A DNA stretch of 44,810 nucleotides from an uncultured Oscillospiraceae bacterium (GTDB lineage Bacteria > Bacillota > Clostridia > Oscillospirales > Oscillospiraceae), in assembly GCA_947629955.1 (NCBI GenBank), contig CANRFT010000015.1, positions 1-44,810 on the forward strand, given 5' to 3'. The position numbers and the translations under genes are program-made. Under the pieces are notes generated by a model. It did not search any database. It was given only the letters and a program-made list of their open reading frames with translations, and was not told the origin of the DNA. How positions within the stretch are numbered: position 1 is the stretch's first letter; each line of letters opens with the position of its first letter. This document shows, in pieces, positions 1 to 44,810 of this stretch.

Positions 1-1
1 A

Positions 2-850
2 TACATCTGCACCATCAACGAGGCCAACATGGGCCTCCAGCTTGCGGCCATCGAAAAGCGGTTCCGGCTGATGGCGGAGCAGGCGGCCAAAAAGGCGGCC
101 TCCGGGGCAAAGGCCGCCGAGGGCACGGTGCAGGTGGGCATGAACTTTGAGAAGATGATGGAGAACATGAAGTTCGCCGCCATGGAAAACGCTCGGGCCT
201 TCGGCACCCCTCAGCCCCAGATCTTCGTGTCCTCCCGCACCGCCCACGGGGACGAGCTGGTCATGCGGGCACACCAGGCCGCCAAAGAGGCCGTCAAGGC
301 GGTCTGCCCGCAGGTGAAGGTGGGCCTCACCCTGTCCCTCCATGACCTCCAGGCCCTGCCGGGGGGTGAGCCCTTCGCCGCTGCCGCCTGGGAGGAGGAG
401 TTCGCCCACTACCTGCCCTATATCCGGGACGACGACTTCCTGGGCGTCCAGAACTATACCCGCACCGTCTACGGCCCCCAGGGCCAGCTCCCCGCGCCGG
501 AGGGGGCGGAGCTGACCCAGATGGACTACGAGTTCTACCCCCAGGGGCTGGAGCACGTGATCCGCAAGGTGGCGGAGGGGTTCCACGGCGCGCTGATGGT
601 CACTGAAAACGGCATCGCCACCGCCGACGACAGCCGCCGGGTGGCTTTCATCGACGCCGCCCTGGCCGGGGTGCGGAAGTGCCTTGCCGACGGCCTGCCC
701 GTCAAGGGCTATTTCTACTGGAGCCTGCTGGACAACTTCGAGTGGCAGAAGGGCTTTGCCATGCAGTTCGGCCTCATCGCCGTGGACCGGGCCACCCAGG
801 CCCGCGCTCCCAAAGAGAGCCTGGCCCGCCTGGGCAGCTGCCGCGGCTGA
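2..850 (+). CDS. GH1 family beta-glucosidase, C-terminal part
   Basis: This is the 3' part of a glycoside hydrolase family 1 gene that begins before the window. GH1 enzymes are cytoplasmic (beta/alpha)8-barrel retaining beta-glycosidases. The first visible residues read YICTINEAN, which matches the family's T-x-NEP acid/base region, although the Pro after Glu is replaced by Ala. The nucleophile motif is seen as VTENGIA near residue 202 of the visible part. The C-terminal hallmark YFYWSLLDNFEWQKGF follows about 30 residues later. The chain ends in LARLGSCRG at TGA 848-850. The substrate cannot be told from sequence; beta-glucosidase or 6-phospho-beta-glucosidase are both possible. No partner gene is visible on the plus strand downstream, where a terminator follows at once. 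Confidence 0.9.
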   Translation, partial: YICTINEANMGLQLAAIEKRFRLMAEQAAKKAASGAKAAEGTVQVGMNFEKMMENMKFAAMENARAFGTPQPQIFVSSRTAHGDELVMRAHQAAKEAVKAVCPQVKVGLTLSLHDLQALPGGEPFAAAAWEEEFAHYLPYIRDDDFLGVQNYTRTVYGPQGQLPAPEGAELTQMDYEFYPQGLEHVIRKVAEGFHGALMVTENGIATADDSRRVAFIDAALAGVRKCLADGLPVKGYFYWSLLDNFEWQKGFAMQFGLIAVDRATQARAPKESLARLGSCRG

Positions 851-920
851 GCGTTAAAGCGCTCTTCCGTATGGGATCGAAGCCCGTATAGGACTGTGAG
901 GTTCTCATCTCCTAAACGGC

Positions 921-958
921 AGAGGCCGGGGACAGATCGTTTGCCCCCGGCCTCTTTT
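921..958 (+). terminator. Rho-independent terminator after the GH1 gene
   Basis: An 11-bp GC-rich stem (AGAGGCCGGGG pairing with CCCCGGCCTCT) closes a loop and is followed by TTTT. It lies about 70 bases after the GH1 stop codon and ends that transcript. Confidence 0.75.
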
Positions 959-1243
959 GCCTCATCCAGCAGGGATCTTGAGACGGCGGCGTTCACCGCG
1001 AAGGTTTTTTCGCACAGTACAGGTTTTTGATGGGCGATGCAGGTGCGGATCGGATCCGGGTGCCGGTCCGGGGTGGTGGCGATGGTAGACCCCCTCCACC
1101 GCCGGGTCACAGATGGCTTCCTTCACGGTGCCGTACACTGTCCCGCCGTACCGCGCCGCGAATGCCTCCGCGCGGCTGGCGGTGCGGTTCCATAGGGCGG
1201 CGATGCGGGTGCTTTCGCACGGTTTGCCGGCGGGATCCCGTCG
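955..1243 (-). pseudogene. Gfo/Idh/MocA oxidoreductase remnant, frameshifted
   Basis: Two minus-strand frames join into one recognisable Rossmann-fold fragment. The upstream frame gives RIAALWNRTASRAEAFAA and then AICDPAVEGVY. After about position 1087 the match continues in another frame as IATTPDRHPDPIRTC, then KPVLCEKTFAVNA and SRSLLDEA. The order beta-strand/RTASRAEAFA, then P-x-VEGVYIATTP, then KPVLCEK is the N-terminal NAD(P)-binding domain of Gfo/Idh/MocA oxidoreductases. The glycine-rich first strand is missing, one frameshift splits the fragment, and nothing of the C-terminal domain remains. The end at about 955 abuts the terminator of the GH1 gene. It is a decayed fragment with no expected product. 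Confidence 0.7.
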
Positions 1244-1283
1244 TGATCCCACTGGCGGGGGAGGGGATCAGGAAAGCAAGGAG

Positions 1284-1832
1284 CTATCTGCTTGTCGGAT
1301 ACGGCTGCGCATGATCGCCAGATTTCCACAGACAATACATGTGCCGGATCCTATTCATCCGCTGCTCGTATTCGGTTTTACTGATACCAAGCCTGCGACG
1401 TACTTCACTCCGGGAATATCCGTCTATGATGAGGGCAAGGATATGTTCATAGCGTGGTGTTAACCTGCTCAGAAAATCGTTGGCAAATATACTGGTAAAG
1501 TCAGTAAGCTTGGACGCTATAAACCTGTAGCCGTCGATGGGTTCGCCGTTTTTGCCGATTCCCATTGTGTCCAATGAGATTTTTCCATATCGCAGAGAAG
1601 CCATCCCCCGATTTTTCTCTCTCATCTGAAGGTCCAAATCAGCGCAGTAATCCTGCAAAAAATGGCCGGTGTTTAAAGGGAAAGTGCGCAAATCCTCAAG
1701 GAATATAAGGCATGCCTCTGCGACCCTGTCCTCATATTCTAAATGGCCCCATCTGCCGACGCACAACCGCCGGATGAGCGGCAGGGCCGCCTCCACGATG
1801 CGGGCCTCTGACTCTTCAGCGGCGCTTTTCAT
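1284..1832 (-). CDS. Sigma-70-like / HTH DNA-binding protein
   Basis: This is a 182-residue protein. Residues about 30-50 (LEYEDRVAEACLIFLEDLRTF) look like sigma region 2, and the C-terminus (about 140-165, GYSRSEVRRRLGISKTEYEQ) looks like a region-4 helix-turn-helix. The arrangement fits a small sigma-70-family factor, or a phage/mobile-element activator of the same fold. Its start overlaps the end of the upstream gene (1816-2214) by 17 bases, so the two are probably translated as a unit. The base composition is visibly poorer in GC than the flanking metabolic genes, which suggests acquired DNA. The exact role is not known. Confidence 0.5.
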   Translation of the reverse strand: MKSAAEESEARIVEAALPLIRRLCVGRWGHLEYEDRVAEACLIFLEDLRTFPLNTGHFLQDYCADLDLQMREKNRGMASLRYGKISLDTMGIGKNGEPIDGYRFIASKLTDFTSIFANDFLSRLTPRYEHILALIIDGYSRSEVRRRLGISKTEYEQRMNRIRHMYCLWKSGDHAQPYPTSR

Positions 1833-2214
1833 TGTTGAGTGCCTCTATAATGTGTTCTTCTGCGGACTTGCTGATACGTTTTGGGGTTTTAGGAACCGGC
1901 GGCCGTTTTGCTGACGACGGCCCGCTCTTCTTAGGCTGATCCAATTCGCCGATAAAATAATCATTCTCCTGCCGCAGGATATACCTTGTGGGAAGGATTA
2001 TCCCGGCAGATTTAATGTGCGCAAGAAGCTTGGGGATCTTCACTCTTCCCCCTTTGGGCATCGTATACCTGGATGTCATATCCTTTTGGACACAGATCAC
2101 CTTCCCGTCCGCTGAAGCTCCGATCCTGATGTGATCCGGCAGGTTTGCCCGTGCGTTCTGGTTGAACGCAAACCCACCGGATTCGGAAACGTTGACCGCC
2201 ATAGCCGGCGGCAC
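1816..2214 (-). CDS. Unknown protein, probably truncated at its 5' side by IS30 DNA
   Basis: This is a 132-residue unknown protein. Its N-terminal half is mixed alpha/beta with the stretch IRIGASADGKVICVQ, and it has a lysine/proline-rich tail (KKSGPSSAKRPPVPKTPKR). The nearest start is GTG at 2214 or ATG at 2202. The frame stays open upstream into STFEWFDLGP until a TGA just inside the edge of the transposase-bearing segment. That extension reads like real protein, so the true N-terminus may have been lost when the insertion sequence arrived. It overlaps the sigma-like gene downstream. No family is recognised. Confidence 0.45.
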   Translation of the reverse strand: MPPAMAVNVSESGGFAFNQNARANLPDHIRIGASADGKVICVQKDMTSRYTMPKGGRVKIPKLLAHIKSAGIILPTRYILRQENDYFIGELDQPKKSGPSSAKRPPVPKTPKRISKSAEEHIIEALNNEKRR

Positions 2215-2261
2215 AGGGCCGAGGTCGAACCACTCAAATGTGCTGAGATCACGCCGTTGTC

Positions 2262-3372
2262 AAGACTAAATGCGAAAAAATGCGAAAAAAATTTTTCAGT
2301 GGGCCAGCAGGGCCATGACCTGCTCCCGGAATAGGTACTCGGAGCAGTAAAAACCGAACATTCTGCGGGGGTACTTGTTGAGCCAGTCCTCGATCCGCTT
2401 GACCTCGTCCCGGGGCACTTGGCTGAGGTCGGTGCCCTTCGGGACGAGCCGGCGGGCCATCCCGTTTTGTCGCTCGTTGCTGCCGCGCTCGTTGGGTGTC
2501 CGGGGGTGGCAGTAGTAGACCTCGGTGCGCTTGCCCTTGCCGCGCCGCTTTCGCTCGATGCCCTCGGCGTCGGCGAACTCGCTGCCGTTGTCGCAGGTGA
2601 TGGAGACGAAGATCTTGGGGAATAGGGCGCCGAGCTTGCGCTCGATGCCGTTGAGGGCCCTGACGACGCTGGCGCTGGTCTGGTCTTTCATGGGGATGAT
2701 GATCTCGTGGCGGGTCATCCGCTCGGTCATCATGAGCCAGACGTCTTTGACGCCCTCGCACGACTCGATACAATCCATCTCCCAGTGTCCGAAGGTGGTG
2801 CGGGTGTCGACGATCTGCGGCCGCTCCTCGATGCTCTTGCCCGCCGGCGGCCGGGCCGGGGTGTGGTCGACGTCCTTCTTGGCCGGCTGCCGCTTGCCCT
2901 GCTGCGGCAGCATCTCAGGGGTCAGGTCATCGCCGAAAACCTCGTCGCGGATGTAGTTGTAGACGGTGGAGGTGCAGATCCTCACCTTGAACGGCCAGCC
3001 AGCCACGACGGCCTCGCCGATGGCAGCCTCTGGGCTGTATCGCTCGTCGCGGATCTTGGTGACGAGGTAGTCGGCCAGCTCGTAGTCGGTGCCGAGCTTG
3101 ATGGCCGGGCCCTTGGCCTTGAGGTTTTTCCGGTAGAGCCGGTCGGCCTCGTCGGGGTTGTATCTCGTCTCGGTCGTGTAGTCGCTGTTGAGGTGCTCAT
3201 AGGTGGCCCGCTTGAGCTCCCGGTAGATGGTCGACCGATGGACGCCGAGCTCGATGGCGATCTGCGCGGGCTTCATGCCGGCACGCACGAAGGCGTCGAG
3301 CTGGATCCTCTTGGTTTTTGTCAGGTGGCTGAAGTGCTCCCCCATGATCTTGCCCTCCTCGAAAAATGAAAA
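2262..3372 (-). mobile_element. IS30-family insertion sequence, ends not resolved
   Basis: The transposase is bounded on the left by an A/T-rich stretch with a repeated TGCGAAAAAA motif (about 2271-2290) and on the right by CGAAAAATGAAAAGC (about 3360-3374). I could not pair these into a convincing terminal inverted repeat, nor identify a target duplication, so the limits given are approximate. Confidence 0.4.
2296..3345 (-). CDS. IS30-family transposase
   Basis: This 349-residue transposase has the IS30 layout. An N-terminal helix-turn-helix that would bind the element's ends is seen at about 20-50 (GMKPAQIAIELGVHRSTIYREL). It is followed by the RNase-H-like DDE catalytic core: GHWEMD with the first Asp, CDNGSEF with the second Asp, and the N-E-R-x-N segment (GSNERQNG) with the catalytic Glu. 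The length is usual for IS30 members, and no frameshift or missing catalytic residue is visible, so it may be active. It reads from 3345 toward the truncated unknown gene at 2214. Confidence 0.93.
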   Translation of the reverse strand: MGEHFSHLTKTKRIQLDAFVRAGMKPAQIAIELGVHRSTIYRELKRATYEHLNSDYTTETRYNPDEADRLYRKNLKAKGPAIKLGTDYELADYLVTKIRDERYSPEAAIGEAVVAGWPFKVRICTSTVYNYIRDEVFGDDLTPEMLPQQGKRQPAKKDVDHTPARPPAGKSIEERPQIVDTRTTFGHWEMDCIESCEGVKDVWLMMTERMTRHEIIIPMKDQTSASVVRALNGIERKLGALFPKIFVSITCDNGSEFADAEGIERKRRGKGKRTEVYYCHPRTPNERGSNERQNGMARRLVPKGTDLSQVPRDEVKRIEDWLNKYPRRMFGFYCSEYLFREQVMALLAH

Positions 3373-3400
3373 GCGGGGGACGGCCCGGCGGCCGTCCCCC
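3360..3400 (-). terminator. Terminator after the first XRE gene
   Basis: A perfect 11-bp stem (GGGGGACGGCC with GGCCGTCCCCC, loop of four) lies at 3375-3400. On the minus strand it is followed by GCTTTTCATTTTT. It sits just after the stop codon of the XRE gene at 3413. Confidence 0.75.
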
Positions 3401-3412
3401 TTGCGTCGTGTC

Positions 3413-3658
3413 TCACCTGTTGTAGTCCCTGAGCTGCGCCAGCGTCTCCTCGTCGCTGAGGATGTCGGCCAGACTGCACTCGAGCGCGTTGCACAGCTTG
3501 AGGAGCGTGACCAGCTTGGCCCCGTTGAGGTCTCTGACGCCCTGCTCGTACTGCTGAAGCACTTGGACTTTCACGTCGGCGGCCTTTGCAAGCTGTGACT
3601 GCGAGAGGCCGGCGGCCTTCCGGGCCCTCTGCAATAGGTTGATGGTGGTGGTCTCCAA
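3413..3658 (-). CDS. XRE-family HTH regulator (81 aa)
   Basis: A Cro/C1-type helix-turn-helix spans residues about 6-65: LLQRARKAAGLSQSQLAKAADV, then YEQGVRDLNG, then LLKLCNALECSLADIL. I choose TTG at 3658 as the start because it follows AGGGGGAG. The longer frame beginning at 3718 would start upstream of the gene's own promoter. A consensus promoter with an operator in its spacer lies at 3690-3718, so autorepression is likely. It stands alone, with a terminator right after it. It is probably a mobile-element or phage-type repressor. Confidence 0.8.
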   Translation of the reverse strand: METTTINLLQRARKAAGLSQSQLAKAADVKVQVLQQYEQGVRDLNGAKLVTLLKLCNALECSLADILSDEETLAQLRDYNR

Positions 3659-3689
3659 AATGCTCCCCCTCTCTGGTTTTGTGTCTCTT

Positions 3690-3718
3690 ATTATATAGCA
3701 TTTGCTATATAAAGTCAA
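3690..3718 (-). promoter_or_regulatory. Promoter with palindromic operator in the spacer, XRE gene
   Basis: On the minus strand, TTGACT (3713-3718) and TATAAT (3690-3695) are separated by 17 bases. The arms TTATATAGCA (3691-3700) and TGCTATATAA (3703-3712) form a perfect 10+10 inverted repeat with a 2-base centre, covering the spacer and most of the -10 box. A bound dimer would block RNA polymerase, as XRE autorepressors do. Confidence 0.8.
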
Positions 3719-3751
3719 GCGGAAAAATGGCAGCAGGGCCGTCTGCTGCCA

Positions 3752-3997
3752 TTATTTTTCGAGGCCGATCAGGTGGTAGACGGTGACGTCGAGCGCCCGG
3801 GCCAGATGGTCGAGCTCGTAGTCTGCGACGATGCGGTCGCCGGTCTCGATCCGGCTGACGGCCTTCTGCGTGATGTTGAGGCCGCCGAGCTGGAGCTTGG
3901 CCGCGAGCTGCTCCTGAGATAGACCGGCAGCCTCCCGGGCCGCCTTGACCTTGAGGCCGGAGACGTTGCACCTGCCGTCTGGTCTGTATATTTTCAA
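3752..3997 (-). CDS. XRE-family HTH regulator (second, 81 aa)
   Basis: The helix-turn-helix is seen as VKAAREAAGLSQEQLAAKL followed by ITQKAVSRIETGDR and LDHLARALDVTVYHLIGL, the full Cro/C1 fold. The TTG at 3997 is preferred as start because GGAAAGGAGG lies just before it. The upstream ATG at 4036 has no such site and would sit inside a likely operator. The predicted length equals that of its neighbour (81 residues) but the sequence is different, so they are not recent duplicates. It is probably a regulator of the surrounding mobile DNA. Confidence 0.78.
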   Translation of the reverse strand: MKIYRPDGRCNVSGLKVKAAREAAGLSQEQLAAKLQLGGLNITQKAVSRIETGDRIVADYELDHLARALDVTVYHLIGLEK

Positions 3998-4035
3998 GTG
4001 CGCCGCCTCCTTTCCTGCTCTCATTATCCCAAACA

Positions 4036-4055
4036 TGGGTAAAGAATATTACCCA
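4036..4055 (-). promoter_or_regulatory. Inverted-repeat operator candidate before second XRE gene
   Basis: The arms TGGGTAA (4036-4042) and TTACCCA (4049-4055) are separated by 6 bases, 39 bases upstream of the chosen start. GATAAT nearby on the minus strand could be a -10 box, but I see no good -35. Confidence 0.4.
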
Positions 4056-4123
4056 AAAGATGACTAAAACGCAGAAAAAGCCCGCCCGGGGACTCCCGGG
4101 CGGGCTGCTGCTTTGGTCGGTGT

Positions 4124-4440
4124 TCAGATCTTGGCGGTGAAGTCGAGGGCGATCCAGCCGGCGCCGCTCTTGAGCTTGCCCCACTTGTCAGCGCCGGGGC
4201 CGTCGCTCTCGGCGACGATGGTGTAGATGCCGCCGTCATTGATGGCGCCGACGATGGCGCTGTTGGTGCCGGCCTCTTTCCTGATGCGCAGCGAGTCGGT
4301 GGTGACGCGCACGAGGTAGGGCTTGAACTCGGCCACGGGATACACCTGCTTGCCGGTGCTGTCGTAGACCGCATAGCCGGGGTGGGCGTCGGCGTAGCGC
4401 TTGGCGTTGTCCAGCTCCTTGAAGGCGCCGATCTGCGAGG
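4124..4440 (-). pseudogene. C-terminal SH3 (and SPOR-like) fragment of a cell-wall hydrolase
   Basis: The reading frame is open from about 4440 and ends in FTAKI at 4124. The N-terminal part reads SQIGAFKELDNAKRYADAHP then YAVYDSTGKQVYP, which resembles the SPOR-like repeat seen behind amidase domains in phage endolysins. The rest (LVRVTTDSLRIRKEAGTNSAIVG, then GIYTIVAESDG, then WGKLKSGAGWIALD) is a bacterial SH3 domain, which binds cell-wall peptide. No catalytic domain precedes it: the frame is cut at about 4440, where another gene's tail begins. It is probably the residue of a prophage lysin. Confidence 0.65.
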
Positions 4441-4452
4441 CAGCATGCCGCT

Positions 4453-4557
4453 TTACTCTTTGTCAATTCTGCCCCGGTAGATCGCCAGGGTCTGCTCCAA
4501 CCCGGCGGCCAGCTTGTCCGCCCGATCCTCCGGTATGCGGAAGTTGTACTCTGCCCG
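4453..4557 (-). pseudogene. Short C-terminal remnant of an unknown gene
   Basis: The minus strand shows a protein-like tail, RAEYNFRIPEDRADKLAAG then LEQTLAIYRGRIDKE, ending in TAA at 4453. Upstream the frame breaks; a neighbouring frame gives GQIGGAVVKIQREAGG, so a frameshift is likely. I do not recognise the family. Between this remnant and the lipoprotein gene at 4731 I see nothing else that looks functional. Confidence 0.3.
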
Positions 4558-4730
4558 CCGGCCTCCCGCTGTATTTTGACGACCGCGCCGCCGATCTGCC
4601 CGGGGCCCGGGCGGCGGTCAGGGACGCGGACCCTCCGCCGGATCTGGCGTTGGTGGACACCGTCTCGCATCTCTACCGCGTCTCCTCCCGCCATGGGACC
4701 CTCCGGCCGGCCGCCGGACGGGCCAGCCGC

Positions 4731-7106
4731 TCAGTCGAAGATGGAACTCATGGAGGCCACATACAGGCTGTCGATGGTCACGTTCCCCGTGGCGAACAGG
4801 TCGATGCCGTGGGAGTCCTTCTCCTCCGTGTAGGCCCGGATGCTGATGGCCTTATAGTCGTTGAAGAAGCCCTCCACCAGGGAGCGGTCGATGTAGATCT
4901 CCATGGTGATCTTGCCGTCCTCGTTGGGCAGGGCCCCGGAGACGGTGGCGGACTTACAGCCCTCGCCCTTGTTCTCGGTGCGGCCGTTGATGGTCTCGCC
5001 GGCCACGTCATAGCGGAAGGTGGTGCAGTCCCACTTGCCGCCCTGCTTCATGTTGATGCCGAACTCGGAGGCGGCGGACACATCGGCGGTGAGTTTGATA
5101 TACAGCATATCGTCGTCGATGGCGGCCAGGGCCTGATTGGCGGCGTCCAGAGTCAGGCTGGTCTCGTCGATGTAGGTCTCGTCCTCCAGCGCGTGGAGGG
5201 CCTCGGTGGGGGCCATCATCAGGTCGGAGCCGTCGTCCTTCAGCCAGATGCGCCGGGCAAGGCCCACGGTATGGGCCCAGCCGGAGGCTCCCTGCTCGGC
5301 GGCGCCCCGCTGATCCTGCATGATGGAGAACATGTAGATGTCGCCGCTCACCGGGTCCACGATGCAGCTGGGACCGGTGAACACGTTTGCGCCGTAGTCC
5401 AGCAGGTGGGGCTCGCCCTCGAACTCCGGATCGGGGGTGAATTTGCCGGTGTCCAGGTCAAAGTCCCCCAGCCAGTAGTAGACCTTGTTGTCGGCGATGG
5501 AGGCGGGGGCGGGGGAGATGGAGAAGAAGTACTTGGTGATGGTGCCGGCCTCGTTGCTGACGGGCAGGAGGATGGGCAGCTCCCAGGAGGTGCCGTACAG
5601 GGCGGACTGGTTCTCCATCTCATAGACGGGGCCCCGGTACTGCCAGTTCTGGTCCACGGTGCCGTCGTCCTTCAGCTCCAGGGTGTCGGTGGTGTAGAGC
5701 AGCGCGGAGCCCCCCTGGGAGGAGGCGGAGCCGGAACAGATCAGCATGCACCAGGTGTCCCCTTCCTTCCAGATGGAGGGATCCCGGAACTCGCCGGTGC
5801 GGCCCTGGCCCTGCTTCTGGATCACCGCCAGTTCGTCGCAGATGTTCCAGTCGGTCAGCTCGGGGTCGTTCAGGTCGGCGGGGTAGGCCACGCCGATGTT
5901 CTGGTTGGAGATGAGGCCTTCATAATCCCGGAAGCCGTCGTTGCCGGCGGTGAAGAACAGCAGAGGCACCCCGTTCTTATCCAGGGTGGCACCGCCGGAC
6001 CAAACGCCGTCGGGAACCACGGAGTTTTCGGTGGGGGTGATGGCCTCCTTGATGGGCTTCCAGTTCACCATGTCCTCGCTGACGAAGTGGCCCCAGCAGA
6101 TGTTCCGCCAGTAGGCGCCGGTCATGTTGGCCTGGTAGAACAGGTGGTACACGCCGTTGTAGTACACGGGGGCGTGGGGCTCGTTCATCCAGAACTGATA
6201 GGGACCGCCGTGGAACTGGGTGCGGGTGTAGTCGTCCCCCAGGATGTTCTGGAGCCAGATGTCCTCAAATTCGATCTCCGGCACGGTGACGCTGTCGTAG
6301 TATTCACCGATCTCTTCGGAGGTGAGGGCGGCGGAGTACAGCTTCACCTCGTCCAGGTAGCCGCTGGCCACGTTGAGGTAGCCGGCGGTGAGGCGCTCCG
6401 CGTCGGTGTTGCGGCCCACCACCATGGCGGTGTGATCGGCCCCGGCGATCTCCGCCCCGTCGGGGATGGAGCGGGAGGACACCAGGGTGTCGTTCAGGTA
6501 CAGGCACATCTCGCCGGCCTCAGCGTCAAAGGTGGCGGTGACCAGGTTCCAGGCGTATTTTTGCAGGTTGTCGCCGTTGGACCAGACGGTGAGCCAGTCG
6601 TCGCCGGTGCCCACCTGGAAGCTGAGCCGGCCGAACCGCTCGTAGCCCAGGATGAAGCCCTTGTTGTTGGCCTTGTCCGACTGGCTGATGATGCCGGTGA
6701 TGGAGTCGGTGCCGTTGTCGGCGGCGTGGGGGTCGTCCCACTCGAACATCCGGGGGGCGATCCACGCCTGGACCGTGAGGGCGGGGCCCTCCACGGTGAT
6801 GTCGGTGCGCTTATACTGCACATAGGTGCTGGTGCCGTCCAGCAGGATGCATCCGCCGCTGATGCCGTCCTCACGCCACTGGGGGTCCTGGGGGTCCATG
6901 TAGGCGGCGTGGGTGAACTGGTAGTCCAGCTCCGTGTCGGGGAGGTGGCCGGAGCTGTCCTTGACGATGGTGCCGCTGCCCTCGTCAAAGGACAGCTGGA
7001 GCATCAGGTCGTCCTTGTGGGCGCCGCCCCCGCCGCAGGCGGTCAGGGTCAGTGCCAGGGCGATGGCCAGGACCAGCGCCGCGAGCAGGGAGACGTTCTT
7101 CTTCAT
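4731..7106 (-). CDS. Surface lipoprotein: LamG domain + GH32 fructan hydrolase
   Basis: This is a 791-residue exported lipoprotein with a signal peptide and lipobox ending at Cys24 (LTAC). Residues about 33-262 form a LamG/concanavalin-like sugar-binding domain. The GH32 five-blade propeller follows (about 295-600), and a C-terminal beta-sandwich ends the chain. The GH32 sites are WMNEP at 306-310, RDP at 441-443 and WEL at 508-510. The nucleophile position normally reads WMNDPNG; here Asp is Glu309. It probably cuts levan or inulin outside the cell. A good ribosome site (GGAGGAG) precedes ATG 7106. It is the second gene after the triple-module lipoprotein, 74 bases downstream, with a strong hairpin between them. 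Confidence 0.85.
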   Translation of the reverse strand: MKKNVSLLAALVLAIALALTLTACGGGGAHKDDLMLQLSFDEGSGTIVKDSSGHLPDTELDYQFTHAAYMDPQDPQWREDGISGGCILLDGTSTYVQYKRTDITVEGPALTVQAWIAPRMFEWDDPHAADNGTDSITGIISQSDKANNKGFILGYERFGRLSFQVGTGDDWLTVWSNGDNLQKYAWNLVTATFDAEAGEMCLYLNDTLVSSRSIPDGAEIAGADHTAMVVGRNTDAERLTAGYLNVASGYLDEVKLYSAALTSEEIGEYYDSVTVPEIEFEDIWLQNILGDDYTRTQFHGGPYQFWMNEPHAPVYYNGVYHLFYQANMTGAYWRNICWGHFVSEDMVNWKPIKEAITPTENSVVPDGVWSGGATLDKNGVPLLFFTAGNDGFRDYEGLISNQNIGVAYPADLNDPELTDWNICDELAVIQKQGQGRTGEFRDPSIWKEGDTWCMLICSGSASSQGGSALLYTTDTLELKDDGTVDQNWQYRGPVYEMENQSALYGTSWELPILLPVSNEAGTITKYFFSISPAPASIADNKVYYWLGDFDLDTGKFTPDPEFEGEPHLLDYGANVFTGPSCIVDPVSGDIYMFSIMQDQRGAAEQGASGWAHTVGLARRIWLKDDGSDLMMAPTEALHALEDETYIDETSLTLDAANQALAAIDDDMLYIKLTADVSAASEFGINMKQGGKWDCTTFRYDVAGETINGRTENKGEGCKSATVSGALPNEDGKITMEIYIDRSLVEGFFNDYKAISIRAYTEEKDSHGIDLFATGNVTIDSLYVASMSSIFD

Positions 7107-7132
7107 CGAAACTCCTCCTTTGGAATGGGAAG

Positions 7133-7166
7133 GGCTGGCCGGGCAGGAATCGCTGCCCGGCCAGCC
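7133..7166 (-). promoter_or_regulatory. Intercistronic hairpin between the two fructan lipoproteins
   Basis: The arms GGCTGGCCGGGCAG and CTGCCCGGCCAGCC form a perfect 14-bp stem with a 6-base loop. No run of T follows, so it is more likely an mRNA-stabilising or partial-attenuation element than a full terminator. Confidence 0.6.
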
Positions 7167-7180
7167 GGGAGAATGGATGC

Positions 7181-9364
7181 TTACTTCTGGTTTTCGGCCA
7201 GCTGCCAGGGGATCTGGACCTCCGCGCCAGTGCCGCCGTCGGCCACGGTGTCAGCCTGGGAGGCGTAGTCCGGGGCGGTCTCATAGTAGGTGACCACCTC
7301 ATCGAAGAAGGCGTGGGCCCAGCCCTCGGCCTGCTCGTCGGCCAGGACGAGGTACAGCTCCTGTCCCTTATAGGCGGACAGGTCCATCACATAGGTGCCC
7401 ATGTCGGCCCAGGAGCCCACGGCCACGCTGGGGAAGCCCTCGTCCTTGAAGCGAGTCTGGGTATAGTAGCCGATCTCGGTGCCGTCGGCCTTGTACACGT
7501 GCACCGCCGCGGCGTGGCCGCCCATCCGGACGGAGATGAAGCCGGAGCCGGACAGGGTGAAGTTGGAGGACCGCACCTGCCAGGTGGCCCCCTCATCCAG
7601 GCCGTTGTTCCAGCCGTCCAGGTGATAGTCGCCCGCCTGGTTGTAGGGCAGGCCCTCGTCCCAGTAGGACTGGGCGCTGATGACGCCGGCCGCCTGGCCG
7701 TCCACCACGCTCCAGCCGTCGGTGAGCACTGTCCAGCCCGCCAGGTTGCCCGACTCGAAGCCGCCGTTGGCCACGCTGTTGTGGTCGGCCATGGCGATGA
7801 CGGTGAAGGCGGTCTCGGCGGTTTTGCCCTCGTAGGAAGCGGCATAGGTCACCTGATAGGCGCCGGGGGCGCTCATGTCCACGGCGTCAAAGCCAGAAGC
7901 GATCTCGGCGCCGTCGGGGCTGGTGACCTTGGTGACGGCGATGTCGGTGACGGCCTCGCCGCCGAAGGAGGCGGCCGCGTCAGCGAGGTAAGCGGTCACA
8001 TCCACGGTGCCGCAGTCCACCACCTGGTTGGAGGCGTAGGCGGTGAAGGCCAGGGAGTTCAGAGGCACGGGATAGGGATAGTTGTTGTAGTAGTTGAGCA
8101 GGGTGGTCAGGTCGTCGTAAGAGGCGGAGGTGTAGGTCTCGTTCTGGATCTTCTCCAGCTGCGCCACCTCCAGCTCAGCCACCTGGTCGGCGGTGAGGGA
8201 CACCCGGAAGTCGTCCACGTTGACAAAGGCGAAGCCGCCGTTGGAGCCGTCGTTGGCGTCCACCACCTTCAGATAGACCACCTTGCCCACGTAGTCGCTG
8301 GCGTCCATGTACATCCTCAGCAGGGTCAGGGCCAGGGCGGGGTCGGAGAAGTAGGTGTTCTCCACCTTGATGAGTTCCTCGTCGGTGTCGCCGTCGCACA
8401 GGGCCACATAGGAGCCGCCGTTGCCGCAGCCCATCATGAAGGAGATGTAGCCGTCGCCCCCCAGGGTGAACTTGGTGGAGCGGATGGCGCCGGTGAGGGA
8501 CTCCTGGGTGGCGCCGTTGTTGGAGCCGTCCAGATAGTACTCCCCGTCGCCGTAGACGGAGCGGTCCTCCCAGTAGTACTGGCTGGTGGGCACCACGTTG
8601 GCCACGGTGAGGGCGGTGCCGTCCACCACCAGCCAGCCGGTGGTGTCGCCGGTCTCAAAGCCGCCGTTGACGATGTCGTTGGAGGTCGGGTCCTCCTCAA
8701 AGGGCTTCTCGCCGTATTCTTCGATCTGCCTGTCGTGCTCGGCCTGGGCGGCGGCCACCTCGTCGTCGCTCTGGCAGACGTGGAAGGCATCCACGTTCAG
8801 ATAGGCCAGCGCGTCGCCGTCGTCGTTGTCGGTGACCACGATATAGAGGTTCTTGCCGATGGAGCCGGACAGGTCCACCACCTTGGTGATCAGGTGCTCG
8901 GTGATGTAGATGCCGTCGCAGTCGTCGTTGACCACATGGGCGACGGGGGTGTCGTTCCCCTCCTCAAAGAAGTCCACGTAGCACTTCTCCTTGTCCACGC
9001 CGGCGCCCATCTTAAAGGTGATGAAGCCGTTGCCGCCCAGTTTGAACACATCGGAGGTCAGGGTGCCCCGCATGACCGGATTGCCGCCCTCAGAGCCGGC
9101 GAAGTAGCAGTCGCCGGATTTCTCCATGACCACGCCGTTGATCTTTTCGTCGCTGACCACGCCCCGGGCATTGAAGGCAGCGTCCTCACGGGTCCAGCCC
9201 ACCCACTTGCCGTCGGCGTTCTCCTCAAAGTCGCCGTTGACGATATCGTCGGCGGCCTGGGTCCCGCTGCCGCCGCCCTGTTGTCCGCAGGCGGCCAGGC
9301 TCAAAAGGAGCCCCAGGGCCAGCAAAGCGGCGGTCAGCCGCCGCAGGGTTTTTGAGTTCATCAT
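7181..9364 (-). CDS. Lipoprotein with three carbohydrate-binding-like modules
   Basis: This is a 727-residue lipoprotein with its lipobox at LAAC, Cys26. Three similar beta-sandwich modules start with NGDFEE (about 41-200), NGGFETGD (about 231-395) and NGGFESGN (about 531-710). Each continues with an F-x-LGG/LSG-x-G-[FY]-I pattern and a V-D-x-F-type ending. An Ig-like segment (about 440-525) separates modules two and three. NGGFE-type modules occur beside GH32 domains in Gram-positive fructanases, so fructan capture is likely. No catalytic domain is visible. It is the first gene of the operon and is followed by the GH32 lipoprotein. The plus-strand reading of this stretch is an artefact of GC-rich coding. 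Confidence 0.75.
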   Translation of the reverse strand: MMNSKTLRRLTAALLALGLLLSLAACGQQGGGSGTQAADDIVNGDFEENADGKWVGWTREDAAFNARGVVSDEKINGVVMEKSGDCYFAGSEGGNPVMRGTLTSDVFKLGGNGFITFKMGAGVDKEKCYVDFFEEGNDTPVAHVVNDDCDGIYITEHLITKVVDLSGSIGKNLYIVVTDNDDGDALAYLNVDAFHVCQSDDEVAAAQAEHDRQIEEYGEKPFEEDPTSNDIVNGGFETGDTTGWLVVDGTALTVANVVPTSQYYWEDRSVYGDGEYYLDGSNNGATQESLTGAIRSTKFTLGGDGYISFMMGCGNGGSYVALCDGDTDEELIKVENTYFSDPALALTLLRMYMDASDYVGKVVYLKVVDANDGSNGGFAFVNVDDFRVSLTADQVAELEVAQLEKIQNETYTSASYDDLTTLLNYYNNYPYPVPLNSLAFTAYASNQVVDCGTVDVTAYLADAAASFGGEAVTDIAVTKVTSPDGAEIASGFDAVDMSAPGAYQVTYAASYEGKTAETAFTVIAMADHNSVANGGFESGNLAGWTVLTDGWSVVDGQAAGVISAQSYWDEGLPYNQAGDYHLDGWNNGLDEGATWQVRSSNFTLSGSGFISVRMGGHAAAVHVYKADGTEIGYYTQTRFKDEGFPSVAVGSWADMGTYVMDLSAYKGQELYLVLADEQAEGWAHAFFDEVVTYYETAPDYASQADTVADGGTGAEVQIPWQLAENQK

Positions 9365-9423
9365 GATCGCTTCCCCTTTCTTTCATTGGTTTCGGTTGGT
9401 TGCGTTGGCGGGAAATGTGCTGT

Positions 9424-9446
9424 TTGAACAAGAAATAACGTTTCGC
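9424..9446. promoter_or_regulatory. 23-bp operator, copy 1 (fructan lipoprotein promoter)
   Basis: This 23-bp sequence recurs exactly at 16217-16239. Its core is GAAATAACGTTTCGC, with a central ACGT of the kind LacI-family proteins bind. Here it lies in the leader of the lipoprotein operon, just downstream of its -10 box and inverted relative to transcription. Confidence 0.7.
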
Positions 9447-9462
9447 CATATCGGTTGGCTTC

Positions 9463-9491
9463 AGTATAAAACCATGCGCCGCTTTTGTCAA
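9463..9491 (-). promoter_or_regulatory. Sigma-A promoter of the lipoprotein operon
   Basis: On the minus strand, TTGACA (9486-9491) and TATACT (9463-9468) are separated by exactly 17 bases. It fires toward the lipoprotein gene at 9364, leaving a leader of about 90 bases that contains the operator. The rest of 9365-9673 shows nothing else I can name. Confidence 0.75.
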
Positions 9492-9673
9492 TTCTGGCTT
9501 TTCATTATGCGAGAAAAACGGCATTTGCAATAAAATAGGGCTGCAAATTTTGTGCAAATTGCGCTTTTTATCGGGAGTAATTCGGCTGGATGACGCTCTT
9601 GGCTCGTGTACCGTTTCGTCATTATCTCCAATTTTGGCCTCGTCTTTTCTACATTCAGGCCGAAAACAAGTTC

Positions 9674-9702
9674 TTGCATACCGCCGCCCGCTGTGTTATC
9701 AT
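9674..9702 (+). promoter_or_regulatory. Promoter candidate for the MsmK-type ATPase gene
   Basis: TTGCAT (9674-9679) and TATCAT (9697-9702) are separated by 17 bases. It would give a leader of about 175 bases. The leader holds an unused AAAGGAGGTAATC ribosome-site-like stretch near 9757-9769 and several GC-rich inverted repeats, but no riboswitch that I recognise. The 23-bp operator is absent here. Confidence 0.5.
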
Positions 9703-9884
9703 ACAATCAGTACGGGCGGTCCGCCTACTCCACCTCTATAGGCGGGCGGCACCGAAAAAAGGAGGTAATCAAATTTCCGCCTGGCTCGCGGTACGGCAGT
9801 GTGGAGACCTGCCGCAATGCGGTCCGCCCCGCAGTGGGCGGCGCGAGGCAGTTGGACGGAGGTCCGGCTGTCAGAGTCGAAAGC

Positions 9885-11039
9885 ATGTCAGAAGTATTGT
9901 TGAAGAATCTGAAGAAGGTGTACGATGGCGGCGTCACCGCCGTCCACGATGTGAACCTTGCCATCAAGGACAAGGAATTCATCGTGCTGGTCGGGCCCTC
10001 CGGCTGCGGCAAGTCCACCACCCTGCGGATGGTGGCCGGCCTGGAGGAGATCAGTGACGGCGAGTTGTACATCGACGGCAAGCTCTGCAACAACGTGGAG
10101 CCCAAGGACCGGGACATCGCCATGGTCTTCCAGTCCTATGCCCTGTACCCCCACATGTCCGTGTACGACAACATGGCCTTCGCCCTGAAACTCAAAAAGG
10201 TCCCCAAGGATGAGATCGACAAGAAGGTCAAAGAGGTCGCCGCCATCCTGGACATCACCCAGTACCTGAACCGCAAGCCCAAGGCCCTGTCCGGCGGCCA
10301 GCGGCAGCGTGTGGCCATCGGCCGCGCCATGGTCCGCGACCCCAAGGTGTTCCTGATGGACGAGCCCCTGTCCAACCTGGACGCCAAGCTCCGCAACCAG
10401 ATGCGGGCCGAGATCATCAAGCTCCGCCAGCGCATCAACACCACCTTCATGTATGTCACCCATGACCAGACCGAGGCCATGACCCTGGGCGACCGGATCG
10501 TCATCATGAAGGACGGCTTCGTGAACCAGATCGGCACCCCGGTGGAGGTGTTCGACAAGCCCGTGAACCTGTTCGTGGCCGGCTTCATCGGTATGCCCGT
10601 CATGAACTTCTTCGACAACTGTAAGCTGCTCTATGAGAACGACGTTTACTACGCCCAGATCCGCAACGCCAAGATCAAGCTGGACGACTTCCAGCAGAAG
10701 GCCCTGAAGCAGAACCACCAGCCCGCCTGCGACATCGTATGCGGCATCCGTCCCCAGCACATCAGCGTGGGCAGCGGCGATCTGACCGCCACCATCGAGG
10801 TCAACGAGATGATGGGCTCCGAGGTCCATCTCCACGCCCGCAGCGAGACGGACGAGGTGGTCATGGTGATCCCCACCGTGGACCTGGCCGTGGACGTGTC
10901 CCAGGGCGCCACGGTGAAGTTCACCACCCAGCCCAAGCTGATCCAGCTGTTTGACAAGGAGAGCGGCAACAACCTGGTGTGGTATGACAAGGAGTCCGCC
11001 GACGCCTGCGCCCCCGTCTGCAAGAGCTACGATTTCTGA
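9885..11039 (+). CDS. MsmK/UgpC-type sugar ABC transporter ATPase
   Basis: This 384-residue ATPase energises CUT1 sugar importers at the cytoplasmic face of the membrane. Walker A is GPSGCGKST (37-45), the Q-loop is VFQSYALYP (81-89), the signature is LSGGQRQR (135-142), Walker B is VFLMDE (155-160) and the H-loop is VTHDQTEA with His193. The C-terminal OB-fold regulatory domain (about 240-384) is present, including CGIRPQHI. The start at ATG 9885 gives the usual MSEVLLKNL beginning; the longer open frame upstream is not protein-like. The permease operon at 16375 lacks its own ATPase, so this protein probably serves it, and perhaps other CUT1 importers too. A strong terminator follows. Confidence 0.93.
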   Translation: MSEVLLKNLKKVYDGGVTAVHDVNLAIKDKEFIVLVGPSGCGKSTTLRMVAGLEEISDGELYIDGKLCNNVEPKDRDIAMVFQSYALYPHMSVYDNMAFALKLKKVPKDEIDKKVKEVAAILDITQYLNRKPKALSGGQRQRVAIGRAMVRDPKVFLMDEPLSNLDAKLRNQMRAEIIKLRQRINTTFMYVTHDQTEAMTLGDRIVIMKDGFVNQIGTPVEVFDKPVNLFVAGFIGMPVMNFFDNCKLLYENDVYYAQIRNAKIKLDDFQQKALKQNHQPACDIVCGIRPQHISVGSGDLTATIEVNEMMGSEVHLHARSETDEVVMVIPTVDLAVDVSQGATVKFTTQPKLIQLFDKESGNNLVWYDKESADACAPVCKSYDF

Positions 11040-11063
11040 TATCTTCTACCTCCCACTTTTCCC

Positions 11064-11107
11064 AAAAGCGCTCAGGCGGCCCGTTTCGGGCCGCCTGAGC
11101 GCTTTTT
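11064..11107 (+). terminator. Strong terminator after the ATPase gene
   Basis: An uninterrupted stem (AAAAGCGCTCAGGCGGCCC with its complement, loop GTTTC) is followed by TTTTTT, 25 bases past the stop codon. Confidence 0.9.
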
Positions 11108-11111
11108 TGCG

Positions 11112-11142
11112 TGAAAAGCGGGCGGTTCTACAAACCGCCCGC
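11112..11142 (-). terminator. Terminator of the lacI-fructokinase operon
   Basis: The arms GCGGGCGGTT and AACCGCCCGC, with a 5-base loop, are followed on the minus strand by CTTTTC. It lies 5 bases beyond the stop codon of the small membrane protein gene. Confidence 0.7.
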
Positions 11143-11147
11143 CCGCA

Positions 11148-11327
11148 TCATTTTTTCCGTTTCCGATCTTTGTAAACCAGCCAGAACGCGTAGGCAAAGC
11201 TGGCGGCCGCCAGGATCAGGATCGGGATCTCAGCCACGATGACCCGGCGTTCCGCGTACAGAACGACAGCTGCCAACAGCCACAGGCAGCCGCACACGGT
11301 GTAGAAGATGGGGGAGTCCCTCAGCAT
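11148..11327 (-). CDS. Small two-segment membrane protein (59 aa)
   Basis: This short gene encodes 59 residues with two hydrophobic segments (about 8-24, FYTVCGCLWLLAAVVLY, and about 30-52, IVAEIPILILAAASFAYAFW) and a strongly basic tail (YKDRKRKK). Its ATG overlaps the stop codon of the fructokinase gene by 7 bases, which implies coupled translation. A terminator follows directly. It is the last gene of the operon. No family is recognised; small proteins of this type often sit beside membrane transport systems, but I assign no function. Confidence 0.6.
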   Translation of the reverse strand: MLRDSPIFYTVCGCLWLLAAVVLYAERRVIVAEIPILILAAASFAYAFWLVYKDRKRKK

Positions 11328-12265
11328 CCGCCCGTCACCTCCTCCAGGGTGGGCATGGCGGGGATGGCCCCGTGGCGGCTGGTGGTGATGCTGGCGGCCC
11401 TGTTGGCAAAGGCCGCGATCCGCTCCAGCTCGGGGACGGTCAGTTCGTCCAGACTGTCCAGCTTCGCCAGCTGGGACAGGGCCGCCCCGAAGAAGGTGTC
11501 CCCCGCGCCGTTGGTGTCCCCCACCTTACAGGGCACGCCGGGCACATGGCCGGTCTGCCCCCGGAAGCGGTAGAACACCCCGTTGGGGCCCAGGGTGACA
11601 AAAATCAGCGAGATCCCCTTGTCCGCCAGCAGGGCGGTGCCCTGCTCCAGATCGTCCGTGCCGGTGAGGAGAGGCAGTTCCTCGTCGGACACTTTCAGCA
11701 CGTCTGCCAAGGGCAGGGGCTCCAGCATCCGCGCCACGGCGGTCTGCTCGTCCGGCCAGAGGCTGGCGCGGTAGTTGGGGTCATAGCTGACGACGGCGCC
11801 ATGCTCCCTGGCCGTCCTGGCCGCATAGAGGGTGGCGCTCCGGGCCGGCTCGGCGGTGAGGCTCACGCTGCCGAAGTGGAGGAATCTCGTGTGCTCCAGC
11901 AGCTCCTCCGGCACATCCTCCGGGGACAGGTCCACGTCGGCGCTGGGGTCCCGGTAGAAGCTGAAATGCCGTTCCCCGGTGGGGTCCACCGTCACCACTG
12001 CCAGGGTGGTGTGCTGGACCGGGTCCACCGACAGGCCGGACACATCCACCCCGTTGGCCGCCAGCGTGTCCCGGAGGAAATCGCCGAAGCTATCCCGCCC
12101 CACTTTCCCGACGAAAGCGGTCTTCGCCCCCAGACGGGCGGCCGCCACCGCCAGGTTGGCCGGCGCGCCGCCGGGATTGGCGGCGAATTGGGGGATGCCC
12201 TGTTCGTTAGATCCGTTTTGGGTCAGGTCGATCAAGATCTCGCCCACCGCAGTGATGTCCGTCAT
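11321..12265 (-). CDS. PfkB-family carbohydrate kinase, probable fructokinase
   Basis: This 314-residue cytoplasmic ribokinase-fold enzyme probably phosphorylates fructose with ATP. The N-terminal PfkB signature region GGAPANLAVAAARLG lies at about 33-47. The C-terminal signature reads GDTNGAGDTFFGA, with the GAGD anion hole and catalytic Asp. The family motif VGEILIDL opens the chain. The start is ATG 12265 after AAAGGAG; the earlier ATG at 12292 lies inside the upstream gene and lacks a ribosome site. Its place between GH32 genes and a LacI regulator makes fructose the most likely substrate. Other PfkB sugars cannot be excluded. Confidence 0.85.
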   Translation of the reverse strand: MTDITAVGEILIDLTQNGSNEQGIPQFAANPGGAPANLAVAAARLGAKTAFVGKVGRDSFGDFLRDTLAANGVDVSGLSVDPVQHTTLAVVTVDPTGERHFSFYRDPSADVDLSPEDVPEELLEHTRFLHFGSVSLTAEPARSATLYAARTAREHGAVVSYDPNYRASLWPDEQTAVARMLEPLPLADVLKVSDEELPLLTGTDDLEQGTALLADKGISLIFVTLGPNGVFYRFRGQTGHVPGVPCKVGDTNGAGDTFFGAALSQLAKLDSLDELTVPELERIAAFANRAASITTSRHGAIPAMPTLEEVTGGC

Positions 12266-12278
12266 ATCGATCGCTCCT

Positions 12279-12821
12279 TTACTCGTCTTCATCCGCGCCG
12301 TCCAGCGCGGCCCGGTATTGTTCGATCAGTTCCCGCACAAGGTCCTCGCCGCCCATCACAAAGCCGTTCCGGTCCAGCAGGACCCCTTTTTTATCGGTGC
12401 TGAGGAGGATCAGCAGGTGTTCAGAGGACAGGAACCGCTCCACATCCTCATAGGGGATGGTGACCTCCGCCCCGGCGCCGTCGATCTCCAGCCGGTCCTC
12501 ATAGAACCGGGTGATCCGTTCCAGATCGGTCCCGCAGCGGTCCTCCAGCGCCCGCCAGCCCCGGCGGGCCTTGCTTTTAGGGAAGAAGACGTTCAGCCAG
12601 ACGCCCACCAAGGCGATGACCACCAGCTCGATCAGGACGAACACGGCGCTGCCCCGTGAGAGCAGGGTGGCCGCCGCCAGCACCGCCCAGGCCGCGGCCA
12701 GCGCCAGCGTCGCCTTTTTGGCGAAGGGGCCGAAGCTCTCCCGGGTGACCCGCAGCGTGCCCTCGTAATACAGCTCCTTGGTGATGGTAAAACGGTTTTC
12801 CACCAGAGGTTCCATGGTCAC
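12279..12821 (-). CDS. YcxB-like membrane protein
   Basis: This is a 180-residue protein. Two adjacent hydrophobic segments (about 38-55 and 60-80) are followed by a soluble domain with YEDRLEI, then VTIPYEDVERF, then LLILLSTDKKGVLLDRNGF. That pattern of short TM hairpin plus PH-like domain is typical of the YcxB family, whose function is unknown. Its start overlaps the stop of the DUF624 gene as ATGA (12818-12821). It is co-transcribed with the sugar regulator and fructokinase. Confidence 0.65.
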   Translation of the reverse strand: MTMEPLVENRFTITKELYYEGTLRVTRESFGPFAKKATLALAAAWAVLAAATLLSRGSAVFVLIELVVIALVGVWLNVFFPKSKARRGWRALEDRCGTDLERITRFYEDRLEIDGAGAEVTIPYEDVERFLSSEHLLILLSTDKKGVLLDRNGFVMGGEDLVRELIEQYRAALDGADEDE

Positions 12822-13606
12822 TCCTCCGTCTCGTCGTCATAGTCGGGGATCTGCTCGGGGAATTTCTGGCTGATCTGCTCCTCGATCCGGAAGGCCGCGT
12901 CCAGCCGGTCGTACAGCAGAAACACCGCCAGGAACAGGATGTACCACACCCCCAGCACCGGCACCGCGAAGCCCGACCAGGGCAGCAGGAGGAACATGAG
13001 CAGCCAGAACCCCGCCTGGAGGGCGGCCGTCCCCAGCACGAGGGGAAAGTTCTGAAGGGTGAACAGGGCACAGTTCTTCAACCGGATGACGGTGCGCTGC
13101 TCAAAGAGGACCACCTGGGGCCACCAGACGGAAAAGATCATGCAGAATATGACGACCGAGGCGCACAGGATGGCGATGGTGCCCAGGGAAAGGGTGCCGC
13201 CCCACCAGATCAGGGCTCCGGTGAACACCAGGAAGCCCAGAAACAGCCCCTCCAAAGCTCCGGGCAGCAGGGCGGCGCGCCAGTTCTGCCGCAGGGATCT
13301 CTTGAAGGCCACCCACCAGTCGTCCATGGTGTCCCGCATCCGGCGGAGGATCAGATCGTACATGGCGGCGAGGCCCTGTCCCGCGATCATCCCGCCGATA
13401 AGGGACACGGGGATCAGCACCAGCACGCTGCTGGACAGCACCGCGTAGCCGATCCCCAGCCCCAGCGGGATGAAGGAGGCCAGCGCCAGCAGATTGGTCA
13501 GGTAAAACTGCTTGAAATCCCGGCCCAGGATCTCCCGGTAGCGGGCAAAGCCCTTTTTCCGGCCGGGGGGCAGATGGTCGTCATCCATGGGGAAAAACAG
13601 GCCCAT
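12818..13606 (-). CDS. DUF624/YesL-family membrane protein
   Basis: This 262-residue integral membrane protein has about five or six hydrophobic segments (for example LLALASFIPLGLGIGYAV, LVLIPVSLIGGMIAG, and LGTIAILCASVVIFCMIF). The DUF624 pattern is present: an N-terminal G-R-D-F-K-Q-F-Y helix, DWWVAFKRSLRQNW, and a C-terminal LLYDRLDAAF. YesL-type proteins are common beside CUT1 transporters of oligosaccharides in Firmicutes; their role is not defined. It overlaps the YcxB gene by four bases. Confidence 0.75.
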   Translation of the reverse strand: MGLFFPMDDDHLPPGRKKGFARYREILGRDFKQFYLTNLLALASFIPLGLGIGYAVLSSSVLVLIPVSLIGGMIAGQGLAAMYDLILRRMRDTMDDWWVAFKRSLRQNWRAALLPGALEGLFLGFLVFTGALIWWGGTLSLGTIAILCASVVIFCMIFSVWWPQVVLFEQRTVIRLKNCALFTLQNFPLVLGTAALQAGFWLLMFLLLPWSGFAVPVLGVWYILFLAVFLLYDRLDAAFRIEEQISQKFPEQIPDYDDETEE

Positions 13607-13618
13607 AGCGCATCCTCC

Positions 13619-14215
13619 TTATCCGTCGTTGCAGTGGAAGCCGTCCAGGAAGTCCCCCAGGAGGACCTGGGCGTCCCCGTCAAAGCTGTCCCGGCACAGC
13701 AGCTCCACGCAGATGGCCCAGCCGCCCTCATGGAGGGCGAAGGCCGCCGCCCCGCGGGCGTAGGGGTTGTCCTCCGCCCCCTTCAGCAGGGGGAGGACGG
13801 TGAACTCCTGCCCGGCGTGGGTCTCGGTGACCGCCTCGCCGGCCTCATAGTTCTCCCGCTCCCGGTTCTGCCAGCTTCCCAGCTCCGGCACAGCTTTGGC
13901 ATCCTCTTTGAACTGCTGGAACAGGAGGTAGATCTGGGCGTCGTACAGGATGGCCTCGCCGTCTTCGTCGTTGGTGACGGTCTCGCCCTCCCCGGCGGTC
14001 CAGGTGGCGTAGTACAGCCCCGCCACCCCCAGGGCGTCCATATTTTCACTGGGGGAAAAGCCCTCCATGGGCTCCACCCCAAGCAGGTTGCCCACCCGGA
14101 CCCAGGTGCGCTCCCAGCCCGGAGGCAGGGTAGACTCCGCGGAGGGCCCGGCGCAGCCGGCCAGCAGCAGGGCGCACAGCGCTGCCAGCGCGGTGATACG
14201 TTTCATATTTTTCAC
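13619..14215 (-). CDS. Unknown lipoprotein of the fructan operon
   Basis: This 198-residue lipoprotein has a short signal peptide (ITALAALCALLLAGC) with its lipobox at LAGC. The mature part has repeated acidic and aromatic stretches (VAGLYYATWTAG, ILYDAQIYLLFQQF, GWAICVELLC), like small alpha/beta envelope domains. I choose GTG at 14215 as start because it overlaps the TGA of the upstream gene as GTGA and follows GAGGGGGCG. The ATG three codons later is less well placed. No family is recognised. Its position suggests a periplasm-side or surface accessory of the sugar uptake operon. Confidence 0.6.
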   Translation of the reverse strand: MKNMKRITALAALCALLLAGCAGPSAESTLPPGWERTWVRVGNLLGVEPMEGFSPSENMDALGVAGLYYATWTAGEGETVTNDEDGEAILYDAQIYLLFQQFKEDAKAVPELGSWQNRERENYEAGEAVTETHAGQEFTVLPLLKGAEDNPYARGAAAFALHEGGWAICVELLCRDSFDGDAQVLLGDFLDGFHCNDG

Positions 14216-14958
14216 GAAAAAATCGCCCCCTCGGTCAGGATGGACCAAAGTTCTCCGTCCGCCGTGTGTTCGGCGGCCTGTTTTTCATAATAGAAGCCTC
14301 GGCGGGCCAGATACAGCCCGGACAGCAGCTCCTGGCAGTCCCCGGTGACGGTGCCGCCGCCCAGTGTGTCCTCTTCGTAACCGCCCAGGTCCAGGCCGGC
14401 CAGCGCCGGGCAGTCGGTCCACAGCACGGCCTTGTCCCCCACGCTGTCGTCCCCCTCCAGGGGCAGCTCGCCGTCCGGACCCGCCAGGATCTGATAGCCG
14501 GCCTGAAACCCCTCCGGGTTCTCCAGCAGGAAGAAGTAGCTCTCCCCCTCGTTGAGGTCGGCCATCAGGGTGACGCCGGAGGCATAGCCGTAGGTCACGG
14601 CGGTGTCCGGATCGCTCATCCCGCCGCCGGTGGGATACTGCCGCAGCTCTACCACGGTGTGGCCGTCCCCGTTCGCGTCCCGGCCCAGGGCGGCCAGCTC
14701 CCGCTCCAGGGCGGTCACGCAGTCCTCCGGCAGGGCATCCTCTCCCACATAGGCAAAGACATAGTCCGGCCGCACCTTCCCGATGCCCAGCACGTCCCAC
14801 AGGATGCCGATCAGGATGGCGGCGAGCACCACGCCTCCCACCAGCCACCACTTATAATAGTAGAACCAGTTGTCGAGCTTCTCTTTTTTCGTCAGTTCCC
14901 GGGGCGGCCCATCCGGCTTCACGTCCCGGTATTTCCATTTCAGATACTCGCTGGCCAT
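14212..14958 (-). CDS. Single-pass membrane protein of the fructan operon
   Basis: This 248-residue protein has a basic, aromatic N-terminus (WFYYYKWWLVGG) leading into one membrane segment at about 40-57 (VGGVVLAAILIGILWDVLG). An extracytoplasmic domain follows with VFAYVGEDALPEDCV and YFFLLENPEGFQAGYQIL. The family is unknown to me. It starts 6 bases after the LacI gene stops and is translationally coupled to the following lipoprotein. The two may act as an envelope pair. Confidence 0.6.
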   Translation of the reverse strand: MASEYLKWKYRDVKPDGPPRELTKKEKLDNWFYYYKWWLVGGVVLAAILIGILWDVLGIGKVRPDYVFAYVGEDALPEDCVTALERELAALGRDANGDGHTVVELRQYPTGGGMSDPDTAVTYGYASGVTLMADLNEGESYFFLLENPEGFQAGYQILAGPDGELPLEGDDSVGDKAVLWTDCPALAGLDLGGYEEDTLGGGTVTGDCQELLSGLYLARRGFYYEKQAAEHTADGELWSILTEGAIFS

Positions 14959-14964
14959 AGCTCC

Positions 14965-15957
14965 TCACCCTTTGGTGGTGCCGCCCTGGGCGTAGCTCAC
15001 CGGCAGGCACACCAGCGCCGGCAGCCGGGAGCGGTCCTTCTCCAGCACCATCTCCACACACTGGGCGGCGATCTCCTCCACCGGCTGGACGACGGTGGAG
15101 CAGGTGTACTCCAGATCGCCGAAGCTGCGGATGCCGTCGAACCCGATGACCTGCACGTCCTCCGGCACCCGCAGGCCCATGGTCCGCAGGGAGCCGATGA
15201 TCAGGTGGGCCAGGGAATCAGTGACGCAGAAGATGCCGTCGAAATCCAGCTTTCCGCCGTGGAAGTGCTCCCGGAGGAAGTCCTCGAACTCGGAGTAGGG
15301 GGTACCGTCGTCCACGATCTTCATGGAGTAGGGGATCCCCAGGGACTCACAGCCGTTGATGAAGCCGTCCCGGCGCTTGTTGGGCTCGTTGGTGAGGACG
15401 GAGCCGATGCGCAGGAAGGCCAGGTTTTTACAGCCGTTCTCCACCAGCTTCTCCGCCGCCAGCCGTCCGCCGCCGTAGTTGTCGCTGGCCACGCAGGGGA
15501 TCTTGGCGCCGAAGTACCGGTCGATGGAGATGAGCGGCACGTCCTCCGACACCTCCAGGTCCGGGTTGTAGCTCAGGCAGATGATGCCGTCCACCTTCTG
15601 CTGTTCGGCGTTGATCACATATTTCTGCTCCTGCTCCGGGTCGAACTCAGTAGAGCACAGGAGCATCTTGTACCCCCGGGCCGCCAGTTCCTTGTTGATG
15701 CAGTAGACGACCCGGCAGAAATAGGGGTTGATCAGGTTGGGCACCATCACCGCGATGATGAAGGTCTGCCCGCCCTTGAGACCGCGGGCGTAGTTGTTCA
15801 CCCGGTAGTTCAGGGCCTTGACGGCCTCCTCCACCCGGACCCGGTAGCTCTCTCCCACCGGCAGGCCGTTGATGACCTTGGACACGGTGCCCAGGGCCAC
15901 CCCCGCCTCCCGGGCCACATCCTTCATGGTGGGGGCGGAGCTCTGTCGTCTTGACAT
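14965..15957 (-). CDS. LacI-family regulator of the fructan locus
   Basis: This is a 330-residue regulator. The LacI helix-turn-helix spans about 10-30 (TMKDVAREAGVALGTVSKV), with the hinge helix near 53-60 (NNYARGL). A periplasmic-binding-protein-like sensor follows: IIAVMVPNLINPYF, then DGIICLSYN, then FDGIFCVTDSLA, then VQVIGFDG. The bound effector is probably a fructose derivative or fructo-oligosaccharide, judged only from its neighbours. It is the first gene of the seven-gene operon ending in the fructokinase. An inverted repeat at its own promoter suggests autoregulation, and the identical 23-bp sites at 9424 and 16217 are the obvious external targets. Confidence 0.85.
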   Translation of the reverse strand: MSRRQSSAPTMKDVAREAGVALGTVSKVINGLPVGESYRVRVEEAVKALNYRVNNYARGLKGGQTFIIAVMVPNLINPYFCRVVYCINKELAARGYKMLLCSTEFDPEQEQKYVINAEQQKVDGIICLSYNPDLEVSEDVPLISIDRYFGAKIPCVASDNYGGGRLAAEKLVENGCKNLAFLRIGSVLTNEPNKRRDGFINGCESLGIPYSMKIVDDGTPYSEFEDFLREHFHGGKLDFDGIFCVTDSLAHLIIGSLRTMGLRVPEDVQVIGFDGIRSFGDLEYTCSTVVQPVEEIAAQCVEMVLEKDRSRLPALVCLPVSYAQGGTTKG

Positions 15958-15989
15958 AGGTTCACATCCTTCTGTTCTGTGGAGTATTC

Positions 15990-16013
15990 GTGAAATTCAT
16001 CGCTCTGTTTCAC
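15990..16013. promoter_or_regulatory. Inverted repeat at the lacI promoter
   Basis: GTGAAA (15990-15995) and TTTCAC (16008-16013) form a perfect inverted repeat spanning the expected transcription start of the LacI gene. It is a candidate autoregulatory site. A half-matching TGAAACGTTTGG lies further up at 16074-16085. Confidence 0.5.
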
Positions 16014-16042
16014 ATTATAGCGGATGAATCGCTATTTGTAAA
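16014..16042 (-). promoter_or_regulatory. Sigma-A promoter of the lacI-fructokinase operon
   Basis: On the minus strand, TTTACA (16037-16042) and TATAAT (16014-16019) are separated by 17 bases and drive the gene starting at 15957. Confidence 0.75.
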
Positions 16043-16182
16043 GGGGCTTGTAAAGATTTTTTTGATTTTCCCATGAAACGTTTGGCCGGCGGATATTTCG
16101 TCAAAATGGCTATTTTAGCCGGCTATACTTTGTGCAGATTGCGAAAAATTCACACTTCATTCAAAATTTGCAGAAATTTTTG

Positions 16183-16211
16183 TTGACTTGAACGTTTCAC
16201 TGTGCTACTCT
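16183..16211 (+). promoter_or_regulatory. Sigma-A promoter of the CUT1 operon
   Basis: TTGACT (16183-16188) and TACTCT (16206-16211) are separated by 17 bases. The spacer itself contains TGAACGTTTCA (16189-16199), a near-palindrome of LacI type, so repression from within the promoter is possible. The 23-bp operator begins 5 bases after the -10 box. Confidence 0.75.
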
Positions 16212-16216
16212 TTGCC

Positions 16217-16239
16217 TTGAACAAGAAATAACGTTTCGC
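16217..16239. promoter_or_regulatory. 23-bp operator, copy 2 (CUT1 promoter)
   Basis: This is the second exact copy of the sequence at 9424-9446. Here it covers the likely transcription start of the permease operon and has the opposite orientation to transcription compared with copy 1. The remaining leader to 16374 is GC-rich, with a possible hairpin but no recognised riboswitch. Confidence 0.7.
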
Positions 16240-16374
16240 ACAGGCGATCGTCCCGCGTTTCCGGCACAGGTTGGTGACCCGGCCGGCAGAACGCGGGGCC
16301 CGGGCGGGAGAGCGATTTGATCCGCTCTCCCGCGCCCCAAACGGCAATCCAAATTTAAAGGAGGGAGTCCCCGC

Positions 16375-17328
16375 GTGAGCAAAAATGCTTCCGCTGCCTC
16401 CGGACAGAAGCCGGCCCAGATCAGGACCGTGGCCGGCAAGTCCCTGGGCAGACGCATCCGGGAGAACTGGCAGTTATATCTGCTGCTGGTCATCCCCGTC
16501 GTTATCACCGTGATCTACAAGTACATCCCCATGGTGGGCATCCAGATCGCTTTCCGCGATTATGTCCCAAGCCGCGGCTTCTTCGGCAGCGAATGGGTGG
16601 GCTTCGACTGGTTCGAACGGTTCTTCACCGCTCCCAACTTCCAGCGGATGATCCGCAATACCATCCTGCTGAGCCTGTTCAGCCTGCTGTGGAGCTTCCC
16701 GGTGCCCATCATCCTGTCCCTGGCCATCAACCAGCTCCGCTTCAAGCGCTTCAAGCGGGTGGTGCAGACCGTTCTCTACGCCCCCCACTTCATCTCCATC
16801 ATGGTGGTCTGCGGTATGATCCGCATCTTCCTCTCCCCCTACGGCGGCCTCATCAATCTGCTGCTGGGGTCTCAGGTGGACTTCCTGACCGTGCCGGAGG
16901 CATTCCGAACCATTTACATCGCCTCGGGCATCTGGCAGGACGCCGGCTGGGGCACCATCATCTACCTTGCCACCCTGTCCGCCGTGGACCCCGGCCTCTA
17001 TGAGGCGGCCAAGATCGACGGCGCGTCCATGTTCCAGCGCATCATGAACATCGATGTGCCCGAGTTGACTCCCATGATCATCCTCCAGCTCATCATGAGC
17101 GCCAGCGGCCTGATGAGCGTCGGCTTCGAGAAGGTCTTCCTGCTCCAGACCCAGCTGAACAAGGCCACCAGCGACGTCATCGCGGTGTACGTCTACGAAC
17201 AGGGTATCGTCCAACACGCCTACAGCCTGTCCACCGCCGTCGGTCTGTTCAACACGGTCATCAACATCATCCTGCTGGTGGTCGTCAACCAGATCGCCAA
17301 GAAGGCTGCCGACGTCAGCTTCGTGTAA
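16375..17328 (+). CDS. CUT1 ABC transporter permease (LplB-like)
   Basis: This 317-residue integral membrane permease has six expected segments, beginning YLLLVIPVVITVIYKYIPMVG. The cytoplasmic EAA loop that contacts the ATPase reads EAAKIDGASMFQRIMNI at about 213-229. The family mark IPMVGIQIAFRDY identifies the LplB group that pairs with LplA-type binding proteins. The start is GTG 16375 after AAAGGAGGGAG. It is the first gene of the CUT1 operon, followed by its partner permease after 13 bases. It probably imports fructo-oligosaccharides. Confidence 0.9.
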   Translation: MSKNASAASGQKPAQIRTVAGKSLGRRIRENWQLYLLLVIPVVITVIYKYIPMVGIQIAFRDYVPSRGFFGSEWVGFDWFERFFTAPNFQRMIRNTILLSLFSLLWSFPVPIILSLAINQLRFKRFKRVVQTVLYAPHFISIMVVCGMIRIFLSPYGGLINLLLGSQVDFLTVPEAFRTIYIASGIWQDAGWGTIIYLATLSAVDPGLYEAAKIDGASMFQRIMNIDVPELTPMIILQLIMSASGLMSVGFEKVFLLQTQLNKATSDVIAVYVYEQGIVQHAYSLSTAVGLFNTVINIILLVVVNQIAKKAADVSFV

Positions 17329-17341
17329 GGAGGTGCGGACA

Positions 17342-18223
17342 ATGACTAAAAAAACTGGCCTCTCTGACCGCACCAGCGACATCATCCTGGTGGTCCTCTG
17401 CTGCGTGATCCTGCTGATCATCGCCTATCCTCTGTACTATGTCGTCATCGCCTCCGTCTCCGACCCCTATGACGTGTACGCCGGCAAGACCTTCCTGCTG
17501 CCCAGCCAGTTCACTCTGGAGGGCTACGCCTCGGTGTTCGCCCGGTCCGATCTGCTCCGGGGCTTCCTGAACTCGGTGAAATACACCGTCATCGGCACCA
17601 TCTACTCGGTGGTGATGGTCTACATCGTGGCCTTCCCCCTGAGCCGGAAGGACCTGCCCGGCCGGAAGTGGATCTCCATCTTCTTCATCATCACCATGTA
17701 CTTCGGCGGCGGCCTGATCCCCACCTACATCGTGGTCCGGGACACCGGCCTGCTGAACAACATGTGGGCCCTGTTCCTCCCCGGCGGCGTGGCCATGGGC
17801 AACGTCATCATCGTGCGGAACTTCTTTGAGAACAACATCCCCAGGGACATGATCGAGGCCGCCCAGATCGACGGGGCCGACAACATGACCATCTTCCTGC
17901 GGGTGGTCATCCCCCTGAGCCGCTCCATCATGGCGGTGATGGTGGTGTTCTCCATGGTGGCCTACTGGAACGACTGGTTCACCGCCCTGATCTATTTCAG
18001 CGACCACGATATGGACCCCTTTCCCCTGGTGCTGCGCGGCATCCTGATCAACGCCTCCGCCAACATCAACTCCGGGGACGGCGGCTACGCCGAACAGAAC
18101 CGCATCGCCGAGCTGATCAAGTTCGCCTCCATCGTGGTGGCGGCGGTGCCCATGCTGGTCATCTACCCCTTCGTGCAGAAGTACTTCGAGCAGGGCTTCA
18201 TGTCCGGCGCTGTGAAGGGCTGA
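17342..18223 (+). CDS. CUT1 ABC transporter permease (YtcP/CarB-like)
   Basis: This 293-residue permease partners the preceding LplB-like protein. The EAA loop is EAAQIDGADNMTIFLRVV. Typical marks include YPLYYVVIASVSDP near the N-terminus, TMYFGGGLIPTYI in the middle and the ending QKYFEQGFMSGAVKG, which is close to the usual C-terminus of this group. ATG 17342 is chosen because AAGGAGG precedes it; the GTG at 17333 lies inside that ribosome site. Confidence 0.9.
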   Translation: MTKKTGLSDRTSDIILVVLCCVILLIIAYPLYYVVIASVSDPYDVYAGKTFLLPSQFTLEGYASVFARSDLLRGFLNSVKYTVIGTIYSVVMVYIVAFPLSRKDLPGRKWISIFFIITMYFGGGLIPTYIVVRDTGLLNNMWALFLPGGVAMGNVIIVRNFFENNIPRDMIEAAQIDGADNMTIFLRVVIPLSRSIMAVMVVFSMVAYWNDWFTALIYFSDHDMDPFPLVLRGILINASANINSGDGGYAEQNRIAELIKFASIVVAAVPMLVIYPFVQKYFEQGFMSGAVKG

Positions 18224-18260
18224 TATGCAATATCTGAAATCTGTGATAAGGAGAATCGCT

Positions 18261-19922
18261 ATGAAAAAGAACATCTTCGTCAAGGCAATGTGCCTGATGC
18301 TGAGCGCCGCCCTCCTGTGCGGTCTGCTGGCCGGCTGCGGCGGCGGCGGGGCCCAGGCCTCCGCCGACCCCAACCAGACCGACTTCTACATCGTGGGCGG
18401 AAACTCCCCCCTGAGCTCCGGCTATGACTCCAACCCCGTTATGATCCAGATGGCGGAGACCGCCGGCGTGGAGATCGAGTGGGACCTGATGAGCGACTCC
18501 CTGGGTGAGCGCGTGGGCACCCTCATCGGCGGCAACCAGCTGCCCGACGCCTTCATCGCCGTGGGCTTCAGCCAGAACGACATCAACAAGTACGGCAACG
18601 ACGGCACCTTCATCGACCTGACCCCCTACATTACCCCTGAGATCATGCCCAACCTGTCCAAGATCCTGGACGAGCACCCCGAGTACCGCTCCGCCATCAC
18701 CATGGCCGACGGCAAGATCTACGGTCTGCCCCAGGGCGAGGTCATGGGCACCGCCGCCATCGGCGCGGACAAGAACATCCCCATCCACTCCATCCCCGAG
18801 TTCTCCATGATCAACAAGACCTGGCTGGACGAACTGAATCTGCCCGTGCCCACCAACCTCACCGAACTGCACGACGCGCTGAAGGCCTTCAAGGACAACG
18901 ATATGGCCACCCGCAGCGGCAACGCCGCCGGCTCCACCATCCCCATGTCCACCGGCTATGACCAGTGGTGCTGGGGCCAGGAGATCTTCTACGCCGGCTT
19001 CGGCTTCACCAATTTCACCAGCGACGTGTGCAACGACCTGCTGGCCCATGACGACGGCACCGTGGAGTTCGTCTGCGTCAGCGACGCCTATCGTGACGCC
19101 GTCAGCTACTTCTCCGACTGGTACAAGGAGGGCCTGATGGACCTGGAGATGTTCTCCCAGGACACCAGCCAACTGATCGCCAAGGTCTCCCAGGGCCGCG
19201 TGGGCGTCACCACCTGGTGGTACATCGACGAGATCGCCGGCGACAAGGCCGATGACTTCGTGTTCCTGCCACCCATGTACGGTCCCGAGGGCACCCAGTA
19301 CGCCGAGACCCGCAACGTCACCATGCGATCCGCCCCCGCCGTCACCTCCGGTCACCTGAACATCACCAGCGCCTGCGGCAACCCGGAGCTGCTGTGCAGG
19401 TACTTCGACCAGTGGTATGATCCCGAGATCACTATGCAGCTGCAGTACGGCCCCATCGACGTCTACTTCACCGGCAAGGACGACGCCGGCATGTGGAAGT
19501 CCATCACCGACGACGAAGCCCGGGAGAAGTACGGCAAGTCCGCCGGCGAGCTGAAAAGCCAGTATCAGGCCCTTGGCCCCATCCTGGTGCTCCCCGAGTA
19601 CTACAACAACGTGTTCGAGATGGAGGACCGCGCCAAGGAGCGCCTGGAGGACCTGACCGAGTTCTGGATGCCCTATGTGAGCTCCTCCGCCGCCTACCCC
19701 AACGACGTGACCTTCACCGCCGAGGAGCTTGAGGTCATCGACCGCTACAAGGCCGACTTCACCAGCCAGGTCTCCGAGAAGGAGGGCAACTGGCTGAAGA
19801 ACGGCGGCCCCACCGACGACGAGTGGAACGCCTACAAGACCATGCTGGAGGACAGCTGCGGCATGAGCAGGCTGCTGGAGGTCTATCAGAACGCCTACAC
19901 CCGCTATCTGGAGGCCCAGTGA
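18261..19922 (+). CDS. CUT1 solute-binding lipoprotein (LplA-like)
   Basis: This 553-residue binding lipoprotein has a signal peptide and lipobox LAGC, Cys26. Long (>500 residue) binding proteins of this kind pair with LplB/YtcP permeases. Visible family features are the GNQLPDAFIA segment, FIDLTPYITPEIMPN, DGKIYGLPQ and a C-terminal region rich in aromatic residues. ATG 18261 follows AAGGAG at the right distance, and the upstream ATG at 18225 has none. It should capture the imported sugar outside the membrane. Substrate assignment rests on the flanking GH32 genes. Confidence 0.85.
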   Translation: MKKNIFVKAMCLMLSAALLCGLLAGCGGGGAQASADPNQTDFYIVGGNSPLSSGYDSNPVMIQMAETAGVEIEWDLMSDSLGERVGTLIGGNQLPDAFIAVGFSQNDINKYGNDGTFIDLTPYITPEIMPNLSKILDEHPEYRSAITMADGKIYGLPQGEVMGTAAIGADKNIPIHSIPEFSMINKTWLDELNLPVPTNLTELHDALKAFKDNDMATRSGNAAGSTIPMSTGYDQWCWGQEIFYAGFGFTNFTSDVCNDLLAHDDGTVEFVCVSDAYRDAVSYFSDWYKEGLMDLEMFSQDTSQLIAKVSQGRVGVTTWWYIDEIAGDKADDFVFLPPMYGPEGTQYAETRNVTMRSAPAVTSGHLNITSACGNPELLCRYFDQWYDPEITMQLQYGPIDVYFTGKDDAGMWKSITDDEAREKYGKSAGELKSQYQALGPILVLPEYYNNVFEMEDRAKERLEDLTEFWMPYVSSSAAYPNDVTFTAEELEVIDRYKADFTSQVSEKEGNWLKNGGPTDDEWNAYKTMLEDSCGMSRLLEVYQNAYTRYLEAQ

Positions 19923-19953
19923 CCCGTCTGCGGGATAACCGATGATGCAAAGT

Positions 19954-19985
19954 GTATGGCCGCATCCCGCGGGATGCGGCCATAC
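19954..19985 (+). promoter_or_regulatory. Perfect 32-base palindrome between binding protein and GH32
   Basis: The half GTATGGCCGCATCCCG is repeated exactly as its reverse complement, with no spacer. Only TTGAA follows. In RNA it would fold into a very stable hairpin that could protect the upstream binding-protein message and lower expression of the downstream enzyme. Confidence 0.6.
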
Positions 19986-20014
19986 TTGAATCCAAATCTG
20001 TGGGAGGAAGCTCC

Positions 20015-21502
20015 ATGACCAGTGAAGCACTGCAAAAAGCCCGGGACTATGAGGAGAACTTTGGCGCGAACATCCCGAAGGAGGAACGCCCCGCGTTTCA
20101 TCTGACTCCCCGGGTGGGCTGGATGAACGACCCCAACGGCTTCTCCTTTTACAAAGGACAGTATCACCTGTTCTACCAGTACCACCCCTACAGCATCCAA
20201 TGGGGCCCCATGCACTGGGGCCACGCGGTGAGCCGGGATCTGCTCCACTGGGAGTATCTTCCCGCCGCCATTGCCCCGGACACGGACTACGACGACGCGG
20301 GCTGCTTCTCCGGCTCTGCCGTGGACCTGCCCGACGGCCGCCAGCTCCTCATGTACACCGGCGTGCGCCGCCAGCTCCGGGCGGACGGGGCGCGGCAGGA
20401 CCTCCAGACCCAGTGCCTCGCCATCGGGGACGGGCTGAACTACGAGAAGTGGAGAGCCAACCCCGTGCTGGGTGACCCGGACCTGCCGGCCGGATTCAGC
20501 CGCTATGACTTCCGGGACCCCAAGATGTTCCGGAACGACGACGGCACCTACGGCTGCGTGGTGGGCTGCCGCACAGAGGACGACAGCGGCGCCATCCTCC
20601 TGTTCGAGAGCGAAAACGGGCTGGACTGGCATTATGTCACCGTGCTGGACCGCTGCTATAACGAGTTCGGCCGCATGTGGGAGTGCCCCGACTTTTTCCC
20701 CCTGGATGGCCGGCAGATCCTCATGTGCAGCCCCCAGGACATGAGCGCCGTGGGCATGGAGTTCCACAACGGCGACTGCACCATGTTCCTTCTGGGCCAC
20801 TACGACCCCAGATCGCACCGCTTTGAGCGGGACGGCGTGCAGGCGGTGGACTACGGCCTGGATTTCTACGCGCCCCAGACCCTGCTGGCCCCGGACGGGC
20901 GGCGGATCATGGTGGCCTGGATGCAGAACTGGGACACCTGCGTGGGCGGCCAGCCCCGCGGCGCCAGCTGGTTCGGCCAGACCACGCTGCCCCGGGAGCT
21001 GTCCATCCGGGACGGGCGGGTCATCCAGACCCCTATTCGGGAGCTGAGCGGTCTCCATGGCCGCCGGGTGGCCTACACCGACATCCCGGTGCAGGAGGAG
21101 ACCGCCCTGCGGGGGATCTTCGGCCGGACCATCGATATGACGGTGACGGTGCGGCCCCTGGCCGACTGCAAATACACCCAGTTCCGCATGAAGGTGGCCT
21201 CGGGCAGCCAGCACTACACCTCCATCACCTATACCCCCCAGACCTCTGTCCTGCGGATCAGCCGGGAGCACTCCGGGGTGGAGCGGGACTTCGTCCATGT
21301 GCGGGAGTGCTTCGTCCGGGACCGGGGCGGGGCGGTGAAGCTGCGGGTGATCCTGGACCGGTTCAGCGCCGAGGTGTTCGTCAACGACGGCGAGCAGGTC
21401 CTGAGCATGACCTTCTACACCCCCCAATCCGCCGACGGCATCTCCTTCCAGTGCCTGGGCAAGGCGCTGATGAGCGTGGAAAAATACGATATCGTGATGT
21501 AA
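20015..21502 (+). CDS. Cytoplasmic GH32 beta-fructofuranosidase (sucrase/fructo-oligosaccharidase)
   Basis: This 495-residue GH32 enzyme has no signal peptide, so it acts in the cytoplasm on imported fructosides. All three catalytic motifs are intact: WMNDPNG with nucleophile Asp39, FRDPKMF (transition-state Asp168) and WECPDFF with acid/base Glu223. The C-terminal beta-sandwich is seen from about 360 (RGIFGRTIDMTVTV, then LDRFSAEVFVNDGEQ). The start is ATG 20015 after GGGAGGAAG. Family names would be sucrose-6-phosphate hydrolase or fructan beta-fructosidase. Because the importer is ABC-type, unphosphorylated substrates are more likely. Confidence 0.9.
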   Translation: MTSEALQKARDYEENFGANIPKEERPAFHLTPRVGWMNDPNGFSFYKGQYHLFYQYHPYSIQWGPMHWGHAVSRDLLHWEYLPAAIAPDTDYDDAGCFSGSAVDLPDGRQLLMYTGVRRQLRADGARQDLQTQCLAIGDGLNYEKWRANPVLGDPDLPAGFSRYDFRDPKMFRNDDGTYGCVVGCRTEDDSGAILLFESENGLDWHYVTVLDRCYNEFGRMWECPDFFPLDGRQILMCSPQDMSAVGMEFHNGDCTMFLLGHYDPRSHRFERDGVQAVDYGLDFYAPQTLLAPDGRRIMVAWMQNWDTCVGGQPRGASWFGQTTLPRELSIRDGRVIQTPIRELSGLHGRRVAYTDIPVQEETALRGIFGRTIDMTVTVRPLADCKYTQFRMKVASGSQHYTSITYTPQTSVLRISREHSGVERDFVHVRECFVRDRGGAVKLRVILDRFSAEVFVNDGEQVLSMTFYTPQSADGISFQCLGKALMSVEKYDIVM

Positions 21503-21507
21503 AAGGA

Positions 21508-21539
21508 CGGGCCTGCTCCCTCACTGGGGAGCAGGCCCG
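21508..21539. terminator. Convergent terminator between GH32 gene and sigma-54 activator gene
   Basis: The arms CGGGCCTGCTCCC and GGGAGCAGGCCCG form a 13-bp stem. On the minus strand it is followed by TCCTTTT; on the plus strand the T-run is weak. It overlaps the last codons of the activator gene. Confidence 0.6.
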
Positions 21540-23497
21540 CCGTTTGGCGTCTTGGGGGAGGGACCGCCGCCCAGCCTGCGCCACAGGGTCGTCTTGCTGA
21601 TATTCAGGTACCGGCACAGCTTGTCCCGGTCATTTCCGAAATACTGCAACAGGTAGGAGATGTAATCCGACTCCAGCCGCTTCAGGTCATTGGTCAGAGG
21701 CATGGAAAAGGTCCTCTTTTTCGGCCCCGTCGTGTGCTTGAGCTGCATCAGGGAGCGGATCAGCTCCCGGGTCAGCTTATAGCTGTCTGCCAGCAGCACC
21801 ACCCGCTCGGCAAAGTTGCGCAGCTCGCGGATATTTCCGGGCCAGTCATAGAGCAGCAGATCGGCAAATACGGAGTCGTTCTCCCAATAGAGCAAACGCT
21901 GCTCCTTATCCGAGTTTTCCCGCAAAAACGCTTTGAACAGCGGGATGATGTCCTTTGGCCGGTCCCGCAGGGAGGGGATCACCAGTTCCAATACGGACAG
22001 CCGGTAATAGAGGTCCTCGCGGAATGAGCCGCTTTCCACCATCTGACACAGGGATTTATTTGTGGCCACGATGATCCGGACGTCGATGGGGATGATGCGG
22101 TCGCCGCCGATCCGCCGGATCTCCCTCTCCTGGAGGACTCTGAGGAATTTTGCCTGGACGCTCATGGGCAGGTCCGCCACCTCGTCCAGGAAAATGGTGC
22201 CCCGGTGCGCGAGCTCGAACAGACCTTTTTTCCCGCCGGGGAGGGCGCCTGTGAAGGCGCCTTTTTCATATCCGAACAGCTCGCTCTCGATAAGAGTCTC
22301 CGTAAATGTGGCGCAGTTGATGGCTACGAATGGCCCGTCCCTCCGCGTGCTCGCGTTGTGGATGCTGGAGGCCAGCACCTCTTTGCCGGTGCCTGTGGCG
22401 CCGCAGATCATGATCGTCGCGGAGGACCGGGCGTATTTCTTTGCCTGCTCCACGACCTCTGCCATGTGTTCGTCCTGATAGACCATATCCTCGAAGCGGG
22501 TCTTGGCGACCAGATTGTTCCCTTTGCTGGAGATACGGACGGACAGCTCCATTCCCTCGATATCGGTGACGTTATTGAGCATCACCGCATACCGCTGTCC
22601 TCCGTCCAGAATGACCGGGATGAGATTGACCACGCAGCGTTTTCCGCGAATATCCAAAACGTGGTTGGCGGGCAGCCTCAGGATCTCCTCCTTGGGCATC
22701 CCAAAGAGTTCGGAGATGCTGCCGCACGCGGCCTCCGCGGGGAGCAGCTTTTCTGCCGCTTGATTGTACTTCATGATGGCGCCGCTCTCGTCGATCACCA
22801 CGATGGCCTCCGGGACCAGATTGGTGATATCCTCGATGAACGCGCTCTTTGACTTTTCCATGGCCAGGGCGCTGGTGGCGAGCAGGGCCTTCTCGATGGT
22901 GTTCCTGTAACAATTGTCGTCGATTTGGATGACGGCGGAGGGGATCCCGTATTCGTTCGCGATGGCGCACGGGTCCACATCCCCGATGACGAAATCGATC
23001 CCCCGCTCTTTCAGCTCGAGGATAGACTCCCGAAGGCCCTGTGTGTCGTATGCCTTTCTGTAGGTATAGCATATCTCCCCGATATCCAGCTCCGAACACA
23101 GCGCGTCCCGCGCGTTCCATTCGTCTTTCCACAGATCGGCAGTCTGGTTCATCTCGCTGATGCCGCAGCCGATCTCCAGGAGGGCGATCCTCCGATACCC
23201 CTTTTCGGTGTAGGACCTCAGCAGCTCCATGATGTTGAACAGGTCATATTCCAGCTGGAAGATAGGGAGCTTTACCTTGGAGCTGTATAAGTACCGGGCC
23301 AGGCTGCCGCGGGTGACTATCCCGGCGACCGGAGTCTGGGCCGCGGCCTCCTCGATCTGCGCCAGCAGGGATTCGCAGGGCTTTGAAACGATGAACTGCG
23401 CGACATACTGCGCGATATCAGCGCAGCACCGGATCTGCGCGATAAACTTTTCCTCGGGCACGACGACTAAAAAACGAACGGCCGCCTCTTCCGCCAT
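21521..23497 (-). CDS. PrpR-like sigma-54-dependent enhancer-binding activator
   Basis: This 658-residue transcription activator has a PrpR-N-type sensor at about 1-200, a PAS-like domain at about 215-315 (IVVIDESGAIMKYNQAAEKL), an AAA+ domain from about 340 and a Fis-type helix-turn-helix at the end (LCRYLNISKTTLWRRLG). The AAA+ marks are Walker A GATGTGKEV (366-374), the sigma-54-contacting GAFTGA loop (413-418), Walker B TIFLDE (434-439) and the R-finger region EREIRRIGGDR. ATG 23497 follows AGGAAG. It is divergent from a sigma-54 promoter at 23656 with inverted repeats between, so it should switch on the sugar-acid operon. The PrpR-type sensor points to a small-acid inducer. Confidence 0.88.
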   Translation of the reverse strand: MAEEAAVRFLVVVPEEKFIAQIRCCADIAQYVAQFIVSKPCESLLAQIEEAAAQTPVAGIVTRGSLARYLYSSKVKLPIFQLEYDLFNIMELLRSYTEKGYRRIALLEIGCGISEMNQTADLWKDEWNARDALCSELDIGEICYTYRKAYDTQGLRESILELKERGIDFVIGDVDPCAIANEYGIPSAVIQIDDNCYRNTIEKALLATSALAMEKSKSAFIEDITNLVPEAIVVIDESGAIMKYNQAAEKLLPAEAACGSISELFGMPKEEILRLPANHVLDIRGKRCVVNLIPVILDGGQRYAVMLNNVTDIEGMELSVRISSKGNNLVAKTRFEDMVYQDEHMAEVVEQAKKYARSSATIMICGATGTGKEVLASSIHNASTRRDGPFVAINCATFTETLIESELFGYEKGAFTGALPGGKKGLFELAHRGTIFLDEVADLPMSVQAKFLRVLQEREIRRIGGDRIIPIDVRIIVATNKSLCQMVESGSFREDLYYRLSVLELVIPSLRDRPKDIIPLFKAFLRENSDKEQRLLYWENDSVFADLLLYDWPGNIRELRNFAERVVLLADSYKLTRELIRSLMQLKHTTGPKKRTFSMPLTNDLKRLESDYISYLLQYFGNDRDKLCRYLNISKTTLWRRLGGGPSPKTPNGGPAPQ

Positions 23498-23580
23498 AGG
23501 ATCACTTCCTGTCTCAGTTCCGTATTGCGCCGCAAGCGCTGCTTGCCGGCAAAGCCATTGTACCACAACAGTCTCAAAAA

Positions 23581-23605
23581 TGAAATATAAATTTCAGAAC
23601 TGAAA
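23581..23605. promoter_or_regulatory. Overlapping inverted repeats: candidate enhancer site
   Basis: TGAAAT-N4-ATTTCA (23581-23596) overlaps TTTCAG-AA-CTGAAA (23592-23605). They lie about 50 bases above the -24 box, between the activator gene and its likely target operon, and are the best candidates for upstream activator sites. Confidence 0.5.
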
Positions 23606-23655
23606 CAGCTTTTTGTTGCAAATGCCTGAAAAATGCCCAGCGCGGCCCTCAAAAG

Positions 23656-23672
23656 TTGGCACGCATTTTGCT
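23656..23672 (+). promoter_or_regulatory. Sigma-54 (-24/-12) promoter
   Basis: TTGGCACGCATTTTGCT matches the sigma-54 consensus at every fixed base. The -24 GG is at 23658-23659 and the -12 GC at 23670-23671, with 10 bases between. It lies 32 bases before the start codon of the Dabb-domain gene. Confidence 0.9.
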
Positions 23673-23703
23673 TTATATATTGTTCAGAGAAGGAGGTGAA
23701 TCT

Positions 23704-24006
23704 ATGGTCCATCAGGTATTGTTCAAGCTGGCCCCCGGTTTTTCCGCCGATACCATGCGGGAGCTGTACAATGTGACATACGTCCATTTGCCCGAGGAGA
23801 TCCCGGAGGTCGAACACACCGCGTTTTACTGCAACTGTGTCGACAGGGACTGCAATATGGACGTCATGATCCGGGTAGACCTCACATGTAAGGATGGGCT
23901 GGAGAAATACCTGAACCACCCGCTGCATCAGCGATTTGTCAAGGAGACGCAGGCACACATTATGGAGCGTGTTTCATTTGACTGGAAAGAGGGGAGTCAC
24001 ACATGA
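23704..24006 (+). CDS. Dabb (stress-responsive alpha-beta barrel) domain protein
   Basis: This 100-residue protein has the pattern of Dabb proteins: opening MVHQVLFKLAPGF, central MDVMIRVDLTCKDGLEKYL and YLNHPLHQRFVKE near the end. These are dimeric ferredoxin-like folds with varied roles and few defined substrates. The start is ATG 23704 after AAGGAGGTGAA. It is the first gene of the sigma-54 operon and overlaps the next gene as ATGA (24003-24006). A role in sugar-acid metabolism is suggested only by its neighbours. Confidence 0.8.
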   Translation: MVHQVLFKLAPGFSADTMRELYNVTYVHLPEEIPEVEHTAFYCNCVDRDCNMDVMIRVDLTCKDGLEKYLNHPLHQRFVKETQAHIMERVSFDWKEGSHT

Positions 24007-24290
24007 TCAACGCAATTCTGTTACACAAAAACGATGATGTGGTCACTGTTACTATGCCGATCGCGGCAGGCGGGCAGGCTGTCTATCTGTTGGACGGGCA
24101 GCAGCTTCAGGTCACTGCTGTGCAGGATATCCCACAGTTCCACAAGGTCGCCATCAAGGCGGTGAAGGCCGGCAGCGATGTCATCAAGTACGGTGAGCGC
24201 ATCGGCTACGCGACCCAGGATATCTGTGTAGGCCAGCATGTTCACACGCACAATCTCGACGATCAGGCCAGAGAGGAGGGACAGGCATGA
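24003..24290 (+). CDS. SAF-domain protein, UxaA-type dehydratase small part
   Basis: This 95-residue protein has the SAF fold found at the N-terminus of altronate/galactarate dehydratases: MINAILLHKNDDVVTVTMPI, then IPQFHKVAIKAVKAGSDVIKYGERIGYAT, then GQHVHTHNL. The GQHVHTHN sequence is the family hallmark. In many Firmicutes the SAF part and the catalytic part are separate genes, as here. It overlaps the next gene by four bases (ATGA), so the two should form one enzyme that removes water from a sugar acid to give a 2-keto-3-deoxy acid. Confidence 0.88.
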   Translation: MINAILLHKNDDVVTVTMPIAAGGQAVYLLDGQQLQVTAVQDIPQFHKVAIKAVKAGSDVIKYGERIGYATQDICVGQHVHTHNLDDQAREEGQA

Positions 24291-24940
24291 AATTCAACGG
24301 TTACAGGCGGTCTGACGGTAGCGTGGGCATCCGCAACCACGTGCTCGTCCTTCCGGGGGTCATCTGCTCCGCCGGCGCCGCGCGCAAGATCGCCGAAAAG
24401 GCCGAAGGCTCCACTTACCTTTATAATCCCAACGGCTGCGCGCAGAACTCCGAGGATACGGCCCTTACGCTGGAGATCATCTCCGGCATGGTCGCCAACG
24501 GGAACGTCTATGGGGCCTTGATCGTCGGCCTCGGCTGCGAGATCGTCCAGAAGGAACGCTATATGGCGGCGATCCGCGCGAAAACGGACAAGCCGGTCTA
24601 TTACATCAGCATCCAGGAGGAGGGCGGCATCGCCAAAACGGTGGAGCGGGGTGTCGCGATCGTCCGGAAGATGCTGGAGGAGGCCAAGCTCTGCGAGCGG
24701 GAGGAGTGCGATATCTCCGAGCTGATCCTGGGCATGGAGTGCGGCGGTTCCGATCCGTCCTCCGGCTTCTCTGCCAACACCGTCCTGGGCAACACCTCTG
24801 ACCGCATCGTCGACCTGGGCGGCACCACTGTGCTGTCTGAGACGCCGGAGGCCATCGGCGCGGAGGATATCCTGAAGCGCCGCGGCATCACACCGGAGAT
24901 CGGCCAGAAGCTGTATGACACGGTGAAGAAGTGCGAGTAG
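24287..24940 (+). CDS. UxaA-family dehydratase large part, N-terminal piece before an in-frame amber stop
   Basis: The frame gives 217 residues of a UxaA/GarD C-terminal-type dehydratase: GYRRSDGSVGIRNHVLVLP, then NPNGCAQ, then GLGCEIVQ, then ILGMECGGSDPSSGFSANTVLG. These are family signatures, including the conserved cysteines. The frame stops at TAG 24938-24940 right after VKKCE. The same frame continues without further stops to 25447 with the rest of the domain. The product as read is truncated by about 44% and is probably inactive on its own. Confidence 0.8.
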   Translation: MKFNGYRRSDGSVGIRNHVLVLPGVICSAGAARKIAEKAEGSTYLYNPNGCAQNSEDTALTLEIISGMVANGNVYGALIVGLGCEIVQKERYMAAIRAKTDKPVYYISIQEEGGIAKTVERGVAIVRKMLEEAKLCEREECDISELILGMECGGSDPSSGFSANTVLGNTSDRIVDLGGTTVLSETPEAIGAEDILKRRGITPEIGQKLYDTVKKCE

Positions 24941-25447
24941 CTCTATCTGGACGCCGGAGAGGACATCCGCAACGCCAATCCCTCCCCGGGCAACAAGGCG
25001 GGCGGCATCACCACCCTGGAGGAGAAGTCCATCGGCTGTATCCACAAGAGCGGCACCCGCCCCTTCACGGACGTCATCTCCTATGGGCAGAAGATCACCC
25101 AGAAGGGGCTCCTGTTCATGGACAGCACCGCTTACGATGTGGCCTCCACGGTGGCAAAGATCGCCGGCGGCGCCCAGGTGATCGCGTTCACCACCGGCCG
25201 TGGCACCCCTGTGGGCAACGCCGTGGCCCCTGTCATTAAGATCACCGGCAACCGGGATACGTTCAACCGGCTCAATGATATGATGGATTATGACACCAGT
25301 TCCAGCTATATCGAGGGGGTCTCCATCGAGGAGCTCGGCGGTGACCTGCTGAACTATATCCTGGAGGTCTGCAACGGCAGGCTGGTAAAGGCAGAGGAGA
25401 ACGACATCTCTGACATGGCCATCAACCAGCTCCACAGCTATTGTTGA
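24938..25447 (+). pseudogene. UxaA-family dehydratase, C-terminal piece after the amber stop
   Basis: Directly after TAG at codon 218, and in the same frame, the protein reads LYLDAGEDIRNANPSPGNK, then GGITTLEEKSIGCIHKSG, then AGGAQVIAFTTGRGTPVGNA. This is the conserved second half of the UxaA catalytic domain, ending in HSYC at TGA 25445-25447. The joined length would be 386 residues, normal for the family. One base change (for example from CAG, AAG or GAG) explains the stop. The next ATG (25118) lies deep in the domain and has no ribosome site, so independent translation is unlikely. Confidence 0.8.
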
Positions 25448-25496
25448 TAAAAGGCAACGTCCTTTTAAATCAAAACGAGAGAAAGAGGGAAAAAAC

Positions 25497-26468
25497 ATGA
25501 AGATCCTAAAAACCGTGCAAAAGATTCCCGGCGGCCTTATGGTCGTCCCCCTGTTCCTCGGGGCCATCGTCAACCTGATCTGCCCCCAGGTCCTGGCCAT
25601 CGGCGGAATGACCACCGCCACCTTCCGTGACGGCGCCTCCGCCTTCATCGGCGCCAGCCTGATGTGCGTCGGCTCCCAGATCACGGTCACCAAGATCGGT
25701 GAGCCGCTGAAGCGCGGCGCCGTGCTGCTGATCGCGAAATTCCTGGCCGGCTTTGTGCCGACCCTCATCGTGTCCGCCATCTTTGGCCCCACCGGCGTTC
25801 TGGGTATCACCCCGCTGATGCTGCTGGCCGCTGTCACCAACAGCAACGGCGGTATGTATCTGGGCCTGATGACCAACTTCGGCGATGAAAACGATCTGGG
25901 CGCTCAGTCGCTGCTCGGCATCAACGACGGTCCCTTCCTGACCCTTATCGGCATGGGACTCGCCGGCCTGGCCAAGTTCGACTATATGGCCCTGCTCGGT
26001 TCTGTCGGCACTCTGATCGTAGGCATCATCCTGGGCAATATCGACCATGACATCCGTGAATTCCTGAAGCCCGGCATCATGTTCACCCTGCCGTTCCTGG
26101 CCTTCTGCCTGGGCACCGGCCTGAATCTGAAGAACATCGTCACCGGCGGTCTCACCGGTATCCTGCTGGGCGTGCTCGTGGTAGTGCTGACCGGCCTCTT
26201 CACCATCCCCGCGGACAAGTTCATCCTGAAGCGCCCGGGCTATGCGGGCGCCGCCATCTGCACGACGGCCGGAAACGCTGTGGCTGTCCCCGCGATCCTT
26301 GCCGAGGCGTCTCCCAACCTGGCCGACCAGGTGGAGGCCGCTACCGCCGCTGTTGCCACCGCCGTCATCGTCACCGCTATCCTCTGCCCCGTTGTTACGA
26401 GCTTCATCGCGAAAAAGTTCGGCTGCCCGCGGGATGAAAAGCTTGCCCAGGGCTCTGCGGACGCCTGA
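25497..26468 (+). CDS. kdgT: 2-keto-3-deoxygluconate permease
   Basis: This 323-residue integral membrane protein has about ten hydrophobic segments and KdgT family sequence: KTVQKIPGGLMVVPLFLGA, then FIGASLMCVGSQI, then VTNSNGGMYLGLMTNFGDE, then SLLGINDGPFLTLIGMG. It should bring 2-keto-3-deoxygluconate or a similar 2-keto-3-deoxy acid in by cation symport. It follows the broken dehydratase by 49 bases with its own ribosome site (GAAAGAGGG) and is presumably part of the sigma-54 transcript. A KDG kinase or aldolase is not in the window. Confidence 0.92.
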   Translation: MKILKTVQKIPGGLMVVPLFLGAIVNLICPQVLAIGGMTTATFRDGASAFIGASLMCVGSQITVTKIGEPLKRGAVLLIAKFLAGFVPTLIVSAIFGPTGVLGITPLMLLAAVTNSNGGMYLGLMTNFGDENDLGAQSLLGINDGPFLTLIGMGLAGLAKFDYMALLGSVGTLIVGIILGNIDHDIREFLKPGIMFTLPFLAFCLGTGLNLKNIVTGGLTGILLGVLVVVLTGLFTIPADKFILKRPGYAGAAICTTAGNAVAVPAILAEASPNLADQVEAATAAVATAVIVTAILCPVVTSFIAKKFGCPRDEKLAQGSADA

Positions 26469-26496
26469 TCTCCGAAGCGTATTTCCTCTCATGCTT

Positions 26497-26528
26497 CAGC
26501 GGCCTGCCGGGAAACCGGCAGGCCGCTG
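26497..26528. terminator. Convergent terminator between kdgT and rpoN
   Basis: A 14-bp perfect stem (CAGCGGCCTGCCGG with its complement) closes a GAAA tetraloop. TGTTTAAG follows on the plus strand, so the T-run is weak. Confidence 0.6.
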
Positions 26529-26562
26529 TGTTTAAGAAGACTGTGTACTGTCCGCTTCGGAT

Positions 26563-27912
26563 TCAGCTCTTTTTCCGCCCGCCGGCGGCGGGGATGCCCA
26601 GCTCCTCCCGATACTTGGCCACGGTCCGCCGGGAGATCGCGATGCCCTGACTTGCCAGCAGTCCGCACAGCTTCTGATCGGACAGGGGCTTGCGGCGGTC
26701 CTCGTTCTGGATGAGGCCGCGGAGGGCGGCCTTTGCCTGCTCCGAGGACAGGCCGCTTTCCGTGTCAGAGAGGGCCCGGGAGAAGAAGCATTTCAGGGGG
26801 AACACCCCGTAGGCGCACTGGAGGTATTTGTCCTGCACCGCCCGGCTGACAGTGGACTCATGAACCCCCACATCTTCCGCGATATCCGTGAGCGTCATGG
26901 GTCTCAGGTGCCCCGGGCCCCGGTGGAAGAAGTCCGCCTGACGGGCGGCCATGGCCTTTGCGCAGGACAGCAGCGTGGACCTCCGCTGTTCGACGGCCCG
27001 GACCACCCACTGGGCCTGGCGGGTGCGCTCGGTCAGATAGTCCCGGACCTCCTGGTCGTCGCTGGTGGCCATCAGGGAGCGGTAATAGCCGCTGACCCGG
27101 AGGGAGGGGATGAAGGTGTCGTTCAGCACCACCTCAAAGCCCTCGCCGGATGGAAGGACAGCCAGATCGGGAATGAGGAATCTGGCCTCCTCCCGGGGGG
27201 CAAAGGCGGCGCCGGGGTGCGGGTCCAGAGAGCGGATCAGGCTGCATATCCTGCGCACCTCCGCCTGGGTGATGCCGGTCTGTTTTGCGATATGGTTATA
27301 ATGGCTCTGGGCCAGTTCCTCCAGATAGTTCCCGGCGATCGTCAGGGCCGGGCCGGTCTCGCCCCGGCGGCGGAGCTGGAGGAGCAGGCACTCCGACAGG
27401 CTCCGGGCCGCCACGCCGGCGGGCTCCAGGCTCTGCACCAGCTGGACGGCCTCCTGGATCGTCGTGCAGGTCACATGGGCGTGAGCGGCCAGGTCCTCCA
27501 GCGGCTCGTCCAGACGGCCCGCGCCGTTGAGGCTCTGCAAAACGCACTCCACCGCCGCCGCCAGAGCCGACGGGAGCCCGTGAAAATCGATTTGGGCGCG
27601 GAGATGGTCGTAAAGGCTCTCCTCCCAGAGAACGGCCCCGCCGCGGTTCTCGATGGGATCGCAGGCGTCATCCTGATAATAGGAGCGGTTCTGTGCGTCC
27701 CCGGTGCACAGCCACTCCAGCTTCTGGGACAGGTCTCCGCGGTCGTCCGCATGTTCGGGGCGGCGCTCCTCGCTCTCCAGGACCGGATTCTCCTCCAACT
27801 GCTCCCGGATATATTCCCGCAGTTCCACCGCGCCCATCTGGAGCAGCCTGACCGACTGTATCATCTGAGGCGACAGGGTCTGGTTCTGCCGCAATGTTTG
27901 GTTCAGTTCCAT
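26563..27912 (-). CDS. rpoN: RNA polymerase sigma-54 factor
   Basis: This 449-residue sigma-54 protein has region I at the N-terminus (LRQNQTLSPQMIQSVRLLQM, then LREYIREQLEENPVLE), an acidic region II, the core-binding domain, the helix-turn-helix (MTLTDIAEDVGVHESTVSRA at about 325-344) and the diagnostic RpoN box SRRTVAKYRE near the C-terminus. Region I contacts the AAA+ activator and the RpoN box reads the -24 element. It reads convergently toward the sigma-54-dependent operon at 23704, close to its PrpR-like activator. Such clustering suggests the factor has a narrow regulon here. Confidence 0.95.
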   Translation of the reverse strand: MELNQTLRQNQTLSPQMIQSVRLLQMGAVELREYIREQLEENPVLESEERRPEHADDRGDLSQKLEWLCTGDAQNRSYYQDDACDPIENRGGAVLWEESLYDHLRAQIDFHGLPSALAAAVECVLQSLNGAGRLDEPLEDLAAHAHVTCTTIQEAVQLVQSLEPAGVAARSLSECLLLQLRRRGETGPALTIAGNYLEELAQSHYNHIAKQTGITQAEVRRICSLIRSLDPHPGAAFAPREEARFLIPDLAVLPSGEGFEVVLNDTFIPSLRVSGYYRSLMATSDDQEVRDYLTERTRQAQWVVRAVEQRRSTLLSCAKAMAARQADFFHRGPGHLRPMTLTDIAEDVGVHESTVSRAVQDKYLQCAYGVFPLKCFFSRALSDTESGLSSEQAKAALRGLIQNEDRRKPLSDQKLCGLLASQGIAISRRTVAKYREELGIPAAGGRKKS

Positions 27913-27979
27913 GACAGCACCCGCCCCGCAGTTTTTTGCGCGATACGGTCCGTTCCTACAGGACGTTCCCGTTTATCCT

Positions 27980-28008
27980 ATTGTAACGCCGGACGCCCGG
28001 AGTGTCAA
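27980..28008 (-). promoter_or_regulatory. Sigma-A promoter of rpoN
   Basis: On the minus strand, TTGACA (28003-28008) and TACAAT (27980-27985) are separated by 17 bases, about 70 bases above the rpoN start codon. Confidence 0.75.
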
Positions 28009-28105
28009 TGCCGCCGCCTGCCGCCGGAGGCCGGAGGCCCGCCTTTTACCGTTCGGGTCCGGCTGTCAGAATTTGCGCCGAAAGCACCCTTTTTTGTGAA
28101 AATCG

Positions 28106-28114
28106 TGATATACT
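28106..28114 (+). promoter_or_regulatory. Extended -10 promoter candidate for the NlpC/P60-SLH gene
   Basis: TGATATACT combines a TGN extension with a consensus-like -10, about 30 bases before the start codon. No good -35 is visible at 17 bases above. Confidence 0.4.
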
Positions 28115-28145
28115 GGATTCATAAAATACAAAGGAGGTTTTGCCC

Positions 28146-30107
28146 ATGCTTCACAGACCAGTGATCCTTCGCCGCCTGCTGCCGGCGCTTCTGTGCGTCC
28201 TCATGCTGTGCCAGCCGGCCCTGGCCGCCGGAGTCTCCTATATGCCCGGCGTGACGGCTGAGATGTCAGACCCGGCCTTCTGGTCCTCCCGGCAGGAGGA
28301 TCCCCGAGAGGTCATCCTCACCCAGGAGGAGATCCAGGCGGTAAACGCCGGGATCATTGAAAAGAGCGGCACCATGGTGATGGATCTGAAGTCCGCGCCC
28401 GAGACCTTCAACGGGCCCGCCCAGAACGAGGCCATCCGCACCTCCGCCACCGCCGACGCCCAGTATTACTCCGGCTGGACCTACGGCGCCGACGGGAAGA
28501 AGATCGAGTGGTCCGGATTCCAGGCCATGATCGACAACTGCATCGACCCCCGGGCCACCGCCGATATGCCGGTGCGCTACGGCGTGGCGGTGAAGCGCAC
28601 CGTTTTGCAGGTGTTCCCCTCGGACTGCCCCCTGATGGATGACCCCGCCGACCCGGATTTCGACTATCAGTCCCTCAGCGCGGTCTGCGTCAACGACCCG
28701 GTGCTGATCTACCTGACCTCCGCCGACGGGAAGTACTACATGGCCCGCAGCCGGGACTGCTCGGGCTGGCTCCCCGTGGAGGACGTGGCCCTCTGCGCCG
28801 ATAAGGCCGAGTGGCTCTCCGCCTGGGACCTGCCCTCGGAGAAGCTGCTGGTGGTCTATGGGAACAAGACGTATACCGACACCTCCAACACCCACCCGGA
28901 GACCGCCCGCCGGATGCTGACCCAGGGCACGGCTCTGGAGCTGGTGGAGGGTCTGGAACCGGATCAGCTGGTGAACAACCGCTCCCCCTACCACAACTAT
29001 GTGGTCTGGCTTCCGGTGCGCCGCGACGACGGCAGTTATGAGAAGCAGATGGCCCTGATCCCCGAGACCGCCAAGGTCAATGTGGGGTATCTGCCCCTGA
29101 CCACGGAGAACATTGCCAAGGTGTCCCTGGCCTGCCTGGGCGACGTCTACGGCTGGGGCGGCATGCTGGACGGGGAGGACTGCTCCGGCATGGTCCGCAC
29201 GGTCTACTCCTGCTTCGGCCTGCACATCGGCCGCAACGGCAACTGGCAGTGGCCGGCGGATATGGAGAAGATCGATATGACCAATATGTCCGTGGAGGAA
29301 AAGCGGCTGATCCTGGACGGGCTGCCCCTTGGGGCCGCCCTGTGCTTCTCAGGCCATGAGATGATCTATCTGGGCAAGGTGGACGGGAATTACTACGTGG
29401 TCAGCACGGTCAGCAGCATCATGAGTCCCGACACCGGCAAGCTGCTGCGCACCCGCGGCGTGATGATCAATATGCTGGACGTCAAACGGGCCAGCGGCCT
29501 GACCTGGCTGGGGGCCCTCAACAAGGCATTCATGCCCTGCTACGCGAAGCTGGAGGGAAGGACCTATGACTTTCCCTCCCTCCAGTGGTATCATGACGGC
29601 GTGACCTGGAGCATGGCCAACAAGGTCCTGCCTGCCCTGGATATCGACGGCACGTTCGGCATCGGCCGGACCGTCTCCCGGGGAGAGCTGGCCCAGGCCA
29701 TGTGGAATCTGGCCGGACAGCCGGCGGCAGGGGCCCCGTGCGATTTTATCGATGTACCTGAGGATCACTCTGCCCGGGATGCCATCTCCTGGGCAGTGGG
29801 GGCCGGCGTCATGGTGGGCGCCGGCGACGGGACCTTTGCGCCGGAGGCCGCCCTCACCCGGCAGCAGGCGGCCACCGCCCTGCTGCGGTTCGCCCGGAGC
29901 CAGGGGGCCGCTGTCGGAGATGGCATCGATTTGGATGGCTTCCGTGACGCCGCCGGCGTCAGCGACTACGCCCGCGAGGCCATGGAATGGGCCTGCGGCC
30001 AGGGGCTGATCGCCGGCAGCGGCGGATATCTGCTCCCCGACGGGACACTCACCCGGGAGCAGCTGGCCACGGTCCTGCTGCGGTACAGCAAGCTGTCCGC
30101 CCAATGA
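28146..30107 (+). CDS. Secreted NlpC/P60 cell-wall hydrolase with SLH domains
   Basis: This 653-residue exported protein has a signal peptide ending near ALAAG (about residue 27). An SH3-like region (about 140-310) is followed by an NlpC/P60 cysteine peptidase domain with Cys346 in GEDCSGMVRTVY and His404 in FSGHEMIYLG. Surface-layer-homology repeats fill about 480-653 (for example DHSARDAISWAVGAGVMVG, then DGTFAPEAALTRQQAATALL, then YAREAMEWACGQGLI). P60 domains cut D-Glu-gamma-diamino-acid bonds in peptidoglycan stems, and SLH domains hold proteins to the wall polymer. ATG 28146 follows AAAGGAGG. It borders the injection-system locus, but a functional link is not shown. Confidence 0.85.
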   Translation: MLHRPVILRRLLPALLCVLMLCQPALAAGVSYMPGVTAEMSDPAFWSSRQEDPREVILTQEEIQAVNAGIIEKSGTMVMDLKSAPETFNGPAQNEAIRTSATADAQYYSGWTYGADGKKIEWSGFQAMIDNCIDPRATADMPVRYGVAVKRTVLQVFPSDCPLMDDPADPDFDYQSLSAVCVNDPVLIYLTSADGKYYMARSRDCSGWLPVEDVALCADKAEWLSAWDLPSEKLLVVYGNKTYTDTSNTHPETARRMLTQGTALELVEGLEPDQLVNNRSPYHNYVVWLPVRRDDGSYEKQMALIPETAKVNVGYLPLTTENIAKVSLACLGDVYGWGGMLDGEDCSGMVRTVYSCFGLHIGRNGNWQWPADMEKIDMTNMSVEEKRLILDGLPLGAALCFSGHEMIYLGKVDGNYYVVSTVSSIMSPDTGKLLRTRGVMINMLDVKRASGLTWLGALNKAFMPCYAKLEGRTYDFPSLQWYHDGVTWSMANKVLPALDIDGTFGIGRTVSRGELAQAMWNLAGQPAAGAPCDFIDVPEDHSARDAISWAVGAGVMVGAGDGTFAPEAALTRQQAATALLRFARSQGAAVGDGIDLDGFRDAAGVSDYAREAMEWACGQGLIAGSGGYLLPDGTLTREQLATVLLRYSKLSAQ

Positions 30108-30121
30108 ACTGAATCACACGC

Positions 30122-30166
30122 AAAGCGCCCGCCGGGGAGCAGAACGCTCCCGGGCGGGCGCTTTTT
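30122..30166. terminator. Bidirectional terminator
   Basis: AAGCGCCCGCC and GGAGC pair with GCTCC and GGGCGGGCGCTT around a small loop, followed by TTTTTC on the plus strand. It separates the P60-SLH gene from the convergent DUF4157 gene. Confidence 0.7.
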
Positions 30167-30182
30167 CATTTCCGGATCCCGG

Positions 30183-31967
30183 TCACGGCTGGCCCGCCGG
30201 GGCGGGCGGGTTCTGCTGGTTGGCCTGCGCGGCGCCGCGGCGGGCGTTTCTCTTCTGTATCTCCAGCTGTGCCGCGTCTTTGTTGAACGTGCGCCAGGTG
30301 AATTTGTATACCTCCTTGGCCAGATCCGAGGCGTTTTTCCCGTGGGCGTATACGTCGGCCATGAGCTCGGCAAACGCCTCATCGGGCGTTACGGCGCCGT
30401 ACCGGGAGAGCTGCCCCATGTAGTAGAGATCCATCTTCGCCGCGTCCGCCTTACTCATCTGCTTGGTGCCGGTCCCCGGGTCCACGCTGAAACCCCGTTC
30501 ATTGACACGCGTATCCTTGATCGCTTGGTTCAGGAGCAATTTATCCTCGGCGTTCTTATAGGGATCATACGCATTCTCTTGCGAATCCCGGCTCCCGCCA
30601 AAGTCGACCATGCCGTTTTTGACGTTGCCGTTTTGCGCTTGGATCAGCAGGAAATCGCTGAATCTATGGTCCGCATTGGGATCATTTTTCAACTTTTTCT
30701 TTTCTTTTTCGGACAGCTTGCGGATGGCCTTGTTGAGAATGATGTTAATCGTCTGGGAGTTTTTGCGGTCCTTTGACCAATCCTTTTCCTCCCGGCCCAG
30801 TTTGATAAGAGCGTCAGTGAGCACATGCCCCAGTTCGTGGGCGCCGTCGAATCTGCTGTCGGCGGCATTGAACCGCACCGTATCATCCAGCTCTTTCTTC
30901 ATTGCCTCCGCTGGTTCGGTCGGAGCCTCGTTAGAGGACTTGGCCGGGTTCCAATTGATTATGTTTGGCAACAGCACTTTTGCCGGCGAAGAGGCGCTCA
31001 TGACCGCGCCTTTGTCGGGCTTGATCGCTCCAAAGCCCCCGATCCAGCGCCTCAGGATGGAGAAATCTCCCACCATTCGGGTCATGATGCCTAGCCGCTC
31101 CCGAACTCCTTTTGTGTCGCTGCCGGCGGGAAGCTCTCCGGACAGCTTTCCGGAGGTCATCATCCCCTGGAACGCGTTAAACAGGCCGGACAGATTCTTG
31201 GCCTGGGGGCCGTTCTGAGGACCCAGCGTGTCCAGTTCCTTCTGCAGTTCGGCGTTTCCGGTGGGGTTTTCGGCGTTCTGCGCCAGGGCGGCCGGGTCGA
31301 TTTTCCAGGCCCGGGTCGCATACATTCTTTCGAGCTGCTTCGCGTGGGCTTCGGCCTCGGCCCTCTGCCGTTGGGCCTCGTTCTGCCGTTTCTCCTCCTC
31401 AGCCGCTTCTTTCGCCGCCCGCCGGTCCGCGAACCACTTTTTGATGCGGGCAAAGAAGCCGTCCCCCTGCATGGGGGCCTGGGCCGCCGGGGCGGGGGAA
31501 AAGGACCCCAGCCCGCCGGACAGTCCGCCGCCCATGGCCCGGGAGGCGATGGCGTTGGCCCCCGCCTCCGCGCCGGAGTCGTACAGGGGCAGGCCGGCCT
31601 GGCCGCCCATGCCCCCGCCCCGGCTCTGCTGGACCACGTGGCCCAGCTCATGGGACAGCAGTCGCGCTCCGGCCTCGGTCCCCGGCTGGAAGGCGCCGGG
31701 GGCGAAGCGGATCAGATCGCCCTGGGCGACGGCCCTGGCGCCCAACTGCCCGGGCAGGTCGGACTGGACCAGCCGGACCCGGGAGACGCCGGGGCCGAAG
31801 TGGGACTCCATCCGCTCCCGCATGGCGCCATCCAGGTCGATGGGGCTGGTGTGCTCCCGCTCCACCGCCGCCTGGACAGACCGGACGGCCTCCGCCATCG
31901 GCGCGTCGGAGGGCAGGGACCGGGGGCGGTCCGCCCTGACGCGTTCCTTTTCCGCCCACTGATGCAC
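30183..31967 (-). CDS. eCIS cargo candidate: DUF4157 leader + C-terminal zincin protease
   Basis: This is a 594-residue protein. Residues about 42-145 are a DUF4157 domain, the leader associated with extracellular contractile injection systems (LDGAMRERMESHFGPGVSRV, then HELGHVVQQ at 106-114). AQAPMQ at about 162-167 marks its end. A charged helical segment (about 175-215, EEEKRQNEAQRQRAEAEAH) follows. The C-terminal domain has a second zinc motif, HELGH at 377-381, with DEAFAELMADV at 529-539 as probable source of the third ligand. It therefore looks like an injected metalloprotease toxin. The GTG start at 31967 follows AAGGGAGGG. It has its own promoter and reads away from the main array. 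Confidence 0.8.
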   Translation of the reverse strand: MHQWAEKERVRADRPRSLPSDAPMAEAVRSVQAAVEREHTSPIDLDGAMRERMESHFGPGVSRVRLVQSDLPGQLGARAVAQGDLIRFAPGAFQPGTEAGARLLSHELGHVVQQSRGGGMGGQAGLPLYDSGAEAGANAIASRAMGGGLSGGLGSFSPAPAAQAPMQGDGFFARIKKWFADRRAAKEAAEEEKRQNEAQRQRAEAEAHAKQLERMYATRAWKIDPAALAQNAENPTGNAELQKELDTLGPQNGPQAKNLSGLFNAFQGMMTSGKLSGELPAGSDTKGVRERLGIMTRMVGDFSILRRWIGGFGAIKPDKGAVMSASSPAKVLLPNIINWNPAKSSNEAPTEPAEAMKKELDDTVRFNAADSRFDGAHELGHVLTDALIKLGREEKDWSKDRKNSQTINIILNKAIRKLSEKEKKKLKNDPNADHRFSDFLLIQAQNGNVKNGMVDFGGSRDSQENAYDPYKNAEDKLLLNQAIKDTRVNERGFSVDPGTGTKQMSKADAAKMDLYYMGQLSRYGAVTPDEAFAELMADVYAHGKNASDLAKEVYKFTWRTFNKDAAQLEIQKRNARRGAAQANQQNPPAPAGQP

Positions 31968-32021
31968 GATGGTCCCTCCCTTCCCGAACGGTCTGCCGCA
32001 GCGTATAACTTTACAATTACG

Positions 32022-32064
32022 ATAGTACAGAACCGGAGCGGGAATGTCAACGAAACCGGCGCGG
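32022..32064 (-). promoter_or_regulatory. Promoter of the minus-strand protease cargo gene, with shared element
   Basis: On the minus strand, TTGACA (32045-32050) and TACTAT (32022-32027) are separated by 17 bases. Directly above the -35 lies CCGCGCCGGTTTCG, matching the element found at 32134 and 41131. Confidence 0.65.
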
Positions 32065-32133
32065 ACTGTGCGAAAGCGTACCAAACGGCGGGAGCGGGCG
32101 GAGGGCAAATCCATTCAGGGTAAATGGGAGGAT

Positions 32134-32176
32134 TTCACGCCGGATTCGTTGAGAAATCCGCCCGGCGCGGTATACT
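32134..32176 (+). promoter_or_regulatory. Promoter of the DUF4157 array, with shared element
   Basis: TTCACGCCGGATTC (32134-32147) lies one base above TTGAGA (32149-32154). TATACT (32171-32176) follows after 16 bases. The 14-base element is identical to that at 41131. Confidence 0.7.
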
Positions 32177-32212
32177 GTATGCTGTAAAATACTGTGGGGA
32201 GGGGAGTTTACG

Positions 32213-34207
32213 ATGCTGCAGTGGACGGTGAAAAAGCGGACCGAGACGCAGGCGGCCCCGGCAGCCCGGAGACCCCAGACCGACGCCTCCGGCCCCTCTC
32301 TTGCGGAGCTGGCCGCGGGAGCCATGCCCAGCGCGGAGCAGATGGGCCGGCGGGTGGAGCTGCCCGGCGCCGTGCGGGAGAAGATGGAGGCCTCCTTCGG
32401 GGCGGACTTCTCCGGGGTGAAGCTCTATGAATCCCAGACGGTGGCCGACGCGGGGGCGAAGGCCATGACCATGGGGAGCAATATCGCCTTCGCGCCGGGG
32501 CGGCTGGATCTGGCCAGCACCTCCGGGCAGGCGCTGCTGGGCCACGAGCTGTCCCATGTGGTCAGCCAGGCCCGGGGCGAGAGCGCGGGCCGTGGGTTCC
32601 TGGCCGACGCGGGGCTGGAGGCCCAGGCGGACCGGCAGGGGGCGCTGGCCGCCCAGGGGGAGAGCGTCTATTCCGGCCCGGTGACCCCTCTCAGCGCCGG
32701 CGGGGTGCCCGCCTCCGCCGCGGGGCCCATGCAGGCCGATAAGGAGACGAGCTATAACCCGGGGCCGGAGCCGGACGACAAGCAGATGGACCGCCTGATC
32801 CGTATGCGCCCCTGGAAACGGGATGTGAGCCAGGGCTGGGCCGAGAACAACAACGTCGAAGGGGAGCGGGACCTGTTCTACATGGATCCCGACAAGCTCC
32901 TGCCCCCCGTGGACAAAACGCAGACCGACGACGAGAACCTCGAAAACCTCCAGGATGCCTTCAGCGTCATCGTGGGCCACAAGGTGAAGGGGCATATCCC
33001 CTCCGGCCTGGACCCCCACGGCGTCCGGGAGCGCCTTGTGGAGATGCTCCGGATGCAGCAGAGCGTGCCCCAGCTGCGCCACCGCATCACCAGCTTTGAG
33101 ACCTTAAAAGGCGAGGGCTCCATGTCCACCTCCTTCATGGAGTCCTCGGGGAAATCCGAGTCGTTTCCGCTCCGGTTCAGCGCTGACAGAATGCAATCGG
33201 TCAACGACTGGAAATATATCGACCCGCAACGCTTGCAGGACCCCGCCAACAATCCGAAGGGGCTCAACGCGGAGCAGGTGAAAGAAAACAATGAAACCTG
33301 GTACTGGAAGCGGTATGCCGATGACTGGGGCTGGAGTACGGCGGACGTGCGCTTTTCCGGCACCCATGAGCAGGGGCACATGGTGAGCAGTATCGTGCAC
33401 AACATCATCGCGGATAAGTTTGACAAACAGGAAGGAAATAACCACGGGGGTCATTTCAGCAGGGAGGGCTACAGCCAAGAAATGTATGCCGGGGGTTCGG
33501 TCGCGAGCTACCTCCTCACCCAGGCGCTGGCGAAGGCGGCGCAAAAAGAACAGAAGCAAAATCCCAATGGGCCGCCCGGCCCCTACCAGACCCTGTACAA
33601 CCAACTCAAACTCCAAACCACCGAGGAAAAGCCAAACATCTATTTCGGGGCGCCGGGGCGCGACAATAGTCTGCCGCTGGAGTACGAGGTGCAGGAGCCA
33701 GACGGGAAGGGCGGCACGAGGACGGTCATGAGGCGGAACAAGAAAACCGGCAAGATGAAGAAGGTCAAGAGACGGCGGAGAACGGATATGGAAGTGACCG
33801 AAAAGGTCAAGGAGGGGTTCCGGCGGGAGGCCGCCGACAACCCGGACTCCGACATGGGGAAATTTCTCCATGACAATCCGCACCACGCTCGGGCGAGAAA
33901 ACTCGCCGCGGATGACAGTGATCTCGCCCCGATGACACAGGGGCAGCAGAACCTGTACGCGCTGTATCAGATCGGCGCCATCTCCCGGTACGGGGCTACC
34001 AACCCCGAGGAGGCGGTCGCGGAGGCCATCGCCGACGTCTCCGCCCACGGGAAGGACGCCAGGCTTTACAGCAAGGTCATCTACAAAATCTATTGGGACA
34101 ATCTCAATAAAAGTGCCGCCGATGAGGCGCATCGGAGGCACCAGGTGCGGAATGGCCTGCCGGTGGATCGGCCGGCGTCCCCGCCGGCACCGGCCGGGAC
34201 GCCCTGA
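32213..34207 (+). CDS. eCIS cargo candidate: DUF4157 leader (second type) + zincin protease
   Basis: This 664-residue protein has a DUF4157 leader at about 40-155 with HELSH at 111-115 and an end mark GPMQ at 171-174. Its C-terminal domain resembles that of the divergent gene at 30183: HEQGH at 385-389, and NPEEAVAEAIADV at 597-609 preceded by ISRYGA, just as the other has LSRYGAVTPDEAFAELMADV. A basic insert (NKKTGKMKKVKRRRRTD) lies between the two zinc motifs. The leader differs in type from the 30183 protein, so the same protease family has been joined to two leader types. It begins the plus-strand array. ATG 32213 follows GGGGAGGGGAG. Confidence 0.8.
   Translation: MLQWTVKKRTETQAAPAARRPQTDASGPSLAELAAGAMPSAEQMGRRVELPGAVREKMEASFGADFSGVKLYESQTVADAGAKAMTMGSNIAFAPGRLDLASTSGQALLGHELSHVVSQARGESAGRGFLADAGLEAQADRQGALAAQGESVYSGPVTPLSAGGVPASAAGPMQADKETSYNPGPEPDDKQMDRLIRMRPWKRDVSQGWAENNNVEGERDLFYMDPDKLLPPVDKTQTDDENLENLQDAFSVIVGHKVKGHIPSGLDPHGVRERLVEMLRMQQSVPQLRHRITSFETLKGEGSMSTSFMESSGKSESFPLRFSADRMQSVNDWKYIDPQRLQDPANNPKGLNAEQVKENNETWYWKRYADDWGWSTADVRFSGTHEQGHMVSSIVHNIIADKFDKQEGNNHGGHFSREGYSQEMYAGGSVASYLLTQALAKAAQKEQKQNPNGPPGPYQTLYNQLKLQTTEEKPNIYFGAPGRDNSLPLEYEVQEPDGKGGTRTVMRRNKKTGKMKKVKRRRRTDMEVTEKVKEGFRREAADNPDSDMGKFLHDNPHHARARKLAADDSDLAPMTQGQQNLYALYQIGAISRYGATNPEEAVAEAIADVSAHGKDARLYSKVIYKIYWDNLNKSAADEAHRRHQVRNGLPVDRPASPPAPAGTP
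32281..32742 (+). repeat. DUF4157 leader DNA repeat, copy 1
   Basis: About 460 bases encode the leader from DASGPSL to GPMQ. They closely resemble the three copies at 35235-37746, including long runs of identical codons, but lie about 2.5 kb upstream of them. Confidence 0.75.
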
Positions 34208-34270
34208 CGGGCCAGGAGCCGCCGCGCTGACGCCGCGCCGTGAGCGATACTGCGAAAAGGAGCGTATTCG

Positions 34271-35146
34271 ATGGAGATACAGATGCGCGTATTGGACAGG
34301 CGGGAACTGCCCGGCTTCCGCTCCTACCTGCTCCCCGCGGCCGCCGCGGCCCTTCAGCGAGAGGACAGCTCCCTTCTGGCCCTGGGCGCGGTATCCGGGC
34401 GGTACGCCCTGGGGGCCATCGCCGCGCGGCTGACGGAGAACGGAGAGGCCGTCCTGACCGACCTGTTTGTGGACGAGGCGGCCCGGCGGCAGGGTGTGGG
34501 CAGCCGCCTGCTGGAGGAGCTCTTTCAGCGGCTGCGCGAGCGGGACGTCGACGTGGTGAACGCCGATTACGCGCTGAAGGCCGGGGAAGTGGCCGCCATG
34601 GACGCGCTGCTGATGAAGGCGGGGGCCCCGCCGCCCCAGTTCCGGGCCCTGAGCTTCCGGGCCGACTCCCGGGACTATCACGATCACCACCTCCTGGGCG
34701 TCTGCCTCACCCCCCAGTACAGGACGCCGGAGGGGGTCGTCCCCTTCTTCCAGCTCTCCCGGGAGGCGCTGGCCGAGCTGGAGGGAGCGGAGGACATCCC
34801 CTATGTGCTGTCCTGGTCTCTGCTGAAGGACAGGGCGGTCCCCGACCTGTCGGTGGCCATGGTCCGGGAGGGACGGGTGTCCTCCTATCTGTTGGCGGAG
34901 GAGAGCACCGACGGCGGCTTCGTGCTGCTGTCCGCCGTCCGGCGGGAGGGCTCCAAAGGCTCCGACTTCATGAAGCTGATGCGGGAGCTGGGCAACCGCT
35001 GCTGGTACTGGAAGGGCGGGGACTTCCCCTTTTACTTCTCCGCCGCCAACGAGCACACGGCGCAGCTGGGCCTGGCCCTGATGGGGGACAAGTGCGAGGT
35101 GTACGAGGAGCATATCTGCATCTTTTTCCTGGACGACGAGGACTGA
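34271..35146 (+). CDS. GNAT-family acetyltransferase inside the cargo array
   Basis: This is a 291-residue protein. The acetyl-CoA-binding motif A is LTDLFVDEAARRQGVGSRL at about 65-83, with R-R-x-G-V-G. The C-terminal half has a second, degenerate GNAT-like segment (DFPFYFSAANEHTAQLG), so a tandem-GNAT layout is likely. ATG 34271 follows AAAAGGAGCG. There is no DUF4157 leader, so it is probably not cargo itself. In polymorphic toxin loci such enzymes may modify a toxin or protect the producer. Nothing in the sequence decides between these. Confidence 0.75.
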   Translation: MEIQMRVLDRRELPGFRSYLLPAAAAALQREDSSLLALGAVSGRYALGAIAARLTENGEAVLTDLFVDEAARRQGVGSRLLEELFQRLRERDVDVVNADYALKAGEVAAMDALLMKAGAPPPQFRALSFRADSRDYHDHHLLGVCLTPQYRTPEGVVPFFQLSREALAELEGAEDIPYVLSWSLLKDRAVPDLSVAMVREGRVSSYLLAEESTDGGFVLLSAVRREGSKGSDFMKLMRELGNRCWYWKGGDFPFYFSAANEHTAQLGLALMGDKCEVYEEHICIFFLDDED

Positions 35147-35177
35147 GCGAGCGCGGCCCGCGAGAGGAGGAGAGACT

Positions 35178-35870
35178 ATGTCCCAGATCTATCAGGCACG
35201 CCTGAGGGCGCAGGACGCCCCGGCGGAGAAATATCAAACCAGCGTCCCCGGCCCCTCTATGCAGGAGCTGGCGGCGGGGGCCATGCCCTCAGCTCAGCAG
35301 ATGGGCCATCGGGTGGATTTGCCCGACGCCATCCGGGAGAAGATGGAGACGTCCTTCGGGGCGGACTTCTCCGGGGTAAAGCTCTACGAGAGCCAGACGG
35401 TGGCGGACGCGGGTGCCCAGGCCATGACCATGGGGTCGAATATCGCCTTCGACCCGGGACAGTTGGACCTTTCCAGCACCGCCGGCCAGGCTCTGCTGGG
35501 GCACGAGCTGTCCCACGTAGTCTCCCAGGCCAGGGGCGAGAGTGCGGGCCGGGGGTTCCTGGCCGACGCGGGGCTGGAGGCCCAGGCGGACCGGCAGGGG
35601 ATGCTGGCCGCCCAGGGGGAGAGCGTCTACACCGGCCTGGTGGCGCCGCTGAGCGCCAGCGGGGTGCCCGCCTCCGCCGGGGGGCCCATGCAGGCTGCGA
35701 AGCACACCGATGAAGAGGAAGCGCGGGCCGCGGAAGCGGCTAACAAGTATGGCGAAGGCCTTCCCTCCAAGTTTTGGCATCCCTTCAAGCGGAGCCAGGC
35801 CATCGACCAATGGCTGAACTTTGAACCTGCTCCTATCAAAGCGATTGATGATTACGATGATGTCTATTGA
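35178..35870 (+). CDS. Short DUF4157 protein, leader almost alone
   Basis: This 230-residue protein has the full leader (residues about 25-173, with HELSH at about 109-113 and GGPMQ at the end), followed by only about 55 residues. These include an acidic patch (HTDEEEARAAEAANKYGEG) and an aromatic tail (LPSKFWHPFKRSQAIDQWL). The tail ends in DDYDDVY at a normal stop. It could be an inactive cargo left after loss of its toxin, or a structural or adaptor protein. ATG 35178 follows GAGAGGAGGAGA. It is co-directional with both neighbours. Confidence 0.75.
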   Translation: MSQIYQARLRAQDAPAEKYQTSVPGPSMQELAAGAMPSAQQMGHRVDLPDAIREKMETSFGADFSGVKLYESQTVADAGAQAMTMGSNIAFDPGQLDLSSTAGQALLGHELSHVVSQARGESAGRGFLADAGLEAQADRQGMLAAQGESVYTGLVAPLSASGVPASAGGPMQAAKHTDEEEARAAEAANKYGEGLPSKFWHPFKRSQAIDQWLNFEPAPIKAIDDYDDVY

Positions 35871-37746
35871 GGATAATGATGGCGGCGACTTCTTCTCCCT
35901 GCCAGCGGGCAGCTGGTAGGTACAGCGAAAGGCGGGATACGAATGTCACAGATCTATCAGGCGCGCCGGAGGAGGCAGGACGCCCCGGCGGCAAAAGAAT
36001 TTCAAACCAGCGTCCCCGGCCCCTCCATGCGGGAGCTGGCGGCCGGCGCTATGCCCTCTACCGAGCAGATGGGCCGGCGGGTGGATTTGCCCGACGCCGT
36101 CCGGGAGAAGATGGAGGCCTCCTTCGGGGCGGACTTCTCCGAGATGAAGCTCTACGAGAGCCAGACGGTGGCCGACGCAGGGGCGGAGGCCATGACCATG
36201 GGGTCGAATATCGCCTTCGCGCCGGGGCAGCTGGATCTGACCAGCACCGCCGGCCAGGCGCTGCTGGGCCACGAGCTGAGCCATGTGGTGAGCCAGGCAA
36301 AGGGCGAGAGCGCGGGCCGGGGCTTTCTGGCCGACGCGGGGCTGGAGGCCCAGGCGGATCGGCAGGGGATGCTGGCCGCCCAGGGAGAGAGCGCCTACGG
36401 CGGGCCGGTGGCCCCCCTCAGCGCCAGCGCGGTGCCCGCCGCCGCTGCGGGAGTGGCCCAGGCCAAGAAGAAAAGCGAGATCGCGAGAGAGGCCCATAAT
36501 AAGGACTATGAAGCGGATCTCTCGAGGCCGAGCATGTGGCTGCGCGGGGGGCGCGATTCAGATCGAGAGAAAGCGCTCAGCCTGATGCCGGCCGGGGGCG
36601 AGCACATAGACGAGCTCGCGCAGTCGGGCTATCTGGACCTGGCAACGTTCAAAATGAACCAGACGCAGGATGCGGACGAGCGGCAGGGGATTCTGGACCT
36701 CTTTCTGGGCGGCGACCAGGACCGGATCAACGCCTATATCAAGAACGACTCGACGGGGGTGCTCCAGGAGATGAGGGCCGCTTCGAACGACCTGATCCAG
36801 GAGAATTTCCAGACCCGGGCCGACGCCTATGGACGGTCGGCAGCGACCAACAATCACCTGCTGGCGCTGGAAAAGGCCGGCCTCGCCAATCTGCTGGACG
36901 AGAATGAGCGGGCCGAGTTCCAGGGCGCAAGTGAAAACTTCAGGCAGGACCGCCGCCAGCAGTTCGGCAGCCTGGCCACCGCAATGGGCTGGAAGGGCCA
37001 TCGGGAAATGCGGGACGAGCGGAAGAAGTACCGGAACAAGCGCAGGCGCGGGATGACCGCCGCCGAGATGGCCGCGCGAAGGGCGGAGAAAGCGAGAATC
37101 AGAGATGAGCAGAGTCAGGCGGAGTCGGGTACTACAGTGAGAACCCTCACTCCAGAAGAAATACGCGAGATGCTGGGCGGCTATTATTGAGTACATTCCG
37201 CCGGAAGGAGGAAACACGGTATGTCCCAGACCTATCAGGCCCGCCGCAGGGCGCGGGACGTCCCGGCGGCAAAGGAATATCAAACCAGCGTCCCCGGCCC
37301 CTCCATGGGGGAGCTGGCGGCGGGGGCCATGCCGTCCACCGAGCAGATGGGCCGCCGGGTGGAGCTGCCCGACGCCATCCGGGAGAAGATGGAGGCCTCC
37401 TTCGGGGCGGACTTCTCCGGGGTGAAGCTCTACGAGAGCCAGACGGTGGCCGACGCGGGGGCGGAGGCCATGACCATGGGCTCCAACGTGGCCTTCGCAC
37501 CGGGGCAGCTGGACCTGGTCAGTACCTCCGGCCAGGCGCTGCTGGGGCACGAGCTGAGCCATGTGGTCAGCCAGGCCAGGGGCGAGAGCGCGGGCCGGGG
37601 CTTTCTGGCCGACGCGGGGCTGGAGGCCCAGGCGGACCGGCAGGGGGCTCTGGCCGCCCAGGGGGAGAGCGTATACACCGGGCCGGTGGCGCCGCTGAGC
37701 GCCAGCGCGGTGCCCGCCTCTGCCGCCGGGCCCATGCAGGCGGCGA
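35235..37746 (+). repeat. Three further DUF4157 leader DNA copies in tandem genes
   Basis: Copies run about 35235-35700, 36001-36467 and 37281-37746. Each starts with AAACCAGCGTCCCCGGCCCC and ends near GGCCCATGCAGG or its variant. They share most bases with one another and with the copy at 32281, while the DNA after each is unrelated or only distantly related. This is the pattern left by recombination between leaders. Confidence 0.8.
35943..37190 (+). CDS. eCIS cargo candidate: DUF4157 leader + helical repeat-unit domain
   Basis: This 415-residue protein has the leader at about 25-173 with HELSH at 110-114; the end mark here is AGVAQAKKK instead of AGPMQ. The C-terminal region (about 180-400) is rich in charged helices. 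A segment at about 228-285 ([19 protein letters not shown], then [20 protein letters not shown], then VLQEM) resembles the repeat domain of the next protein. The tail is very basic ([20 protein letters not shown]) and ends in [14 protein letters not shown]. There is no catalytic motif that I recognise. The ribosome site before ATG 35943 is weak. Confidence 0.7.
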
Positions 37747-39287
37747 AGCAGTCCACCGTGGAGGCGGAGAAGGAGGCCGCCCTGCGCGGCGAACAGCTGC
37801 CCAGCCATCTGCACTTCATCCAGCGCAGCCGGGCCAAGCAGAACTATCTGGATATGCGGGCCAAGCGCATACGGATGGGCGAGCTGGCCGGGGAGGTCCT
37901 CAGCGAGGTAAACAATCAGAACGACGAGCTCACAAACTACGCCGCCGTCGTCATGAGTGTATACATGAACACCATCGGCAGGCACGGCGATAGCTTCGAG
38001 CACGATTACAGCAGATACCCGACCAGATACCTGGAGAGCGGCCTGAAGGGCAAGTCCGTGAAGGAGCAGAAGGCCATGATGGATGCCTTCGGCAGGGATG
38101 GCGGGCGCGACGAGGATCTCGCCCCCTTCCTCATCCAGGATATCCGCAGATTCGCCGGGAATGACTCGGGCGGCGTCCTGGACGAGGACGACGAGAAGGT
38201 CATGGCCGCCTACAGGAGAGACGCGCAGGCCAATTTGCATCAGGCGAACGTATACGATCTGCTGTCCAGACACCATTTCGACAAAAGCACGCTGGTGGGC
38301 CCGGGAAAGCTGTCCCAAAAGGAACTGGACGACTTTATGTCGAACCCGTTCCCGAGTGATGTAAACAAAGCCGCCGGTCTGATTGAAACGATCCGGCTGA
38401 TGGGCTCCGACAGCACCTACAGGGCCGGCAAAGAGATATATGATAACTCTCTCCCGGTCCGGGAGGCAGACCGGGCCGAGTGGCGCAGGTGGCTCGAGAG
38501 ACGGAACGCGCCGGACCCCGGCCCGGCCGCGGCGGCCGCGGTCAGCACCCAGGTGACGGCGCCGCCCCCGGATCAAGAGCCCGCGTCCACCGGCGAGGGA
38601 GCGGGGGCGGCTGACCAGCCCGGCAAGAAACACCGCCGCAAACGCTCCACGTCCGGCAAGAAACACCGCCACAAGCATTCCGCGTCCGGCGGCGAGGGGT
38701 CGAATGAGACCTCAAACGAACTCCAGATCGACGTGAGCCCCGAACAGGTCGCCCGACTCGTGGGCCCCGCGGACGAGAGAGGGCAGGCCATCGAGGCCTA
38801 CCTGCGGGGCGGCATGGGCGTTCACTCCCAGGAGGAGCGGGAGCAGATGTACGCGGACCTCCACCCCGGCGGGCAGGGGGAGAACAGCCAGGAAAAGTTG
38901 CTCCAATATGTGGCCGGGGACATCAGGACCTTCCTCGATACGGACATCCGCGGCCTGAACGATGAGGATGACGAAGTAGTAAAAAACGCCCATGGAGCGT
39001 TGTCGGGGATCGGCGGCATGATGGAGGGCATCCAGGCGGTGCTGCCGTATCTCCCGGAGAAGGAGCTGAGGAAGGCTCTGGGCGCGGCAAAGGGCGGGAA
39101 CCGGCTGGACAAATTCAACAGAAAGGCCGGCCGTTTCCGCACGGCGATGGCGGGCGCGGACGCGACCCTGAATCTCTATCTGGCCAGGGACCGCGGGAGA
39201 GCGTACGAGGCCGAGTTGCGCGCGGAGCAGGCGGCAAGGAAGGAACGGCGCAAAACAGCGAAAAAAAAGAACTTCAGAAAGGGTTGA
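37221..39287 (+). CDS. eCIS cargo candidate: DUF4157 leader + two copies of an unknown domain
   Basis: This 688-residue protein has the leader at about 25-173 (HELSH 110-114, GPMQ 170-173). Two similar domains follow at about 268-410 and about 525-668. The first has DIRRFAGNDSGGVLDEDDE and the second DIRTFLDTDIRGLNDEDDE, each followed by a helical region of similar length. The linker (about 430-500) is Ala/Pro-rich and carries two basic repeats, GKKHRRKRSTS and GKKHRHKHSAS. The C-terminus is strongly basic (RKERRKTAKKKNFRKG). The function is unknown; the basic linkers could bind nucleic acid. ATG 37221 follows GGAAGGAGGAAA. Confidence 0.7.
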   Translation: MSQTYQARRRARDVPAAKEYQTSVPGPSMGELAAGAMPSTEQMGRRVELPDAIREKMEASFGADFSGVKLYESQTVADAGAEAMTMGSNVAFAPGQLDLVSTSGQALLGHELSHVVSQARGESAGRGFLADAGLEAQADRQGALAAQGESVYTGPVAPLSASAVPASAAGPMQAAKQSTVEAEKEAALRGEQLPSHLHFIQRSRAKQNYLDMRAKRIRMGELAGEVLSEVNNQNDELTNYAAVVMSVYMNTIGRHGDSFEHDYSRYPTRYLESGLKGKSVKEQKAMMDAFGRDGGRDEDLAPFLIQDIRRFAGNDSGGVLDEDDEKVMAAYRRDAQANLHQANVYDLLSRHHFDKSTLVGPGKLSQKELDDFMSNPFPSDVNKAAGLIETIRLMGSDSTYRAGKEIYDNSLPVREADRAEWRRWLERRNAPDPGPAAAAAVSTQVTAPPPDQEPASTGEGAGAADQPGKKHRRKRSTSGKKHRHKHSASGGEGSNETSNELQIDVSPEQVARLVGPADERGQAIEAYLRGGMGVHSQEEREQMYADLHPGGQGENSQEKLLQYVAGDIRTFLDTDIRGLNDEDDEVVKNAHGALSGIGGMMEGIQAVLPYLPEKELRKALGAAKGGNRLDKFNRKAGRFRTAMAGADATLNLYLARDRGRAYEAELRAEQAARKERRKTAKKKNFRKG

Positions 39288-39330
39288 GGCCCCTTGCCCG
39301 GCGGTCTCTTCCGGCTGAGACAAAAAACGA

Positions 39331-39363
39331 CCCTGCCCTCCCGATCGGGAGGGCAGGGATTTT
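39331..39363. terminator. Bidirectional terminator between convergent cargo genes
   Basis: CCCTGCCCTCCC and GGGAGGGCAGGG form a 12-bp stem around GATC, with TTTTT on the plus side and GTCGTTTTTTG on the minus side. Confidence 0.85.
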
Positions 39364-39389
39364 TCTGCGGCGGCAGGCGCCGGCCATCT

Positions 39390-40952
39390 TCACAGGGAAA
39401 AGAGACCCTGGTCACTGAAGTCGTCATCGTAGTCATCGTCGTCATCATCCGGGGCAGGGAGCTGAGAGATGGGAGAAGTGGCGTCAGAGAGCGAGCCCCC
39501 GGCGTCCAGGTCCTCCAGCTCAAGGCCGTCATCCTCGCCGTCCTCCACCGAGACAGGAGACTGAGAGAAGGGGGAAGCGCGGTTAGAGAGCAGATTCTCG
39601 GCATCGTTCCCGATGATCGCCTGTTCCTCATTGCCGCCTTCGCCGACGGGGACCGGGCTGCCGTTTTCGTCCACGAGGACCAGATCACCGTTCTCGTCGG
39701 CGACCAAATCATCGGTATCGTTCGCGCCGATGATCACTTCTTCCTCATTGCCGCCGTCATCCAGGACGGGAGGCGCCGCCGGTGCGGCGGGAGTTTCCTC
39801 GACTGCCGGAGCGGCGGCTTCCACCGCCGGGGCAGCGGACGCTGGGGCCTCTTCCACCGGGGCGGGCGCGGGGGCCGCCTGAGCTGCCCGGGCTGCCCGC
39901 CTCGCCGCCTGCGCGGCCCGGCGTTCCGCCTTTGCGGCCCGGTACGCGGCCCGGCGTTCCGCCCGGCGCTGCAGGGCGATGTTCCGCAGGACGTCGAACT
40001 GGTGTCCGCCCTGATACTCCTCCTCGCCGTCCTCCGCGGCGGGGGCGCTCCACTGGGCAAAGCGCTGTTTCAGCCCGCCCAGCATGCCGCCGAACCACTG
40101 ACCAATGCCCGCCAGCGCTCTGGGACGCGAATCGTTCCCAAACACATTCCCGATGTCCGGGCCGGCCACGTCGCTGCCGCCTTCACCGCTGCCGTTCTCC
40201 TCCATGGCAGCGGGCGGCGGGGCGGGGATATCGTCGTCAAGGATCAGGCCGTCGTTGATGATCCCTTCCTCATAGTCATCCTCATCGTCCAAGACGGCGG
40301 GCTGAGGGGCGGGGGAGGTGTCGTTGGAGGGCAGATCCTCGGCATCCAGGTCGTCCAGTTTGAAGCCGTCGGAGCGGGACCTGAAGAGTGACCATCCCAG
40401 CTTTTTCGCCCTGCCGCTGATCCAGCTGGTGAAGCGGTTGCCCTCCATGGGGGCCTGGGCGGCGGGGACGGGGGAGAAGGAGCGGACCGGTCCGGCGGAC
40501 AGGCCGCCGCTGGCGGCCTGGAAGGCCATATCGTCGGCGGCGTGCTCGGCGATGGGGTCGTAGAAGGGCAGTCCGGCCCGGGCGGCGGGGTCTATGCCCC
40601 GGCTCTGGCGGACCAGGTGGCCCAGCTCGTGGGAGAGCAGCCGCTCCCCCTCCGGGGTGTCGGGCCGGTAGGCGCCGGGGGCGAAGCGGATCACATCGCC
40701 CTGGGCCACCGCGTCGGCCCCCAGGCGGCCGGGCAGGGAGGACTCCTCCAGCCGCACGGCGGAGAAGTCCAGACCGAACTGCTGCTCCATCCGCTCCCGC
40801 ATGGCGGCGTCCAGGTCCAGGGGCCGGCGGTTGTCCCCGGCGGAGGCGGCCTGGACGATCTGGCCCAGCTGGGCCGCCGCCGTCTCAGGCTGGTCGGGGG
40901 CCTTCTGGGCCTCCGTGTGCTCCGGGACCTGCTTTTCCATCTGCGTCCACAT
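39390..40952 (-). CDS. DUF4157 protein with long acidic, low-complexity tail
   Basis: This 520-residue protein has a DUF4157 leader (LDAAMRERMEQQFGLDFSAV, then HELGHLVRQSRG) of the same subtype as the protease gene at 30183, ending at AQAPMEGN. The rest is mostly disordered: Asp/Glu-rich stretches (LDDEDDYEEGIINDG, PAPDDDDDDYDDDF), an Ala/Arg-rich coiled segment (AERRAAQAARRAARAAQAA) and near-repeats GGNEEEVIIGAND and GGNEEQAIIGND. No catalytic motif is visible. It may be a DNA-mimic-like cargo, an adaptor or a structural filler. ATG 40952 follows GAGAGGGGGAAGAG; earlier in-frame starts lie before the promoter. Confidence 0.65.
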   Translation of the reverse strand: MWTQMEKQVPEHTEAQKAPDQPETAAAQLGQIVQAASAGDNRRPLDLDAAMRERMEQQFGLDFSAVRLEESSLPGRLGADAVAQGDVIRFAPGAYRPDTPEGERLLSHELGHLVRQSRGIDPAARAGLPFYDPIAEHAADDMAFQAASGGLSAGPVRSFSPVPAAQAPMEGNRFTSWISGRAKKLGWSLFRSRSDGFKLDDLDAEDLPSNDTSPAPQPAVLDDEDDYEEGIINDGLILDDDIPAPPPAAMEENGSGEGGSDVAGPDIGNVFGNDSRPRALAGIGQWFGGMLGGLKQRFAQWSAPAAEDGEEEYQGGHQFDVLRNIALQRRAERRAAYRAAKAERRAAQAARRAARAAQAAPAPAPVEEAPASAAPAVEAAAPAVEETPAAPAAPPVLDDGGNEEEVIIGANDTDDLVADENGDLVLVDENGSPVPVGEGGNEEQAIIGNDAENLLSNRASPFSQSPVSVEDGEDDGLELEDLDAGGSLSDATSPISQLPAPDDDDDDYDDDFSDQGLFSL

Positions 40953-41007
40953 CCGCTCTTCCCCCTCTCCGGCGATCCCCGCATTTTTTATCCAATAAGA
41001 CAAGCCT

Positions 41008-41049
41008 ACTCTATCAGCCCCGTCCCGGAAAAGCAAGGAAAGCGGCACG
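41008..41049 (-). promoter_or_regulatory. Promoter candidate of the acidic-tail DUF4157 gene, with weaker shared element
   Basis: On the minus strand, TTGCTT (41031-41036) and TAGAGT (41008-41013) are separated by 17 bases. Above the -35, CGTGCCGCTTTCC partly matches the element at 32134, 41131 and 32051. Confidence 0.45.
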
Positions 41050-41130
41050 GATGCCGGCAAACGCGCTTAAACTGCCGTCCCGGTCCCTCCGCCCGGAGGA
41101 GAGGATGCACTTCGGGTAGGTTTCCCGGCG

Positions 41131-41174
41131 TTCACGCCGGATTCCTTGAAATGGGGACCGGAGGCAGATATGAT
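41131..41174 (+). promoter_or_regulatory. Promoter of the sheath-side operon, with shared element
   Basis: TTCACGCCGGATTC (41131-41144) lies one base above TTGAAA (41146-41151). TATGAT (41169-41174) follows after 17 bases. This is an exact second copy of the element at 32134. Confidence 0.7.
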
Positions 41175-41243
41175 ATCCTCGTCCCAACGGGTGTTCCGGA
41201 AAGGCGGTTCGGAGAAACGGCGAAGGCGGCGGAGGGAGACGAG

Positions 41244-41609
41244 ATGCACATCGCGGTCTGCGACAGCGTCCGGCAGGACGCCGAACACATGGAGCGGTGG
41301 ATCAGGGAGTACTGCGCGCTCTATCAGCTCCCGGTGTCGCTGCGGGTTTTTCACGACCCGGAGGAATTCAACGCCTGCCAGGACCGCTTCGATCTGTCCT
41401 ACATCTGTTTCGGAGGCAGCACGGGATTTTTGCGGGCCCGCCTGCTGCGGGAGCGGGACAAAAACTGCCGCATCGTCCTGGTGGACGACACGCGGGAGTT
41501 CGCCGTGGCCAGTATGCGCATCCACTGCACCGATTTCATCCTGCGGCCGGTGACCTTTTCCCACATCGTGCGGAGCATGGGCCTGGCCGGAGTGGGAGGG
41601 AAGTCATGA
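41244..41609 (+). CDS. Stand-alone degenerate response-regulator receiver domain
   Basis: This 121-residue protein follows the order of a CheY-like receiver of the LytTR type: MHIAVCDSVRQDAEHMERWI, then FDLSYICFGGSTGF, then CRIVLVDDTREFAVASMRIHC, then TDFILRPV. The usual phosphoacceptor LD in the third strand is replaced by the ICFGG sequence, and the conserved K-P near the end is R-P. It therefore probably does not receive phosphate, and no output domain follows. ATG 41244 follows GGAGGGAGACGAG, and its stop overlaps the next gene as ATGA. It is likely a scaffold or chaperone-like relic in the injection locus. Confidence 0.55.
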   Translation: MHIAVCDSVRQDAEHMERWIREYCALYQLPVSLRVFHDPEEFNACQDRFDLSYICFGGSTGFLRARLLRERDKNCRIVLVDDTREFAVASMRIHCTDFILRPVTFSHIVRSMGLAGVGGKS

Positions 41610-42781
41610 GCCGCGTCCAGACGAAAAAGCGCCTGGACCCTCTCCCCCGCCAGAAGGCCCAGTTGGAGAAGACCCTGCTGCATCAGTCCGCCTGGGCGGC
41701 GGGGACCGAGTTCTTCCAGTACCGCGACCCGGTGTACCACATCACCGAGAGCTTTCAGCAGACCTTCGACGCCATGGGCCGCAAGCACACCGGTGATCTG
41801 ACCAGGGCCCAGGGCGGTCAGGAGGGGGCGCAGGCCCCCCGGACCGGCGAGGCGCTCCAGGGCGCGGAGCAGACGCATATCAGCGCCCCGGAGAGCTTTT
41901 ACAGCGCCCAGAGGGATGGGCAGCAGGTTCCGGATCCCACCTCCAGCCGATCCTTCTACCAGATGAAGAACGAGGGGGATCAGGACCAGCTCCGCCGGTT
42001 TTCCGAGACCGCCTTTCAGAGGGGCACCCTCTCGGCGGCGGTCCTCCAGGGCACCGGGCGGATGATGCTGTTTTCCTGCATGAAAAAGACCATCGGTCAA
42101 TCCCAGCCCGTCAAGGAGCAGCAGCGACGGCTCTTTGACAACGCCTCCCCGGTGCGCAATATGCCCGGCCAGATCCCTAACCAGGTGGTGTTCAACCGCA
42201 CCTTCACCGACAGCGCCGTGGGCGTGGTGGTGGATACCCTCCGGGACGCCCGCCGCACGGTGGAGAGCATGCAGGACCTGGTGTCCGGCAAGCTGAACAG
42301 GACCGAGGCGGGCAAGTATGGGGCGGACACCCTGTGGAACATGTATCCGTTTTTGGATGACAGCCGGGAGAAGGCCCTGCTGGAGCAGTATCTGGCACAG
42401 CTGAACGGCCCGAAGGACCTGAGCGCCGACGAGCGGGGCCTGATCCAGAGCGCCGTGGACCGGGTGCGGACCCTGCTGGACAAAAAGGCCAGGATGCGGG
42501 TGGAATTTATCAACAAGCTGCGCTTTCTCTCCGACCGGGCCAACGAGGCTCTGGCTGAGTTCGAGGAGCCGGACTTCACTGCCGCCCTGGACGAGGCCCT
42601 GCGGGAGGCCCTGGGGGCCGAACAGCCCCCGCCGGAGGGGGACGGCGAGATCCCTCCGGAGGAGGAGCCCTTCGGCGGAGAGGAGGGGGAGCCCCTTGGA
42701 ACAGCAGAACCAGTCCCGGACGGCCCGGACGGAACAGCGCCAGGAGCAGAGAGTGCCGGAGCGCCAGCCCCGGAGGGCTGA
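41606..42781 (+). CDS. Unknown protein of the injection-system locus
   Basis: This 391-residue soluble protein has no signal peptide. The middle is helical (VVVDTLRDARRTVESMQDL, then VDRVRTLLDKKARMRVEFI). The last 60 residues are acidic and Pro/Gly-rich (PPEGDGEIPPEEEPFGGEEG). It begins four bases inside the preceding gene (ATGA). The next gene starts inside its 3' end in another frame. I do not recognise a family. Its position between cargo genes and sheath suggests an assembly or loading role. Confidence 0.6.
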   Translation: MSRVQTKKRLDPLPRQKAQLEKTLLHQSAWAAGTEFFQYRDPVYHITESFQQTFDAMGRKHTGDLTRAQGGQEGAQAPRTGEALQGAEQTHISAPESFYSAQRDGQQVPDPTSSRSFYQMKNEGDQDQLRRFSETAFQRGTLSAAVLQGTGRMMLFSCMKKTIGQSQPVKEQQRRLFDNASPVRNMPGQIPNQVVFNRTFTDSAVGVVVDTLRDARRTVESMQDLVSGKLNRTEAGKYGADTLWNMYPFLDDSREKALLEQYLAQLNGPKDLSADERGLIQSAVDRVRTLLDKKARMRVEFINKLRFLSDRANEALAEFEEPDFTAALDEALREALGAEQPPPEGDGEIPPEEEPFGGEEGEPLGTAEPVPDGPDGTAPGAESAGAPAPEG

Positions 42782-43103
42782 GCGGGACCAGCTGACCCAG
42801 GCCGGCCTGCTGGCCCAGGCGGCCCTGGAGGGGATGCCCCTGCTGGACGCGCCGCCCCAGACCCTGGAGGAATTGGCGGGTTGGGTGGGCAATACCGCCA
42901 TGCAGGCCCTGCTGGACGCCCAGACGCCACAGCCGGAGGAATTCTTCTTTTCCCTGCCGGAGGGGGAGCCGGACACGGCCCCCATCCAGGTCCCGGCCAT
43001 GGAGCCCGCGCTGGTCCGGCCCGATGGGCTGAGCGCCGCCTCGGACATGGGCGGGATACCGGCAGCGCAGGGAGGAGTGACCGCCGATGGACCCGCGATT
43101 TGA
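42696..43103 (+). CDS. Small eCIS-locus protein, TTG start overlapping the previous gene
   Basis: This 135-residue protein has a basic, Gln/Arg-rich N-terminus (EQQNQSRTARTEQRQEQR). The centre reads LTQAGLLAQAALEGMPLLDA, then LEELAGWVGNTAMQALLDAQ. The GN-x-A-x-x-x-LL pattern resembles a short motif often seen in DUF4157-related eCIS proteins. TTG 42696 is chosen because GAGGAGGGGGAG lies just before it. The first 86 bases overlap the preceding gene in a different frame, and the end overlaps the next gene by 17 bases. The role is unknown. Confidence 0.5.
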   Translation: MEQQNQSRTARTEQRQEQRVPERQPRRAERDQLTQAGLLAQAALEGMPLLDAPPQTLEELAGWVGNTAMQALLDAQTPQPEEFFFSLPEGEPDTAPIQVPAMEPALVRPDGLSAASDMGGIPAAQGGVTADGPAI

Positions 43104-43515
43104 AGTTCCCGTGGACGCAGCAGGGGAGATGGAGGCCCTGCTGGAGCGCAGCGGGGCGGACTTCCGCCGGGAGGGGGACCGGTTCCGGCTCCGGTTCGCC
43201 GCCGGAGGCTGCCGCTGGCAGGCGGTGTGCCAGTGCCGGGGAGATCTGGCCATGATCTACCACCTCCATCCGGCGAAGGTGGAGGATACGGAAAAGGCCC
43301 TGGAGCTGTGCTCCCGCCTCAATGCCCGGGTGATCCGGGGGAGCTTCTTTCTTCGGGAGGGGACCATCGTCTTCCGGGACGGCGCGGAGCTGACCGAGCA
43401 CTGGGATGCCCAGGACCGGCTGGCCCGGGCTGTGGAGTACGGAACGGCGGTGTTCGTCAGATTCTGGGAGGCACTGTCCGCCGCGGCGGACGGCCTCCTG
43501 CTGGACTGTGAGTGA
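43087..43515 (+). CDS. YbjN-like small protein, possible chaperone
   Basis: This is a 142-residue alpha/beta protein. The pattern ALELCSRLNARVIRGSFFL, then REGTIVFRDGAEL, then AVEYGTAVFVRFWEAL resembles YbjN/CesT-like folds, which act as chaperones in other secretion systems. The resemblance is weak and judged by eye. ATG 43087 follows GGGAGGAG. It lies between the small GN-motif protein and the sheath gene. A cargo-chaperone function would fit the locus, but is an inference. Confidence 0.5.
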   Translation: MDPRFEVPVDAAGEMEALLERSGADFRREGDRFRLRFAAGGCRWQAVCQCRGDLAMIYHLHPAKVEDTEKALELCSRLNARVIRGSFFLREGTIVFRDGAELTEHWDAQDRLARAVEYGTAVFVRFWEALSAAADGLLLDCE

Positions 43516-43588
43516 GTCCGAATTACGCGGAAGACCCGCGTTTTGGAATATCAGCGCAAAAAATAAATTTATTGACAGAAAGGAGGGC

Positions 43589-43627
43589 GCTTCACGTCCT
43601 GTGTACCTAAGAAAACTGGCGTGAAGC
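43589..43627 (+). promoter_or_regulatory. Leader hairpin between ribosome site and sheath start codon
   Basis: GCTTCACG (43589-43596) and CGTGAAGC (43620-43627) are perfect complements, extended by one GU and one CG pair. An AGGAGGG stretch (43581-43587) lies just before the hairpin and ATG 43636 just after it. If the hairpin folds, the two would be brought to about ten bases apart. The gap 43516-43588 also holds a weak terminator-like hairpin at about 43525-43545 and an isolated TTGACA at 43572. Confidence 0.5.
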
Positions 43628-43635
43628 AACGAAAC

Positions 43636-44810
43636 ATGGCAGAGTATCTATCCCCGGGTGTCTATGTGGAGGAGTACGATTCCGGCGCGACACCCATGCA
43701 GGGCGTGAGCACCAGCACGGCCGGCTTTGTCGGTCTGGCGGAGCGGGGGCCGGCCATCGGCCAGCCCCAGCTGGTCACCAGCTTTGCCGACTACAAGCGG
43801 ATGTACGGAGGTTATCTCAGCGAGGCCGCCTACGGCAGCAACCGCTTCCTGCCCTACGCGGTGGAGCAGTTCTTCGCCAACGGCGGTTCCCGGGCCTATA
43901 TCATGCGGGCGGTGCCCAGCGACGCCAAGGCGGCCTCTATCACCGCCGGCGTGCTGAAGATCACCGCCGCCAGCCCCGGCGCCTGGGCGGAGGATCTGCG
44001 GGTGACCATCGCCCCCGCCTCCAAGGCAAAGACCCAGGTGCTGGCCGTCAACGGGGCCGACCTGACCCTGAAGAACGCCGACGGCTTCAACCCCGGCGAC
44101 GTGGTGGAGCTGTTCGACGGCAAGAATACCGCCTACGCCTCCGTCAAGAGCGCCCTGGACAAGGTGGTCACTCTGGACGCCCCCTGCACCCTGGACGTGG
44201 CCGACGCCAAGGTGGGCACCGCCAAGTACATCAAGACCTGTGAGATCACCATCACCGCCCGCCTGGGCGACGCGGTGGAGACCTATGAGAACCTGTCCCT
44301 CAAGGACGGCGCTCTGAACAACGCCGCCGTCAGAACCGTCAGGAGCGACCTCATCAGGGTGGGGATCGCCCCCGCCAAGGCCCCCGCCCCCGCCAAGGAC
44401 AAGGACGGCAAGGAGGTCCCCGCCCCCAAGACGGCGGCCCCCACCCCCTTCAAGCAGTGCGGCGGCGACAAGGAGCCCCTGGTCCTGGTCCTCCAGGGCG
44501 GCAGCGACGGCTCCGTGCTCACCGCCACCGCCGACGCCTTCCTGGGCGTGGACGACGGCCCGGGCAAGCGCACCGGCCTGCAGGCCTTCCTGGAGAACGG
44601 GAACGTGTCCATTATGGCCATCCCCGGCGTCACCGCGCCCGAGGTCCAGGCGGCCCTCATCGGCTTCTGCGAGGCCAAGAAGAGCTGCTTCGCCCTGCTG
44701 GACGTGCCCATGGACCTGTGCAAGACCGACGAAGTGGCCAACTTCCGGGATATGTACGACTCCACCTACGCCGCCATGTATCACCCCTGGCTGGAGATGT
44801 ACGACGCCGG
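43636..44810 (+). CDS. Contractile tail sheath protein of an eCIS (partial)
   Basis: The gene runs off the right edge after 391 codons. The start MAEYLSPGVYVEEYDSG, then VSTSTAGFVGLAERGP, is typical of sheath proteins in eCIS and phage tails. SRAYIMRAVPSDAKAAS follows, then an inserted domain (about 80-250) and a conserved core with LVLQGGSDGS, DDGPGKRTGLQAFL, NVSIMAIPGV and FALLDVPMDLC. The sheath polymer contracts to drive the inner tube through a target membrane. ATG 43636 is favoured over the in-frame GTG 43621 by similarity to family starts. Confidence 0.9.
   Translation, partial: MAEYLSPGVYVEEYDSGATPMQGVSTSTAGFVGLAERGPAIGQPQLVTSFADYKRMYGGYLSEAAYGSNRFLPYAVEQFFANGGSRAYIMRAVPSDAKAASITAGVLKITAASPGAWAEDLRVTIAPASKAKTQVLAVNGADLTLKNADGFNPGDVVELFDGKNTAYASVKSALDKVVTLDAPCTLDVADAKVGTAKYIKTCEITITARLGDAVETYENLSLKDGALNNAAVRTVRSDLIRVGIAPAKAPAPAKDKDGKEVPAPKTAAPTPFKQCGGDKEPLVLVLQGGSDGSVLTATADAFLGVDDGPGKRTGLQAFLENGNVSIMAIPGVTAPEVQAALIGFCEAKKSCFALLDVPMDLCKTDEVANFRDMYDSTYAAMYHPWLEMYDA

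What the first reader, a model, noticed from the sequence alone, without database searches (positions are those of the whole stretch)
30183..44810. Edge of an extracellular contractile injection system locus with six DUF4157 proteins in a Clostridia-like genome
Seen: six proteins with a DUF4157-like leader (HE-L-[GS]-H context) within 11 kb, followed by a tail sheath and small unknown genes with overlapping starts. Known: DUF4157 is strongly associated with eCIS cargo, and sheath genes define contractile systems. Inferred: this is a cargo-loading region of an eCIS, and the number of leaders in one place is unusually high. No phage head, terminase or portal genes are visible.
Basis: partly seen in the sequence, partly recalled or inferred. 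Interest (0 to 1): 0.9.

Follow-up and report, generated by a model that had tools for sequence, protein, structure and literature searches.

The report
Mix-and-match cargo array of injection machine
A bacterium related to gut species carries genes for a phage-tail-like molecular syringe next to a row of cargo genes that begin with nearly the same tag but end in different payloads, and a relative carries ten such genes in one place, suggesting that these bacteria swap payloads behind a fixed tag.

Summary
In detail: six eCIS_core (DUF4157) proteins in 11 kb, then a tail sheath running off the contig end. An exact 77-base overlap leads into contig C44: sheath end, three tube proteins, CIS_tube/LysM, hub, spike, gp25, two baseplate-J proteins, no recognised head or packaging genes. 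It is a contractile injection system (CIS) of the eCIS lineage, in a genome whose same-genus relatives are Oscillospiraceae MAGs. The locus recurs in rabbit, chicken and rumen MAGs and in Agathobaculum massiliense. Cargo proteins share a ~174-residue leader; tails differ. One relative has nine in tandem plus one reversed. Leader and tail histories disagree: leaders largely group by genome, tails do not, and synonymous divergence clashes in 7 of 8 pairs. Some relatives' tails are ADP-ribosyltransferases or hydrolases. I read this as a recombining cargo array. Relatives with longer loci also encode three membrane proteins where fibres usually lie, so release from the cell ('extracellular') is unproven; those genes were not found in this assembly. 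New variant of a known kind.

The parts
30183..31967 (-). E1: class-B leader + tail with HELGH ... EAFAE metallopeptidase-like motif (GTG start at 31967 taken; an ATG at 32114 is in frame)
   Evidence: PF13699 66.5 bits; motifs; tail related to that of E2
32213..34207 (+). E2: class-A leader + tail with HEQGH ... EAVAE motif, homologous to the E1 tail
   Evidence: PF13699 74.4 bits; alignment A5; the AlphaFold2 model was poor
34271..35146 (+). GNAT-type acetyltransferase at the head of the tandem E3-E5
   Evidence: PF00583 36.2 bits, cut-off 20.7; homologue found in 29 of 72 related loci (three of the 29, L072, L097 and L098, repeat DNA already held)
35178..35870 (+). E3: class-A leader + short tail (57 aa)
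   Evidence: PF13699 77 bits; tail family of 5
35943..37190 (+). E4: class-A leader + tail (241 aa) modelled as all-helical
   Evidence: PF13699 73.8 bits; tail model pLDDT 91.7, pTM 0.84
37221..39287 (+). E5: class-A leader + long tail in the same sequence cluster as that of E4
   Evidence: PF13699 74 bits; tail cluster 0
39390..40952 (-). E6: class-B leader + acidic low-complexity tail; same place and strand in G029 and in L070
   Evidence: PF13699 66.9 bits; homologues at L058 18178- and L070 18668-
32216..37520 (+). four direct repeats of 300 nt (at 32216, 35175, 35943, 37221) = the 5' ends of E2-E5, the others 77-89% identical to the copy at 35943
41244..41609 (+). response-regulator-like protein, conserved in the locus; no Pfam or NCBIfam match, so the name is my reading
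   Evidence: homologues in the syntenic position; no family match
41606..42781 (+). U1: conserved locus protein, 391 aa, function unknown
   Evidence: no family above cut-off
42696..43103 (+). U2: small conserved protein with the motif WVGNTAMQALL
   Evidence: overlaps its neighbours
43087..43515 (+). YbjN / T3SS-chaperone-like protein
   Evidence: PF10722 23.4 bits (cut-off 22); TY-Chap1 15.8 bits, below its cut-off of 27
43621..44810 (+). contractile sheath, N-terminal 396 aa; runs off the contig and continues on contig C44
   Evidence: 77-base exact overlap of contig ends; PF04984 63.9 bits on C44

Best explanation
The region is the cargo end of a contractile injection system of the eCIS lineage. 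Each cargo protein has a fixed ~174-residue leader (a start that looks disordered and basic by eye, then the eCIS_core domain, mostly ending in 'PMQA') and a variable tail, the payload. The leader is read by the machine, probably with the help of the AAA+ ATPase and perhaps the YbjN-like protein, so that a tail behind it is loaded and delivered when the sheath contracts. Because the leaders lie in tandem as near-repeats, recombination between them homogenises them within a genome and lets tails be gained, lost and exchanged. Shown: the machine genes, the shared leader, the sharp leader/tail border, discordant leader and tail histories, toxin domains in some relatives' tails. Inferred: loading by the leader, delivery, recombination as the cause, and the target.
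For: Machine. Mean class-A leader identity within arrays 74-97% aa, falling to 0-33% per 30-column block past the leader in the five class-A same-array pairs profiled. Leader DNA tree, 61 rows: 19 label changes, minimum 16, shuffled mean 47.8, 0 of 200 shuffles as low. Matched 16 genes: leader DNA 7 changes (0 of 200 as low), tails 10 (121 of 200). Tails of L062_5698 and L104_1654 are 81% identical, their leaders 70%, while each leader is 81-82% nt identical to its closest array neighbour. Synonymous divergence differs between leader and tail in 7 of 8 pairs at bootstrap support of 0.97 or more: tail lower in four, leader lower in three. E1 and E2 have homologous tails behind leaders of different class, and both are missing from the same place in G029. 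ADP-ribosyltransferase (5 of 110 tails) and alpha/beta-hydrolase (4 of 110) domains in relatives.
Against: None of this window's own six tails has an enzyme domain above a Pfam cut-off; E1 and E2 show HExxH motifs only, and E6's tail is low-complexity. Leaders do not all group by genome: 5 of the 15 groups listed (L070, L062, G000, L076, L061) are not one side of a branch, and one G015 leader groups with those of L104 (support 98). At protein level the matched leader tree is less clear (8 changes, 4 of 200 shuffles as low). Tail trees have long branches and few supported forks. The eight pairs were picked by me from related tails. No expression, particle or loading data.
Confidence: 0.75

Rival explanations
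1. Not a rival to the cargo array but to 'extracellular': the machine is not released but docks at the producer's own membrane (as T6SS, thylakoid CIS or the Streptomyces CIS do), and the cargo acts on neighbours in contact or inside the producer. Membrane proteins encoded between baseplate and Pvc16 replace tail fibres.
For: In G043, G042 (A. massiliense), G015, G004 and G029 homologues of a ~600-aa protein, a HAMP protein, a 138-aa protein and a MORN-repeat protein lie between the tail-protein-I and Pvc16_N/PAAR/AAA genes; a ~237-aa protein lies there in the four genomes looked at. In G043 and G042, the two for which helices were computed, the HAMP protein has four membrane helices, the 138-aa protein one at its C-terminus and the MORN protein one. 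Of 42 genus genomes 3 have a strong MORN-protein match (E<=1e-166), all with eCIS_core genes. [quoted passage not shown]
Against: The ~600-aa protein could be a fibre or adaptor; no fibre profile was at hand. Fibre adaptors of type eBAP3 are reported in Bacillota eCIS (PMC12923769, passages). These genes were not found in the window's own assembly, and G019, G026 and G031 have eCIS_core but no MORN match either. Membrane proteins could serve sensing or release rather than docking.
Confidence: 0.4
2. The eCIS_core arrays are not injected cargo but structural or assembly proteins (tube plugs, chaperones), the variable helical tails being fillers.
For: Eighteen of 64 array tails fall in one divergent cluster, modelled for E4 as all-helical with no clear fold match. 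E6 keeps its place in three genomes with a low-complexity tail. PMC11297309 itself suggests a chaperone role for DUF4157 (passage).
Against: The same leader carries ADP-ribosyltransferase domains at 54-100 bits (cut-off 23.4) in relatives. E4 against its closest relative shows dN/dS 1.58 in the tail and 0.19 in the leader, against 0.11-0.34 in nine genes or gene parts of the machine locus; bootstrap P(dN>dS) 0.976.
Confidence: 0.2
3. Ordinary phage or prophage remnant: the sheath and baseplate belong to a myophage.
For: The genome does have a prophage-like region on contig C8 with sheath, capsid-like, portal-like and terminase-like ORFs (names read from the ORFs, no profile run).
Against: No head, portal or terminase was recognised on C44 or in the loci of G043 and G042, nor in a PHROGs scan of ten locus proteins of these two genomes; the eCIS markers CIS_tube, Pvc16_N, PAAR-like and AAA+ are there.
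Confidence: 0.03
4. The array is an assembly artefact of collapsed or mis-joined near-repeats.
For: The genome is a fragmented assembly (75 contigs), and leader repeats could mis-join reads.
Against: The same order (GNAT, leader genes, E6, receiver-like gene, U1) occurs in the separate assemblies G029 and L070. The 12-kb array of nine lies within a 185-kb contig.
Confidence: 0.04

Closest known systems
eCIS with DUF4157 toxins (EATs) of Geller et al. 2021 (PMC8213781) and Danov et al. 2024 (PMC11297309)
   Same: CIS core genes; cargo with N-terminal DUF4157 and C-terminal toxin; several per genome possible
   Different: Geller et al. [quoted passage not shown] here cargo lies upstream of the sheath, in tandem, in relatives of gut bacteria, with leaders alike within a genome
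Streptomyces CIS with CisA (PMC12237407)
   Same: monoderm host; membrane protein gene just downstream of the baseplate in place of fibres (passages)
   Different: Here, in relatives, three membrane proteins (HAMP, C-terminal-helix, MORN) and a cargo array; similarity to CisA was not tested by sequence
Bacteroidetes injection systems of the human gut (BIS; PMC7394362 seen in a listing only; PMC12210884 passages)
   Same: CIS of gut bacteria; a DUF4157 cargo candidate is described in PMC12210884
   Different: Other phylum; PMC12210884 reports human-gut CIS as predominantly Bacteroidota with one in Proteobacteria
Polymorphic toxins (Rhs, CDI; recalled, not tested)
   Same: constant delivery part, exchangeable toxin C-terminus
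   Different: Here whole leader-plus-tail genes stand in tandem, and 26 of 37 gaps between them are 15-81 bp, too short for an immunity gene

Membership tests
eCIS lineage of contractile injection systems | contractile sheath and tube genes | tested here: met
   PF04984 63.9 bits; three PF06841 hits of 51-125 bits on C44
eCIS lineage of contractile injection systems | CIS_tube/LysM adaptor, hub and spike | tested here: met
   PF19266 90.3 bits, LysM 26 bits, Phage_base_V 74.4 bits; the hub match (PF05954) is below its cut-off, 25.6 of 30.1
eCIS lineage of contractile injection systems | gp25 and baseplate wedge | tested here: met
   PF04965 81.5 bits; PF04865 32.3 and 54.5 bits
eCIS lineage of contractile injection systems | AAA+ ATPase, Pvc16_N, PAAR | tested here: inconclusive
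   G043: AAA 116 bits, Pvc16_N 94 bits; homologues of all three in G042, G043, G004, G015, G029. In the window's genome the locus breaks off at the end of C44 and no CIS-type ATPase was found among 16 of 18 AAA hits
eCIS lineage of contractile injection systems | no head, portal or terminase genes in the locus | tested here: met
   ORFs of C44 and of the G043 and G042 loci; PHROGs scan of ten locus proteins
eCIS lineage of contractile injection systems | eCIS_core cargo | tested here: met
   six proteins, 66-77 bits, cut-off 22
Extracellular mode of action | particles released and bound to targets by tail fibres | not testable with these tools
   no fibre profile at hand; the ~600-aa protein after the baseplate has no Pfam match
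Membrane-docked CIS (CisA type) | membrane proteins encoded in the CIS locus | tested here: inconclusive
   present in relatives: hydropathy, HAMP and MORN matches in G042 and G043; not found in the window's genome; docking itself not testable
Zinc metallopeptidase (E1, E2 tails) | HExxH plus a downstream glutamate in a known peptidase fold | tested here: inconclusive
   motifs kept in 4 of 4 aligned tails, two of which are close kin, 69% alike; Peptidase_M78 on E1 below cut-off, 16.4 of 22; E2 model pLDDT 45

The most novel reading that the evidence does not exclude
Gut Clostridia of the Intestinimonas/Agathobaculum/Butyricicoccus group have a membrane-docked, signal-gated injection machine whose cargo is a recombining array: a bank of payloads exchanged behind a homogenised loading tag, under diversifying selection and mostly without linked immunity genes, hence aimed at eukaryotic cells of the gut (epithelium or protozoa).
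Probability: 0.2. Interest if true: 0.88.

Novelty: new variant of a known kind. Interest (0 to 1): 0.62.

Why it matters
One published survey describes eCIS as depleted in mammalian and avian microbiomes (PMC8213781) and another describes human-gut CIS as predominantly of Bacteroidota (PMC12210884; passages only). Here about one in eleven sampled genomes of one clostridial family has the cargo domain (36 of 400), its relatives coming from rabbit, chicken and rumen samples by their titles, and a named strain, Agathobaculum massiliense Marseille-P4005, has the locus. So the role of such syringes in the gut could be tested. The arrays are a natural experiment on what the eCIS_core leader does: nature has placed one leader in front of dozens of different payloads.

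Tried and rejected

Papers: ten searches. By the titles and abstract starts listed, none describes a tandem, homogenised leader array or a CIS in Oscillospiraceae; three lists were cut (12 of 15, 8 of 362, 12 of 2,388), and subscription journals and preprints are not held. PMC10266427 holds 'contractile injection' and 'Oscillospiraceae' and was seen in the listing only. Seven papers were opened, passages only: PMC11297309, PMC8213781, PMC12210884, PMC12923769, PMC10598620, PMC12237407, PMC12998442.

Rows dropped: the leader tree used 61 of 150 distinct eCIS_core proteins (chosen arrays, 5'-complete, 200 bits or more, without three class-B rows; E1 fell under 200 bits). The matched test used 16 of the 18 members of tail cluster 0 (the long E5 and L070_16766 tails were left out). 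Of 150 proteins, 113 tails were listed and 110 scanned (three short ones left out); many of these tails begin inside the leader's end because of a loose cut.
Full report
What is there. The window is the whole of contig C15 of an unnamed 2.2-Mb genome in 75 contigs, 98.5% complete. Six ORFs between 30183 and 41060 carry the Pfam domain eCIS_core (PF13699, formerly DUF4157) at 66-77 bits; a seventh lies alone on contig C39. E2, E3, E4 and E5 are on the + strand with one kind of leader (class A); E1 and E6 are on the - strand with another (class B, shared with C39). A GNAT-type acetyltransferase (34271-35146) stands before E3. Then come a receiver-like gene, U1, U2, a YbjN-like gene and the sheath, which runs off the contig at 44810.

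The machine. Contig C44 begins with the last 77 bases of the window, exactly, and with the rest of the sheath. It encodes three tube proteins, a small protein similar to a phage tail assembly chaperone (phrog_508, E 1.6e-6) with zinc-ribbon matches below cut-off, a 1263-aa low-complexity protein, CIS_tube with LysM, a hub, a spike, gp25, two baseplate-J proteins and the start of a tail-protein-I-like gene. No head or packaging gene was recognised. C44 ends inside that last gene and no other contig overlaps it. A MORN protein of the distal locus was not found in the assembly, nor a CIS-type ATPase among 16 of 18 AAA hits. A prophage-like region on C8 accounts for the second sheath.

Relatives. 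A scan of species genomes with the leader alignment gave 72 loci. Of their record titles 34 name Oscillospiraceae, 24 other Clostridia or Bacillota, 11 Bacteroidota, Cyanobacteria or Proteobacteria-type genera, and 3 something else. Isolate names point to rabbit ('Lapin', my reading), chicken and rumen. The source of the window's own genome is not told; that it is a gut bacterium is inferred. Agathobaculum massiliense Marseille-P4005 is in the list as a named strain (that it is a human isolate is recalled). PF13699 occurs in 8 of 42 genomes of the genus, 36 of 400 sampled in the family and 11 of 398 sampled in the phylum, 9 over the cut-off. In the family sample 8 of the 36 have four or more copies, the most being 12. 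Fourteen of the 72 loci hold three or more eCIS_core ORFs, fragments counted; three of the 14 (L071, L072, L097) are the same DNA as G031, G029 and G015. L070 holds nine in tandem and one reversed. Sheath homologues lie within reach in 17 of the 72 loci (many contigs are short). The order array, receiver-like gene, U1, YbjN-like gene, sheath, tubes is kept across genera, with a GNAT gene in 29 of 72 loci but none found in A. massiliense. G029, whose baseplate-region proteins are 92-96% identical to those of this genome, has GNAT, array, E6, receiver-like gene and U1 in the same order.

The array. Leaders are ~174 aa long and mostly end in 'PMQA'; mean class-A identity within arrays is 74-97%. 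In E4 against E5 the identity per 30-column block is 0.70-0.97 in the leader and 0.03-0.23 in the next ten blocks. As DNA the start of E2-E5 is a four-copy, 300-nt direct repeat. Tails fall into many families: of 64 array tails, 18 join one divergent cluster and 20 stand alone. Of 37 gaps between neighbouring cargo genes in 11 arrays, 26 are 15-81 bp, one is an overlap and ten are 100 bp or more (one of these holds the GNAT gene of the window); 4 of the 11 arrays, the nine-gene array of L070 among them, have no gap over 81 bp. So in much of the arrays there is no room for an immunity gene; in G015 there is.

Do leader and tail share a history? Leaders largely group by genome: 61 leaders from 17 arrays need 19 label changes, 16 being the minimum; shuffles average 47.8 and none of 200 is as low. 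Against this, 5 of the 15 groups listed are not one side of a branch (G000, L061 and L070 intermix; L062 and L076 are split), and one leader of G015 groups with L104 at support 98. For 16 genes of tail cluster 0 the leader DNA tree needs 7 changes (0 of 200 shuffles as low), the leader protein tree 8 (4 of 200), the tail tree 10 (121 of 200, no better than chance). Single pairs agree: the tails of L062_5698 and L104_1654, from MAGs titled Oscillospiraceae and Christensenellaceae, are 81% identical and their leaders 70%, while each leader is 81-82% nt identical to its closest array neighbour. Synonymous divergence of leader and tail differs in 7 of 8 pairs: the tail is lower in E4/L070_12657 (0.13 against 0.41), L073/L075, L062/L104 and L076/L084; the leader is lower in L083/L086, C39 and E6; E3/L070_7951 is undecided. 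Nine other genes or gene parts of the locus have dS 0.25-0.39 between G000 and L070's genome, so the E4 tail seems more recently shared than the locus. Its dN/dS is 1.58 (bootstrap support for dN above dS 0.976); it is the only one above 1 of the eight tails tested, and with GC-rich third positions this is a hint, not proof. E1 and E2, side by side, have homologous tails (29% identical) behind leaders of different class, and the place they occupy, between the SLH protein (28140-30107) and the GNAT gene, is without them in G029. Lineage-specific duplication of whole genes would make tails group by genome too. Leader conversion or tail capture, or both, is the simplest account.

What the payloads are. 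In this window only motifs are seen: HExxH and E..AE in E1, E2 and C39 (9 of 150 proteins have HExxH past residue 180); Pfam and PDB matches are below threshold. The E4 tail is modelled with confidence as an all-helical domain (pLDDT 91.7) with no clear match. In relatives 5 of 110 tails match ADP-ribosyltransferase exoenzymes (54-100 bits, cut-off 23.4), 4 of 110 alpha/beta hydrolases, and 4 of 110 weakly PI3/PI4 kinases. These are toxin-like activities, and some would act on eukaryotes. Few immunity genes would fit that, but E. coli-active eCIS toxins without a linked immunity gene are also known (PMC8213781, passages).

How it may be deployed. In G043, A. massiliense, G004, G015 and G029 the baseplate genes are followed by homologues of a ~600-aa protein, a HAMP protein, a 138-aa protein, a MORN-repeat protein, Pvc16_N, a PAAR-like protein and an AAA+ ATPase (in G015 and G029 the locus is split over contigs); in four of them a ~237-aa protein was also found. 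In G043 and A. massiliense, where helices were computed, the HAMP protein has four membrane helices, the 138-aa protein one at its C-terminus and the MORN protein one. A SpoIIE-type phosphatase and/or a LytTR regulator homologue lies at an end of each of the five. In Streptomyces the membrane protein CisA, needed for firing, is encoded where other eCIS have fibres (PMC12237407, passages). So a membrane-docked, signal-gated machine is a serious alternative to a released one; I give it 0.4, and it is compatible with the cargo array. In this window's genome that part was not found; G037, a more distant genome of the genus, has another gene order.

Comparison with print (passages only). Geller et al. 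[quoted passage not shown] a survey found human-gut CIS predominantly in Bacteroidota (PMC12210884); Danov et al. name a Moorena with 18 predicted toxins, half with DUF4157 (PMC11297309); a 2026 catalogue finds fibre adaptors also in Bacillota (PMC12923769). So eCIS in Bacillota, DUF4157 cargo and many cargo genes per genome are known; a tandem, leader-homogenised array and the membrane gene set in gut Clostridia were not seen in what my searches listed (see Tried and rejected for their limits).

Verdict. Observation confirmed, interpretation supported with the release mode open. New variant of a known kind, interest 0.62.

Noticed in passing
G000 contig C39:5592-7262 (L009): A seventh eCIS_core protein with a metallopeptidase-like tail lies alone, with no CIS gene recognised around it; its G029 counterpart has a leader 96% and a tail 68% identical.
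   Followed up: partly
G000 contig C44:3078-6869 (L015): A 1263-aa low-complexity protein between tube and LysM genes, with diverged repeats ending in GEELIHYAGPE or similar; in more distant relatives mainly the N-terminal ~110 aa is kept. A tape-measure role is possible but untested.
   Followed up: no
34271-35146: A GNAT acetyltransferase stands at the head of many arrays (29 of 72 loci have a homologue); it might modify the cargo or protect the producer.
   Followed up: partly
42696-43103: U2 carries the motif WVGNTAMQALL, which I recall from other eCIS-linked proteins ('GN.AV..LL'); not tested.
   Followed up: no
28140-30107: NlpC/P60 and S-layer-homology protein next to the cargo, 89% identical and syntenic in G029.
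   Followed up: partly
26563-27912: Sigma-54 factor gene (all three Pfam domains) about 2 kb from the cargo; link to the CIS unknown.
   Followed up: no
G000 contig C8:4000-16000 (L016): A prophage-like region with its own sheath and tail genes.
   Followed up: partly
L080 and L082: Two contigs of one MAG (CANPWA010000036 and 37, 20,350 and 20,340 bases) look like copies of one CIS locus in opposite orientation; probably an assembly duplicate.
   Followed up: no
L101:13582-16482: One cargo protein with two eCIS_core domains in tandem, perhaps a step of leader duplication.
   Followed up: no
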